Below, in pieces: positions 1-64,000 of a DNA stretch of 64,000 bases; position 1 is the stretch's first letter; each line of letters starts with the position of its first letter. The stretch lies in NCBI GenBank assembly GCA_002224055.1, contig AZLU01000148.1:1-64000 (forward strand). The letters are read 5' to 3'. The DNA is from Pezizomycotina sp. ARF18. Lineage: Eukaryota > Ascomycota. The translations under genes and the position numbers were made by a program. Below the pieces are notes generated by a model. That model worked only from the letters and a program-made list of their open reading frames with translations, was not told where the DNA came from and did not search any database.

Positions 1-342
1 AGCTACGTTACTTATGCTTATAAAATAAGCTGTGCTACTCTTAACACATAATACAAAACTACGTTCCAATATAATCAATAAATAGTAAAAAATATATAGG
101 TAAAATCGTAAATACCTTAAAGTAATATATCATTCTATATATAAAGGCATAAGGATTCTGGAATATTTCTCAGTGATGGTTTAATACGTATTTATACGTT
201 TAAACTCTAAGAGTATTTAATGGAATATTTAGAGCAACTCCTTCACGTGATTTTATACCTAAACATATGCTATGGATATAAAACCATCATTTGACGTTTC
301 TCGAAAAGTGATATTGGTATATATCAATATTCTAGCTTGATC

Positions 343-895
343 TCAGAAAGATATCTCTAGACCGCGAGATAAATGTCGATTATGCTTCAGATCAAGAGAC
401 AAATCATGTTTAACATTATCATAAATAGCTATCCCTTGAAAGCTCTGTCTAACATAAGTGCAAACAACATAATCACAGCGACAGCGATTTTGAACTTCTA
501 CTTGATAACTACTGCTACAGATACCATACTGTTCTACGACCAGTATCGATATAATAAGAGCTAAGAGTATTGCGGCTACTATAAGGATCACTACACTAGG
601 AGCAGGAATGACTACACCATTAAGCTTTAGAAAGAGAAATATCAATTGAAGTTTAAGAACCCTTCATTGTATTGTCTGTTGAAGCAGCACTAACACGTAC
701 GCCAATGTAATATCTTGTACTGCTAAGAGTTAGTGGACTCTGAACAACTGGAGCACGAAGCTTGACATATCTTAGAGTGATACGTAGTTCAAATCTTAGC
801 TTAAAGATTTTTGCCGTTTTCACAGACCCGAATTCAATTCTTGTCACCGTTTTCCGCGGTATACATGGTTCAAACGGACATTTCCCAAAAACCAA
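343..895 (-). CDS. putative single-pass membrane protein, frame broken once
   Basis: Two minus-strand frames join near 650. The upstream part is soluble-looking (for example STRYYIGVRVSAAS). The downstream part has a 20-residue hydrophobic run, VVILIVAAILLALIISILVV, followed by a short Cys-bearing tail (CRCDYVVC). That arrangement suggests a tail-anchored or type I membrane protein. No convincing ATG is visible and the family is not recognised. It could be a chance pair of open frames, since the surrounding DNA is AT-rich. Confidence 0.3.
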
Positions 896-1396
896 TGTTA
901 CAACAACAATTTATTCTATTGTTTTACGGGATTACTCCACCGCATCGTAGTGTTTAAAATTTTGAAGTAAAATTTATACCTTGTGAGCACAATAATAAGT
1001 TTTTCAAAATGAACAAGATTCACGTTGTTCGAAAAGTTCGGATTTCGCCATTTACGAATAAACTAGAAGGCATCATTGACTAGAACACAACATAAATTTA
1101 CACCCAATCAAAAAAAAAAAAAAAATTTTTTAAGGAGTTTCCAATATTATGCGATTTGATATATTATGATGACGTTGAGAATTACGTTAACGACAAGAGG
1201 CTACGTGTATTATGACGTTGAAAATGACGAGCAAGCTTAAGACAAGAAAGAAAAAATCAAAGAAAGCAAAAGGAAAAACATGATAAATAGTTGAAAGCTA
1301 TATTATGCTAAGGACAACCAGCTTCCAGTTCAAGAAGAAATGAAAAATTAATGTCTAGCTAGGATGCGTGAAAAGAGTATCAGTCCCTTCAAGTTC
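896..1396. other. AT-rich intergenic stretch
   Basis: No coding signal seen. It contains an A-run directly followed by a T-run near 1110-1130. Confidence 0.5.
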
Positions 1397-1945
1397 TTAG
1401 ACGCCGAAGCAGCTGGGACGGAAATCCTCGATGCAGCAGCACGTGCAACCGTGGGTATCGCACTTGATAGTAGCGTTCTTCTCCCCTTCGGGCAGCAGCG
1501 CTCGACGGCCGCCAGGACCAGCAGCGCAGTAAGCGCTACCGGCCGGATGCGCCTCCGTCGCCTCCACGTTGCCGCCGAAGACACCGCTAGAGCTTCCGCC
1601 GCTGCTGCTGCTGGAGTCGGAGTAGTATCCGTGGCGAGGAGGAGAGGAGAGTAGTTGCTACCGCTCTGGGAGCTGTAATCGTGACCGTACGAGTCGACGG
1701 AGCCGGAACCAGAGTTGGAGTCGCCATCAGAGCCGGAGCCGCTGCTGGAGCTTGCGGGTTATCACCGTTGGGAGAATCGGCGTGATGGAGTGGCCGTTTA
1801 CGCTGGCCTGCGCGTGGGCGTTCTGCCCTTGTGCGGATACGCGCATGTTGCCGTTGGAGTTTGCGAACGACGAAGCCTGAGAGAAGCTCGGCGCGGCAGA
1901 GGCAAGGGCGGCGGAGGAAAGGACGAAAGCGATGAAGAACTTCAT
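1397..1945 (-). CDS. small secreted Ser/Gly-rich protein with Cys-rich tail
   Basis: The ATG at 1945 opens a clear signal peptide (MKFFIAFVLSSAALASAAP). A Ser/Gly/Asp-rich region follows (SSSSGSGSDGDSNSGSGS, then HGYYSDSSSSSGGSSS). The tail is Cys-rich: KCDTHGCTCCCIEDF and PSCFGV before a stop at 1397. The frame changes more than once, but composition stays coherent, so the parts probably belong to one protein of roughly 180 residues. It resembles the gene at 4619-4935 in design. Likely secreted to the cell wall or outside; function unknown. Confidence 0.55.
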
Positions 1946-2175
1946 TTTGGATATATTAAAAAGGTTGAAAGGATGAGAGATGAAAGAAAGAAAAACGGGT
2001 GTATTAGTCTAAGTAGAAAAAAAAAACGAATGTATGAATGTTAATTGGTATTAAAATTAAAGAATGTGAAGCTGCTTGGTTTTTATTGGACTGTGTACTG
2101 ATTTAAAAAAAAAAAAAAAAGAATCGAAAGGGTAGGTCTGAGCTTGAATTTATCTACTAATTCTGAATCTAAAGA

Positions 2176-2420
2176 TCAGGGCATAAATTCAACTTCTGCG
2201 AAAAGGTAAACATGCAATCCTGGAAGCGAGGAAGAATCGTAATCGTCAATTTCCCCGATTTCAACACGATGTAGATGCCCTGATATTCCATCCATCCAAC
2301 TTTGCGGATGTCTAGTAACCATAAGTTTCACAGCGTAGGGTTGTCCTATACGAAAAGCAAAGTTTTTTGTCGCAAGCAGCAGAGGAAATACGACCAAGAG
2401 AAACCCTGCCCATTTCAGAA
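2176..2420 (-). CDS. short hypothetical ORF with hydrophobic leader
   Basis: An open frame begins with a hydrophobic stretch (WAGFLLVVFPLLLAT) and continues with a protein-like acidic tail (HRVEIGEIDDYDSSSLPG) to a stop at 2176. There is no ATG in frame at the 5' side. A TAG directly before the leader could be a 3' splice site, so this may be a terminal exon. Family not recognised. Confidence 0.3.
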
Positions 2421-2429
2421 TGCGAGCGG

Positions 2430-4618
2430 CTAGCTAGGGAACCTGTTCATTTTGATCGAAAGAAGTTACGATGTAGTCAGTTTCGTCTCAAAAGCTTTGG
2501 TCCCTGGACTTACCGAATAGCGAACGTGAGCCTTTCCCGTTAGACATAAGAGAAACATAATTAGAACATCATTCTATTATTTATTACCATTTGCCATCAT
2601 CGTTGGTACTGCGTACACTACAAGTCCTTTTCCCTAGCAATGAAAGACATAATCCCCCACGACCACGGAAAATACGGTACCTCTCTAACTAACTACCGTA
2701 ACTTATCGTATCGGCTTCCAACTAAATGTCGTATCTAGCGTACAAGACTGCCGATCAATCTTCTTTTTTTCGCGCAGAAAAGACAAAACGGTGAAAAGGC
2801 TATGCTGTCAATACCGTCAAGACCCTGTTAGTCAGACATTTAACTGGACCAGGATGGTAATCGTATGAATTTTACAATCTTGGCAGGCGCAATATTGTTC
2901 TTTCTGAAAACCCCAGGACCTAACGTTCAAATTCGAAGCCTGGGGAAGAAGAAAAAAAAGAAAGTAGAAAAAGAAAGGAAGGAGGGAGGGAAAAAGCAAA
3001 GTCTCGAAATCGAAAAAAGCAAGGCGTTTTATTGTCTCGCGTGTCGGATTTCGTTCTGGCCAAAAAGAATTCCCTCGCTGGCAGGGAAACGTTTAAGCGA
3101 TGCCCTCATTCCCCTTCATTTTTCGGCATGAACTCCGTGTTATTCCTGTATAGGTTTGAACATCCTACTTAGTTAGAACAAAAAAAAAAAAGAAAAAGAA
3201 TTTACTCGTGTTTACAGACCGCTTTACGACGAAACCCGAAGGGTCCTTTTCACTTCATTTCATTCCTTCTTAAAATAGCATCATAGCCAATAATCTCTAC
3301 GAATGACAGAAAGAGGATCTTTGTGGAGGCCGAGGTTGCTCGTAGCCTTTCCAGAAACGAATCTGTTTGTTTAGTGGCGGGCAAACTTGAACAGTAAACG
3401 GCAAAGCGCAACCCCAACCGGCAAATTCTCTCATGTTCCAGAAATTACGTTCACAAGCCCACTTCGGCAAGAAATCAAGCTATATTTACTTTGTCTTGAA
3501 TCAGATTATAATTTGATGGAAGTTTTGTACACGATTGAAAGCCCTTTGAGCCTTTTTTGTCGCATAGCCAGAACCCTTCTAGCTAGTTCGTTGCGCGGAA
3601 GATACAAGGGTTTCGCTATTATGAGACAATGAGGCTTTAGCATCTTTCGGAGGGCTCCTAGTCGGGTCTTAGCTACGGTGCGATAATATCGTTTGATAAT
3701 TCTGATGCAACTGTCCTTTTTTTCAATTTTTTCGTGTCTTTCGTGAGCTCGAACATCCGGCCATCGAGAAATGAGACACGGCGAAAGGCTTTCTCCAGTC
3801 CTTGGATACTTCGCGAAAATAGTCTCTTGTTCATGTGAAGCAGACCTATTCTCATGTGTGCAACTTGGCTTTTGTTAGCGTGAACATGGGTTTTCGAGGA
3901 TAGTCATAGGTTACATGTCGCGATGACCCTTCGTTCGTAACCCTTTCTTGAATCAATCTTAGAGTCTTTGAAACATCTTGGAAATATTCTATCAGAGTAA
4001 TATTAAGATATCATGCAAAACAAATATATCGTTACTTTTAAGTACAGAAATCCACGGAAGACCAGCACCATAAGTTATTCATCATTCCGTATTCTGTTAT
4101 TTGAGCAGCCTGCCTCCTGGCTTTCAGCGTTCAAACACTTGCCATGTTATCAACCAAATGACATCTCTATATAACTCTTTCCCAGTTTAGTTTAAACGTT
4201 TAATAATTTTATTCGTACTTCTCTTTACACAATTTCATTATGTTCTGCAACCGAGTCGCGATGCCTAGGTCAATAAAACTACAAAATCTCTCCGGTTATC
4301 GAGTCTATTCTTCTACACATTACATTCTCATCTCTAGATAAAACGGTATACAAAAAACATTGAAAGAAACACCGATAGCAATATTAAAGGTTAAGTAGTT
4401 ACATTCTCCCGCTGGCAGACATTAAAGCCAAAAAAAAAAGCTATTATATAGCAGGATCAAAAGAAGGCAAGTTTAAATAAAAGTAGTACGTTATCAGAAG
4501 CCATCCTACCAAAAAAAAAAAAAAAAAAAAAAGCCAATAGAACTTCGCAGGAAAAATGCCTATTTACCAAGAAGACCATTTACTCTGATTTCTTAACCTT
4601 ATTCAAACCTCCCTACAA
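2430..4618. other. long stretch without a supportable gene
   Basis: Only short open frames without domain, signal or codon evidence were seen on either strand. There are A-runs near 3181-3191 and a run of about 20 A at 4511-4532. Confidence 0.5.
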
Positions 4619-4935
4619 TCATACCCCTCCCTTGCAGCATTTGCACTTATTCCGTCACACGTGAGGGAAGCTGGGACCACTCCGTCGGGCAGCAGTGGTT
4701 CCTGCCGTCGGGAGTCTCGGAGCAAGTGGAGGTGGAACCGCCGGCGGAGCTTGAGTAGCTGCTGCTGCTGGAGCTGTATGATCCTCCGGAGGAGTAACTA
4801 GATGAACGTAAGAGCTAGAGGAAGAGACCGAACGAGCTCGAGCCCGATTGCTTTTTTCGGGCGACGCAGTAAGTTTGGGGCGCGGCGGAGACCAAGAGCT
4901 GCCGATGCGACGAGGAGGATAGCGGTGAACTTCAT
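4619..4935 (-). CDS. small secreted Ser-rich protein, paralogue-like to 1397-1945
   Basis: The ATG at 4935 starts a signal peptide (MKFTAILLVASAALG) close to that of the 1397-1945 gene. A Ser/Tyr/Gly run (SYSSSSSSYSSSAGGS) follows, then a Cys-bearing end (TCSETPDGRNHCCPTEW) and a final KCKCCKGGV before the stop. The frame is interrupted. Order and composition match the 1.4-1.9 kb gene, so the two look like old duplicates. Function unknown; secreted. Confidence 0.5.
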
Positions 4936-5988
4936 GTTGAGTGAGTGTTTGGTAGGTAGGTCAAACTGGAGAGGCTCGATTTGGAATGAATGAAGGAATG
5001 AATGAATGAATGAAGAGAAGATGTTTTCAATGAATGTAGTAAAGGAGAGTATGTTTACTATGCAAAGTCAATTTGTCCAGGAAGATTAAAATGAATGCCT
5101 ATGTCTTGCTGCTTAACGATGAAGAAAGGACATTAAAAAAAAAAAAAAAAAAAAAAAGAGAGAGAAGAGGGATACACGTTACTTTTTGATATTATCTTTT
5201 TTTAGCAATAAGAAAGAACGTCAAGGCCGGCCAAGAAACCGGGAAACGTCGAAAATTAGGGGTTACGTATACATGTCAGGTATGAAACACCCTAGAACAC
5301 CTGAGGAAGGGCAAGGGAAGCTTACCATTACAAGCCCAAGCCCCCCTCGTTAAATCCTGATTGATCAGAAAAGAAACACCATCTTCCGAAATTCTGCGGA
5401 GCTATTGATGCAACTACTTTTGCGTGAAAGTTTACCAGTACTACAAGGGACCTAAAAAGGCAACTTCTGCTTAAACAACCCCCTTTCGCTTACGATCCCT
5501 TCCTCGGCGATGATATCATCCATCACACCCTTGCTATAATTGAATTTTTGCGCCTCGGAATCATCAACCACTTGCCAGAATTTGCGTTCTTTTCAAACGC
5601 AATAAAAAGTGGGACGGAGACTTGGATTTAGGCGCACGGCCTGATAGAGAAATGATAGGTGACATGCATTAATGAGCAATGAAAACAGTATATGGAAATA
5701 TGTGGAAGTCTGGTTCCCCCAGCCCTCCGCTCTCCAACGGCGCATGACAAGAAAGATACTCAGCCATCCAAAGGCGCACGGAAGGATACCGGATCGTCTT
5801 TTTTTTTTTTTTTTTTTTTTGAATTGAGAGAATTAATATTATGGTATATTATTATTACTATAGTGCAAGGACATGGTATGATATGTTATACACAATAGAA
5901 AAAGTAATGAAAGGGAAAAAGAAAGAAAAACTACAGAACATTACGAGTTCCTGTTCTTAGTATACGTCCTGACACGTTACCATCCCTG
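4936..5988. other. intergenic with GAAT repeat and long homopolymers
   Basis: A (GAAT)n microsatellite lies at about 4983-5015, an A23 run at 5135-5157 and a T22 run at 5799-5820. No gene is supported. Confidence 0.6.
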
Positions 5989-7390
5989 TCAACAGACGAC
6001 AACTTGGACGGTCTTGGTGTCCGTATTAACCGTGACACCGTCGTTAGTGGAGCTATCCTTCACCTCCGCCTTTGAAATCGTCTTCGTCTTCCCATTGGGC
6101 CTTGTAATGACAATAGTTTCCGCGTCGGCTTCATCGCTGGCTTGTTATTACCCGTCTGACTGGTGCTAAATGCTGTCGCTCTCACTCCTACAATCGTCGT
6201 GCCGTTTTTTAGAGTCTTGCTAGAACCGAAGATTTACTGTTTCGTAGACGTGCCGGCGACATTACCCGTCGTACCCGCTGGCCGACGATGCGGATGAACT
6301 AGCTTCCCGTGAGTATCGGAACTGCCCGATGCGGCGACGTAGATGTGTTTACGGCCGGATTGTAACCCCGGCGACGGCGGATCCGGCAGCGGACGTAGAG
6401 ACCCGCGCCGATGTCGTCTTTACCGGTGTGCACGTTCGTCTGGGTAATACCCACAGACGCTGTACCGATTTATTCTTCCCCCGTCCGACGGAACGACGTT
6501 GCTGTCTCCGTAGTACCGGACTGGATATCGTGCTTCCACCGTGTTTAGTATTCCCGTATTAACCGATGCTTCGTCGCGCTCAAGTCGCCAACCGAAGCGC
6601 CCCCTTACGGGAATTAGAATCTGTAGCACCGTTCGCAGACGATGTGCCGTCGTGCGTTGTTACCCGCGAAACCACTACCGGGTCCGGTGGTTGATTGATC
6701 GCTCCTCCGGCCGGCGTTTTCGCTGGTGCCGGCGCACTCCGGATTGTTGAGAGGACGAAGTTTGGACTACCTGCGCGGCGCCGGCCCTGTCCGAGTCGCC
6801 CGCGGGCTTTACATGGCCGGTCGGTCTTCGCTGATGATGCGCTGGCCCAGATGCGCCGTTTGAGGACAGCGCTGCGGACGGCGCGTGCCGCGCCGCTGCG
6901 GTGAAGCCGGTGCGTTACCCGTGGAAGAAGAGGCAGGCGTTGGATTGGTCAGGGCCTGCAGAGGCGTGGCGAGGAGCGGTTTTCGGCGTATTATCATAGT
7001 GTGGAGTTGCCCTCTTGTGATCGTCCTGATTTGTTTTGATTCCCGCGATTGCTGGAGCATGTGGGTCAAATACTCTGCCGCTGGAGCCGCTGTTTGTTAC
7101 TTTTGTTACTGTTATTGTCGCGCGGCGAGCCGGCGTCTTACCGTTTCTTTGCAACCCACCTGTGAGACGATGAGCGCCGCCAGATGTGAAACTGGGCGAT
7201 CGCGAGCCGCCATTGCGGCGCCGGATTGGTATTGTTGCTCGGTGAGGGCAATGGTGCAACGTCCGAGCCGCCAGAGTGCGAAGGTAGGGCGGCCGCGATA
7301 ACGCCAGCGATCTCGTGGCCGCGAGGAAGAAGGGAATGAGTTTGACGAGGGCGCAAAGATGCTTTTTGCAATATAGAAAAAAAAAAAATT
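5989..7390 (-). CDS. GC-rich Ser/Thr-rich secreted or cell-wall protein, frames broken
   Basis: The minus strand has a hydrophobic leader (KLIPFFLAA), then Ser/Pro/Asn-rich sequence (SDVAPLPSPSNNTNPAP), Thr-rich blocks (ATITVTKVTNSGSSG; SGTTETATS) and a C-terminus ETIVITRPNGKTKT, ending VQVVVC with the stop at 5989. The TxTxT pattern and composition resemble secreted or wall-anchored fungal Ser/Thr proteins of several hundred residues. The block from about 6.25 to 7.3 kb is clearly richer in GC than its flanks. Many frame changes prevent an exact model, and the start codon is not certain. Confidence 0.4.
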
Positions 7391-7439
7391 TATACGAAAA
7401 GGAAAAAAATCAAAATGAATGTTGTTCTTCAAAGGAATG

Positions 7440-8414
7440 TACGAGCCCGACCAGGGAAAAGCTATGTATGTATCGACTAAAAACCTTTGCTAAGCAGAGG
7501 CAAGCGTGAAAAGAAGACGCAAAAGGTTGAGATGAAAAGAAGAACATCGCAAGAAGGGCAGAGGTGAGACTCATTATATATTCCGTAATATTGCCGTAAT
7601 TCTACGATCTTTTAAAATTGCGCCGCGGTCGTATTGCGTTTGAACCCCAGTCCCCTCTAAGTTTCATATACATCGTCCCATCCCATTTTCAGGATTTCAA
7701 AGTTCCTTAAGGAGCCTGTCTCGGATAACAAGGTAAATAAAATTAAAAAAGGCCCAGAGTTAGCTAGATTAAAGGATCTCTCGTCATACATGTAAAGAAC
7801 TCCTAGTACACAAAGACGGCCATGTTCCTAAAAAATAACGAAAGCACGTTGTGCACAATCGCTCATCAGGAGTTTGCCGTATCATGATCACACAACCCCA
7901 GAGTGTTTCTTCGAACTCCGGTAGATTTTTTTGTTTTGTTTTGGAATCTCCAAAGGAGGCTGAAACCAAGCAATTACCGTTTTCGAATATATGAAAAAAG
8001 ATTTCCTTTCCTTCACCAGGTGCTTCTTGATTATCTCAATCGCTAAATGTTTCTTATCGGTCATGCCAATGTGAACACCTGCGGAACTGGGCCTGTCAAG
8101 GTGTCAGGCACAGCTTCAAAACCGGGCGGTCGGCGAGACAGAACACAGTTCCACGAAAATTTCCGAAAATACGGTTGACGGTACATAACTCAATATTATA
8201 TGAACCGTGGAAAAGTTTGATGATCGCAAATACGAACTATGACACCCGCGGCTTAAATCATAATTATAACGCACAAGGGAAATACGGGCTGGAACAGAAA
8301 TATATCGATCTATCAGATTGAGCTTATCATGGATATTTTGATTGAGGACCCTTCGATTTCCAGCGTGATTACACTGAAACCTTTGAAAGTGAACGAATAA
8401 CTACTGGCGGAGAG
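7440..8414. other. no supportable gene
   Basis: Short frames only; nothing recognised. Confidence 0.4.
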
Positions 8415-8747
8415 CTAGGATAATGTTTGATCCGGTTGAGGGAGATAATGACGGTTAATACAAAGGAACCGACGGTGGTGCAGTTCTAATAAAATTATGT
8501 TTTCTCCCTCGACAGTATCCAGTGCCTTGTCGATATCCTGATATTGTAGAACCCAATATCTCCTCTTCATGTACCTAATGAGCTTCACTGGTAGCACCCC
8601 GATGCCATAATTTGATGTCGAGATGTCGGTCTCACCGAACCGATAGCCATAAATATCTATCGCGTATAGCTCTGAGCCTGAGGCATTCCTGGTATTTGAC
8701 AAAGCGAAAGAATAAGATCCGCACGAACAATTTTCTAGGGACCCCAT
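8415..8747 (-). CDS. intact hypothetical protein, 110 aa
   Basis: An uninterrupted ATG-to-stop frame (start 8747). The protein begins MGSLENCSCGSYSFALS and has a basic/aromatic middle (RYMKRRYWVLQYQD). No signal peptide, membrane segment or known domain is visible. Being intact in a window where most genes are broken adds some weight. Function unknown. Confidence 0.4.
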   Translation of the reverse strand: MGSLENCSCGSYSFALSNTRNASGSELYAIDIYGYRFGETDISTSNYGIGVLPVKLIRYMKRRYWVLQYQDIDKALDTVEGENIILLELHHRRFLCINRHYLPQPDQTLS

Positions 8748-10613
8748 TTTGCAGAAAGTAGGGAAGGTATTATCGGAGAACTAGCTGTGTACAGCAGATT
8801 GAGGATACTCTCATACTATCTTTCTGCCTGGATACCGGCTCGGGTTTTGATTTGATTCGATTTTACTAGATAATTTTATTTTAAAACGACCACTGGCCAT
8901 CATTGTACAAGCTTCTCAAGTTACTAGTCCCGCTATCTAACGGACGCTGTTAATCACCTGAGAATGAGCAATGCTCGCTCTGCGATATAGGAAAGGTGAA
9001 GCTCTGAAACCATTACTGCGTGAAGAGAATATCCTCATGCTGGCTTCATGCATGTCGCCCACAAACTGGCTCTCACGAGCTCAGATTAGCATGGATCCTA
9101 ATATTCAAAAAAAAAAAAAAAAAGCAGAGCTTTCGCCAGTCGAAGGCTATGGTCACTACCGTATCATAAGTCTCGAGCTCCTAATAGCCAAAGGTAGGCT
9201 GATTGTCGTGATCTCTAAAGGGAAAATCGTTGAACTGATGCTACATTTCACAAAAATCCAGTTCCTTCCGAGACGTTTTCCTGGTTTCAATTTAGGCGGA
9301 TCTTCAAAGAATTTGCGCTATATAGCAAACTAAAACCGAAACTACGCTTGCACCAACGGAAACGATTAATATTAAGAGTTTACTCCTAACGGCGGGGGGA
9401 GCATACTAGTATAGGCATTGATCTAGATGGGAGTAAGTCCTTGCCGCGATCGAGAGGCGATTTGCAAATCTGTGCTGGCAGCTCCGGGTTTTCTTCCATT
9501 CAAGCATGAACAGTTGCTTAAGTTATAGAAATATGATTAGCACTAAGGTATAAGCTTCTGACTCACTGCATATCAAACCTATTTAGTCCGCTGGACCGTG
9601 GCGGAAAAGCCTTTATATGGAGAAAAAAAAAAAAAAAAACAAAAAAAAAAAATGAAGTGAAAATAAGAATTTAAAACCAGGCTGATGCAACCCCCTTTTT
9701 TTGTGAATACCAATATCAAAACGCAAAGTCATAAATCCCGATTGAAAATCTTAAATTGTGCGACTTTATCCTTCTTTGCCGTACTATATCGGGCTCTGAA
9801 CTTTAAGCGCTTGATGGGATTCAAAAGTGAGACCGCAGGGTACAAAATATCGACGTAAGCAGGAGGGTTTGCTATAGTGGAAGACAACCATTCTCTAGAG
9901 CAGGGATATCCCCATATTGGCAGTGTAATCCGACCGGCGTACTCTGTTGCTTTCCGATTTCATGAGAAGCTAGGGCCTCCCGGCCCAAGAATTTCTCGAC
10001 CCCGACGCGCGACAGTTGGTTACGCGATCTGCTCAATGGTGCCACTGCGGCACGTGAACGCATACGGAAGTAGGTGGAGAAGGTTAAGGGGTGCTAAGGG
10101 CGGGGAAGGAGTCCCGAACGAGGTCAATAGCAAGATGTCGGGGTGGAATAGAGATACGTATTTGAAGTGAGTGAAATAGTCACTGGTTGACGAGGACGCA
10201 TATTGGAAATACTTTCGCACGTAGTCACAGGAATGTGAAGAGCACGAGCAAATCGATTAATGAACAACAACGCATTGAAGCCTCTTGAGATTGTTAGATC
10301 TTAGACATTATTATCATTAAAAAACGATAAGGACGTTTTTCTTCGAGAATTCGTACGTTACATAACATTGAAAAACACCCAAGGAAAGAATAAGGGAGAG
10401 AATGAAGTTCGATAATTGTTAATTTGCCCGTAATCGCTTCTTGTGATTATTATTATTATTTCTCCTATGGGAGCATTTTCTTGGTTTTGTTATCGTATCC
10501 ATTTCCCTATTCCGTGTTCATCACGCGGTATTCCCCACCACCGCCAATTTCCATGACGTCACCTGTAACCTCCTCCCTTCCCAATTTCGTTATTGTGACG
10601 GTTTTTTTTTTTT
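8748..10613. other. no supportable gene
   Basis: Several ORFs of 60-120 codons occur on both strands (for example 8971-9333 and 9872-10170 plus) but show no domain, signal or conserved motif. A-runs lie near 9108-9123 and 9625-9651. Confidence 0.4.
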
Positions 10614-11397
10614 TCATTTAGACACGTCCCTCCTGAACGGATTCCTGAACCTCCTCCTCCTGGGAGCCCTAGCGGCAGCCGCAGCTCCTTATCTAGCTTC
10701 CTCTCGCGCCTGCGGGAGCAGCAGCTCAGAACTAAGTCCACAGACGCAAAGATGAGCATGATGAACGTCGCTAGAATCAACCACATCGCCGTCCCGAAGC
10801 GGGCGTGGTTTCCGCGTCCTTGGGAGCGAGAATTGATGTGGTCTTTGACGGTCTAAAAATCCACCTCACATTAGCATAAATAACGCGTTATGGTGCAAGA
10901 GGGATGTATGTGACTTACGCCCATAACGATAAAATCGATAACCATGCTAACGAACACCAACAGCCAAGCCACAACCGCAACTAAACTACCCAACAAACTG
11001 CCCCACACCCCGCACCAAGCGCGAACGCGAAAGCGATGAAGCACAGCGCGCACGCGATCGGGTGCAGTATCATAACATTCGTCAAGCCATCGAGCGTCGC
11101 TTGGGTGCTACCGCTGAAATGGGTTCCGTCGATTTGCGACTGGATGTAGGCGATTTTGTAGCCGATGTGGGAGCGGAGCAGTGGTCGTTGCCGTCGGCGG
11201 CGTCGAGGAGGCACCAGCCGAAGGAGCCGTATGAGACGGACGAGTGCACGCCGTTGAGGAGTTGCGGAGGTTGACGTGCAGGAGGCCGAGGGAGTTCACG
11301 CGGGAGCGGAGATGGAGGCGACGAGGAGGAGGACGAAGGAGGCGAAGAGCAGGAATGTGCCGATGTGGTGGAGGGTTAGCATTAGGCCGCCGGCCAT
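10614..11397 (-). CDS. SUR7/PalI-family four-TM plasma-membrane protein, two exons
   Basis: From the ATG at 11397: TM1 (MLTLHHIGTFLLFASFVLL), then an ectodomain with LGLLHVNLRNSSNGVHSS, YGSFGWCLLD and DGTHFSGSTQATLDGLT. TM2 and TM3 follow (HPIACALCFIAFAFALGAG; SLVAVVAWLLVFVSMVIDF). An intron of 66 nt (10853-10918, GT-AG) precedes TM4 (MWLILATFIMLIFASVDLV), a CCSRRRERK tail and RRRRFRNPFRRDVSK. This matches the fungal SUR7/PalI family of cortical or eisosome and pH-sensing membrane proteins. Four single-base losses in short G or C runs interrupt exon 1, at the junctions SAP|VNS, NSS|NGV, SAP|HIGY and GAG|VWG. No nonsense substitution was seen. Confidence 0.8.
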
Positions 11398-13016
11398 GGT
11401 TGCGGTTGTTGTTGTTGTGATTGTTAGGGGGGGTTGTATGGGGTAGGTCGGTTGGTTGGAGAGGTTGGTGATGGTTGGAGGAAGAAGAGGAAAAGAGGGA
11501 GAAAAAGTGCGCGATGGTGGTTTGTTATAAAGGAAGGGTGGTTGGGAATTTATTCATTTAGCTGCCAAAAAAAAAAAAAAAAAAAAAAAAAAACCTCTTT
11601 GTTAGCAGTAGTATAGAAAAAAAAAAATTTGAAAAAAAAAAAAAAAATAAAAAATAAAAAAATACCAACACAAGGGAAGACAAGATGCAGATTGCAGCGC
11701 TAAAATTCTAAAGATCTCGATTTTCACTTTTTTAATTTGCGCGACATACTTTACTCCACACATCCAACTAGAAATGCTGTCCTTCTTGTCTTGGATCTGA
11801 GGAAAAATATTGTGCGCAACGAATGCCAATGGTGCGAAATGGTCTGATTGACGTCAATCTTTCACGATAACGAGGATAACTTCTCCCGTGGACCACAGTC
11901 AACAAGGAATGTCACGCGGAGTTTTTAATTTCCCAGAGATATATTTCAAGCGAAAAACTCATAGAAAGCCCATGCGATACGGTCGACCAAGCTTAAAAAA
12001 AAAAAAATGTCGCAGTTTCCACCAGCGTCCTGCAAGTTGCACATGCTAGCGTCATAGACACCGGCCAATAATGCTTCGAGTTGGCGTTTTTCTTTCGTTT
12101 CCTTCTGTCGCCAATAACGGACGGGGCAAATGACGTGGCTAACGGTGGCTGGGGTGAGTAGTCGGACTTTGGCTGCGGTGGCGACCCTCAGCTCTCGTCA
12201 TTGGCCACTAGAGGCTTGGAGTGTTTCTTGGCTAGTAGAGGTCGTGCCGCTTTCGAATTATCTGAGGTCATTGTCCGCCGCCGGCAGCGAGTGGAAAAGC
12301 AGGTTTTTTCCGTCACTACCTACGCCGTCACTGCATGCGCATGATTGTGTCTGACTCCTCTTTTTTTTTTTTTTTCCTGTCCCGCACTCAATCGGCGAGT
12401 GTGTCACGGCGCTCCTCGATCACCATCGATGACAGTGATTGTCAACACACGTGTTTGATAGGAACGGGCAAGGAGTGGGTGAATTATGGGATGACATGAT
12501 AAACATCACGATCTCAACTTTTATTTATTGTTTGGAAGAGTTTTCAGTTTTGATATTGAGATGCTTAAGACGCTGTATTATTGGTCGGTTTGAATTCTTT
12601 TTTTTTTTTTTTTTTTTTTTTTTTCTTTTGTGGGAGTCATGGAAAAAGCTTTTTATGGTCTTAAAACGACTCTTTGTCAGAAGCTATAGGCAAAGAAAGA
12701 AACTGGTGAAGCTAAGTAATATCTTAATTATCTAACCAGAAGAAGAAAAGAAGAAAATGAAGAAGTATCTACAATAATATCTATATAATATGCAATCCTT
12801 CGATATAGGTCCCTCCCTTCCATAACCTAAGTAGTTGCAGGAACGTGAGAACCTAGGAACTTTCCAGATCCATCCTCCCTTATTTACTAAGTAACTAGTA
12901 CAGAGGTTGGGTACGAAACAAGATCCATCCTTCCATTCTCGGTATTTCTAGATTGTCCATTACGGAAACAAGACCTTAATACAATACAGTACGACAGAAC
13001 GACCCCAATCACTCTG
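11398..13016. other. intergenic with extreme homopolymers
   Basis: An A27 run lies at 11567-11593, further A-runs at about 11609-11660 and a T27 run at 12598-12624. Plus ORFs at 12130 and 12439 carry no supporting evidence. Confidence 0.5.
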
Positions 13017-13513
13017 TTACTTTATAGCAGCTGTGCCGTTGGGGAAAACTCGAATCTTCTCAGCGCTAGTGGTGCATCTAGAGACGGCTTTTTCGACGCA
13101 ATTCAAGTCGTTCCAAGAAGCCCGTTCCATAACAAAGTAACAACAGTTTTCCCCTGCGGTATCTAGTCAAACAAAGGCGGATGGAATCGTATCTACAGTA
13201 GACTTGTGGCACCTCGGGTGGCCGTCGGGCGGTTCAACGGATCCCAACTTCAAAGCGTTAACATAGCAAAGGCAGCATCGAATCTTCCCGCTTTCCATCA
13301 CGATCTTCAAGCAATGCCCCTGACGCTTCAAGTATAACGCGCAGTTCCTGGCGGTTCATTTGCGCTGGAACCTGTCCGGAACTTTCGACGCGACGTGTTG
13401 CTTTTTATCTTACTAACGCTTGCGGTTTCATCCGTTATGTTTTCATGAGAATTAATAAGAGCGAAGATAATACAAAGACGCAGTATATATAGTGGGTGGA
13501 GTAGCATAATCAT
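13017..13513 (-). CDS. secreted Cys-rich protein (effector-like)
   Basis: The ATG at 13513 opens a hydrophobic N-terminal segment (MLLHPLYILRLCIIFALI). A basic stretch follows, then Cys-rich segments: NCALYLKRQGHCLKIV, IRCCLCYVNAL, PRCHKST, ENCCYFVMERASWNDLNC and SRCTTSAEKIRVF, ending NGTAAIK. About eleven Cys in some 160 residues suggests a disulfide-rich secreted protein. The frame is interrupted, but the Cys spacing reads as one domain. It lies just outside the first F-box block and ends convergent to nothing known. Function unknown. Confidence 0.55.
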
Positions 13514-13648
13514 CGCGAGAGCAATGAGCAGGACACTGTCAAAGCTTCCTTTTGTTACTCCGCGGGGAACAGCAAAGGAAAAAAAAAAATATTACACACG
13601 GTCATCCATAAGCACTGCTAAATCCCATAGAAGTATACTCTCAAGCAG

Positions 13649-13983
13649 CTAAGCCCGAGCCCACCGATCCCCGCAACTCCTACACCCATCATCCCACGTC
13701 CACCTGGTGCCCTCTCAAACGGCGTAAGCTTAACGCACCACAAGCATATCATCTTCCCTCTGCTACGCGTCGGACATACCCCGGAACAACCTTAGGAGGA
13801 AGTAAATCTGCTGCCTCTCGTAATCCTTATGCCAATGCGACGGGTGCGTTTTTGAACGTGGGGGTTCAGGGAAGATGATGCGAAGAGGCGACATGTGAAG
13901 CGGAGGCACTGGCGGTCTACTTCGGTGGGGAGATCGCGGTGGATGTAGAGGAGGAGTTCGAGGGGGAGGGAGGGGAGCGACAT
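13649..13983 (-). CDS. F-box/CxxC family copy 1
   Basis: The start ATG at 13983 is abutted directly by an A15 tract (plus-strand T at 13984-13998). Box I is LPLELLLYIHRDLP and box II is EVDRQCLRFTCRLF. Box III (YFLLRLFRGMSDA), knuckle 1 (KMICLWCVKLT, near 13735-13760) and knuckle 2 (CRSCGD, near 13672) lie in the other two frames. All five family elements are present in order, with about three frame changes. The stop used here is the one just after knuckle 2. Confidence 0.65.
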
Positions 13984-14221
13984 TTTTTTTTTTTTTTTAT
14001 GTGGAGCGGTAGGGTTGATAAAATGTGGGAAGCTGTGGTTTTTGTCTTGATTTTTAGAAAGAAAAAAAAAAAAAAAGGCAATTTTGGCGGTTGATTCATA
14101 TGTCCAATGAAAAGCCTTAGGGCCTGTTGAAAGAATAACAGCCTCAGCTTGTCACCGCTGGCAGATGTACATGTACATAACAGCGAACCATCTAAACATT
14201 TATACAATATCCAAATCAGCA

Positions 14222-14254
14222 ACTTCCTCTTTCTCCCTCTCTCTCTCTCTCTCT
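14222..14254. repeat. CT microsatellite
   Basis: A run of CT dinucleotides sits between copy 1 and copy 2 of the F-box family. Confidence 0.7.
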
Positions 14255-14297
14255 GCCTATCTTCCAAATATCCTAATCTAAGAAACTCAAAAGAATA

Positions 14298-14691
14298 ATG
14301 TACAGCTTCCTCTCCTCCCTCGTCCTCCCTCAACCAAACCCTCCCGCGCGGAAACATCCGCCTCCCGCTCCTCCCCCCTCCACCTCATCCTCTTGAACTC
14401 TCATCGCCCGTCGACCGCGAGTGCCTCCGCGCCAGCTGCCGAAATCTCTACGGTATCAATCCCTCGACAAATCTTCCGGCGTCACAGAACTACCTTCCTC
14501 CGCCGCCTCCTTTCAGACTTACCGGAGGTTGATAAGAAAGGGAAAATAGTCTGCTGCTCTGCGTCAGCATAGTAGAATACAAACTCGTCCGGCGGGGGTT
14601 CGGCAGTACGGTTAAGCGCTGCGAGCGGTGCGGGACGGAGTATTTAAAGGATGGCGTTGATTTACGGAGGAAGATTGCGGTCGGGGTTTGA
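14298..14691 (+). CDS. F-box/CxxC family copy 2 (LHLIL subgroup)
   Basis: The ATG at 14298 precedes a Pro-rich lead, then LHLIL-LELSSPVDREC and LRASCRNLYG (boxes I-II). Box III is FLRRLLSDLPE. Knuckle 1 survives as KIVC with its second Cys out of frame. Knuckle 2 is KRCERCGTEYLK, with a stop at 14691. It is closest to copy 3 directly downstream in the same orientation, so this looks like a local tandem duplication. About three frame changes. Confidence 0.65.
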
Positions 14692-14762
14692 ATTATTGTC
14701 CACCCTTTTCTTTCTTTCTTTTTTCCTTTTGGTGTGGTTCGCGCTCTTTTCTATAGGCTGGT

Positions 14763-15206
14763 ATGCTCTACATTACATCAGCAAAGGGAGATGTACGCTC
14801 TCCTCTCCGGCTCCCTCTTTGCTCGTCGCCGCCCGTACAATCGGCACCCATCGCCCTGCTCCCTTACGACGTCCTCCACCTGATCCTCCTCGAACTCCGC
14901 TCCCCCGTCGACCGCGAGTGTCTCCGCGCCACCTGCCGTAATCTCCGCAACGCTCTGGCCCCGCATATTCCCCGCCTCCGTCAGCGCGACAGGACGGCAT
15001 TCCTCCGCCGTATCTTCTGGGACTACCCCGACCGCAAAAAACGCGGGAAGATAGTATGCTACCTCTGCGGCCGCATCGTACGTTACAAACTAGTGTGGAG
15101 GCAGTGGCAGTACATGAAGCGCTGCGAGGTTTGTAAAACGGAGTTTCCGAGGCGGGACGTAGATTTACCAGGCAAATACGCTGAAAAAAAAAATAAAATA
15201 AAATAA
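14763..15206 (+). CDS. F-box/CxxC family copy 3, intact
   Basis: One of the few uninterrupted members (147 codons, ATG at 14763). After a 35-residue lead come YDVLHLILLEL and VDRECLRATCRNL (boxes I-II, residues about 36-65), TAFLRRIFWDYPDRK (box III, about 78-92), KIVCYLCGRIVRYKLVW (knuckle 1, about 96-112) and KRCEVCKTEF (knuckle 2, about 119-128). Its last 42 nt overlap the convergent copy 4. The conserved cysteines are consistent with a four-Cys zinc site. Confidence 0.75.
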   Translation: MLYITSAKGDVRSPLRLPLCSSPPVQSAPIALLPYDVLHLILLELRSPVDRECLRATCRNLRNALAPHIPRLRQRDRTAFLRRIFWDYPDRKKRGKIVCYLCGRIVRYKLVWRQWQYMKRCEVCKTEFPRRDVDLPGKYAEKKNKIK

Positions 15207-15638
15207 AAAAGGCTTTTCTGGGGAAGGGTATTTAAAAGATAGAAGAGAAACACTACGCCACCTCGGATACGCACACCTCAAACACACCCTCCCCTTCGCC
15301 CAATTCCTCCCGTCGACGGCGTCGCTGTCGACGATCAACATGCACCTCCCGCACACCATCCTCCGACGCTTTCTCGCTTTACTTAGGTCGGAAAGGTATC
15401 GCTCGAGGAAGGATACGCGCTCGGGGTCGCGCGGCTCAACGGTGGCGGCGGAACTGTAGCGGATGCGGGTGTAGAAGATGTGACGCCCCACGGGTTTCGG
15501 ATCGGATGAGAGGCGGGGGGTGTAGTCTGGGAGGAGGGTGTAGGTGGGGGGCACGTGTGGCGGAGGGATTGGCGGTCGGAGCGCGGGAGTGGTCGAGGAT
15601 GCAGAGGAGGATGTCGAGGGGAGGGTCGTCAGTGGCAT
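15165..15638 (-). CDS. F-box/CxxC family copy 4, long linker
   Basis: The ATG at 15638 starts MPLTTLPS. Box I (LDILLCILDH) and the box II remnant (SDRQSLRHTC) are in neighbouring frames. From there an open frame carries a longer linker than usual, then VSFLERYLSDLSKAR (box III), RRMVCGRCMLIVDSD (knuckle 1) and VCLRCAYPRW (knuckle 2). The frame runs on into the 3' end of convergent copy 3, giving a low-complexity aromatic tail; the true stop may lie earlier. Confidence 0.65.
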   Translation of the reverse strand: MPLTTLPSTSSSASSTTPALRPPIPPPHVPPTYTLLPDYTPRLSSDPKPVGRHIFYTRIRYSSAATVEPRDPERVSFLERYLSDLSKARKRRRMVCGRCMLIVDSDAVDGRNWAKGRVCLRCAYPRWRSVSLLSFKYPSPEKPFLFYFIFFFSVFAW

Positions 15639-16065
15639 CTTAATTTTGCGCAAGTAGACGGAAAGAATTAGGTTCGATGAATGCTGGGCTGGAAAGGTGG
15701 TAGAAAATAGTAGCAAAAACTGGCTCAAGAAATATTTTTTTTTACACCAAGCTGAAGTGGAGTCTCCGCGGTGGGGGCCTCCTCCGTTACTTAACTGCCG
15801 CGTTGCTCAAATTTTTTTTCTTTTTTTTTTTTCCGTGACGACTTTTAAAATAATAATAATAATACCCCCTTCTCATCGGAAAAATCCAATTCTGAGGTTC
15901 TCACCGTTCTCCCCTCCATTCCTTCGCGGATATAAATGCTTAATAATTTCCTCTTTCCTGTTAAATCTCCGGCCCGGCCCGCGAGCGACCAAAATACTCT
16001 GAAGGCCTTATAAAAACTCCAGAAAAATTCCCCGGATTCCACATCGTCAACGAGGCGAAACCATC

Positions 16066-16432
16066 ATGATGCGTAAAAGTTTCCGAGTTCTTCTTTGGCT
16101 TAGCTTCACCTACAATAAGAAACAAAAAAAAATATTTCATGCGTCTAAACTCCCTTCCGCCAAAGTCCTCCTCTGTATCAACGACCAGATTCCCTCAGCT
16201 TGCGACCGCGAGTGCTTACGGAACACCTGCCGCCAACTCCGCCGCGTCCTACCTCCTCGGATTTCCGGGAGGACACGAACGAGCGGTTCTTATTTCTGGG
16301 CGGATATGCAGGGATTTACCAATGGGCGTACGCCGCCCGTAGCGCGTGAAGTTCTATGGGGGTGACTATTCTGGTGACTATTCTGGTGACTATTCTGGTG
16401 ACTATTCTGGTGACTATTCTGGTGGCTACTGG
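16066..16432 (+). CDS. F-box family copy 5 with GDYS repeat in place of knuckles
   Basis: The ATG at 16066 leads into VLLCINDQIPS and CDRECLRNTCRQLRRVLP (boxes I-II). Box III appears one frame over as GRICRDLPMG. Where the zinc knuckles should be, a 12-bp minisatellite encodes GDYS five times, then GGYW and a Lys run. No CxxC is present. Either the C-terminus was replaced by the repeat or the knuckles were lost. Confidence 0.55.
16361..16420 (+). repeat. 12-bp minisatellite, five exact units
   Basis: Five perfect head-to-tail copies of GGTGACTATTCT plus a degenerate sixth (GGTGGCTACTGG). In the frame that fits best it reads Gly-Asp-Tyr-Ser repeated. Confidence 0.95.
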
Positions 16433-16599
16433 AGGAAGAAGAAGAAGAAGAGCTTGAAGATGCTTTGAGAAGAAGACTTATTGGGCGGTCTTGAGGACGA
16501 CATCATTCTCGATGGTTCCTCCATTAAATCCAACAACAACCAAAAAAAAAAAAAAAAAAAGCGACTAAATACCAACACCGTCGAAAAAAGTACTGCTGA

Positions 16600-16975
16600 A
16601 TATCTCCTCGCGGAGTAACACGACCTCGCCCCCTCGCGGCCGAATAACCTCTCCAACCCCCTACGGTAAACTTCACGCCGCACTTCCCGCACCGCTTCCG
16701 CCGCGTCGTCTAAGATGATTTCGCAGCTGACCGCCCGGACGCAGAACGGGCACACCATCTTCCCGCTGGTTTTGGTTGGTGGCAGGTCCCGGAACAGGCG
16801 ACACAGGAACTTTACCTGCTCCCATTTCGATTCCAGCGTCTTGAGCGTTGAGCGGGGAGGGTACTCGGTAGAAATGGTTTGCAGCACGAAGGCATTCCCG
16901 ATCGCAGGCGGAGTGGACGTGCGCGTATACATAGAGAAGTAACTCGGGGGGAAGTGATGTAAACGCTGGCGGCAT
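16600..16975 (-). CDS. F-box/CxxC family copy 6
   Basis: The ATG at 16975 starts MPPAFTSLPPELLLYVYAHV (box I) with ACDRECLRAANHFYR (box II). The next frame gives QVKFLCRLFRDLPPTK (box III) and KMVCPFCVRAVSCEI (knuckle 1). A third frame gives KRCGKCGVKFTVGG (knuckle 2). The order is complete, with two frame changes. It faces copy 5 tail to tail. The 3' end is uncertain because the last frame runs on toward 16524. Confidence 0.65.
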
Positions 16976-17026
16976 AGCGAGGCTTGGACTTTTCTATACG
17001 TTGGGGGGTTTCCTGGCTATTCGACG

Positions 17027-17029
<3 letters not shown>

Positions 17030-17063
<34 letters not shown>
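17030..17063. repeat. T34 homopolymer
   Basis: The longest uninterrupted homopolymer in the window; it lies just upstream of copy 6. Confidence 0.9.
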
Positions 17064-17571
17064 CTAAGAAAATTTTTCATTGCCAGCGGTTTATGACGTT
17101 TTGGCCGTTGGGGACGAGGCTGCTTTCTTTATATCTTTTTCTTTTCTCTTTTTTTTTCCCCTTTGGTCGGTGGAGATACGGTACGGGAGAAGGCTTCGGT
17201 CCTATATCATAGCCTTCAATGATGAACAGAGATTGATAATGAAGGAAAAATAGGATCGAACAAAAAAAAAAAAACGAAAAAAAAAAAAAAACTATTACTT
17301 CCATAACGGCCGAATCGTCCTTTCTCAAGGGAGGAGAATTTGTAAATGGGTCGCGGTATCGATATTACCGAACCAGCTTTCCCTTCCAATTTTCCTTCTA
17401 ATCAATCTTTTGCTGTGAACCGGAGCTCCTAAATACCGGAACTTGTGCGACGAGCGCTAGCCGCTGTACAACCACCGTCTCCACGTCAAGCTCGTGCGAT
17501 AGGAGGTTACTAGTGATTACACTGTTGGTAGGGCCAAGGGCATCTCGTTAAAACTCGTCCGGCTGGGCTTA

Positions 17572-17866
17572 CTAACCCTCGACGTAACTCGTCCCGCACT
17601 TCATGCAGGATTTACCGCGGTAGGGGTGGCCGAGGTATTTATAGCGGACGATGAGCCTGCATTTCTTGCACGCCATCTTCAGTTTTCGTTCGTGGAGTTG
17701 TCGTCGCGTAGGAGCCGGTTGAGGAAGTCTACTGCGGTGGAAGGGTGGTGTTGGGAATGAGGATGTAGAAGCGCCGGCTGGTTAGCGGAGGCACTGCTGG
17801 TCTGTTGTCGAAATGGAGGAAATGATGGGAGGAGGAGTTCGGGGGAAGGAGGTCGAGGGCGGACAT
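17572..17866 (-). CDS. F-box/CxxC family copy 7, degenerate front
   Basis: The ATG at 17866 starts MSALDLLPP. Box I survives as PELLLPSF and box II as TDQQCLR in different frames. Box III is DFLNRLLRDD. The C-terminal part is clean: KMACKKCRLIVRYKY (knuckle 1) and SCMKCGTSYVEG (knuckle 2), with a stop at 17572. At least four frame changes make this one of the more damaged copies, yet the zinc part is well preserved. Confidence 0.6.
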
Positions 17867-18191
17867 GGCTTGCTTGATGCGCCTGTAAATCTGGGGAAAA
17901 AAAAAAAATTTAAAAATTATAAAAAAAAATGGGGTTGGAAAAATTGAAGAAATAAGATTGATATTTTTGAAGATGCGGGAAAGAAACTTGTCAGCTAGAG
18001 CCGCAGAACCTGCATGAAGAAACAAAGCCCCTGTTGTATATCGCGAGGCTGAAGCCTGAATGCACGATATCGCCCCCCAAGAACGAAAAAAAAAAAAAAA
18101 CAAAAAAAAAAAAACCTCTCGTTCTACCGAATTGAACGGCATTGATCTCCGTCACTTGATATCTTTCTCCTAAGTCCTCCCTACCACAAAA

Positions 18192-18527
18192 ATGCGTAAA
18201 TACCTAGCATCCATCTTCCCCCTCTCCTTCTTCGCCAAACCATCGCCCCTCCTACTACTCCCACAGAACTACTCCTCCTCATAACCTCCCGCCTCCGCCT
18301 CTCCGACGCGCTATCTCTACGTATAACTGCAGACGGTTCTACGGCCTTATATCACGTCCAGCGCAAGGTGGATATGACCGCATCGTGTTTTTACGTAGGG
18401 TGTATTGGGATTTATCCCGAAAACACGGGAAGGCAAGACGGTATGCTGGGAGTGCGCGATGATAACGAGGAAAGGGGAGGCGGAGAGCGAGTGGTATATT
18501 TTGGGAAGAATAGGTGGGGAGGCGTGA
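18192..18527 (+). CDS. F-box/CxxC family copy 8, single knuckle
   Basis: The ATG at 18192 starts MRKYLASIFPLSFF, with TELLLLITSRLRLSDALSLR as box I and part of box II. The next frame gives NCRRFYGLISRP (end of box II) and VFLRRVYWDLSRKH (box III). The third gives VCWECAMITRKGEAE (knuckle 1), with a stop at 18527. No second knuckle is visible. Confidence 0.55.
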
Positions 18528-18925
18528 AGGTTAGGATGGAGAGTGTTTGAGGTGTGGGGATCGGTGGCGGGCGGAAGGCTAAGGTTAGGAGAGGACAGAT
18601 GGGTGAAGGTCTAACGTAACGGTGCAACATTTTCGTTATTCAGTTATTTTTATCTTTAACCTCGAATGTGCTAGGACTATCGATATCGATATATCACCCA
18701 GATGGCGAGTTTAAATGTACTGGGATGGACCATGCACGACATAGCCCTCTTGAACCCTGAGGGACCCATATCCCGGCGCTTGGCGATTGTGGAGGCGTTA
18801 TAAAAGCTTTTTTTTTTTTTTCTTTCTTTGATATATATATCTTTCTTTATCCCCTCTCGTTTATCCTCTCTTCAACATCAGGACATAAAATTACCGCCCG
18901 CCCATAACCAGTAACTTATCCTCCG

Positions 18926-19274
18926 ATGTCCCTTCCCACAATCCCCACGACATCCTCCTCTGCATCCTCGACTACCTCCTCCGTATCCGACCGCCAATGC
19001 CTCCGCATGACGTGCTCCCGCCTCCGTCACCTCATACCGCCGCCGCCACCTAACCCCATACCAGCGTGGGCTAAACACTGGCCCGACTGGACCCAGCAGG
19101 TAAACTTCGCGGAAAGGTTGTTAAGGATAAACCGGAGGAGGAAAGGAGGACAGGATGGTCTGCGAGCAGTGCGTTAGGATGGTGAAGTATGAGGTTGTTG
19201 ACGATTGGAGGTACCCGGAGTTTGGGAGTAGGGAGTGTAAGGGATGCGGGGTGTTGGCTGGGGGCCTTTGGTAG
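18926..19274 (+). CDS. F-box/CxxC family copy 9
   Basis: The ATG at 18926 starts MSLPTIP. Box I (HDILLCILDYLL) is one frame over. Box II (SDRQCLRMTCSRLRHLIP) and VNFAERLLR (box III) are in the ATG frame. The zinc part is open and clean: MVCEQCVRMVKYEVVDDW and RECKGCGVLAGGLW, with a stop at 19274. Two or three frame changes. Confidence 0.65.
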
Positions 19275-19428
19275 GATCAAAAAGGCGCAGGTGGAGAGAA
19301 AGGGGGTTATACGGTTCTCTTTTTTTTTTTAAACGGTCTAGATGGGGTTTTCGAAGTGTTAAAAATTTTTTGTTCGAAAGGGTGAGAAAAAAAATAACGA
19401 AGTTCAAAAGGCACCTTTAGAGGGAGAG

Positions 19429-19819
19429 TTATCCGTGTAGCTTCCGTCGGTTTATGTAAATAGCTATAAAACGTGTATTCCTGAGGGGGGGAAGAGTAGA
19501 CAAATCGCTTCCGCACATCTCGCAGCGCTTCACAAAAGTACTAAAACTGTCCCTGGAAAGGCTATATATAATGCACGATGCGAACGCACAGAAGGCATAC
19601 CATCTTATGCTTTTTGCTGCGCAGCTTTCGGGGAACTCCAAATGCAGGCGGCGGAGGAACGCGATCCTGTCGCGCGGGACGATCTGCGGGGGAGAATATC
19701 GTAAAGGGTACGGCAGGTGACGCGGAAGCACTCGCGGTCTGTGGGCCACTCGAGCGCGGAGGGGATGAGGTGGAGGACGTCGTAGGGAGGAGGGTGATTG
19801 GCGCGGGATCGGAGTTCAT
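19429..19819 (-). CDS. F-box/CxxC family copy 10 (YDVLHLI subgroup)
   Basis: The ATG at 19819 has an A10 tract two bases upstream. YDVLHLIPSALEWP and TDRECFRVTCRTLYDILP (boxes I-II) group it with copies 2 and 3. Box III is AFLRRLHLEFPES, knuckle 1 is KMVCLLCVRIVHYI and knuckle 2 is KRCEMCGSDLSTL. Three frames are needed, but all elements keep order and spacing. Confidence 0.65.
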
Positions 19820-20211
19820 CCTTTTTTTTTTGGGGGTGGGGGTTTGGGTTTGGTATTTTGGTTGTAGGGAAGGAGTACATGTAGTAGTGTATAGGAGGCG
19901 GGATATGAAGCCTATTAGATCAGGTATTAGGCAAAGTATCAATATATATATTGGTACACTGGAGCAAAGCTTTACCGCTGAACGATTGGTCTTATGGGTA
20001 GGACAACTTCCTTCGGTTGATTCATCGCGGGGCTGCTTTTTCGAGCTTCATGCCAGCGCTATTTTTCGCCGCGGCGCAAAACAAAACTCCCGTAAGAGAA
20101 ACGAGACAAAGGCCGAGGCATTTCTCGATTCCAATGACATTTACTTTTCCATTCCATCCACTGTCATACTAAAAAGATTCTCATATGCGCCTTCCCCGCT
20201 CCGCTCGCGAC

Positions 20212-20626
20212 TCAGAGCTCTTCGAACCGCCACATAAAAAACTCATCAGGATGGCCGTCGGGTACCTCCGACGTCCAGAGCAACCTCCACCTCGGACACT
20301 CGTACTTCGTCAGCGGCCACTGCTCGCCGTATCCCACGTGCACATCCGCATCGCCGCCCTGCTCGTAGCTATACCGGACGATCATCGTGCAGCTGGTGCA
20401 CGCTACGCTGCCTTTGAGGTTCCCGTCGCGCACGAGGTACTTTAAAAACCTGATATGCTCGTGGAAACTTCCCACAGCGACTCGTGGGTCGCAGAGCTTC
20501 ATGTGTGTTGTCGGCGGCGGGATGAGGGGGTACAGACGCTTGCAGGTCACGCGAGGCATTGCCGGTCGAAATCTGACGGGAGGAGGGATATTATGTGGAG
20601 GAGGAGTTCGGTGGGGAGGATAGCAT
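20212..20626 (-). CDS. F-box/CxxC family copy 11, long C-terminus
   Basis: The ATG at 20626 sits two bases from an A12 tract. Box I is LPTELLLHIISLLPS and box II is DFDRQCLA then VTCKRLYPLIP, across one frame change. The rest is one open frame to 20212: IRFLKYLVRDGNLKG (box III), VACTSCTMIVRYSYEQGG (knuckle 1) and a KYECPRWRLLW segment that keeps only one Cys of knuckle 2. Confidence 0.6.
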
Positions 20627-21490
20627 AGTTTTTTTTTTTTGAAGCTTCCAGGGTTTTGGAACTTAAGGGGCTGGCGTTTTTTTGTTTAAAAGTTTCGATT
20701 CGTTTTGGAGCGTGACGTGATGGAAGGAGGTGAAATTTAACGGAGGAAGTTTCCTTCCTTTGCTCTTAGTCAACCTTTTCAGAAGAGTCCGCGAACGCAC
20801 GTTATACGTGCCCTTTTTTTTTTTTTTTTTTTTTTTTCTCTTCATATTTTTCCCTCCTCGTCTCATCGGAAGCTCGATTCAAGCGGTTTGAACAAAAAGG
20901 ATTGTATGTTATATCCCAAAAGCTCCCCGCCGCATCGAGCACCTTATACCTTGCTACAGGCCACGGACCCGTATCCTACTGGGGTACGCGACTGCAAAAG
21001 ACTCCTCGGTTCCTTGTCCTGCTGCTTTCGCCGCGAAAAATTAATAAAACAACCTTCATCTGTGACCTCAAACTTAACAATTTCGAGGCGTTCAGGCCAT
21101 ACTGCGTTATCCTTTGTGTGTATTTTGGGTGGTCTGTGTATCGCGTATGGGAATTAGATACAGGAGGGGGAAGAAGAAGCTACGCGGAGGGAGGCATTGC
21201 CGCTCGCTGTAAGAGAGGAGGTAGTCCAAGATATAGAGCTGGATTTCGGTTGAAGGGATGATAGCAGAGACATTGTTTCGATATATTATTGCTTCTTTCT
21301 TTGGCTCCGAGACTGAGACTTAGAGATGAATTCTGGCCAGAGGTGAATATAAGGCTGAATATTGATGCTTGCGGAAGCGGGGGTGAACGATATTTCAAAT
21401 GACCGGCTTCAGAAGGTAGAATAAATCTTGCATCTCAGCCTTGCAGCGAAGTAAATACAGCCAACCGATTCCTCTAATTCCTTCTCCTCC

Positions 21491-21871
21491 TCAAACGTCG
21501 CCCTGGTCAACCATAATGTATGTACTATAGCACGCAGGACAGACAGGATTCCAGGTGGACTTCTTCGTCACGACGACGTCAAACTTTACGAGCTTTAAAC
21601 AGCGCCGCGCACACCCTCTTCTCTTTCCTCGTTGGATCGGAATCGCGAAGGAGACGGTCGAGGAAGTTGATTGCACGTATTCGTCGCTATTTTCACATTC
21701 TCCAAACATGTTCATCGAAGCGAGAGGTATGAGGCGGTAAAAGAAGGTACAGGTCATACGAAGACATTGCTTGTCTGCTTTGTAGAGGTATGGGAGATAC
21801 GCAGGTGTATCTCGGTGGGTAAGGAAGATAGAGGCATCGATGCTGGGGAAATCTGGCTTTCTTATGAGCAT
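21491..21871 (-). CDS. F-box/CxxC family copy 12
   Basis: An ATG at 21871 gives 126 open codons. Box II is KADKQCLRMTCTFFYRLIP. Box III (INFLDRLLRDSDPTRK) is one frame away. GCARRCLKLVKFDVV (knuckle 1) and NPVCPACYSTYIM (knuckle 2) follow. Box I is weak (DTPAYLPYLY). It starts at the base where the next copy's open frame ends, same strand. Confidence 0.55.
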   Translation of the reverse strand: MLIRKPDFPSIDASIFLTHRDTPAYLPYLYKADKQCLRMTCTFFYRLIPLASMNMFGECENSDEYVQSTSSTVSFAIPIQRGKRRGCARRCLKLVKFDVVVTKKSTWNPVCPACYSTYIMVDQGDV

Positions 21872-22364
21872 TATAAGCCGGGAGTCGGGTAGGAGTAAAT
21901 GGTTTCTGAAAATTCGTTTGATTTTACAAAATACCTGGCCATGTTATGATCTAGAACCGTAAGAAATCCATCCCGCTTCTCAGCCGAAATACTTGGCCGT
22001 GCTATCATCATTTCCCCCAACTCCAGGCCCCTGCACCGCTTCCCAACCGCCCGAAAACTCCCGTCGTATTCCACTATCTCGTACTTCACCACGAGCGCAC
22101 AAGGCCAGCATAGCATCCTCTCGTTTTTCCTTTCTGGGGTAGATCGCGGAAATAGCGCTCTGGGAAGACTTGGTAGCCGCAGTGCTGGAGGCTGTTGAAA
22201 TCGCGGGTGTGAACGGTGCGGTTGTCGATGTGGTGGCATGAGGGGAGACAGGGGAGTCGAGGGTGCGTATAGCTGGCGGCTAGCGTGCCGGACGGATTGG
22301 GGTCGAGCGGGGAGGTAGTCGAAGATGTAGAGGAGGACGTCGGCGGGGAGGCTGCTAGTGGCAT
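21871..22364 (-). CDS. F-box/CxxC family copy 13, knuckle 2 incomplete
   Basis: The ATG at 22364 is followed, one frame over, by SLPADVLLYIFDYLPARPQS and RQLYA (boxes I-II). An open frame continues to LCWPCALVVKYEIVEYDGSF (knuckle 1) and KRCRGLELGEMM, in which the second CxxC has lost one Cys. Box III shows as YFRDLPQKGK in the ATG frame. Last copy of the left block. Confidence 0.6.
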
Positions 22365-22856
22365 GCTGGGAGTAGCAGTTTCAATCGGAAAGTTAAATTC
22401 TGGATGGGCTTGACGAGGTTTCTGGTAGATTTCGTAAGCGCTATAAGAGCCTCAAGAGTCTCAACGTCATCACGTTCAGCTTACGTTGTTCACTGCGCTG
22501 TTCCTCTCACTGTCACGGTTCGCTTTTATGGATGTAAATGAACCTCTACTGTGGTCTAGGGATTTACTAATGGATCGGTGGAGAAGGGGATTTCTGGCTT
22601 ATGCTGATGCATACGGGTCGACCTATCATCTATTAATAAGAATGATCAATTTGTCCTGTCCTGAAGCATCGTTGCGATATCGCGAGATCACCAAGATACA
22701 AGAATTGCCAGTTCTACCATAATTCATTGGGAATTTACTAAGTACAGGATTCTGTCTATATTCTGCTAATAAAGTTCAAGTGGGAGCAGGAGGAAGGCAC
22801 TTTGGAAACACATATCTGTCGGGAAGACCAATGTTTGGTCTGCTGAATTTAAGTAA
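22365..22856. other. no supportable gene
   Basis: An 78-codon plus ORF at 22486 has no supporting signal. Confidence 0.4.
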
Positions 22857-23307
22857 TCATTCTGACTCACTAACGCTAGATTTATGAGCCGGTAATCTTT
22901 CGAAAACGACCCAGTAAGTAACACCACGTTCATCGCGTTTCTTGGGCTCCCTCAGCAACGGGCAACTATATCTATTCTGCGCCCAGTTGAACCTTAGAGC
23001 ATTTCGCGCGTAGTTAAATAATCTCTGGTCCTTTGCCTCGTCGTCAATGTGCCACCGGTTAAGGTAGTCTTCGGCCAATTCCTCAAGGACGGAGCAATCG
23101 CTACAGTCGCAGGACCGTGAAGAAACCAATCCTTGCTGTCTTCTCCCGGAGCAGTTCTGTGGTACAGCCTATATGCTCGCAGCGTATGGTGGTTTCTTGT
23201 GTAGAATTGAACAGAACACAGAATGCGCTTGTTCGTAAAACGAATGACGTTCCCTCATTTATTTCGCCATTGTGGCAGGCAAGATAAAACACTATAGCGG
23301 AACACAT
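22857..23307 (-). CDS. small Cys protein with C-terminal YWVV motif, copy A
   Basis: The ATG at 23307 starts MCSAIVFYLACHNGEI. After TTIRCEHIGCTTELL one frame change leads to CDCSDCSVLEELAEDYLNRW, a basic stretch (LREPKKRDERG) and VTYWVVFERL near the end. About 150 residues. It aligns along its length with 31237-31681: MC start, YLxC, GE, CDCSxC, LA, ERGVxYWVV. The paired Cys suggest metal binding or disulfides. No family name is known to me. Confidence 0.55.
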
Positions 23308-24899
23308 TTTTAGTGAACATGGAATGAATGATTCGGTAGCAGGGTTTTCGAAGTTGATTTGGAAGAGGGTGATCCTCTGTAGTTAAAACTATTGATCGAC
23401 GCTAGACGATGAAGAAAGTCGATTAAGTACGGCTATAGTTGTAGGCATTCTGGTGTATCGTCGATGTATTAATACTATTTATGGCCAAATCCCCGAAAGA
23501 TGCTTTAAGTGCATGTAAATCTACTTCGATATGAAGCTTCAGCTACGTTGTTAACATATTCTTAGCCTGTACAGCATCTGCTGGTTGCCGTTTGTAACAT
23601 TTTCATAATGTGCTGGAGGTTAGGTGGTTTTGGTTCTTTCGTAGATAGGGGTTCTCTTGGATAGTCTCATGAAGCAGATTCAACGCCTGCGCAATCGAGA
23701 AACACTTACGTGCTAAGTGATAAATCGATTCATCTTATGTTAATGGACTGCAAACTACCGTATATTTCATTGGCGCATCTCATTTGGTCAAACTCTGGTG
23801 CTCTGACCAGTGACTGAGGAAATCTGCAGACAGTTAGAGTGACTACTGGAATCCATCACGTGCAATGAATAAATCACTCCCAGATTATCGTCTAAAGGAA
23901 AATTCGGGCATTGATCATGAGCGTGAGCAAATGCCATTCTTGGAAATGCGGATACGAGTGGGAGTTCAAGAATTCCTATAGCAGTTCAAATTTCTCATCT
24001 CCGCTGGGGTAACATCGCGGAACATAGTTTTATTTCCATAGGCCCGTGCGCATCCAAGTAACCTTCTCGTTTTCGACGGGCTGAGCGATTGTGTAGTGGT
24101 AGTAGTAGTTGATGTATTCTCGGGCGATAGCTTTAATTTAACTCACCTGAACCCGGGTATAGGCAGGCATAGACTTATTAAAAACGGTAAGGTATAAAAA
24201 TAAGCTTCTTCAAACGGAGTAATGACGTGCACAAACGGGCCGGAATGCCGCCCTAACGATTGGATTTCTGCATTAAACTTATAATTAGCCTGTGCCTGCT
24301 AATCGTGGTATTACATGTCGATCGAAACCTGGAAAATCCCATTTTCCCGGTCCGGAGGTTGATCCACAAACTGGGACGGTTGAGAAGCCATGTTTGCTGA
24401 CGCCAAGCGAGTCCACGGGCTCGTTAAGTATCGGGCGAGAAGCCTTTGTCGACTACCGGCAGGGACAATTCTTATAACCTCCGTTCGTTAGCAGTAGATA
24501 GATCGATCGTCATAATTACCAAATCTCACTTCACTTTTGCTTTTCGCGGCCAGCTTCCTAAGCTCTATGTATTTCACCTTTGTGTGTAAAGATGAAAGAC
24601 TCTGCAATATCGTAATGATGATTTGACGTCGATCGTGCTTGAGAATGCGATCACCATTGACATTCCTATTTTCTATTCCTTCCTATCACATCTACGGACG
24701 AGGAATACAAGAGTCGCGATAGTATATTCAGCATGGATCAAGCCGTCCATATAAATCCATCTCGAATACCAGTCTGAAGATATTCTTCTCTCCATCCCAC
24801 ATCACCAGCATTTCCCTTAAATCTTCAGAGCAATCCACAGCGCATTTCAAACCCTCCAAGCACCAGTAGAACTTAAAAAAAAAAAAAAACCCATCCAAC
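23308..24899. other. no supportable gene
   Basis: One 61-codon plus ORF at 24292-24477 is open from ATG but has no recognisable feature. Nothing else seen. Confidence 0.4.
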
Positions 24900-25423
24900 A
24901 TGCATTCCTCCACCGTCCTCCAAGCCCTCGCTATCGCGCTCCTCTCTTCCACAGCCGTCGCCGACTTCACCATATGGAGAGTCACGACGCTGCAAGACAT
25001 CTGCACCGACGCCCACTGCAAAGCCGAACCCAGCGGCTACGGTGTCCGCCAGGCCGTCCAGGGAGACTGCAAGAACGTCTCCGAAGACGCAAAGGACCTC
25101 GTAAGTTTACGTGCTATCTTGCCATTTAACCACAGTAGAGAATTAAACTAATGGATGTTGGTTATTGTAGAAGGGAGGAGGCGCGACCAACACCGGCGAC
25201 GGCTTCGTCTGGGAGAAGAGCATCTGCGGATCCGTGGGAAACTACAAGTGCACCAAAAACGGCGACGGAGTTACGACTGCGCGGGCCCAACGGGGAGCAG
25301 AAGGCGCACTGTACGGGGAACGCGAAGGACCAGAGCGTTCCGATGTTCACTTGTAAGGTAAACGGTGGAAATGATGCGTATAATCAGGCGCTTCACTGTT
25401 CGACGGGAGATTTGAAGTGTTAG
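24900..25423 (+). CDS. secreted Cys-rich protein with one intron (effector-like)
   Basis: The ATG at 24900 lies 10 nt after an A15 tract. The signal peptide (MHSSTVLQALAIALLSSTAVA) spans exon 1 residues 1-21. Cys follow in DICTDAHC and GDCKNVSEDA. A 70-nt intron (25101-25170; gtaagt ... tag) precedes exon 2, with SICGSVGNYKCTKNGDG, YDCAGP, KAHCTGN, MFTCKVNGG, LHCSTGDLKC and a stop at 25423. About ten Cys in some 130 mature residues. The frame of exon 2 is interrupted but the Cys pattern continues. Likely an extracellular disulfide-rich protein; role unknown. Confidence 0.65.
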
Positions 25424-26017
25424 AGGAAATCAATAGGCGAGCCTTAAGGGTTGAATTTAAGATCGAAATGATTATTATCGATATGGTTCCTTGTTTTCGT
25501 CTCAATATTCCGCATCACAGGGTTCGAGATACGAGTACTAGTAGATGTCACATTATAGATAAATAATTCGGTATATAGTCTCCGAATATCAAGCGCAGCT
25601 CTTTACACTTTAAATTGCGTATCGGTATAGGATGCCTGTGCATTAACTTTGCTCTATAGATATCTATCAATCAAACACCAATGCTTGGTGCTTCATTAGT
25701 TCAAAAGGGGTTCTACATGAACCTGTATTGGTAGAAGAAGAACCTCGCGACCGATGCCTGTAAAACTGGGTTTGAAAAACAATAACATACTTGCTAATAA
25801 CATCCAATCTGCATTGCTGATAAATGCGTAGCAGCCTTTTGAATACAAAGACAAGTTTTGAATAAACAATGTTCAAGTTCTTTCATGTTCCTCCACCAAT
25901 TTCCGTCAAACTTTTCCAATGGAGTATGTCTCTGAAGGCCGTAGTAAGTAGCTGCAGAGTTGTGTTGACCCCATTTCCCTCCATAATTTTTTTTTTTTTT
26001 TCAAATAGTTGTCCCAT
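25424..26017. other. no supportable gene
   Basis: Short frames only; a T-run near 25986-26001. Confidence 0.4.
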
Positions 26018-26794
26018 TCAGACCCGTTCTCCACTTATACGGTGTACCAGCTCTCCATGATACGAGCATGTCGAGATTACGGGCCAAATCATTGACACCG
26101 CCGCTACCCTTCGCAGGTCCTTCCCCCCTTGTTCCCCGGTTCCCTCCGCATTCCGTTCCTTTTGTTCGCCACTACCCTCTGCATGTCCCCCTCCCCTTGT
26201 TCCCCGCTGCCCTCCGGGTGCGCTTCCCCTCCTTGTTCCCACCACCCGCCGCGCGCGCTTGCCCTCCTTGTTCCCACCACCTGCCTCGTGCTCTTCACCT
26301 TCTTCTTCATCACTAACAACTTGGTCGACACCAACAACCCAGTAAAACATATCCTTCATCCTCCACTTCAGCTTCCACTCCAGGTACGCCACCATCGCAT
26401 CGCCTTTCTCCGCCTTGGCGAGCGCCTTTGTAGCGTCGTCGAAATCCATGGCGATCACGTCGTTCCACCTCAGCCAGTCGAAAATGTCCTGAACGTTGGT
26501 GACTTCGCGCCCCGCGAGCTCCCCGGCGAGGTCGAAGAACGCCAGCCCGTAGAGGTCTTTGGCGCACTTCAGGATCTTTTTCGGGTCGAAGCCGCTTTCA
26601 CCACCGCCGAGGCCGCGCTGAGCGGTGGCCGCCATGAGGCCATGGAGGAGCCTCATCTCATGGCGTTCGAGGTCGCCCTTGAAGATCGTGTTCAAGGTCA
26701 TGAGGCATTTGTTTAAGTCGCCGGAGAGGAAGAGGGAGGTGGCGAGCATGAGTGTGGAGTGGAAGTGCTTGAGGTTGATCCTGTTGGAAGACAT
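26018..26794 (-). CDS. 258-aa hypothetical protein with repeat tail
   Basis: An uninterrupted ATG frame from 26794. Residues 1-150 look like a folded helical domain (NLKHFHSTLMLATSLFLSGD, then ILKCAKDLYGLAFFDLAGEL, then VAYLEWKLKWRMKD). MFYWVVGVDQVVSDEEE follows, sharing YWVVGV with 31237-31681. Residues about 170-230 are Gly/Arg/Glu-rich and encoded by a degenerate minisatellite. The final 30 residues may be read through from the repeat. Function unknown. Confidence 0.5.
   Translation of the reverse strand: MSSNRINLKHFHSTLMLATSLFLSGDLNKCLMTLNTIFKGDLERHEMRLLHGLMAATAQRGLGGGESGFDPKKILKCAKDLYGLAFFDLAGELAGREVTNVQDIFDWLRWNDVIAMDFDDATKALAKAEKGDAMVAYLEWKLKWRMKDMFYWVVGVDQVVSDEEEGEEHEAGGGNKEGKRARRVVGTRRGSAPGGQRGTRGGGHAEGSGEQKERNAEGTGEQGGKDLRRVAAVSMIWPVISTCSYHGELVHRISGERV
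26105..26290 (-). repeat. degenerate GC-rich minisatellite inside the coding region
   Basis: About five imperfect units of roughly 30-38 bp share the core GTGGGAACAAGGAGGG on the minus strand. The frame used encodes variants of GGNKEGK and GSGEQ. Confidence 0.7.
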
Positions 26795-27049
26795 GATGCT
26801 CGTGAGGTTGATGGTTGGTTATGGAGTACTGAGATCTATGTTGATGATAGATCGTGAGTGATGGTGTAGAGAGCTGCAGAGCAGAAGAGGGAAGGGAAAG
26901 GGGCCCCCCGGGGGAGTTATTTATTTCATTTCCTTTTTTTATTTTAATTTTATTTGTTTTGTTTTATTTCACCAGCCGCTCCTCATTACTTTATTAGAAT
27001 AGTATCAAACAAAAATATACCACCGGCTTGCCTTGATCCATCCTACAAT
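26795..27049. other. promoter-side spacer of the 26.0-kb gene
   Basis: Contains a GC block (GGGGCCCCCCGGGGG-like) near 26898 and a T-rich stretch; no gene. Confidence 0.4.
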
Positions 27050-27793
27050 CTCAACTCCTCCTCCTCCTCCTCCTACGATCTCCCTTCTTTACCCACCCTC
27101 GACCCGATTCACGGCGCTCGCGAACAGTTAAAACATCGTACACCTTGCACGATTCATAGGACAGGTAGGAGTATTGGGCTTTGGGCTCTCCTCACCTTAT
27201 CGACGCTTGATAATTCCATGTCCTCTTCATCCTTGGCTCGGCGGCTTCGGGTCATCGCCTCACTCTAGTTGCTACGAGGGGATATCTCACACTAAGCTAC
27301 GTCTTCTCCAGCATCCACAGTTCCAAGCATGTAATCCACCGAGAAGCTCTCGCCTCCGGCGGCGGTGAAGGACGTCAGCCCTCCTGACGTCGCGACCACC
27401 CCTTCGCGCATGGTACAAGCGAGCCGACCACTACCGCCACCACGGAGAAATCTATCACCACCTCCACTACTACTCGTACCCTCAGCCCCCGCCAACGATT
27501 TCTCGCCCTTTCGCCTTACCATAAGCTCATGAGCATTAAGGTCGCGTATATGTACCTCTCAATGATTCTCCCTCATGTTTAAGCATTACCTGTGGCTCGG
27601 CGTGTACGGGTTCTTGCTCAACGTTAGGATGGTCATCATGTTTTTGTGGATCGGGTACGCGATTGCGGCCTTCCGCATGGAGATGTTCGACGGCGATGAG
27701 AGGGATGAGAGGGATGGGAAGAAGAATCACGGGAGGGATGAAGAGAAAGCGAATTTGAATAATGAAGCGGAGGAAAGTACTTCAGCTAATTAA
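27050..27793 (+). CDS. putative membrane protein, frames broken
   Basis: The 3' part is convincing: LMSIKVAYMYLSMILPHV, then one frame change, then FKHYLWLGVYGFLLNVR and MVIMFLWIGYAIAAF, giving two or three hydrophobic segments. A charged acidic/basic tail (DGDERDERDGKKNHGRDEEK) ends at 27793. The region upstream to 27050 has Ser- and Tyr-rich open segments that may be earlier exons, but no start is certain. A 76-codon Gly/Ser-rich ATG frame on the minus strand at 27292-27522 competes with the 5' part. Confidence 0.4.
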
Positions 27794-28263
27794 GGCTAAA
27801 GAAGCAATATATTAAAATCAAGGAGGGGAGGAAATTCATTAGCTATGAAGTTTTCATGGTCTTGGAAATGGCCAAGAGCGCAAAATTGAATTGAACAAGG
27901 GAGAAAGCTGTGAAAAGGTCAAACGAGGCCGCGATGTGTCTCCCATGGACCACGAGGTTTCAACCTTCCCTTTGCTCCCAGTCATTAATTTTTCGGATAG
28001 GAAGTGAGGATGCTTGCTCTCCGAGGCAGGCCTTAGATCTTTCAGTGCGCTCATAACGTTCCAGGACCCTACTCAGTAATTCTCTCAGAAAATATGTGAA
28101 TAGGAGGCATCTCTAGTTCATTCGCGATATCAACAGAACATCCAACGCAATAAGCTTTCTTGGGCGGCTAATGAAAAATACAGAACTAACAATTTCCCTG
28201 AGTGGAGCGGCTTGTGAGCAAATCAGGCCGCTTTAACCGTGCGCGCTTGCATGCACATCAAAC
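27794..28263. other. intergenic; possible upstream region of the STAND gene
   Basis: No clear coding signal. The STAND gene's own start is not defined, so its first exon could lie here. Confidence 0.4.
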
Positions 28264-30674
28264 GTGAAACATGGGTGTGTGTTGGTAGAGGAGGATAAGT
28301 TGCAGTTCGCAATGCTTTGCGATTGTTTTGAAATTGAAAAAGAGATTCTGATCCTTAAAAGCTCCAGAAAGACCTGGAAACTCGACGTTATGCTAAGGCG
28401 ACTGAAGTACCTGAGATTTTCTTCCGTGAATTCGAAGTGGAGGGCCTCCCATTCACCCGCCTCTCCAACTTCTGTGGCGGGATGATATTTTTGCCCAGAT
28501 GGAAGAGATCTTTTGTCCTGTAGAGACCGACACCCATTCCCATGACAGGAAGACGATTGTGTTACATGGTATGGGTGGGATGTGTAAATCTCAGATCGCT
28601 TTAGAGTATGCGTATCGCCACTTGAAACAATATAGTTTTGTGTTTTGGGTCGGTGGCGCGAACTATGGAACGATTGATCAGAACGCTATCATCAAGCGTT
28701 ATTGTCACAAGTATCGTGCAGACGCTGCCCAAATGTTCTCCAACGTGGCCATAGACCTCGAGATACCGGGTTAGATTGATAATACCTGCAAATAACAGGA
28801 AATGCGGAAAAGTCGCCCTGGAAAGTAGTCCGTCGATGGATGGAAAAAAAGGAGAATTCTCACTGGTGCCTTGTTGCGGACAGTATAAACGATGGGGAAG
28901 ATGCCAGCAGGCTCCAGGACGTTTTTCCCGCTAGCGCCCATGGGCATATAATCGTAACCTCGAGGGCTACATTACCGGAGTGCGAAATAATTGATGTTCC
29001 CGTGATCGATACGGATTCTAGCAAGAGACTACTGCTGGGAAATACCTATGAGAAAGTTACGGAGACAGGTACATCTGCCTTTCCTCCCAGAACTTCATTC
29101 CTTTGCCCCGAGCACACCTTTACAAGATGTCGTGGTTTGGACGACCTCGGAATCGACATGACCATATACTGCATAACAGTGATTCAGGCCGTCGAGAAAA
29201 TCATCAACCTACTCTACAATTTGCCTCTGTCGCTCGCCCAAGCTGTCGCATATATTCACTTAAGGGGACTTGATTTCATCCGTCATCTAGAACGCTTGGA
29301 GAAAAATATATGCGGCCTTGTCAATAAAACTACTCCTGGCTAGCTTCATCCAGATACGGTTCCTTTATTAAGAATTTGCTCCGAGTCCTTTATGAATCCA
29401 GGAGGCATTTCAGTGGACATTTTGCGTAACGGCATCGGTGGCCTCCGCTGGCTCGAAAAGGGTATAATAACTTGAAACAAGCTCTATTCATTTGACGGCA
29501 AGAAGACTAATGTTAAAATCACGCAGATCAAGACCGGTTGGAAGACGTAATTGACACTCTTGTTCAATATGGCTTGGTGAAACGCTTGTCAACATCCAGC
29601 TCTAGGGATCGCGAAACAATTTGGATCCATCCTCTGGTACAGGAATGGACGAGAAACGCAATCTCTCACAGATATGATGAGTTTATTAGTCTCGATCGGA
29701 ACCCGACGCAGGTAGATTGGCTACATCTGAGCGGCGCTGCTGTTGCTATTTGGATATTAGCCTTGAACACCCGCAGCGATAATATGTACCACAGCATCGA
29801 CGACGACAGAGAATTTCACTCGCAGGTCGATTTCTGCTATGAAAATACATCCAGAAATATGATTTTCAGAGACTCGCCGGGATTGCACCGGGAAACTTTG
29901 GACGGGCCTGGTACTTCTAGCATTGAAGAAAAAAGACAAGGCGAACCGGGTATCGCGATCGATGTCTGTAGAAAGGCCATCCGCTACCTCGAAAAGACTA
30001 CGACGAGCGTGGAAGAGAGTGAAGTTGAGGATGAATGTCTTTTCTCTATTGAAACTTGGTTGCTTGAGGGCAAACAACTTCTGGCTATAATGTATATTTA
30101 CGGCGATATTCCTGCTGACGAGGATATCCTGTCTCTTATCAACGGCGTTGTCTCGAGACAGGCTGAGCTGCATGGAGAAACCACCAATCAACTCTTTGGA
30201 GTCGAGCTCTAGCAGCGGTCTATCTAGACAGGATAGGAAGATATGACGAAGCCCTGTCTGCGCTTTTGAGCATCGTGAGCAAAATGGAGGACTGTCTCCA
30301 CGAAGGGCATGCATATTATCTCGCTACACTAGAGAATCTAGCCAGGGTATATCTCGATCTTGGAGAGACTGAAAGGCCTTGGAGAGATCCAGCCAGGCTT
30401 GCGACCTACACATGCGACATTTCGGCCCTAATTATCCACCTACCATTACTAGCCTATGTAATCTTGCCGTTTGCAGCGCATGGCCGGCGATTTGGAGGGC
30501 GCGTGCGAAGATCTAGAAAGAGGAGCTCAAGTAACTGAAATTACCTTCGGCCTAAACAACAAGAAAACTTTATTGCCCCTGAGACATCTGAGCCGGATAT
30601 ATCGCGCGTTAGCCCGGCATGATGACGCCGAAGAGGTTGAAAGAAAAATACGGCGCATGCCTGACTATCTATAA
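28264..30674 (+). CDS. STAND (NB-ARC-like) ATPase with helical C-terminal repeats
   Basis: Order of parts: an N-terminal segment (FREFEVEGLPFTRLSNF), then DDIFAQMEEIF and a P-loop VLHGMGGMCKSQIALEYAYR. The latter fits GMGGxGKT, with Cys and Ser at two positions. The Walker B-like WCLVADSINDGED and HIIVTSR follow, then a PLSLAQAVAYI segment. GISVDILRNGIGGLRWLEK runs into a clean 66-nt intron (29461-29526), then IDTLVQYGLVKRL and IWIHPLVQEWTRNAI. The rest is TPR-like, with ARVYLDLGE, LSRIYRALARHDDAEEVERK and a stop at 30674. Such fungal NLR-like proteins sense self/non-self or regulate cell death. Interruptions: an early frame change, a 29-nt GT..AG segment at about 28769-28798, an in-frame TAG at 29341 and frame changes in the repeats. 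The intact splice and motifs argue for a host gene, perhaps non-functional. Confidence 0.75.
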
Positions 30675-31236
30675 TTGAGCTAGGTGTCTTTGAGGAAGAT
30701 ACTGGAAGGGGATTATTCTGGCATGGGATAATGTGCAGTAAGAGAAATGTGAGGGGTTTTACTTTCGTTAAATGTGCAAATTCCGAAAGCGAGAATATGT
30801 CATGGAATTAATTCCGTATACTTCTGGGCGTGCAGGACTCTGAATAGTATGACTATCCCCTACTGGCATCCCAGCCGAGGCCACTGGAGCTTGTTAAACC
30901 ACCCCCCTGTCAGTCACCAACCGCGAATCAGCAGCGGCACTGGAACTCTGGATATGAGAAGTAAAAAAACTATTTTCATTTTATTGTGAGCTATTAGGTT
31001 CATGCGCAGTACACGTTATCCAAAACCCTCGGATTTCTATTCTAGACTTTTCTACTGGCGTTTTGGAAATAGAAAGCAGCGACTTCGTGAGTATCGGGCT
31101 GTTGTTTCCCATTATAGACTTATTTTAGCGTCAAGTCGGCAATATTCTAGGTCAGGCTACTAAATAAGACCCGATATATATATCAAAAGTGGTTACCGGG
31201 ACTCAAAGCTTCAGGAAATCTATCTTAAAGGAAGAC
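30675..31236. other. no supportable gene
   Basis: Only a 71-codon plus ORF without features. Confidence 0.4.
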
Positions 31237-31681
31237 TTAGGAATTTCTAGTAAAGTCTTGACTAACCCCAACTACCCAATAGGCAACCCCTCGCTCATTA
31301 CGCCTCTTATCGGGCTCTTCTTCAAACCACCGAAAGCTTCTAATGCTTCTCACGCTTTCGAGCATTAGTACATTGTTCGCGTATGCAAGTAACTGGCGGT
31401 ACTTCTGGCTTAGTGTTGCAACGTTGTTGTTCATGATCCGAGCTAGTGTTTTCAGGTCATAGCATCTGCTGCAGTCGCAGTACTCGTAGTAGAACTTGTT
31501 TTTCGTTCTCGTCCTCCATCTCTTCCTCGACGTCGTTGAAGCGGCCTATGTGTCGAGTAACTCTAAGTACCTTCTTCTTGCATCTACAAACACCCTCGTA
31601 TTTGGAATACAAGCGGATGACGTTCCAGTTGTCTGTCTCTCCTCGAGGGCATGATAGGTAGATGAAGATGTGGTGGCACAT
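31237..31681 (-). CDS. small Cys protein with C-terminal YWVV motif, copy B
   Basis: The ATG at 31681 starts MCHHIFIYLSCPRGET. Next come EGVCRCKKKVLRVTRHIG and an acidic helix (DVEEEMEDENE). After one frame change in an A-run come FYYEYCDCSRCYDLKTLARI, LESVRSIRSF and KRRNERGVAYWVVGVSQDF. Paralogue of 22857-23307, same strand, about 8.4 kb apart. Both flank the STAND gene and the repeat-tailed protein. Confidence 0.55.
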
Positions 31682-32373
31682 GATTAGTTGGTTGTTAAGA
31701 ACGGTATGCTGTTGTGCTTCGCTGGAATCTAAAGACGCTATCAATTTGGCTGTGCACTGTTCTGTTGCAGTTCAAGTTAGATAGATTCAAGGCGCAAGAA
31801 GCAGACTTCAAGATGAGATGAGTCAGAAATGGCTATTATATATCGAGCATAGCTCTGGCTCGATATGGTTATAACGGAGCAATAAGTACCAGAAACTCAC
31901 GATCGTTGGATGTTACAAGGAAGCTTGAGCATATGCGTCCTCGCATGTTGTGCTTTCTAGTTTTATGTTCTATTTCGCTTTGATTGTGCTGCAATTCTAA
32001 CCGTTTTCACATCATGCCAGACCTGATGTCTCTTGAGAAATCAATAAGCTGCTTCAATTTCACCATCCAAAAAGCCTATAGAACAGTTCCATTATACGAA
32101 CATTCTCTCGAGGACATTATAGCGGCTTGACTCCTGTGGTGCTGTACGTGCGGCAAACCAGAATCCGGGTCTTTCCAAAATCCTTTTTCAACTTTGAGCT
32201 ACGATATGAAGTCTCAACACCTCGTGCTCTAAGTTGGAACTGTACACACAAGAAGTTCGGATGTTGGAAGTTGGATAACAAATTTGAATATCCTGCGGGC
32301 ATATTCGTTCTTCACACGATAGTATTAACCAGGGCGGCGGGGTCTAGTAATACAGATACTATCTACTAATATC
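31682..32373. other. no supportable gene
   Basis: A 64-80 codon ORF pair at 32117-32369 on both strands has no features. Confidence 0.4.
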
Positions 32374-32775
32374 CTAGCCGTAATAATAGCCCAAATTTGG
32401 CCGAGTAGGCAGTAACCGATTACCGCAACAACTGTACCACTTCACGTCCTCCCTCCTATCCTGCGACCTCCACCATTCGTAGTCCACCTCGCATGTAGTG
32501 ACCTTCATGCAGTGCCGACATACACCTTTGCGTTCTTTCAACTGCTTCGGTAAATCGCCAAAGTAACGCACTAGAAATTCCAACTGTTCTTTGGAACTCT
32601 TCCACTCGAGAATCGGTTCGGGCTTCGTTCTGCGCCGAACTTTATACACCGTGGGACGTGGTATTATGATGTAGAGGTTCCGGCAGGCAAGACTGAGGCA
32701 TTGCTTGTCTACTTCTGAAGGGAGATAGTCGAGGATACAGAGGACGAGATCGGTGTGGAGCGTTGATAGCGACAT
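32374..32775 (-). CDS. F-box/CxxC family copy 14, intact reference member
   Basis: 133 codons from the ATG at 32775 without interruption. LHTDLVLCILDYLPSEVDKQ and CLSLACRNLYIIIP (residues about 6-40) fit the F-box pattern of a Leu-rich helix, Pro, then an acidic/Cys helix. QLEFLVRYFGDLPKQ (about 64-78) is box III. GVCRHCMKVTTCEVDYEWW (about 83-101) is knuckle 1. KWYSCCGNRLLP is knuckle 2, with Tyr where most copies have the first Cys. F-box proteins bind Skp1 in SCF ubiquitin ligases. The short length and zinc-knuckle end, in place of LRR or WD repeats, are unusual for described substrate adaptors. Skp1 binding is not provable here. Confidence 0.75.
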   Translation of the reverse strand: MSLSTLHTDLVLCILDYLPSEVDKQCLSLACRNLYIIIPRPTVYKVRRRTKPEPILEWKSSKEQLEFLVRYFGDLPKQLKERKGVCRHCMKVTTCEVDYEWWRSQDRREDVKWYSCCGNRLLPTRPNLGYYYG

Positions 32776-33086
32776 TGCGATGGAGGAATCGATGATGTTC
32801 CGTAGGCGTGGTGTTGGACGACTCCAAGGGAGAAGCGCCTTAGTTGTGTATTTTGATCTTTGGGGTTACTCAGAAAGAGGCTGAAAAACCGAATGTAAAA
32901 AGCAAGCCTGCCGGTCCACTTTCCCACAAAAGCAAAAGGGACTTTATGGTATTGACCTCGACTCCGGTACGAGGCTGAGGGTTGGATATTTAACCTGCTG
33001 GCGAGAACGATAGGACGACACTAGTAGATATTATGATCATTCTCTAACAACGATAAAATAACAACTCTCGAGTTATAGTTCACATT
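32776..33086. promoter_or_regulatory. divergent promoter region of copies 14 and 15
   Basis: Copies 14 (minus) and 15 (plus) are transcribed away from this 311-bp gap. No specific motif is claimed. Confidence 0.4.
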
Positions 33087-33468
33087 ATGGCTCTCACGAA
33101 TCTCCCCGCTGAGCTTCTCTCCTGCATCGCAGATTACCTGTCTCCCGCGGATAAGCAGTGCCTGCGCCTAGCATCTCCGTGCTTTTCAATACACTTCCGG
33201 CTTCAAAGTGGACAGACTACGTAGTCCAGCAACTCGTATTCCTGGACGCAGTCTCGCAGATATTCCAGCCTCGGACAGAGAAATGAAGGCGGTTTGTAGC
33301 CGTTGCAGGAAGATAGTTCCCTACAGAATCCATAAGGTTACGCAGATTCTAGAAAGGGATACAGAAGTTCGCGTGGGCAAAATCAAAATATACGAGCGGT
33401 GCGGTGCGATGGTCAAGGAAGAGAGGACGAGGCCGAAACTACCTCCGAGTAGAACGTTTAGCAACTAA
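33087..33468 (+). CDS. F-box/CxxC family copy 15 (MALTNLP subgroup)
   Basis: The ATG at 33087 starts MALTNLPAELLSCIADYLSP, then ADKQCLRLA (boxes I-II). The next frame has KWTDYVVQQLVFLDAVSQIF (box III). The third has KAVCSRCRKIVPYRIHK (knuckle 1) and IYERCGAMVKEE (knuckle 2, one Cys kept), with a stop at 33468. Two frame changes. It shares its first seven residues with copy 16 downstream, so the pair looks like a tandem duplication. Confidence 0.65.
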
Positions 33469-33826
33469 GCTTATCGAGTTTTAACCAAAGTTCAAGACCG
33501 CATTACGAGAGATCATCTGCGGAATACGAGAGAAGATAAGCTTAGGCAAGTGCGACGTTTACGAAAGTTTCACGTCCAGTATGGATTGCAAGACGATGAA
33601 TCTGATCGTCTATATGTGGAAAAGCCGCTGGGTGGAGAGGTAAAGTTCAAAATAGCACTGCAAAGGAGCGAGATTTCTAGATTCGGACGAGGCAGCGGAA
33701 CCCCGATGACAATGGGACTCGGAGGGGACAAGTAGCGAAACCCCCGTCGATATCCATCCAATTTTGGCAGCCATAACAAACTTGAACACCACTACCGCCA
33801 CTCCCCTGGTCGAGGGATAAAACCAA

Positions 33827-34328
33827 ATGGCTCTCACAAACCTTCCCCTTGACATCCTCTCCATCACGGACTTCATCACGCCGGTGGATCGGCGATGTTT
33901 CCGCCTGCCCCTCTCGTGAGTTTTTAAATAGCCTCGCGGCTCCAGATTGGACAAAAGACCTACACCTGGACCAGCTCAAATTCCTACAATGAATCCTGAG
34001 GGACTTTCCCGCCCGAGAACGGAAAGCGAGAACGGTTTGTAATAAATGCGGCAAGGTTGTTCCCTATAAAGTCCACCTTGTTACGAGGGCCCCGAGGGTT
34101 GGAATCCAGGTGCGTCCGGGAAAGGATGTTCACATGGACACTGGAAAGCAGTGTGTTCAGTGCGGCGAGGTGTGTAACGGTGAATGGCTGAGGCTGAGGA
34201 GGCGAGCGATGGCTCGAGGGTTATCCAGCGGCTCTGTTTCTGAGAACTTCAGTTTGACAAAGAGAGGCTGTGTAGGACGGTATGGAAAAGAAACGGCCAG
34301 TGCAGGCTTTAGATTGTTCTGCGATTAG
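33827..34328 (+). CDS. F-box/CxxC family copy 16 (MALTNLP subgroup), long tail
   Basis: The ATG at 33827 starts MALTNLPLDILSITDFITPV, then DRRCFRL. One frame change follows, then LDQLKFLQ, an in-frame TGA, and ILRDFPARERK (box III). By family alignment the TGA stands where Arg is expected. TVCNKCGKVVPYKVH (knuckle 1) and KQCVQCGEVCNGEW (knuckle 2) are perfect, followed by a basic 50-residue extension to 34328. The extension is not shared with other copies. Confidence 0.65.
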
Positions 34329-34470
34329 CTAGAAAGTGTGACAACTCTGGCGGAGCGCTCCTATGGGATGAAGCGAAAAGGATGACTGCGGCAAACGATT
34401 TCGAACGAGCGAACGGTCTGAGGTTTGATATTTGTATAAGTAACCATACAGCTAGACTCCGATCCAAGAA

Positions 34471-34472
34471 TC

Positions 34473-34503
<31 letters not shown>

Positions 34504-34508
34504 TTAAA
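34471..34508. repeat. TTA trinucleotide microsatellite
   Basis: About ten ATT/TTA units in an intergenic A/T-rich patch. Confidence 0.85.
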
Positions 34509-34804
34509 AAATAAAAATAAACAAGATGTTCGGAGGATCTTATATTTAATACACATTGAGAAGACAGTTTGTTTGCTGAGATTGCGATGCTATTCCGCCG
34601 CCTGGATAACAGGATAGATTTTATAAGGCCGTCGCGTTCTCATGAATGAGGCGACGCCTCTGAGATATGCATTGGATTTATAAATATGACGGGAAAATTT
34701 GGCTATATAATCACCCTCTCCCCCGAAGGACCGTCAGACTACTATCAACCGGCAAACGGAAAAAAAAAAAAAAAAAAAAAAGAGCTTCACGAAAAAGAAA
34801 AGAT

Positions 34805-35237
34805 ATGTCATTTACAAACTTACCCATGACATCGTCCTTTGTATCGTGGATCTCCTCTCTTCCGAATCGGACCGTCAATCTCTTCGCTCAACCTGTCGCG
34901 CTTTTCGTGCACTTCTCCCATCCCCCATTCTAGCGCCTTATCCTAAACCTCCTGTTCTCTTTCGTCCTTTCGGCCGCGGTATGCCGCGTACGCTGATACC
35001 ACAAGAATCGGATCCACAAGCGTGGCTCGACGACAGAGAACAAGTAGAATTTCTCCGGCGATTACTTAAGGATACGACCCTAGCGGATCCCAAATTGAAA
35101 CGAAGGATGAAGTGTTGGAGTGGGATGTTTGTGAAGCGTGCAGGAGGATAACACTGCAGAGAATGGAGGGGACAAGGAAGAAGGGACAGACGTGGATTAG
35201 GTGTAAGGGTTGTAGGGCGAGGCTTCTGAACGAATGA
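34805..35237 (+). CDS. F-box/CxxC family copy 17
   Basis: The ATG at 34805 lies 23 nt after an A22 tract. MSFTNLP is followed one frame over by HDIVLCIVDLLSSESDRQ and SLRSTCRAFRALLPSP (boxes I-II). A longer, Pro-rich linker leads to QVEFLRRLLKDTTLADPK (box III). A last frame change gives DVCEACRRITLQRME (knuckle 1) and IRCKGCRARLLNE (knuckle 2), with a stop at 35237. Confidence 0.65.
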
Positions 35238-35676
35238 CTCAATACTCGAGTGATACATCTGTCGCATCATGCCACGGCTCGTTGTCGGTATCTGTATATA
35301 ACAGCTCTTCAGGTCATTTTTCGCAGTTTTAACTACATGATCTATCGTGGCTTTGTGTACATCTCTTGGAGGACTAGAGGGGACGCGTCTATCTTGTTTC
35401 CACACTCCATACCAATAAAACTACTAGTACAGTAGTGCTCAGGCTCCAATGACCGACCATTACAGTCCTACTAGTTGTTTCTTCAATGCAGAACACCACA
35501 AGAATATAATTCATCCATTTTCTCACTGCAGATGACATTCTATAACCGCCTGTCCTCTTGAAGCCCTAGCTGATTACCTCGCCAACACATTAATAAGTGT
35601 CACCATCTCGAGCCCTCCCAGAACCATTCCATTTTCCTAGGCCCTGGAACGTTGATTGGTACTTTCCAACTCCATC
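35238..35676. other. no supportable gene
   Basis: A 61-codon ORF only. Confidence 0.4.
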
Positions 35677-35975
35677 TCATAAACGCTGCCGCCAGTGTCC
35701 GCACCTGCTGCACTTCCTGTAATTTCCCTTGTACTTATCTGCGCGGGTGATGCGTACGCAGCCCGAGCAGACCATGCTTAATTTCTGTTCTAGAGGAGAT
35801 AGGTCCTTTATGTGCCGGTTGAGGAAATCCAGCAACTGCGGCCGGTGAGATAGTACGGCTCTATGATGTTGTATAATCGGCGACAGGTTAGGCGGAGGCA
35901 TTGCCGGTCGACTTCGGATGAGATATTGTCGAGAACGCAGAGGAGAATCTCGTAGGGTATCTTTGCGAGGGACAT
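35677..35975 (-). CDS. F-box/CxxC family copy 18, one frame change
   Basis: The ATG at 35975 starts MSLAKIPYEILLCVLDNISS, then EVDRQCLRLTCRRLYNII (boxes I-II, textbook match). A single frame change in the linker leads to QLLDFLNRHIKDLSPLEQ (box III), LSMVCSGCVRITRADKY (knuckle 1) and RKCSRCGHWRQRL (knuckle 2), with a stop at 35677. Among the best preserved copies, about 100 residues, and close to the minimum size of the family. Confidence 0.7.
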
Positions 35976-36356
35976 TGTTCTTGGTTTCGTCTGAGGAAAT
36001 GTTTGAATAGAGGAGAGATATGGGTTTGTTTTGTTTTTATGTACAAGGTGTTTTGTGAAACATGTCAGCCTCGCGAGCCATTTTTTTTTTCAGCTCAGCT
36101 CAACGCGTCCCGTAATCCTACACAAAATACTGCACTTCGCCACGTTCTTATTGGCCATAGCAGCTTCGTGGAGAACTGTCTCGTTGTGCACGCTTTCACG
36201 CCACCATCCGATTCATTCCATTCCTTTATATTCTCACAAAAATGGTGCCAGTGGACTCCGCAGCGACAAATTTTCCTCCACAAATTACACGTAACCGCCC
36301 TCACTCAACCTAGTACCTGAATAGACAGTATTCCATCCGATATCCGCCATAGCGGC
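35976..36356. other. no supportable gene
   Basis: Overlapping ORFs on both strands without features. Confidence 0.4.
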
Positions 36357-36671
36357 CTAGTCTCTATATCCAGGACCTCGCTTCAGTCTTTCGCCTCTGC
36401 AATGATGCATGGCGCCCACGGTGCTCACGCACCACGGACAGATGTATTGATTCGTGACCGCGCGGTCGGAAAACAGCCTCTGAAGGAAAATCTTTTGCGC
36501 GGAGCTGCCCGCTCGCCACCGCCTGTACGGAAGCACCCTAACAATCGGTGCCGCCGGTAGGACCAGGTACAGTTTCCGGCAGGTGCAGCGCAAACACTGC
36601 CTATCGATTTCGGAGCTTAGGTCGTCAAGAATACAGTAAAGAATCTCGACCGGGAGAGATTGGAGGGACAT
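36357..36671 (-). CDS. F-box family copy 19, open frame, one knuckle
   Basis: From the ATG at 36671: MSLQSLPVEILYCILDDLSS, then EIDRQCLRCTCRKLYLVLP (boxes I-II), KIFLQRLFSDRAVTNQ (box III) and YICPWCVSTVGAMHHC (knuckle 1). The frame then ends GPGYRD at 36357 with no second CxxC. The open frame extends 65 codons upstream to 36866, but the MSLQSLP start matches the family and is preferred. Divergent from its neighbours; otherwise intact at 104 residues. Confidence 0.7.
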   Translation of the reverse strand: MSLQSLPVEILYCILDDLSSEIDRQCLRCTCRKLYLVLPAAPIVRVLPYRRWRAGSSAQKIFLQRLFSDRAVTNQYICPWCVSTVGAMHHCRGERLKRGPGYRD

Positions 36672-37587
36672 TGCGGGAGAAAGAAGAATAGCGGGAGATA
36701 AAACTTTACGGAAGACGAAGGGATGCAAACAAAGGAGCCGAAGACAAATCCAGGTTTTGCGCGAGGCTCTGCATCCACAAAGCCCCGCTTCTAGTATTAG
36801 GCCAAGCCCATTCGCCATCCAGAGTGATTTACAGCTGGCACAATGGTGACAATCCTGACGCACCACGTTTCACTTCTAATATCTTCAGGGTGAGTGAGTC
36901 AAAGAGTAACCTGTACTGAAATATGGTCTGCTCCCGAAAACCTGCCTCCTAGCGTACCCACAGCCGTTTTCTATCGCGACCAGATCTAACCAATCGCGGC
37001 GGAGGGCAGAATTCGTTAAACCGGCGGCAAGTATATTATAACGTAAAAACTGCTAAGCCTTGGACATTTTAGAAAATCAGGGATGTGATCTCGAGCGGGA
37101 ACGAGCCCGAGGCGGGGGAAATTTGGCACAATGATTGCAATCCACCAGTTGAAGCGACTTGAGTTCGTCGGGAGCGAATACCGCTGGCGTCCTGAATGCT
37201 GTAGGAACTATTGGATTTGTAGTTGGAGAATGTTCTGGAAGGCTTGCTAGCTGTTTCTCTATTACGTTATAGCTCATGTATAGAAGAAACATATCATGCC
37301 TGTACTAACACGCTTGGTCACTTCCTCGTTGCGGGACCAAGAAAATATGAGAGGAGAAATGGACAAGTATAACTCAAGAAACTTTAAAATATACTGCTCT
37401 GCCTTGTCCGTCATGACAGCTTGGAAAGCCTCGTTTAAAAGCAAGCCCCAAGCAAACTTTTTCCTTTTACATATATCAATCTTTCTAGCTATTTGGCACT
37501 ATTCTCACCACTTCGTCCGTATAACTAACTCCATAAAAGCTCCAGCCTCGGAAGCAGTCATTAAAAGCAATCTTCTTAAACCAACCA
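36672..37587. other. spacer between copies 19 and 20
   Basis: No supported gene. The two flanking copies diverge from this gap, so it should hold both promoters. A plus ORF at 37296-37634 overlaps the start of copy 20 in another frame. Confidence 0.4.
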
Positions 37588-37966
37588 ATGGGGCTTCAAT
37601 CCATGCCTGTCGAAATTCTCCTCTGCATCCTTGACTATCTTCCTTCCGCCTGCGACCGTGAGTGCCTCCGAAACACCTGCCGGCGGTTTAAGCGCACACT
37701 TCCGACTCCGCGACGTTTATCTCCCCCATTTAACCATCACTGGGATTCGACATCCTTCGAGCAGCTCAAATATTTGGACCGGCTGCTCGCTGACATGCCC
37801 AACGCTCAAAGACGGGGCCACATCGTGTGTAGAAGCTGCGTCGGCATCGTACAGTACAAGCCTATAAAGCATTAGAGGCAGGATGTGTAAACGGTGTTGC
37901 CACACATATGGTAATATCAACACAAGCGGGGGTTTCACCAGAGCTCCTCAAAGCTCCTCAGGTTAG
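37588..37966 (+). CDS. F-box/CxxC family copy 20, nearly intact
   Basis: The ATG at 37588 starts MGLQSMPVEILLCILDYLPS, then ACDRECLRNTCRRFKRTLP, EQLKYLDRLLADMPNAQRRG (box III) and HIVCRSCVGIVQYKPIKH (knuckle 1), in one frame to a stop at 37875. One frame change beyond it lies MCKRCCHTYGNINT (knuckle 2), with a stop at 37966. This is either a 95-residue protein with one knuckle or a longer one with two. Confidence 0.7.
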
Positions 37967-38148
37967 GTTAACAACAAATGGATAATAGCGAGGCTACGCT
38001 TCAACTACCAAAGCCTCAAAACAACAAGGCTCAACATATAAAACCCATCTGGTTAAAGTTTAAGAAATTTATGGAATGACAGCGGCAAACTCTAGGGTAT
38101 TCATCCTCGCAAATCATAAATAAAAATATTTTCCCTCAAGAAATATCA

Positions 38149-38698
38149 ATGAAAATGGATCCTGCCTTCCAGTCCATAGCGACGGAAATCCTCCTCTAAT
38201 CATTCAAAACATAACCTCCGAGCCCGACAGACAATTCTTAAAGCAAAATGTCATCTCTTATATAGCCTTGTTACGCCCTCGCATCTAAAGTCTTGGGATA
38301 AGCACTCAGAGCAGGTTGATTTCTTGCAAAGGATCTATAGGGATTTACCGGAGGAACAGAAAAACAAAATGATGATATGCTTCTCTTGCTGTTGCATTAT
38401 GCGCTTTCGGGTTCCGATAGTCTATAAAATGCCGGTAATGGAAAGGGAGGAACTTAGAGACTGCGTAGGCTGCGGGATATCGGAGGTTTTATTGGAAAGG
38501 GAGTCAGTGGTGGTAGGCTTGCAGCTTCGGCGGCATACTGCGGCTCTGGCAGAATCTCGCGTATATAAATGGAAGCTGAGCGGGCCATATGTTTTTAATC
38601 AGCTTGCAAACAAAACCTCACGAAAAAGGCACAATATCACTGCAATCACTCCAGACAAAACTCGTCTACGCCATCCTCCACGAACTTCGCGTCTCTGA
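38149..38698 (+). CDS. F-box/CxxC family copy 21
   Basis: The ATG at 38149 starts MKMDPAFQSIATEILL. The next frame holds LLIIQNITSEPDRQFLKQ (end of box I and box II). The open frame 38324-38698 holds VDFLQRIYRDLPEEQ (box III), MMICFSCCCIMRFRV (knuckle 1) and LRDCVGCGISEVLLERE (knuckle 2). The frame then runs on into the front of copy 22, so its last 50 residues are probably not native. Confidence 0.6.
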
Positions 38699-38935
38699 AG
38701 CAGCCAGGAATCTCTAAGGGCCACATGCCGCCATCTGTACAATACCATCCCTCGAGCCCCTTGTAGGAAGAAGAAATCCTCCTTTGCCGACTCGAGAGGG
38801 TGGTTTGACGACTAGAAGCAGCTCGACTTCCTCGTTCAGAGATTTACCTCAGGAACAGCAAAAAGAGCACATGCGTGCAGTTATTGCTGCGGTATTATAT
38901 TTTATAGGCTGCCAGAGCCGGTTCGAAAACCCTGA
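38640..38935 (+). CDS. F-box/CxxC family copy 22, damaged
   Basis: TKLVYAILHELRVSE (box I), then one frame over ESLRATCRHLYNTIPRAP (box II). An in-frame TAG follows, then KQLDFLVQRFTSGTAKRA (box III) and HACSYCCGIIFYRL (knuckle 1), with a stop at 38935. No ATG is visible and knuckle 2 is missing. It overlaps the run-on end of copy 21. This is the best candidate for a true pseudogene in the family. Confidence 0.5.
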
Positions 38936-39589
38936 GTCCTGGGATGAAGATGGTATTGGAAGCACAAGACATGCCTGGTAGACTGAAGAAGAGGTTGTTT
39001 GCAGCTTAGATCGGTTATCAGCAAACTAAGATAGAATATCCGGCACGCTGGTAGAGATGCCATAAAGCCGAACGACGCGGCCGATTGCAGAAGTATCCGT
39101 GACATCGAAGGGATTAGAAGCGTAATGGAAGGTATAATGGAGTGGAACGCGTTTATGTGAAGACCATTGCGTGCTGGAGGAGGATTAACTCAAATTCTTT
39201 GGCTTACGCCGCCGCACCGAGGGAGGATGGAGCGAAAGACCATCTGCAGTTATTCCTCCTTCTGAGTCTTGTGGGAAGATTATATTCGCGCCTTGGTACT
39301 CAACCAAAAGAATTGTTGATATTTTCCCCTCCAGGAGAAGAGAGATGCGTGAAATTATCACTCTATAATTCCATCTGTTTCACACGAACACTATTCGTCC
39401 CTTTAAGTACAAGTTCGTGACGGTATTGCCAAGCCGCCCAAGGACCAATAACGAATCGTCCCAAAACAATATGAGACCTTGGAGGATTATGAGTCTTGCG
39501 GCTCTTTGAGGGGAAATTCTACTTAAAATTGCCGACCGAACCCCTAAGTCCACCCACACGAAGCCTTTAGTTAAGCAAGACGGCGCAGA
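38936..39589. other. no supportable gene
   Basis: Several ORFs of 60-92 codons without features. Confidence 0.4.
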
Positions 39590-39926
39590 ATGTCCTTTCA
39601 ATACTTCCCCCAGAGCTACTCGACATCATCCTCACCGACGTAACAGATATACTAGACGTCCTATGTCTTCGTAATACCTGCCGACGGTTTCGCAATTTCA
39701 TACCGGCACCGGTTTGTTTTCGAAGGTACGGATGTGTGGCAGGATATAAAGCTGAAATGGGCCTTCCTCACCAGACTGTTTCCTCGCTCAGCCACCCGAG
39801 AAGCAGGACACAACGATGGTTTGTCATCCGTGCATGAGGATCGTACCGTGTACGCGGGGCAAATTCAACGCGAAGAGCTGCTTAATCTGCCAGCTCGCGC
39901 TGAAGGACGCGTCTAAGAGAATTTGA
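39590..39926 (+). CDS. F-box/CxxC family copy 23
   Basis: The ATG at 39590; one frame over, LSILPPELLDIILTDVTD, then VLCLRNTCRRFRNFIPAP (boxes I-II). WAFLTRLFPRSATRE (box III) and then TTMVCHPCMRIVPCTRGK (knuckle 1) and KSCLICQLALKDASKRI (knuckle 2) use other frames, with a stop at 39926. The Asp/Arg pair at the start of box II is replaced by Asp-Val. Confidence 0.6.
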
Positions 39927-40523
39927 TGGTCGTAGAGGGCGAAAAAGAAACCCTTGACGGCATGTACAAAATAAAGTCAAACGTTGCGCTACCTAAGCAG
40001 CCAGAGAACGGCCGGCTATTAGCATCTCCGACTTTCGTCCTTCGTACGCATCCAGACCTAATCAACACCAGCGGCATATCTATGCTAGATCTTTGAGATC
40101 CACCAGATCCCCGGAAGAGAATGGTTTACGAGGACGGCGCAAGAAATGTCTTGTGAACGGCAGTGGGAGCAACGCAAGTTGGGAGGATGGTTGGAGGCCA
40201 GAGATATTCTTTCGTTCTTTATTTCCTTTATCTAAATAATAGATTTGCTATTCGAGAGTTGTAAATAAGGGGTACATATAGCTAGTAGAACTAGCTAGAT
40301 CGAAACGACGCAGTGCGAAGTCGAGTTATACATACCCCATACCGTAGTAGTTTTGAATCCTGAGCACGCAAGATTTCTATAATATTCAGCCTCTCCTTTA
40401 CTCAGAAAGAATCAGCCGAGACTCCACGCAGCTATGAAATAACGCATATAAAGATTATATTCCCCGCAAGCAACGCGGTTTTCCTTTCTCCAGAAGGGAC
40501 CACCGTTCACTCCAGCTATCACC
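39927..40523. other. no supportable gene
   Basis: Nothing recognised in this spacer. Confidence 0.5.
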
Positions 40524-40875
40524 ATGTGGAAAAACATCTTCGGCGTCAACCCAAAGTCGAAACCCTCACCCTTACCAACCTCCCTTCAGATGTTACTCCT
40601 CTGCATTATCGATGAAATATCTTCAGAAATAGATAAACAGTGCTTGAAGTTGACATGCCGTGGCCTGTACAACTTCGTCCCGATATAGGATACCCTAACG
40701 ACAAACATCTCGGCTTTCTTTACAGACTACATAGAGATATCAGTAAACGATCGAAAGGTCTTATGGTTTGTGGATGGTGTCTGAAGATCACGGTTGCCGG
40801 CGAGACTGAGTCGGTAGGCAGCACAGGTGCGCGAAGTGCGGAGAATGGTGGTTCGATCTGGGATTCTATGGTTAA
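40524..40875 (+). CDS. F-box/CxxC family copy 24
   Basis: The ATG at 40524 opens MWKNIFGVNPKSKPS, then QMLLLCIIDEISSEIDKQ and CLKLTCRGLYNFVPI (boxes I-II), ending at a TAG. The next frame gives HLGFLYRLHRDISKRS (box III) and MVCGWCLKITVAGE (knuckle 1). One further change gives RCAKCGEWWFDLG (knuckle 2), with a stop at 40875. Its N-terminal extension is distinctive. Confidence 0.65.
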
Positions 40876-41312
40876 GGACCAAGGAGAGCTTAGCAAGATC
40901 ACTGGAACTAATCATGGTCATTAAGAGTCCGCAAACGAGGATTATATACCGTACGAAGATATTTAGCTGAATCAAGGCGCGTAAGATAGCAGAGGGCGAT
41001 ATAGCACGTTACTGAGCTGGGATTATAGCACCCTGGCTGTTCAGCAACCCCTCGTCGTTGACAAAGTGGATCGTGGTCGAGATGACGCGGCACCTTAAAA
41101 ATTGGAGTTTTATACACTATTACGCAGAGCAATCGATCCTCCGCAAATATAAAAGACTTTAAAATTTATTTACTTCTGGTCTCATTTTAAGATATAAGTT
41201 GCGCTTCAAAACTCTACCGTTTTGACGATTAGTCTCAAGAACTCTATGAACAGAAAATTAATCGAGAGTTCCCAGTATATCGTGGGTGTTCACTGCGGAC
41301 GCAGAGACAACC

Positions 41313-41639
41313 ATGAGCGATACAGTAAAGCGCAGCCCACAAGATTTGGCAGTACTTCCCTTGAAATCCTGCACGTCATTGACGCCTTCATCAGCGAAGC
41401 CGACAATCACACTCTTCGCGCGACCTGCAAGGATTTCACAGATTCCTCGCGAGAATACAAATTGCAGCTGCCCTGACGCGGCCGTCGTTTTATCGAGAGA
41501 CAGAACCGACGGCTTCGCCAAGAGGTAGCCTTCTATGGAATGCAAACGTCAGCGAGAAGACTTCATCGAGCGACTCTTCCGGGATTCAAAGAACCACTTC
41601 AGGATAAGCCAGTGTCATTATGGGGCTCGGCCAGGTTGA
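41313..41639 (+). CDS. F-box family copy 25, no zinc part
   Basis: The ATG at 41313 (MSDTVKRSPQDLAVLP). One frame over, SLEILHVIDAFISEAD, then NHTLRATCKDFTDSS (boxes I-II). Further on, EDFIERLFRDSKNHF (box III) leads only to SQCHYGARPG, with a stop at 41639; no CxxC remains. Spacing suggests the normal gene length but decayed knuckles. Possibly a pseudogene. Confidence 0.5.
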
Positions 41640-42489
41640 ACTATACGTTATTGGTAAAGCGCCCTCTTGTTTCAAATGTAGATGGTTGCTGAGAAAATGG
41701 TTGCCCTTGTGACGAGCGCTTCGACGGAGAGATGCTGAGGACGAGCTCAAGGAGCTGTGGCAACTACGAAGGAGTTGTCGGTTTGACTGGCCCGAACGGA
41801 ACTCTGAGGGGTAATGATGGATATTGAAGGCTTTACTGCGCGTCGTCTGCACCTGAGGATACTATGCACGATTATGTAGGGTTCCTGGCTTGAGGGTTTG
41901 TACGAGAACATTCTCTTGTATATGAATTCGATATATCGGAGGTAAAGAGCATCGCTAAGACGATTACTTGGAGGGTCATAACAACACATGGTTCGAACCG
42001 AATAATTTTATCTGCCTTGGACAGCACCGGTATAAGGAAACATGATATGGAACATCTTTGTGCCCTTGCAGAATTGCCGCGTGAATTTCGAGAAGCAAAG
42101 AAGGTCGCGATTTCATTGTATGGATACGTTCAAATTTCAAATTTCCAAAAGGATTGCGCGTATCACGGTTCTCAGTTTCTAGATACGGTGGAGTTTCGTT
42201 GCCATTGAAGAATCTTTGGTCTCATTTCAACTCTGAACAGCTTTGAGAGATTTCAGTTAATCGCGCGCCTCGCAAATAATTACGCAACATAACTACTTTT
42301 ACTTGTTTCCCTCGTGTTTCCCAAGTTCGTTTCGCAATGCGATCTGCCTTGACCTTTACTAGCTGGATGATCGTATTATTATTTGATTTGGAGGATCGCG
42401 TTCTAGAATCTCACAACGATGTTTCGGAAAATATAAGAATGCTTTGTTTCTCGTAACTAGTATAGTCCCCTTGTTACGAAGTTGCTAGA

Positions 42490-42866
42490 AATGTGTAAAA
42501 GATTCCATGACATGGTTACGATATCACGAAAGGTCCTGATTATCTCGCCAATTTGAATATCTCTCAAACTGACGAATGATTTCCCCGGCTACGGCGCAAA
42601 CGTGGATATTAGAATCGCAGTCGTTCCTATGACCTCCCAACGCCGTTTTCGTTGTTGAACAGCCTTCCTATACGAAGAACATCTATCGAAGAGGTGCCAT
42701 TAATCTTCCTCCCGGAGAATCGTATCTTCCTTATCAACCCCTACCTTTCCGAACCGGATCACTATTCCTTGCAATGCAGCTGCAGGGTATTGCACTCTTG
42801 CTTGATATACTTGATTCAGAGACGGCTCTAGAGAATGCGCTGGCGCGATATCCGTGCACCGAGTGA
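42490..42866 (+). CDS. unrecognised coding segment spread over three frames
   Basis: Consecutive protein-like blocks: HGYDITKGPDYLANLNIS, then FPGYGANVDIRIAVVPMT, then a 77-codon open run 42633-42866 with no ATG at its front. That run reads AVFVVEQPSYTKNIYRRG, INLPPGESYLPYQPLPFRTG and LDILDSETALENALARYP, then a stop. Composition is balanced and complex, unlike chance frames. It may be the 3' part of a larger gene. No family recognised. Confidence 0.4.
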
Positions 42867-43581
42867 GTTAAAGAAGGCACGAAGGCGAAAAAAAATTGGT
42901 GTCTAGGTAGATTCTCCACTACCCAACAACCATGGCAGGAACGATTCGATGAATGGCTGTGGCGATAGTTAATGCTAAGCGCCGTTCGCAAGTCAATGAT
43001 TCATTGGTCTGATGGATATTATTCCGTTCTCCAGCCAAACCACACAGTTCTATCACTAACCAGAAGCCGGAAATCTTATGTATCAGCAGAGAAAACGAAA
43101 TATTTATTATCTTTGTTATAATAAACTATAGTTTATACAAGAATAGAAGGAATAACATGATCTTATTTCAATCTGATGGTCTTAGAAACCCTCATAGATA
43201 GATACAAGAATCAGCGAACCCGTCCCTTCGGAGGCGCGACCGGCGGCTCCTTTTGGCGGAGGGGCTTGTTTTTGGTTTCCTTAGGAGCATCCTCGAAAGG
43301 TAAAGGAGGACTCGGCCTCCGGATTCTAAGCTGACAACAAACCGTATTCCTTCGCAAGCACCTCCGGGTAGTTCCACAATGCCATGATGGATTTCGATGC
43401 GCGATGATTCGATTCCGGAGCTCGTAGTCTTTTTGCGTTTAAGAATATAACTGAAAAAAAAAAGTATTAGTGATTATTGCCCTATTAAATGGTTGGAATT
43501 GAGGAAGTAAAGATGTATGGAGCAATACTCACTCATAGTGCATACGATACATGTCGGGTCTCTGGGTTGGATAGATCGTCG

Positions 43582-43868
43582 CTACTTTCGGAAACGTGAT
43601 CCTGGGGCAATCGAGCAAACTGTTTTACCCTGGCGGAGGTCTCCCGGCGAACAGATACCGCGATATATCTGTTCGATGAAGTCCAGCTGTGCTTCCCAAT
43701 CTGCCCATTTCCTAACTGTGCGCTTCAGGTTCAAACAGTTGTAGCTAGGATTCGGAAAAACACATCGCAAAAGAAAACAGGCAGATGCGAGCGATACTTA
43801 TCCGCTTCTTTCGGGAGCTCGCTGCTGATTTGTTGGAGTATCTCTCCCGGTAAGGACATAAGCGACAT
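43582..43868 (-). CDS. F-box family copy 26 with probable intron
   Basis: The ATG at 43868 (MSLMSLPGEILQQISSELPK, then EADK) gives box I. A 53-nt GT..AG segment follows, after which YNCLNLKRTVRKWADWEAQ, LDFIEQIYRGICSPGD (box III) and a remnant KTVCSIAPGSRFRK end at 43582. If the intron is real, this is the only member with one visible; a frame change is the alternative. No intact CxxC pair remains. Confidence 0.55.
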
Positions 43869-44291
43869 CGTGTAGATGGTTCAAGTGGATGTGGAGACAT
43901 TTCTGAACTTCGTGACACTGGAACTTTGCATATGCGACGTCAAGTCGAAAGTGGAAATCAGCCTATAAGTAATTGACGAGGCGACCTTCTGAATGGAGAA
44001 AAATTCCTCTTGAGAATCGCAGGATCTTGGTCTATTGGTGCGACGAGAATGGTTGCAAACTGGGATGGCCAGTTGGCCGTACCCACGGGTATCCAACGCC
44101 TCTCGGTTATTGGGCGGAAGTCATCCAATGATCCCCGCGATATCGAATGGAAATGCCCTGCCCTGAAAATCTCGTTCTAGATCGTGAAATATTGCCGTAC
44201 AATCGCTATAATAGTCGTGGTTTAAATCAATTCCGATCCATTATTCGCCGTCCTCATTATTCATCTTAGTAGGTATGCCGGCGCCGAAGAC

Positions 44292-44735
44292 TTATTTCCG
44301 CGTAAAGACTTTCCACGATTCCTCTTCCCCAGTAAACTTCTTCCAATACTCATTCAATTCTTCGGCACACCAAACACACATCCGATCGCCTTTGATAGTC
44401 TGTCGCCTTGTCCTAAAGAAAGGATTTTCTTCCGGATCGACTCTCCTGAGGCGTAATACCAACGGTCGTTTTTCGGAACCTCTGTGCACCAGGAACAATG
44501 AGAGCAGACCAACAGACTCTCGTCTTTGAGCGCCGGTATCATATACATATCCCTCATGAGGCGTGTTAGGAATTCCCGGATTTCGCCATCGTAGGCTTCG
44601 AGGGAAACCCTACGAGGTGCCGGTGGGAGGATGAATCGAAGGTAAGAGTTGGCTTGACGGAGGGATTGTCGGTCGACTTCGGATGATATATTCGAGTGGA
44701 TGCGGATGAGAACCTCGGCCGGAGTGACGATAAAG
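44292..44735 (-). CDS. F-box/CxxC family copy 27
   Basis: An open frame: VTPAEVLIRIHSNISSEVDR, then QSLRQANSYLRFILPPAP (boxes I-II), IREFLTRLMRDMYMIPALK (box III), LLVCSHCSWCTEVPKNDR (knuckle 1). Knuckle 2 (DRMCVWCAEELNEYWKK) is one frame over, with a stop at 44292. The front lacks an ATG in frame. A short exon from an upstream ATG (near 44806), joined over a 31-nt GT..AG gap, would supply one. Last copy of the right block. Confidence 0.6.
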
Positions 44736-44739
44736 TAGG

Positions 44740-45709
44740 GCCTTGAAACTCTCAGACTGTGTTATCGAAACAGGCGATGATACTAACTCTTTGCGTAGTA
44801 AACCCCATTTTCGTTATGCAAAATGTTAAAATGTATATGTACAGTATGTCGCTAGAATTGATTTTTGTCGAATATTCATGAGCGCTGAAATGAATGTCGA
44901 CGGGAAGGAGGAGGACTATTTATTTATTTATTCACGATCCCCGTGGAAACATGGAGAATAAAAGCGACGATCCTGGTTCCTTCTGCACGGAACATGCACG
45001 GAATGCCTAAACGAGCTGTGGGACACACGGACTCTAAATGCGATAGCTTTTCGGAATCATGAAACATCTCGACCAATCCATCATGAATCGATTGTCATAT
45101 GAGGAAGTGAGACCGAGGGCGATAATGAGGGCTGGTAGTGTGGGCTGGACTCAGTTTCAAACGCTTATCGCAACCTCACTTTTAATATAAAATTTGATCC
45201 TAATTATAGCGGTGCTATTGATGGAAATAACCACAAAACATGGGTTCGTACAGCCTTTATCAGAGAAAGAACGCCTTACCCCTCTAAAAATAATCGTACT
45301 GTGCAAACCCCCGTTTTAACAATATTCTTTTAGATCCCGACTATATCATGCGATTCACGAAAAATAAGGGGAGTGGATGTTGGAGTGACAACCGAAGATT
45401 AGCATTGGACGGGGATCCTATAATCTGATCACGGAGACGAGATCGAGACGATTAGCGCGGCTACAAGTAATTCCGAATAATAATAGTTGGTGAATTCCAA
45501 GTATTTATTCTGCAGAGACTGATCTCCATGTAGCAGCCTGTCCGCAGCAACCCTCAGTTATGCGCTTCTACGCAAAAGATCAAGCTGGCAATTCATTCGG
45601 AGGACTCCTCGCGAGGTGGCCAACTGCGCCAATTTGCTCGAATATACACCGCCAGAAACAACGCAACTGAGATCGGATCGTCAATTATTGCTGCGAGATA
45701 ACCCTAAGA
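44740..45709. other. no supportable gene
   Basis: Includes a TTTA microsatellite near 44918-44933. Confidence 0.5.
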
Positions 45710-45841
45710 ATGAAGGACTTTGAATTGCTCCTCACGAGAAAAAGGGAGGCCCGAGCCAGCCTAGGAGAAATTGAGGCTCTCAACGTTAAGAAAAAAGGGT
45801 CGGTGCTTCATGAACTGCGAAAACTCCGAGACTATGAGTGA
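45710..45841 (+). CDS. possible 43-aa charged helical ORF
   Basis: ATG at 45710 to TGA at 45841. MKDFELLLTRKREARASLGE, then IEALNVKKKGSVLHELRKLR: a heptad-like charged helix, plausible as coding or as a fragment of a coiled-coil protein. No other support. Confidence 0.25.
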   Translation: MKDFELLLTRKREARASLGEIEALNVKKKGSVLHELRKLRDYE

Positions 45842-46629
45842 TTATCATGATCAGGGCTTCAGAAGCCTGAGAATATTCTCACGTATGGAGTGTTGGCCAC
45901 AGTCAGTGCCTACTAGAAGGGTTGTCTTTCACTAACAGGTGAGGTTTGGTTTTGACCAAGGTTTGAGATGTTTTTAACTGAATTAATAACTGAAGTATAA
46001 GGCTAGCATTCGTTGATTGTATTATAAAATATTGAACAAAGACGAGATCGGCAGGTGGCTTAGAGGTCGCACAGTGTCGGTCCCAGGTGCCTTGTCTTAC
46101 CTCACCAGGCCAAATTACTATCCTCTACAATTTGATTGTACCTACATCTACAAATCCGCAAAGATTGTGCGATAATTTACAAAAAGTTGATTATACAGAC
46201 TTCGTTTTTTTACCATGAAAGAATAAAAATGCAAGTGAAACATCCACGACCCCGCACAAGGATCATGAGTCTGTCCATCTGTGGGACCATACGGCAGGGC
46301 CGGACTCTCACCAAGGTATGGAGATAATTTTCGCAAATGTATGTACATAACCTGCGTCGTCCTATCCAGATTTCATGAAAAAGATTTTTGTCGATACATC
46401 CTTGCGAGGATTGATGCCTCAATATACATAGATGCTTTGGCACATAAGGGAAGTGGCGCAAATCTGTCTGGAATTCCTGAACCTGATTGCTTTATTTACA
46501 AATGGGGAAAAAAAGATTGCTCGCTTTCATATTCATTACATTAGACTATTGAACGTATCCATATTTACAAAACTGAGAATGAAAAAAAAAGAAAGTCAAA
46601 AGAACCAGACAACCTCATTTCAAATACGC
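45842..46629. other. no supportable gene
   Basis: Overlapping ORFs at 46136-46544 on both strands; none stands out. Confidence 0.4.
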
Positions 46630-48569
46630 TTAATTCGTAGGAGCGTAAATGCCGCCCTTCCTGTGCTCCCTCGCGAAGAAGTACGCTAGCAATCCGATCG
46701 CAAATACGGTCGGATAATGAACAGGTAAGAGTACCACTTCCCCGCGCCGATCCTCGTCCGTCTCATATACACCGCTGTGTCCGGTAACTCAATCTTATTA
46801 TGAGGCGTAGCCAGGTCATCTGTACCCATGTAATTCGCCATCATCATACTTGCTGTAACACCGAAGATATCCTCGAGATTGTTACGTGAGTTATCGAAGC
46901 TCATGTGCGGCTTGCCGTTGACGTCACTATGGTAGGAGTGATAATACGCTTTCGAGAGGGCTTCGAACCACCCGTCGTTCAATGGATTCTCGGAGACGAG
47001 CTGGATCGGACCCATGGCTGCGGTCGCGATGAGCGATGGCGTGAGGATGTCGGATTTACTGAAGCCTCCGGGGGAGTGCAGGTGTCTAGGGAGATAGCTT
47101 TGATGGCGTATTGTACATTGACTTCGGTATCTCCAGGCTGGGCGACCCGGGAGTAGTTCACACGCCGGAAGTCGAGAGTGTCAGCAACAGACATAGTGCA
47201 AGTGACGGTGTAGGTATCGTTTGATGACGGCTTATCTTCCATCATCTCTGCGAGGTTCTCGGCGTGCTTGCCGATGCTGCCATTACGATGGTCGCCTCGC
47301 CCACGTTATCACCGGTGCAAATACCTGAGACTGTCGCTCCTCCAGTGACTCCATTCTTGGATTCTTGAGATCAACACCGTAGAAGCTGGATGTTATGGTG
47401 CAGTTGTTGTCTCCCATGATGGTCATGTTCTTGTTAGCCGCATCGACCGTGAGCGTACCGGAGGCCTTGCACTGGACGGGTTTCTCTTCATTATGGGTAC
47501 GCATTGGACGGCGGCTTGGAAATTTACTTTCTGGAGGTCGGGGATATGGCGGGACCAGAATACCGGGTCGACGCCGTCGTAGACGTCCGCAGGGAAACCG
47601 AGGGCGTCGGGGTATACGCCGGCGGAGAGGACCATGTACGGCCAGATCTGGGACGTGGCGGGGTAGATACCGGAGCCCAGGAGCGTGATGGCGTTCATGA
47701 CGGGGCAGATGGAGAACACAGAGTACGGCGACTGCTTGTCGGCGGCGACCTTGTCGAACCGGATTCCCTGGCGATCGTTGGTGTAAACGCCAACGTAGCT
47801 GCCGTTGGGTAGCGGGAAGGTAACGCTGGCCGGATTGAACGTCGTCGCCTCCGGACTATCCGCCAGAAACGTGCACTTGTTGTCCATCTGCGGCGCGACG
47901 AGAGTCATACCTACGTTCTCCTTGTAGTCGTAAACGCTGGTGAGTGTTAACGCGGAGTTAATCGACGTTGCGATGAGGCCGACGACTGCGAGGCAGATGA
48001 TGACGTTCCAGCAGTATAAGCGCTCCACGCGCTACTGAGCCCCAGAAGCGTGTCCCTAATAAGGGTCTTCTTCATCCTGCTAACAGTAGACGAGGAAACA
48101 GACGCATCGTCGGCGGGTGCTTGCTCCTCTCCTAGCTGTCCAAGTTTGCTTTCGATACTATCGAGCCAGATAGACTTTAGGCGGGAGGCGATGTAAACAG
48201 ACACGATTACGTTGAGGATGTTTGTGCCGAGTGTGTAACCGGTCCTAGCACGAGCCGAAGGTTCACCGCCGTGTTTAGGTCCGACGTAGATTGGTACAGC
48301 GGCGACGACGCAGAGGAACGCTATTATGGCTAATCCTAAGGCTATGGCGGAGACGGCGTACCACCGCGATGGAATAGGCGGGGGCGGTTCTGAATAGCGG
48401 GCGTTTTCGGACCGGCTTCGACGGGGTCGTTGAAGATTAACGTGTTTCTCAGGGCCGGGTTCATCGTTAGACGCCGGGAAAGTCTCTGGCTCGGGTTTCG
48501 CGAGAGACGCTTCTCATCGGTCGTTAGTGTAGCCGCAGAGGGCTTCTCTGGATCTGGTGACATCGACAT
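46630..48569 (-). CDS. large multi-TM protein with extracellular domain, family unknown
   Basis: The ATG at 48569 (MSMSPDPEKPSAATLTTDEK) opens a basic cytosolic tail. TM1 is WYAVSAIALGLAIIAFLCVV, and TLGTNILNVIVSVYIASRLK is probably TM2. A linker (LLGLSSAWSAYTAGTSSS) leads to TM3 (NVIICLAVVGLIATSINSAL). An ectodomain of about 350 residues follows, with potential N-glycosylation and paired Cys (DNKCTFLADSPE; DNNCTITSSFYG; YTVTCTMSVADTLDF). The C-terminal TM is HYPTVFAIGLLAYFFAREHR and the end is GGIYAPTN, with a stop at 46630. At least five single-base frame changes. Roughly 640 residues; a plasma-membrane protein by topology. Confidence 0.6.
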
Positions 48570-48629
48570 GATGCCTGTTCCCTTGTCTAATCCTCTACTA
48601 AACACAGTTTGAGATAGAGTATCCCTTCT

Positions 48630-49487
48630 GGTCTCTTACCAGTCAATAGACTAAGCTTTTTGGACTTGCGTAAATCAGAGACAGAATCACGACCGTCTAA
48701 GAAAGGGGGGCGGACGAAGGTGGGTTTATAAGATCGCAGGCTTGTAAGTTATAGGCGCTAAAAAGCTGAAAGGGCTATATGTGTGTGGAAGGATGCCTTC
48801 AAGGGTTCACGCTAAAACTCCACAATTGTGATACTGACTAACCATTTTCCCGTTTGTTTGCTGACAACCGTTAAATTCCTGTTTGCTTCCTGCCAGCCTA
48901 CTTTAGATCTCACTCTCTCTCGTCAGAAAACGGCACAGATTTACGGCTGAAGATTACACTCATACTTTGCTGGACACAAGGCTTCAAGGGTATTATTTGT
49001 GAATAAACTGGAAGAATGTGCCGGGTATACCGGATAAAAATAAGACAACAGAACGCCTATAATAATATTGAAGACGTGTTCTCGACTGTTTAGCGATCCA
49101 GTCCGATTTCTCCACCAAGCCTTATTTTTGGGACTAGTTCAACTGGGGGCAACCTGCACATGCGGCCCTATTTGTAATGTAGAATTAATATAGCGTCTTA
49201 ATCTCCCACCGAAGACGGCGCGCACTCTGCTCGTCTTATTTCGCCAATTTGAGAGTCCCTGCAGACCGTTCTAGCCTCTAGGCAAACTTTGGAGCTGGAC
49301 GAGCAAACATCAGGCAAAAAGCACAGCGAATCGGAACCTCCGGTTCAGCCAGCCAACGAATACTCGTAGATGACAATCTGTGTTTGTAAATACCTAGGGC
49401 TATGTATGAAGAGTGTATTGTCTTAAAAGAGAATGCACAACTTACAAGCAAGAGCGTTTATAATAAGAGACAACAGCTTGCAGCGGA
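48630..49487. promoter_or_regulatory. upstream region of the multi-TM gene; no other gene
   Basis: No coding signal. It should contain the promoter of the minus-strand gene ending at 46630. Confidence 0.35.
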
Positions 49488-51528
49488 GTGCCCATCCTCG
49501 GCGTTTTCTTTTTTCTTTTTTTTTTCTTTTTTTTTCAGGCTCTTCAGAAGCATGATGCCCAGCTTTTGGGCTGCCCTGATAAAACCAGTCCCGAGCCGCC
49601 GCGATCCGAAATGAGACTCATCCGTCCCACTGCCAGCTCTCTTTTGTGTGACGCAGATGCGGTTCTATTTGCTATCGGTGGCGTGCGACGGACGCTGTGG
49701 AACTGCAATTATCCCATGTACGATCCTGCTCCGCTCGATGTTTTTCATAGCTGGTAGGTGGTGCTGATTTTCTAAGAGGGTATTTTTTTTTAATGGTCCC
49801 TGTAGTCTGTCTTTCTTCTATAGAAAAATGCGAACGTGAATTCGATCGTCGTGACCGGGTTTCCCCTCTGAAAAGGGGCTCTTGTGACGATAAACCAACT
49901 TAACCGCCGAGCACAGCCCCGCATCGTTACCGCTGACTGGGTCTTCCGTGGATCCCAGCATACCGGTCCAGTAATTACCTGCGGGAATATGTAAATGTTC
50001 ACCGCACAAAAATGACGGACTCGGAGTGACTTAACAGATAGCTATCATAGATTATCCTGCTCCTTGTTTTCTTCCACTATATATTCCACTATATAAATAG
50101 AATATAGGAAAGCGTTGTCGCTTGCCTGACTAGAGCGCCAACCTCGTTCACGCCGTTGGCCCTGAGTGAGATAGTGATGCGAGAAAGGAAATCGTGCACA
50201 TGGGGCTACCCCGCATCCAGGATCTATAAATATATTGCAAGGGTATGCTTGCGAAAGCAAGTTCAAGAAATTAATCCAGCATTTTTCCAATATGACTCCT
50301 AGGAAGGACATTTCTTGAAAAGATACGGCGACGCAATATTGCGACTTGAGCAGGGCCAATAACAGGTATCTGTCGAGCGCGCGACGTTAGCCCCGCGTCG
50401 GCAGGATACAAGGCTAAAAATAGGCGATTTAGACGACATTCTGCAGAATAAACGGATACAGATCCTGCCAGATATAGATATCGAACACATTCACTTGAGA
50501 TAGGAGCGAAGGTAAGGATGAAGGCGAATACTGTAGATTCAAGATGTATCTGTAGCGCCGTAATGAGGATGATAGTAATGAACAGCTTTTAGGTTTGTCA
50601 TTCATCAGCCATCATAATGAAGGCCCCTGAAAGCGATGAAATGAGGAAACAACATACAGTACCTTTAAGTTAATGGACTTGATCACAGTTTCATAGTGTC
50701 TTCAACTTGGTGGAACTTCCCCGCGGCCTATGAGATTAAGTTTATAGCCCGACCGCGGATATTTATAGCCTGGTCGTTTTATCATTTTTTCATGCTCTAG
50801 TCTACACAACGTACAGAGATACTACGGTCCGCCGGGTATCCAAATACCAATGGCAAACATAATATGGCCGTCGGGAACGAGAGGTATCGCAGCTGATATC
50901 TTGCATTCAAATGAAGCAAATTTGATGCCTGTACTAGGAGACGTCGTGACTGAATTGAAAATATAAGAGCTGATTCCGAGTTATATGAGGAGAACGTAGT
51001 ATTTTTTGTAGTATCGGCTCCAGGAATCGCGTAAGCGCAAAGGTCGGTAATTTAAGACGCGACGGCGCCCATGGCATGTTCAATCTAGTAGTAGCCCTCG
51101 CCGCGTGAGCGTCTAATATAGTTTTGGCGTGATATCAGGAGGCTGTCTAAGGACTTATACCCAATATTCTCCAATCTTATCGCAGGTCGGCCATACCGAA
51201 AGGGATTGTATTTTTTTATATCCATCGTCACTGCCTTCGACTCCCTAAAGAGATATACTTGTAGAATGCCTTTGCTAGCTCGAGCAGTGTGCATCTCCTA
51301 TCATCTTCCTCATTATCCGGCAAGACCGAGGCCGCCGATATACCTCAACAGTAGACGACAGCTCTAGGGTCGAGAAGTTATACCTGTTTGCCGCCTACAG
51401 GTTCTCGACATCCTTCGTTCTATTCCAGGTGGTCTCAGTTCGGGTTTCTAAAGAGTGGCCTCACTTGGGTTTAAAGCCCTCTGAGATCCGTCCTTCTCTG
51501 TCCTTGCTCCACAGTCTCCTAACCATGG
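49488..51528. other. ambiguous open segments, no firm gene
   Basis: Minus 49818-50009 and 50045-50359 hold protein-like stretches (for example QEMSFLGVILEKCWINFLNL) without start or domain. Plus 49488-49757 is a similar case. They could be fragments of frameshifted genes. Confidence 0.3.
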
Positions 51529-51949
51529 TACGCGGCGCGTCTATCACGTTGACGATAGCCTTGACCTTCAATCCCCCGGTTTCGGTTCTGCTTGGTCTGG
51601 TCGTCAGCTGCGGAGTCTAGCATGAGGATTCTCGGGCTCGCCGTTGGTGGTATAACGATGGTTCAGGGTGCCATTTTCAGGCCGGTCGCGAAAGGTGTTG
51701 AGAGCGTTGTGTTGGATATTGCGATGCTGACAGCGAGCGCAAGTTTTGGTAAGTTTGCAGAGTCATTACTCCCAAAACCCCATTTCTCAGCAGTCTTGAG
51801 GGGTGCTTGTAATTGTCATTGTGATCTGCGGGCTGTCCTTTACATTATTCAGCCCGCTAGCTATCGGTTCAACAACTTCAACTAGATTACTTGATGGAGG
51901 GGTTCGTTCTTCGACGTGGGGTGTGTAACCAGTCCGAAGCGAGGGAGTA
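51529..51949 (+). CDS. putative hydrophobic membrane protein, broken frame
   Basis: From the ATG near 51529: MVRGASITLTIALTFNPP and VSVLLGLVVSC. One frame over, MRILGLAVGGITMVQGAIF and SVVLDIAMLTASASF. Then, after a possible intron (gtaagt at 51749) and a frame change in a G-run, VLVIVIVICGLSFTLFSPLA. Three hydrophobic segments in a row suggest a multi-pass protein. The model is uncertain. Confidence 0.35.
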
Positions 51950-52798
51950 TAGGATGCCATGCTTTTTAGCATTTGAACAGCTTTTATTCTGTTTGAGTTC
52001 GACTTCGCGTTTTCTTTTTCTTAGTTTTTGGAGACCTTTGCAAGTGATTCAATTTTGGATAGGGGGGGGGGGGAACGACTGTATGGTATAGATACTTTGG
52101 AGGCTTCGAAATGATGGCGAATACTAGTTTTTCAGGAGTGAGAACGGTGGCGGGGTGTCTGTTTAATCAATGTATATTGTAGAAAACCTGATCCTAGTTG
52201 CAGAGTATAGATATATTACACCGCGGGTCACTATGAGCTTTTCGGTCATTAAGCTATGGAACTTCTGAAAGTTTGGATCGTCTAGATATATAGCGACTAC
52301 TGCAAGAAAATTTAACTTGCAATACTTCCTGCCCGTCGGTCGTCTCCAAGCACTTGGATTTTCATCATGAGGTATACCAGAATCTTCTTTATGATACTTT
52401 TTTTAGCGTACTACTAGCTCAAATAGCGTTCTAAACAGCGTGACTAGGTTGATAGTCCTTACTTTATAGTCACTATTAAAGATATTTATAATACCATTAT
52501 CATTAACCCTCATTAGCTATATAGAAGAATGTAGGAAGACTAGCTAGTTTACATCGTGGTTTTGTTGAGTAACATGCATTAAATAGTGATTCGTGAGCGT
52601 GTTTCATTAACCTCGTACATCAGTAGGCATCAAGAAAATAGTTTAGAAGAGAAGGAAAGGAAAAAGAGCGTTGGAAGTGCTTTATGAAGGGCTGGAAAGC
52701 ACAATGGTATGGTGTTTTAGATATCCTGAGAATCGTTTATTGGTAAATGTGCATTGCACCGCCTACAGGAGTCACTTTCTTGTTTCGATGACCGAGCC
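51950..52798. other. no supportable gene
   Basis: Contains a G-run of about 10 near 52062-52073. Confidence 0.5.
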
Positions 52799-53164
52799 TC
52801 AGCAAATGGCGCAACCGAAGGGGATGTATGGAGTGTGTAAGTCGTCCTTCTTGGGCCTAGATGCTACGCTGGCGGGCTTCTTTGTGCGCGAGACGGTCAG
52901 TTTAACGGTTACAGGTCGGCTTGGAGTGAAAGTTCTCTCGTTGGAATTCAGCGTCTGTTGTTTGCTGCCCTTGGAGACTGAGCAAAGCGGTGTGGGATGT
53001 GCAACAGCCTGAGAAACATAGAGCCATCGAAAGTGTTAGCATGAGTTGCTTTGTTGCGACTGGTGCTAGCCAAGGTAGTGCGAAATGCAGAGAGAGTTGG
53101 CTTTGCTTACCATCTCGGATTGACTCTTCTGGACAGACATAACGCTCGCTGGACCAATAGACAT
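52799..53164 (-). CDS. intact two-exon basic protein, 87 aa
   Basis: Exon 1 is 53164-53111 (MSIGPASVMSVQKSQSEM). The intron is 53110-53009 (102 nt, gtaagc ... cag). Exon 2 is 53008-52799 (AVAHPTPLCSVSKGSKQQ, SNERTFTPSRPVTVKLTVSR, KKPASVASRPKKDD, PYIPFGCAIC, stop). The join keeps phase 0 and no frame change is needed, which is rare in this window. The protein is Ser/Lys-rich and probably disordered. A second ATG at 53140 is possible. The overlapping plus ORF 52671-53012 is its shadow. Function unknown. Confidence 0.6.
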
Positions 53165-53169
53165 ATTTA

Positions 53170-54695
53170 CCGAACTATAATAAAGGCGAATCCTAGGAAA
53201 ATGTTGGTTGATTTGACTGTTGGGTAGTTTCTCGCGGTTTCTCGTAAAAGGTCTCTGATTTGCGGTGAACAATGTCTTTTAGTTCCGTGAGACTTTTAGA
53301 TCGGATGGTCCGTTGGTGCCACTGGGTTGGTACAGGGTCGAACGTGGATCTTATATATTGCGCACGTCCTAAGAAAAAAAAATTTTTTTTTCGTAAAAGT
53401 GATTAGATTAGTAAAATTAATCCGGGGCTTCCCACCCTAATCGCCATTCAAGCAACATTCAGCTGTCTATATGGCAGAGGCAGCTTGCCAACGTTGAAAT
53501 GTAGGCCCATCGACCTGAGATGTCTAAGAAAAACCTTCCTTGCATTTGTATCCCATGAGAGGAGCAAAATCTCGGCTAGCAGCATAATAACACTAGCGAC
53601 GTTAACAAATAGCGACTACCCGTAGGGCAATTTGACTGCTGACGTGTACCAACTAGTAATTGGGGTCTGGGATAACGGCCCGGCCGATGTGGTTGAGCAG
53701 TATTGTCCCCTTGTTTTTAACTGGAACAAGCAATGAATATTTTCCAAGACGGGTGACTATCTGGGCTAGCTGTCGATTATTTATAGTCTCTAGTTAAGCC
53801 TTATTCGCGACGCTTGCATGATGATTCAAACCCTAAGGGCAGTGTCCCCAAGCTCTTAGGGCGTCCTCTGACTATATAGTTGAGCGGATTTATTGTTTTG
53901 ATTGATTCCAGAACTTTGGTATTTGGTTATTTTGTCTGATGCTGTGACGGAAATCCGTAATCTCAATTTCGCTCGTGGTATGCGAAGATTGCGACGCGCG
54001 GGGCGCCGGTCCCTCAACAGAAAGGCATATATACCCTATTCGCGTCTCAGGTTTTACGTAAAAATAGCCAAAGGATCGATTGACGGCTGAATAAATAGCA
54101 TCCATTTATGCTCCGACAGAAATTTTGGCTCTTGGTTTGTCTCGGTGTAATAAAACGACGATTCGTCTAGCCCGCTTGTTGGACGGGACCCAGCAGAATG
54201 CTATAAGCTATGACAGTGAGATTTGATAAGTAGGGTATACTTTAATGTTCGGAACACCGTGCAGGATAGAGTAAATGCAAGATTCTGGAAAAGAACTGAC
54301 TTGTTTCATGGATGGATTCCACGTCTTTCTAAGGGCCCTACTGTGGTTTTCCGGAACCGGTGAGCAGTTCATAATGCTATTTCTGTAGAGCGACGCCGCA
54401 TACCTAGTACCGCGAAGATCAAAGGTACGTATATAAAGACATACTGAATATATATATCTCGAGGGTGGCTGTAGGCGGTACTAGGCGCCGTCCTCTGTCT
54501 GTCCCGGATTTGTCCATACCTCGAAAAAGATCACAATGACCGGCGCTTTACGTGATTACTATCTTTCGAAGTTTAGAGGAATTGGAAAACGTCAAATAGC
54601 CTATAGCGTGTTAGCCATAATCGACCTCTATAACCATATCCAACAGCGAGTAACGTTTAGAGTCGTTTTTAGCAATCTTGACGGTTTTCGCCACG
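53170..54695. other. no firm gene
   Basis: ORFs at 53890-54105 (both strands) and 54536-54802 have no features. The latter could be an upstream exon of the next entry. Confidence 0.35.
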
Positions 54696-54878
54696 ATGGC
54701 GCGGGGATTACGTCTACGGACAGCATCCGAAGAACAACAGCCAGGTTTCCATCCGAAAGATTTTGGCGTTTCTTCAGACGAAGGTCCCGAGCAACGTCGT
54801 AGGTTCCGCAGTCACGCATTGCATGCGATTGACAGTCACAGGTATATTCCGTACCACTTAGGTCCAGAGTTTGGGTAA
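54696..54878 (+). CDS. small hypothetical ORF, 60 aa
   Basis: The ATG at 54696 opens MARGLRLRTASEEQQPGFHP, then DFGVSSDEGPEQRRRFRS and HRYIPYHLGPEFG. Charged, low in hydrophobics, coding-like composition. Unknown. Confidence 0.3.
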   Translation: MARGLRLRTASEEQQPGFHPKDFGVSSDEGPEQRRRFRSHALHAIDSHRYIPYHLGPEFG

Positions 54879-55104
54879 TGACAGGCGTTCTCGGTCAGGA
54901 AAAGACACTCGGTTCTTCAGTTATTAATTCCACCTCTGTTATTTACAAAGAAAAAAAAAAAAAAAAGGGGGGGGAAAAAAGGAAACAGAAATGCTGAAAG
55001 GGATCATAAAACGCAAACGACTGCACACCGAGAACTAATCCCGGCATCAAAATTTTCACTTCTGCAGCAACCAGTTTATCCTTCAGCAACTGGCTCGTTC
55101 AAAC

Positions 55105-55390
55105 ATGCTCGCGGGCTCGGTTCGCTTTGTTGACATGACGCAGCCTGGTTGTGAATCTGCAGCTCGATGCCGCCCGGAAAAGCGCCAAAGAATCCCCGTC
55201 CACAGGCCTGTCCGGAAATCCCTGCCATGTCGCCTCCATGAGTTACCACGAAGTAAGTGTTGGGCTCCGACGGACTTCGAATCCTTGATCCTTACCTAGG
55301 ACCTGGAAACCATATGTTTTTTCCGTTACAGGGCCCTGCTGCCGGTCTCTTGGGATGGATTTATCTTTTGTTCCGCCTGGGCGAATTCTG
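55105..55390 (+). CDS. possible two-exon hypothetical gene
   Basis: MLAGSVRFVDMTQPGCESA, then one frame over QLDAARKSAKESPSTGLSGN and PCHVASMSYHE. A GT-AG intron follows at about 55254-55330 (gtaagt ... acag), then GPAAGLLGWIYLLFRLGEF and a stop. The good donor and continuous phase support splicing. No family recognised. Confidence 0.4.
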
Positions 55391-55399
55391 AGAAGGATA

Positions 55400-57242
55400 T
55401 TGGAACTTCTCCATATCCAGCGCGATAATATTGAGACCTCGACGGCCATCTTATTATTAGTATTGTACATAGACAGCCAGCTAGCGCTTGTTGAGCATAA
55501 GATCATAAGATTATTTCTTTTCTTACTTTTGCTACTTTTAGCCTATCAGAGAAGTCGCGAGGGCTTCTAATACTCCGTTTTAAGACTTATATCTTAAAAG
55601 ACGGGCTGGAAACTCGAGATGCCGGTTTATTGTTAGCATGCCTCCGGAGTCCCAGAATCTAAGTTCTGGATCAATATCTCTCCATATTGACTGGCCGCCA
55701 GAACTCGACGTCCCAAATTCTGGGAGTGCTCAATACCCGAAAGGCATCAATCCTGTTTTTTCTAATCTTCGTATGATTTTGTGGAAGGTTGGGTGAGAAA
55801 CAGACCGGGTTTCGCTGCGGCTGGATTTAAAACTGGCCATGCCTCTACACGAAAAACCGAGAAAGAAAAAATGGAAGTTCAAAGTAAATTTGCTAAGGTT
55901 ATCGCGGAAGTTCATAATCTCCCGCCTCAACTTTGTGAATTCGAAAGATCCTGAAGGCCGTATGACTTGATAAAATAAACTAATTTGATGCCGACGACCG
56001 ATAATTTGGCAGGGAAACATAGGCCGCCGAATTACGGTTTATTCTTCTGTGCTGGTTTCCGAGAAGCGTGAGATGTAAAGCCAAAATTCTGTATCGAGTC
56101 ACACACTTGTGCGTTCTGTTTCTTAGAAAGACATTCGATTTCTTTTTAATATCTTTCCTCTTTGCTACAAGATACAGACTTGCCTCGTCGAGAAATATGC
56201 CAGTTGTTGTCATTCCCAGTAACGGGCAGCGGGTCGTTGAAGACAGCATGCCCCGTCCAAGTTTCCCCTCTCTTCTGTTCGAATATCTGCTCCTTATCGT
56301 GATGATGATGTTTTCTGAGAAGTGGCTATGGGCTGATGTGTTCCCTGTACTATTTGTAGAGTGTTTAGCCGTGATTCACCGCATCGCGGTACACCGGGTC
56401 GTCTTCCGTTAAAAGCAGAATGCAACTATCTTGAAAATGAACTTTTTATCAACCAATTTAGCAGGAGCTTGTTGCAGGTCAGCATTTTGAATCTTGTGAA
56501 CTGACTCTTGTGGTCCGGTCGTGATTCAAACGAAACGGAAGGAGCTCTCTTCGGGTTCTTCCTTAGCCTCACATAAACCTGAAAACTTTCTGCAGTTTTC
56601 ATCTGAACCAGACTCTCGTTCTCGTTTTTTTTTCCCAGCGTTATCGCGACCGTTTTGAAATCGAACCGAGTGGAGTTAAGCATTTCTCCTCCAATCTGGA
56701 GTCACCGACTGGCGAAATTCCCTCAAAGACGAGTTTAAAAGGCGTCCAGCGTAATCATTTGCGAAAAAAATGGGATATCATATCTTTCGTCATTTAGGCA
56801 AGCGTTCTTACCAGGCGATTTGCTAGCCCTGCAGCGCCCGTCCGATGCTGTTATACCTGGGGGGCAATTGGGGCATTTCGATTCGTCGGATTCTAGCGAG
56901 GCAGCGTCAGCAGATCCCAACCTTTTCACTTATGCTGAGAGAACGTCGTCTCTCTGATACTCCCCGTATAATTTTTCGAAAGACCGTTGCCCCTTCACGT
57001 TCCCATCGTCCCAGCGCTAGGGAAACGAGGTCGCCGACGCAAGACAGCCCTACAGTATAAAGTCCTTCGATCCCTTCCATTTATCCCTCATGGACGTAAC
57101 GGAATCCCAGCTTTTCTACCCCGATCCTACTGTCTATTGTTCCCTTTTCTGATCAACTTGTCTCTAAGAGGAATTGCTCTTAGCTAAAATTATTAAGAAA
57201 ACAACTGCGCCTTTTCTTCTAAGCCTTTTTTTAAAAAAATAA
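55400..57242. other. upstream region of HAK1; no firm gene
   Basis: A minus ORF at 56735-56929 has a CPNCPPG motif and fair composition, and ORFs at 55980-56412 overlap on both strands. None is convincing. The potassium-transporter promoter should lie in the last several hundred bases. Confidence 0.35.
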
Positions 57243-60204
57243 ATGTCTGAGATTACTCGCGTCCCACGCTCCAGTGGAAGAAAGCCAGGAGAAGCGTGAA
57301 AGAAATCACGATAATCCCGCGGAAAAACACCCCAATGAAGTCACCGGTAGATCCGAGTCGGATCTCGAAGCTTCGCTGGAGCACAAAACTGGGATCATCT
57401 CTGATTCTGGAAGCATTCTCGTGAACGACAGAGACGTCAGGCACAAGCAGGTAAAAAGCTTATAACCAGTTCCCTTTTTAATTTGGCGGCATGAGCAGTC
57501 TCTGCTGGGAATAGTACACTATATCTGCACCTTGCTGTGATCTGCTAACAAATGTTCTGACGAGTAGAAATTCGGCGGTCTGCTTCTAGCCTGGCTCACG
57601 TACCAGTCCATCGGTGTCATTTATGGAGACATCGGCACTTCGCCTCTATACGTATATTCTAGCACTTTTACGTCTCCTCCTAATCATGAGGATCTCGTCG
57701 GCTGTCTTTCCCTCATCATCTGGTCCTTGACTCTGATGGTTAGCGTGAAATACGTGGGCATTGTCTTGAGAGCTGATGACGAAGGCGAGGGTGGTACATT
57801 TGCCCTATTTTCACTCTTGACGCGCTATGTAAGCAACTTCTATCCCTGATCTATCTAGATTTCTTGCAAACCCAATATCCTGGTCTTTTATTTGCTGATT
57901 TACTGGGTTACATTTAGTCGAACATCGTGGAGCGCGACCCTAGAGCTGCGCAGCTCATCCGGATGAAACGATACCGCAGCAATGAATTAAAAGCCGGGGC
58001 TCGTCCAGTCAGAAGTCAGATCGAAAACAGCGCACCGCTGAAATTCTTTATCCAAACTATCGCCATTGTTGGCGTGGCGCTGATCATCGCGGATGGTGTT
58101 TTGACTCCCTCCCAGACAGTCCTTGGTGCTATTGAAGGTATCCTGCAAAGAACCCCGATGAAGACTTAGTCATGGTAGACTGTAGCTAATATTCAACTCT
58201 ACTATGTGCTCGTAGGTTTCAAGGTCGCAAACCCGAACATAACGCAGAGCACCATCCTCGGCGGATCCTGCGGTGTCCTTGTCTTTTTGTTTCTCATCCA
58301 GCCCTTCGGCACCTCGAAGTTGGCGACAACTTTCGCCCCATAGTTATCATCTGCTCTTGTCCATTGCGGCTTCTGGGATATATGTAAGCCACAACCATAG
58401 TCCACCTGATCCCATTGCTAATGGGAAAATGTCTAATTACACCCAGATTACTATGTACTGTTCTTTCACCACTGTTATGTTACGAGTTAATTCTTCGTGA
58501 GCTATGAGCTAACGGATCAACTGGCCAAAAATATGATACGCGACAAAAATATTTCCATGCTTTGTGCGTTGTAGAACTTAGCGGTGCATGACCACTCCGT
58601 GCTCAAAGCATTCTCGCCAACATTTGCGATCAAGTATTTTATCAACCGGAAAACGGAGGGCTGGAAAAGCTTAGGAGGTGTTCTGCTGGCATTCACAGGT
58701 GAGCTTTATAAAAAGTATGAGTGAATCGACCATAATTAACGGTTACCTAGGCGTGGAGGTTATGTACGCGGATCTGGAGCTTTCACTCTTAGGTAAGTTT
58801 CCGTTCGCAGTAGCGCAAGCTCCACAGATAGATTTCGTTAACCAATTTTTTTGGATCTCATCAGAGCCGTCTCCTACTCCTGGCTTTTCTTCGGCTACCC
58901 TTGCCTCCTCCTCGCATACATCGGGCAAGCCGCCTATATCTCCCGCTTCCCGATGCCTATAGTAATCCCGTCTTCGCGACCGTCCCGCCGCACACCTTCT
59001 GGCCGATGGAGATAATAGCATGCCTCGCCGCCATCGTCGCTTCTCAAGCCACCATAACCGGCGTGTTCCAACTACTCTCCCAAGTCATCAACTCCAATTA
59101 CTTCCCAAAGATCAAGGTCATTCACACCTCCACCCGCGTCTTCGGACAGCTCTACATACCCGTGGCGAACTGGCTCATGATGATCGGCTGCATCATTGTC
59201 ACATGCGTCTACAACGACACAGTCCGCCTCGGTAACGCGTACGGCACGTGTGTCATGCTAGTTACTACCATTACGACGTATCTTGTCGCGATCGCGGCGT
59301 TGATTGTGTGGAGGTTACATGTACTTATTGTTTTACCGCCGTTGGTGTTCTTCGCAGTGCTGGATGGATTGTTCCTTTCGTCCGCGCTTACGAAGGTACC
59401 GGATGGCGCGTGGTTCACGTTGATGCTTGCTGCGGTTCTCTCGTTCGTCTTACTTCTTTGGCGCTATGGGAAGACGAAGCAGTGGAATGCGGAGGGTTTG
59501 GACAAGTTACCACCCGCGGATATCGTTCGCGTCGCGTACGACCCCGATAGCAAGAGCGAGCAGGCGCCGTTGTACTTGACAGAATCATTTGGTGGGCGAA
59601 AGCTGGCCACGATGAAGGGTTGCGGCGTGTATTTCGACAAAGGGGCGACAAAGCGCCGGCGGTCTACACTCACTTCCTACATAAATTCGAAGCGCACCAC
59701 GAACTCACCATCTTCTTCCACCTGCGCTCCATCAAGCACCCAGCGTCCCACCGGAGGAGCAGTATACCGTCACAAGTTATCCATCCCACACACCTACCGC
59801 ATCCTCGTCCGCTACGGTTACAACGAGCACGTTGTCTCGCACCCTCGCTGAAGTCCTGCACACGCAGCTCACGCACTTCCTAACTACTAAGCCGGAAGTC
59901 ACGAGGGAATACGCCGGAGGAACGTAATATGTGGATTGAGAGAGAACTCGCATATATTGAGCACGCATTCTCTACGCAGGCTATATATATCGTCGGACAG
60001 GAGCAGCTGAAAATCAGGGATGATACTAATATCGTTAGGAGGATACTTATTAGCGCTTTCTTTGGCTTAGGGAGAATACTAGGAAGAAGGTTGTGGGAAA
60101 GAGATCTGACATAGCTTGTGGAGCCGAAAGAGGGCTCCATCGGTGCGGTGAGGGATGAGCAGGAGGTATTGCAGGGTGAGGGTAAGAAGTCCGTCGTCTT
60201 ATGA
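57243..60204 (+). CDS. HAK1: HAK/KUP/KT-family potassium transporter, seven exons visible
   Basis: A high-affinity K+ uptake protein of the plasma membrane (H+ or Na+ coupled in fungi). The signature is clear: [20 protein letters not shown], then [87 protein letters not shown] and [15 protein letters not shown]. The C-terminal soluble domain has [40 protein letters not shown] and LVEPKEG. Introns: 57451-57567, 57829-57917, 58138-58215, 58384-58574, 58699-58750 and 58793-58864, all GT-AG. The ATG is at 57243 and the last stop at 60204, about 800 residues as usual for the family. About ten single-base length changes break the frame, mostly losses in runs (for example GGAGC, GCCCC, GGGGC, CCC, TTTGG); one extra T lies before LVEPK. 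No substitution to a stop was seen. Confidence 0.9.
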
Positions 60205-60690
60205 TGATGACGTGGATTTGGATGTACCGTAGTATGGAAGCGTCTACGAAATTACGTTTTTACTCTTTCTTTTCTTTGTCCAAGATTGTTGTCTATTTGA
60301 AATCTTCCTTTTGATTTCTTGCTAAACTGTCATATATATCCTTGTTGCATATGTATTTCAGGAACGAATAATTTATATCACCTATGCCCGGGTATTCTAT
60401 GTAGGAGTACGAGTGATCGTGGTGAAGAGATTAGATAGTTAAAAAGCATAAAAGGTGCTAGAGTAAATGAGAGATCTGGATTAATTGTAAAAACTGCGAT
60501 TCTATACCGTTCATGACGACGATGATGCCTATGACGCAGTAGCCGCTTTATTAACCTGCATCCTTTCATACGCTTTTATTCTCTGCTCCTCTACCCAAAT
60601 ACTATCGCCGATCTTCAGCCTTCATCCCCGTCCTGTCACTGAACTGTAGCTGTGATATTGTGCGTTTTTTCGCTTCAGTATGTTCGATGG
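60205..60690. terminator. 3' region between convergent HAK1 and the 60.7-kb gene
   Basis: Convergent genes end on both sides, so this gap should hold both poly(A) regions. It is AT-rich with no coding signal; exact sites cannot be called. Confidence 0.4.
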
Positions 60691-61445
60691 TTAGAAATCC
60701 ACAGAGCTGAGCCTGACATCCCTGTTATCTCCGTCTACTCGCGTATTCTTCAATTCCTTATCAAATACAGATGCGACAACTCTTTGCCAACTTAGCGCAG
60801 AGAAATCCACATAGCCGCCTTCTTCTCCTTCGCTTTTCTCCGCGAGTTCCTTCTCGCGCAGTTTCCCTCTTGGTGATGAAGCCGTGTATTGCATGAAGGA
60901 ATTTCAGCTGCGCTATAGCCTCGTCGTGTCCTGTCGTTCGCGCACGCGGATACGGTCCGTAAGGGTTTGGCTGATCATATCGGCGTATGGGGTGTCTTCC
61001 GGATCCTTATTAGGGTACGATAACCCGAAGGGGATACTGCGCTATAATTTTGGCAGCGGACTGGACTGCTTTGTCGACGTCGTCGTTGAAGTATTCGATG
61101 TTGTTCTTGGGGCGTTCGGACGCGGTCTGGCAATCGTTGTCGGGGTTGGAGAGCGAAAGCACTCCCAAAATGCTATGATCGCGAAGATTGAAGTCGTAAT
61201 TTTCGGTGTGGATAATATTGCTACTGGGCTTGGTTGGCTGTAAGGAGTGGACGAGAAGGTCTCTCGAGTATTGGTCCAGTGATATTTTTGGGACTTAGAC
61301 TTCGTATGTAGGGTAAAGAGCGAGCGCTTGGGGTCTTATTATCGCTCTCAGAATTAGGGAAGCAGTAATCGCAAGAAATGGAGAAAACGAGCAAAGATAG
61401 AGGGATCTGGCAGTCTTTATTCGCCATTCCGAGGGCCGTTCCCAT
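60691..61445 (-). CDS. hypothetical protein, about 250 aa, frames broken
   Basis: The ATG at 61445 opens MGTALGMANKDCQIPLSLLV and SISCDYCFPNSESDNK. Then, one frame over, KISLDQYSRDLLVHSLQPTK, NIIHTENYDFNLRDHSILGV, IEYFNDDVDKAVQSAAKIIA, DPEDTPYADMISQTLTDRIR, and the end MQYTASSPRGKLREKELAEK, FSALSWQRVVASVFDKELKN, VRLSSVDF (stop 60691). Three or four frame changes; continuous protein-like composition on this strand. The plus ORF 60884-61243 is its shadow. No family recognised. Confidence 0.55.
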
Positions 61446-61464
61446 CTTCGCTCGCCGTTCGTTT

Positions 61465-62053
61465 CAACGGGCCCCCACGAGGTGGTAAGATTGGCAAAGA
61501 CCTTTCAGTTTAAGTCCTATGGCTATTAAGAGGTCCTTCTAATGCATCGCTATTTGATCCTATTAAAACTCCCTCGCATAACATTTAAAAAACAACCGAG
61601 AATTTTAAGTGTAACCGTGCAGAATCAGGTTGGAGATAGTAAAAGTGTTAGGTTTGATTATCTGGATTGATCGTACATTGACTTTCCGTTGTTTCTCAGT
61701 AACGAATACTCCGACGATTATTTATATTTATTTCCCGAGACATCGTTTACTGGCAACGGGCCCCCACGAGGTGGTAAGAATTGGCAAAGACCCTTTTCAG
61801 TTTAAGTCCTATGGCTATTAAGAGGTCCTTCTTAATGCATCGCTATTTGATCCTATTAAAACTCCCTCGCATAACATTTAAAAAACAACGAGAAATTTTA
61901 AGTGTAACCGTGCAGAAATCAGGTTGGAGATAGTAAAAGTGATTACGGTTTGATTATCTGGGATTGATCGTACATTGACTTTCCGTTGTTTCTCAGTAAC
62001 GAATACTCCGACGATTATTTATATTTATTTCCCGAGACCATCGTTTACTGGCA
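61465..62053 (+). repeat. 289-bp head-to-tail direct repeat, two copies
   Basis: Copy 1 starts at 61465 and copy 2 at 61754, both with CAACGGGCCCCCACGAGG; both end at the same motif (CATCGTTTACTGGCA). I count about eleven differences, all single-base insertions or deletions, with no substitutions. Almost all are bases missing from copy 1. A small ORF at 61630-61821 crosses the junction and is not credible. Confidence 0.9.
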
Positions 62054-62599
62054 CTATACTGGGATTCAGAACAACATGATTGACGAATTAGTTATTTGGG
62101 CTATTGCTGGTTAAACATCATAGTATTTGCAAAGTTGAACCTCTCACTTGTCTTGCCAAGTTTGGGACGACGTCGAAGAAATAGAAAGAAAGCCTTTCCT
62201 GCCATAAGCAGCATCATATCTTAAGCTTAACCCTTGGAACGTGGGGAAAGTCATGGGAATGGATGCTTATATTTTCAACAGAGTTACTGGTCCAGCGCAT
62301 AAAATCCAATTTAAAGCTTTAGCATGTCTTTTTCTCTGTCCGTTTCAAGATTGGAGGTCATCGCCGGCTTCCGGCTAAAAGGTGCTGCCAGTCGGAGGCT
62401 TAAAGATTGAAGTGAACAATGTATGTCTAACTAGGATTATCTCGTTTTTGGTAAATCGTTGACGAAAACTACTCTTATTTACGGTTTCTCTGAAGGTAAA
62501 GCAATTCTGCAGACTCGATACATGTTTATAGGTGACCAAGTTAGTGAAACTTGCGGAGTCATCAAGACCCGAGACTAATACGGCGTTATCGTATGTAAA
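62054..62599. other. no supportable gene
   Basis: Nothing recognised. Confidence 0.5.
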
Positions 62600-63272
62600 T
62601 CTCTATGGAGTATTTACTTACCTACAGTTGAAGAACACTTCAGAATACGAGTGTATCTTATCCCGCCGATTTTCCGATGTCGAAGTATCACGGCAAATTA
62701 CATGCTCCTTCTCTCGCCCCTTTCTCAATGTCCGGACTCGTGGTCCTCCACGCGATCTCTTAATACTCTCCGTCCACGTCCGGAAGACAAGCACACCCAA
62801 CCTATTATCCCCCATGATTCGTCTTCATCCAACTCCCCATCATCAGGCTCCTCTCTCTTCTCTATAGTCAATAGTGCGTATCGAAGTGTAACTATCTATA
62901 CTGTTCATCCTCGCCGGGACGTCGGCGTATTCGGCGTCGTGTAGTAACTCATCCTATTCGTCGGGGTCGGCTGCAGCAGCGTGCTCCCACTAGTCGCAGA
63001 TCTCCACTATTCGAGCGCATCCTACCCTGATGAAAATCACCAGGATGTAGAGTCGCATTCATGTCGGCTTCGTGACTCCGACGCGGAAACGCGTCGAATG
63101 TGAAGTAAGACGACATCGAGTCTGCGACGCGCTTACTATAGTCTCCGACTTCGATTCTTCATGGTCTTGCGTGGTCGGTTTCGAAGACCGGCCGCTGAAT
63201 TTTGACGATATCAAGCGTGAGCCTTTTTTTACGTCTAGGAAATCAGGCCAGATTGCACGGAGGGGTTTTTGA
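62600..63272 (+). CDS. possible hypothetical gene, frames broken
   Basis: Protein-like blocks across frames: PRPEDKHTQPIIPHDSSSSN, SSLFSIVNSAYRSVTIYTVH, then LHYSSASYPDENHQDVESHS, then DDIESATRLL-like sequence and TIVSDFDSSWSCVVGFEDRP, NFDDIKREPFFTSRK, with a stop at 63272. Ser/Asp-rich, probably intracellular. Start and intron structure unclear; the minus-strand ORFs here are weaker. Confidence 0.35.
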
Positions 63273-63620
63273 GGCTGGTGCTGATGCTGTTATGATTCCG
63301 AGATTGATTTCAGCGTCGTGAAGATCGAGACGTTGAAGGCGACCCATGTCGGGTCCGAGGACGTTTAGTATAAATGCAATACGCTGATCGAAGGCGGAGC
63401 AGATAGAAGTACTGATAGTGAAATCACAGTTAACGCTCTGTCCGTGTACCAAAACACGCCGTAAAGAGGTGGCCTTTCAAGTATACTTACATGAATCCCG
63501 GCGAAAATATCGCACAAACAGATATCTTTGCCTACTGCTGACCTTCAAACTATCAAGTGCGAAACACGTTATTAGCTGGGATTACTAGAAATTCTCAGTC
63601 GAAGAACCCATAGAAAATGT
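63273..63620. other. ambiguous segment
   Basis: Both strands have open stretches (plus DSEIDFSVVKIETLKATHVG; minus ISTSICSAFDQRIAFILNVL). I cannot decide between them. Confidence 0.3.
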
Positions 63621-64000
63621 TCACCTTTGTACATGATCCACTCGACAACAAATTAGCAAATCCGTAAACGTATTCAGGGTCGCCGGAATACTGCAGCGCC
63701 TTCCTGTTGACGCAACGGGGCATGGCGCCCGTTTAGCCACCAGCGGTATGCACTGAGCAGCATCGCCATGCTGACGAAAAGGCTTGCATTATGTCCATAA
63801 CTACGAGGACTACACTAGCCGTCGATATGGGGGCGACTGAGAGCCTCAGGTAGAAGCTGAGGATGGACAGCTTGACGCAGGCGAAGGCGCAGCGGAGGAT
63901 GACTTGAAGTGATCCCGACGTTTTGTTTTTGCATTCTCCAATGTCAGTCTAGTTTTGGTAAGTCACATACAAGGGCGAAACAAGTGGAGAGAGAGGATAT
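63621..64000 (-). CDS. fungal rhodopsin-domain (PTH11/SAT4-like) membrane protein, partial
   Basis: Read from the window's right edge leftward: LQVILRCAFACVKLSILSFY and LRLSV, then VVLVVMDIMQAFSSAWRCC, MPRCVNRKALQYSG and, one frame over, ATLNTFTDLLICC. This order (KLSIL-FYLR, next TM, Cys, N-rich loop, NTFTDL) is typical of the integral membrane Fung_rhodopsin domain common in Pezizomycotina. The 5' part lies beyond base 64000. A TAA and a frame change interrupt the visible part. The 3' limit is uncertain: VDHVQ is followed by a possible splice donor. Confidence 0.6.

What the first reader, a model, noticed from the sequence alone, without database searches (positions are those of the whole stretch)
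13649..44735. A 27-copy clustered family joining an F-box-like domain to a paired CxxC module
I count 13 copies at 13.6-22.4 kb and 14 at 32.4-44.7 kb, on both strands. Each has the same five elements in the same order: box I, box II, box III FLxRLxRDLP, knuckle 1 MVCxxCxRIVxY and knuckle 2 CxxCGxEL. F-box proteins normally carry large substrate domains; here the whole adaptor is about 105-150 residues with a zinc-knuckle end. Seen directly: motifs and order. Known: F-boxes bind Skp1. Inferred: a local, fast-diverging set of SCF adaptors, comparable in logic to other expanded recognition families.
Basis: partly seen in the sequence, partly recalled or inferred. Interest (0 to 1): 0.8.

Follow-up and report, generated by a model that had tools for sequence, protein, structure and literature searches.

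The report
Clustered short F-box proteins, zinc-ribbon tails
In a fungal genome, two dense clusters hold about thirty copies of a very small protein gene that joins a protein-destruction adaptor domain (F-box) to a small, probably zinc-binding tail; it is a real, locally expanded family, and its many broken-looking copies can be explained by errors in the genome assembly.

Summary
Family profiles find 30 loci in two clusters (14 at 13.7-22.4 kb, 16 at 32.5-44.7 kb); 26 of 30 show both an F-box half and a CxxC half. Ten shuffled windows gave 3 F-box-half and 0 CxxC-half hits in all, against 31 and 26. The N-terminus is F-box-like. The paired CxxC is real: a second CxxC follows in 59 of 76 copies, against 10.7 by chance. 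A deep-alignment AlphaFold2 model suggests a four-Cys zinc ribbon rather than zinc knuckles; a BED-finger-like first half is the alternative. This need not be decay: four HSP70 genes of the same assembly are broken at a similar rate (4.3-11.6 shifts/kb against 4.7), so the assembly carries pervasive indels; in-frame stops are few. The family was also read on nine other contigs, groups by contig on a tree, and SKP1 and cullins are present. Best reading: a lineage-expanded set of minimal SCF substrate receptors. Skp1 binding, zinc and expression are untested. New variant of a known kind.

The parts
13708..13983 (-). copy 1, both halves, 2 frame changes
14395..14595 (+). copy 2, both halves, box I not recovered, 2 frame changes
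14763..15206 (+). copy 3, open frame through F-box, box III, CxxC 1 and CxxC 2; the copy modelled by AlphaFold2 (14844-15203)
15312..15638 (-). copy 4, both halves, 3 frame changes
16139..16321 (+). copy 5, F-box half plus a box-III-like RICRDLP; followed by a 12-bp tandem repeat
16714..16963 (-). copy 6, both halves, 1 frame change
17638..17834 (-). copy 7, both halves (F-box half weak, E about 0.25)
18254..18488 (+). copy 8, both halves, 2 frame changes
18926..19202 (+). copy 9, both halves, 3 frame changes
19568..19787 (-). copy 10, both halves in different frames
20368..20618 (-). copy 11, both halves, 1 frame change in box II
20991..21273 (-). copy 12, F-box half only by profile, weak
21572..21837 (-). 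copy 13, both halves, 3 frame changes
22066..22356 (-). copy 14, F-box and CxxC in one open frame, box III in another frame
32374..32775 (-). copy 15, open frame F-box to CxxC 1; second element reads CCG
33087..33336 (+). copy 16, both halves, 2 frame changes
33827..34076 (+). copy 17, both halves, 1 frame change, 1 stop
34805..35145 (+). copy 18, both halves in one open frame, start in another; second Cys of CxxC 1 absent in frame
35728..35975 (-). copy 19, both halves, 1 frame change (reader called it intact)
36360..36671 (-). copy 20, both halves in one open frame
36839..37035 (-). copy 21, partial
37588..37872 (+). copy 22, open frame F-box to CxxC 1; the one copy seen over Pfam's F-box-like cut-off; CxxC 2 in another frame
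38167..38413 (+). copy 23, both halves, 2 frame changes
38634..38896 (+). copy 24, both halves, 3 frame changes, 1 stop
39595..39854 (+). copy 25, both halves, 2 frame changes
40565..40792 (+). copy 26, both halves, 2 frame changes
41351..41603 (+). copy 27, both halves (C half weak), 2 frame changes
42700..42804 (+). copy 28, F-box half only
43595..43868 (-). copy 29, both halves, 2 frame changes
44450..44737 (-). copy 30, both halves in one open frame

Best explanation
A locally duplicated fungal family of very short F-box proteins (open copies of about 95-150 residues). The N-terminal F-box-like helices dock on the genome's SKP1 and so on an SCF (Skp1-cullin-F-box) ubiquitin ligase; a hypervariable linker leads into a conserved helix (box III) and a Cys4 zinc ribbon, which are the only parts left to contact a substrate. 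Each copy would bring a different target to ubiquitination, and local duplication with divergence of linker and ribbon supplies new specificities. Shown here: the family, the order of its elements, the F-box-like profile match, the paired CxxC, a ribbon-like predicted fold, grouping by contig on a tree, SKP1 and cullin genes. Inferred: Skp1 binding, zinc binding, substrate recognition, expression. Most broken frames are taken to be indel errors of the assembly, not pseudogenes.
Confidence: 0.65

Rival explanations
1. The clusters are mostly a graveyard of pseudogenes of a once active F-box family, with a few live copies.
For: 20 of 26 two-half copies in the window have a frame change between or inside the halves; four loci show one half only; a tandem repeat follows copy 5. 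The piece-based control gives 1.8 frame changes per kb in HSP70 and CCT genes, below the 4.7/kb of the F-box copies by the aligner. PMC5041008 (passages seen) states that many C. elegans F-box genes are pseudogenes.
Against: HSP70 genes read by the same aligner carry 4.3-11.6 shifts per kb against 4.7 (window 5.4) in the F-box copies; in-frame stops are few; the cysteines of the first CxxC are kept in nearly all readable copies.
Confidence: 0.2
2. The tail is a DNA- or chromatin-binding finger (BED-like or ribbon) and the protein acts on nucleic-acid-bound partners, as an SCF receptor there or in a non-SCF role.
For: Two of 21 C halves pass the zf-BED cut-off (21.6 and 21.5 against 20.6, over profile positions 3-27 of 44), four of 21 match at E<=0.1; structural neighbours include polymerase and TFIIB-complex chains (low Z). 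PMC11750091 (listing only) reports an F-box protein acting as a transcriptional coactivator.
Confidence: 0.17
3. Not an F-box: an unrelated helical N-terminus that resembles one by chance.
For: One of 7 window ORFs scanned passes Pfam's cut-off; no F-box chain in the Foldseek rows shown; profiles A1 and A4 find none in the PDB.
Against: 37 of 40 N halves match F-box-like at E<=0.1; relatives of the same family on contig C83 exceed the cut-off (C83:22360, 24155, 49366, 52657); FBXO31 alignment.
Confidence: 0.07

Closest known systems
F-box proteins of SCF ubiquitin ligases (Pfam PF12937, PF00646; human FBXO31 aligned)
   Same: LPxELLxI ... D ... LRxxC pattern of the F-box; one SKP1 match and cullins present
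   Different: No WD40, LRR or other known substrate domain found; the rest is a linker, one helix and a Cys4 tail. Skp1 binding not tested.
Zinc ribbons (chain I of RNA polymerases II/III/V, RPB9/C11 by recall; TFIIB complex)
   Same: Two CxxC pairs with predicted strands around them
BED zinc finger (PF02892)
   Same: Aromatic/hydrophobic helix then CxxC: 2 of 21 C halves pass the cut-off over its first half
   Different: Second element is CxxC instead of H-x3-5-H/C (recalled pattern)
Clustered F-box expansions of Caenorhabditis (PMC5041008, passages; PMC8665587, listing) and plants (listings)
   Same: Species-specific dense clusters of F-box genes
   Different: Here a fungus and a CxxC-pair tail
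Aspergillus nidulans F-box set (74 proteins, PMC9744329, passages) and Macrophomina phaseolina (PMC7991009, passages)
   Same: Fungal F-box proteins
   Different: This genome has 121 listed stretches over the F-box-like cut-off (hand count; stretches, not genes; 150 of 285 candidates scored), many in clusters; for M. phaseolina the authors saw no F-box cluster

Membership tests
F-box protein | F-box domain by curated profile | tested here: met
   Copy 37588-37875: 27.9 bits against 24.3; the other 6 ORFs are below; 11 of 20 window N halves and 37 of 40 of a mixed set match PF12937 at E<=0.1
F-box protein | binds Skp1 | not testable with these tools
   No complex prediction or assay; SKP1 domain found once, on C306
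F-box protein | F-box fold | tested here: inconclusive
   Model has helices 8-17, 21-30, 32-37; fold searches hardly tested residues 1-61
SCF substrate receptor | C-terminal substrate-binding part | tested here: inconclusive
   C half has no substrate-domain match; only zf-BED passes a cut-off, in 2 of 21 C halves and over its first half; substrate unknown
Zinc ribbon | two CxxC pairs | tested here: met
   first pair Cys in 78 of 78 and 72 of 76 rows; second pair in 59 of 76
Zinc ribbon | beta-ribbon fold with both pairs at turns | tested here: inconclusive
Zinc ribbon | binds zinc | not testable with these tools
   needs metal analysis
CCHC zinc knuckle | CX2CX4HX4C in one short motif (recalled) | tested here: not met
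   the two elements are CxxC pairs mostly 45-90 nt apart; the open copies aligned show no such spacing by eye
zf-BED finger | profile cut-off 20.6 bits | tested here: inconclusive
   2 of 21 C halves pass (21.6, 21.5), over positions 3-27 of 44; the whole protein of the first scores 18.4
zf-BED finger | second half H-x3-5-H/C (recalled) | tested here: not met
   second element is CxxC in 59 of 76 copies

The most novel reading that the evidence does not exclude
A fungal repertoire of minimal ubiquitin-ligase receptors in which a single zinc ribbon with a hypervariable linker is the whole recognition unit, diversified in clusters on either side of an NB-ARC/TPR (NLR-like) gene, so that it could act as a self/non-self or anti-parasite recognition set.
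Probability: 0.12. Interest if true: 0.7.

Novelty: new variant of a known kind. Interest (0 to 1): 0.42.

Why it matters
If right, it shows how small an SCF substrate receptor can be and gives a natural library (dozens of copies in one genome) of CxxC-pair recognition modules on one F-box scaffold; a fungus would join nematodes and plants as host of clustered F-box expansions. It also gives a warning: in this assembly, frame breaks by themselves say nothing about gene decay.

Tried and rejected
Pseudogene reading: not taken as the main one because HSP70 controls are broken at a similar rate by the same aligner. By the piece-based count (32 tight frame changes in 17,583 nt of HSP70 and CCT, 1.8/kb; a few of the 32 are doubtful; typed from 37 of 38 rows and 30 of 33, dropping C10, two of C70 and one of C20) the controls look less broken. 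The aligner comparison rests on four HSP70 genes; C3, C208 and C70 have intron-like gaps that may inflate their counts; the one without, C49, gives 6 shifts in 1,385 nt (4.3/kb), a little under the window's 5.4. Real decay of some copies is not excluded. In one search C3 and C208 were read on the wrong strand (scores near 14); one search repeats them rightly.

Introns between the halves: the gap is not clearly longer in different-frame pairs (median 45 nt, n=58) than in same-frame ones (39 nt, n=23; Mann-Whitney p=0.61; some loci are counted twice through partial hits and overlapping stretches). Gaps of 100-183 nt, several on C146 and C161, may hold an intron.

Homopolymers at frame changes: runs of 4 or more within 8 nt at 16.2% of 105 sites against 14.4% expected, so the error type is not identified; the -1 class dominates (68 of 105 in F-box copies; 24 of 32).

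Relatives elsewhere: two protein-database searches gave none at E<=0.01 (614 and 71 candidates). The first query alignment held partial pieces and one out-of-frame start, and the search needs shared 5-residue words, so this is weak evidence; the same database does hold fungal proteins. From recall, short fungal F-box proteins with a box-III-like motif and CxxC are not rare in filamentous ascomycetes; no call shows this.

No F-box chain is in the rows shown of the PDB searches; the viral library gave no match at E<=0.001. PDB by sequence with the C-half profile: best E 0.14, a zinc finger.

Literature: eight searches (10-15 rows listed of up to 223 papers) showed no title on a fungal F-box family with a zinc tail; only open-licence papers are held. 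I saw listings for these, and passages of PMC9744329, PMC11412873, PMC3828140, PMC7991009 and PMC5041008.

Species: not identified. That it is a filamentous ascomycete is recalled knowledge applied to rDNA.
Full report
What was checked. The window is contig C148:1-64000 of a 46.36 Mb, 408-contig genome. Its rDNA, one SKP1 match, cullin genes and a potassium transporter piece whose four organism-named database hits are fungi (Leptodontidium, Penicillium, Paraphaeosphaeria, Leptodophora) mark it as a fungus. The species is unknown.

The family is real. Profiles of the F-box half and of the CxxC half find 30 loci, 14 in 13.7-22.4 kb and 16 in 32.5-44.7 kb, on both strands and nowhere else in the window at E<=0.3. 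26 of 30 have both halves. Dinucleotide shuffles gave 3 F-box-half hits and no CxxC-half hit at E<0.02 over ten trials, against 31 and 26 hits in the real window (profiles built partly from these copies).

Paired CxxC. In the frameshift-tolerant reading of 97 loci (30 window, 67 from 20 fetched stretches) the first Cys of the first pair is Cys in 78 of 78 readable rows and the second in 72 of 76 (partly by construction). The second CxxC was not in the profile and is therefore a fairer test: 59 of 76 have the pattern within 30-150 nt downstream in any frame, mostly at 45-90 nt, against 8 of 76 antisense and 10.7 of 76 at random places.

F-box. The best window copy passes Pfam's F-box-like cut-off; the other six ORFs of that scan do not. 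Of the 40 best of 81 N halves, 37 match PF12937 and 29 PF00646 at E<=0.1; of 20 window N halves (of 24 at E<1e-5), 11 and 9. A profile of the 40 aligns human FBXO31 at E 0.0046, next to a chance-looking SAVED-domain chain at 0.0028; profiles A1 and A4 found no F-box chain.

Broken frames look like an assembly matter. Six of 26 window copies keep F-box, box III and first CxxC in one open frame. But HSP70 genes of this genome are cut into abutting pieces in different frames with no room for introns, for example seven pieces over C49:53036-54818, and CCT genes show the same; one search counts 32 tight changes in 17,583 nt, 24 of the -1 class. With one aligner the F-box copies show 114 shifts in 24,434 nt (4.7/kb; window 40 in 7,392, 5.4/kb); HSP70 genes 6.3 (C70), 4.3 (C49), 7.5 or 11.6 (C3) and 4.7 or 6.5/kb (C208), the pairs being two query proteins; simulated undamaged copies gave 0.37/kb false calls. 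So no clear excess is seen in the F-box copies. Stops are 33 in 7,998 codons when they cost nothing (7 in 2,444 in the window), against 2.05% in arbitrary frames. The three closest pairs with usable dS have dN/dS 0.27, 0.28 and 0.33; others reach 0.70.

Extent and origin. F-box-like matches are spread over the genome: 151 matches, 121 listed rows over the cut-off by my hand count, 150 of 285 candidates scored; runs of them lie on C7, C78, C83, C146, C311 and others, not read here. Copies of this very family were read on C83, C136, C146, C161, C214, C28, C5, C128 and C150. On a FastTree tree of 75 readable copies (no support values used), contig labels change 19 times against 43.1 shuffled (minimum 36 of 300), so copies seem to arise mainly by local duplication; the 22 C83 copies fall together and carry PGN in box III with further CxxC pairs downstream in several. 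The two clusters of this window are mixed on the tree.

How it likely works. By analogy with F-box proteins the N half docks on Skp1; box III plus the Cys4 tail, joined by the hypervariable linker (0.76 bits a column against 2.09 for the F-box), would hold the substrate. The first step rests on profile similarity, the second on exclusion: little else is left in the protein. Neither is tested.

Verdict. Real and well conserved in plan; membership in F-box proteins likely; mechanism inferred; a new variant (very short, CxxC-pair tail, clustered in a fungus) of a known kind. Its absence from two database searches is weak evidence of rarity.

Noticed in passing
28430-30535 (+): An NLR-like gene between the two clusters: a P-loop piece (GMGGMCKSQ) with weak AAA_16/NB-ARC matches (E 0.016, 0.074) and a TPR_12 match (E 4.5e-6, below the cut-off), in four open pieces.
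   Followed up: partly
22860-23168 (-) and 31240-31545 (-): A second, two-copy paralogous pair (38% identity over 71 aa, E 3e-9 for the one comparison) just outside the inner ends of the two F-box clusters; no third copy at E<=0.1 in the genome search. Hints at a duplicated block.
   Followed up: partly
genome G000: HSP70 and CCT loci: Pervasive small indels in the assembly: the HSP70 and CCT genes counted show frame changes without room for introns in 12 of 13 loci (all but C44), so gene-decay claims from this assembly are unsafe.
   Followed up: yes
L009, about 750-1225: An insert of several hundred bases near the end of the small-subunit rRNA gene before ITS1, like a group I intron (recalled), in the rDNA; part of the LSU reads N.
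   Followed up: no
16361-16428: 12-bp tandem repeat (GGTGACTATTCT, 5.7 copies, 98% match) directly after copy 5.
   Followed up: no
61540-62038: Two near-identical direct repeats 293 and 297 bp apart (95% and 100%).
   Followed up: no
L014-L019 (contig C83): A variant branch with PGNxF in box III and, in several copies, further CxxC pairs downstream.
   Followed up: partly
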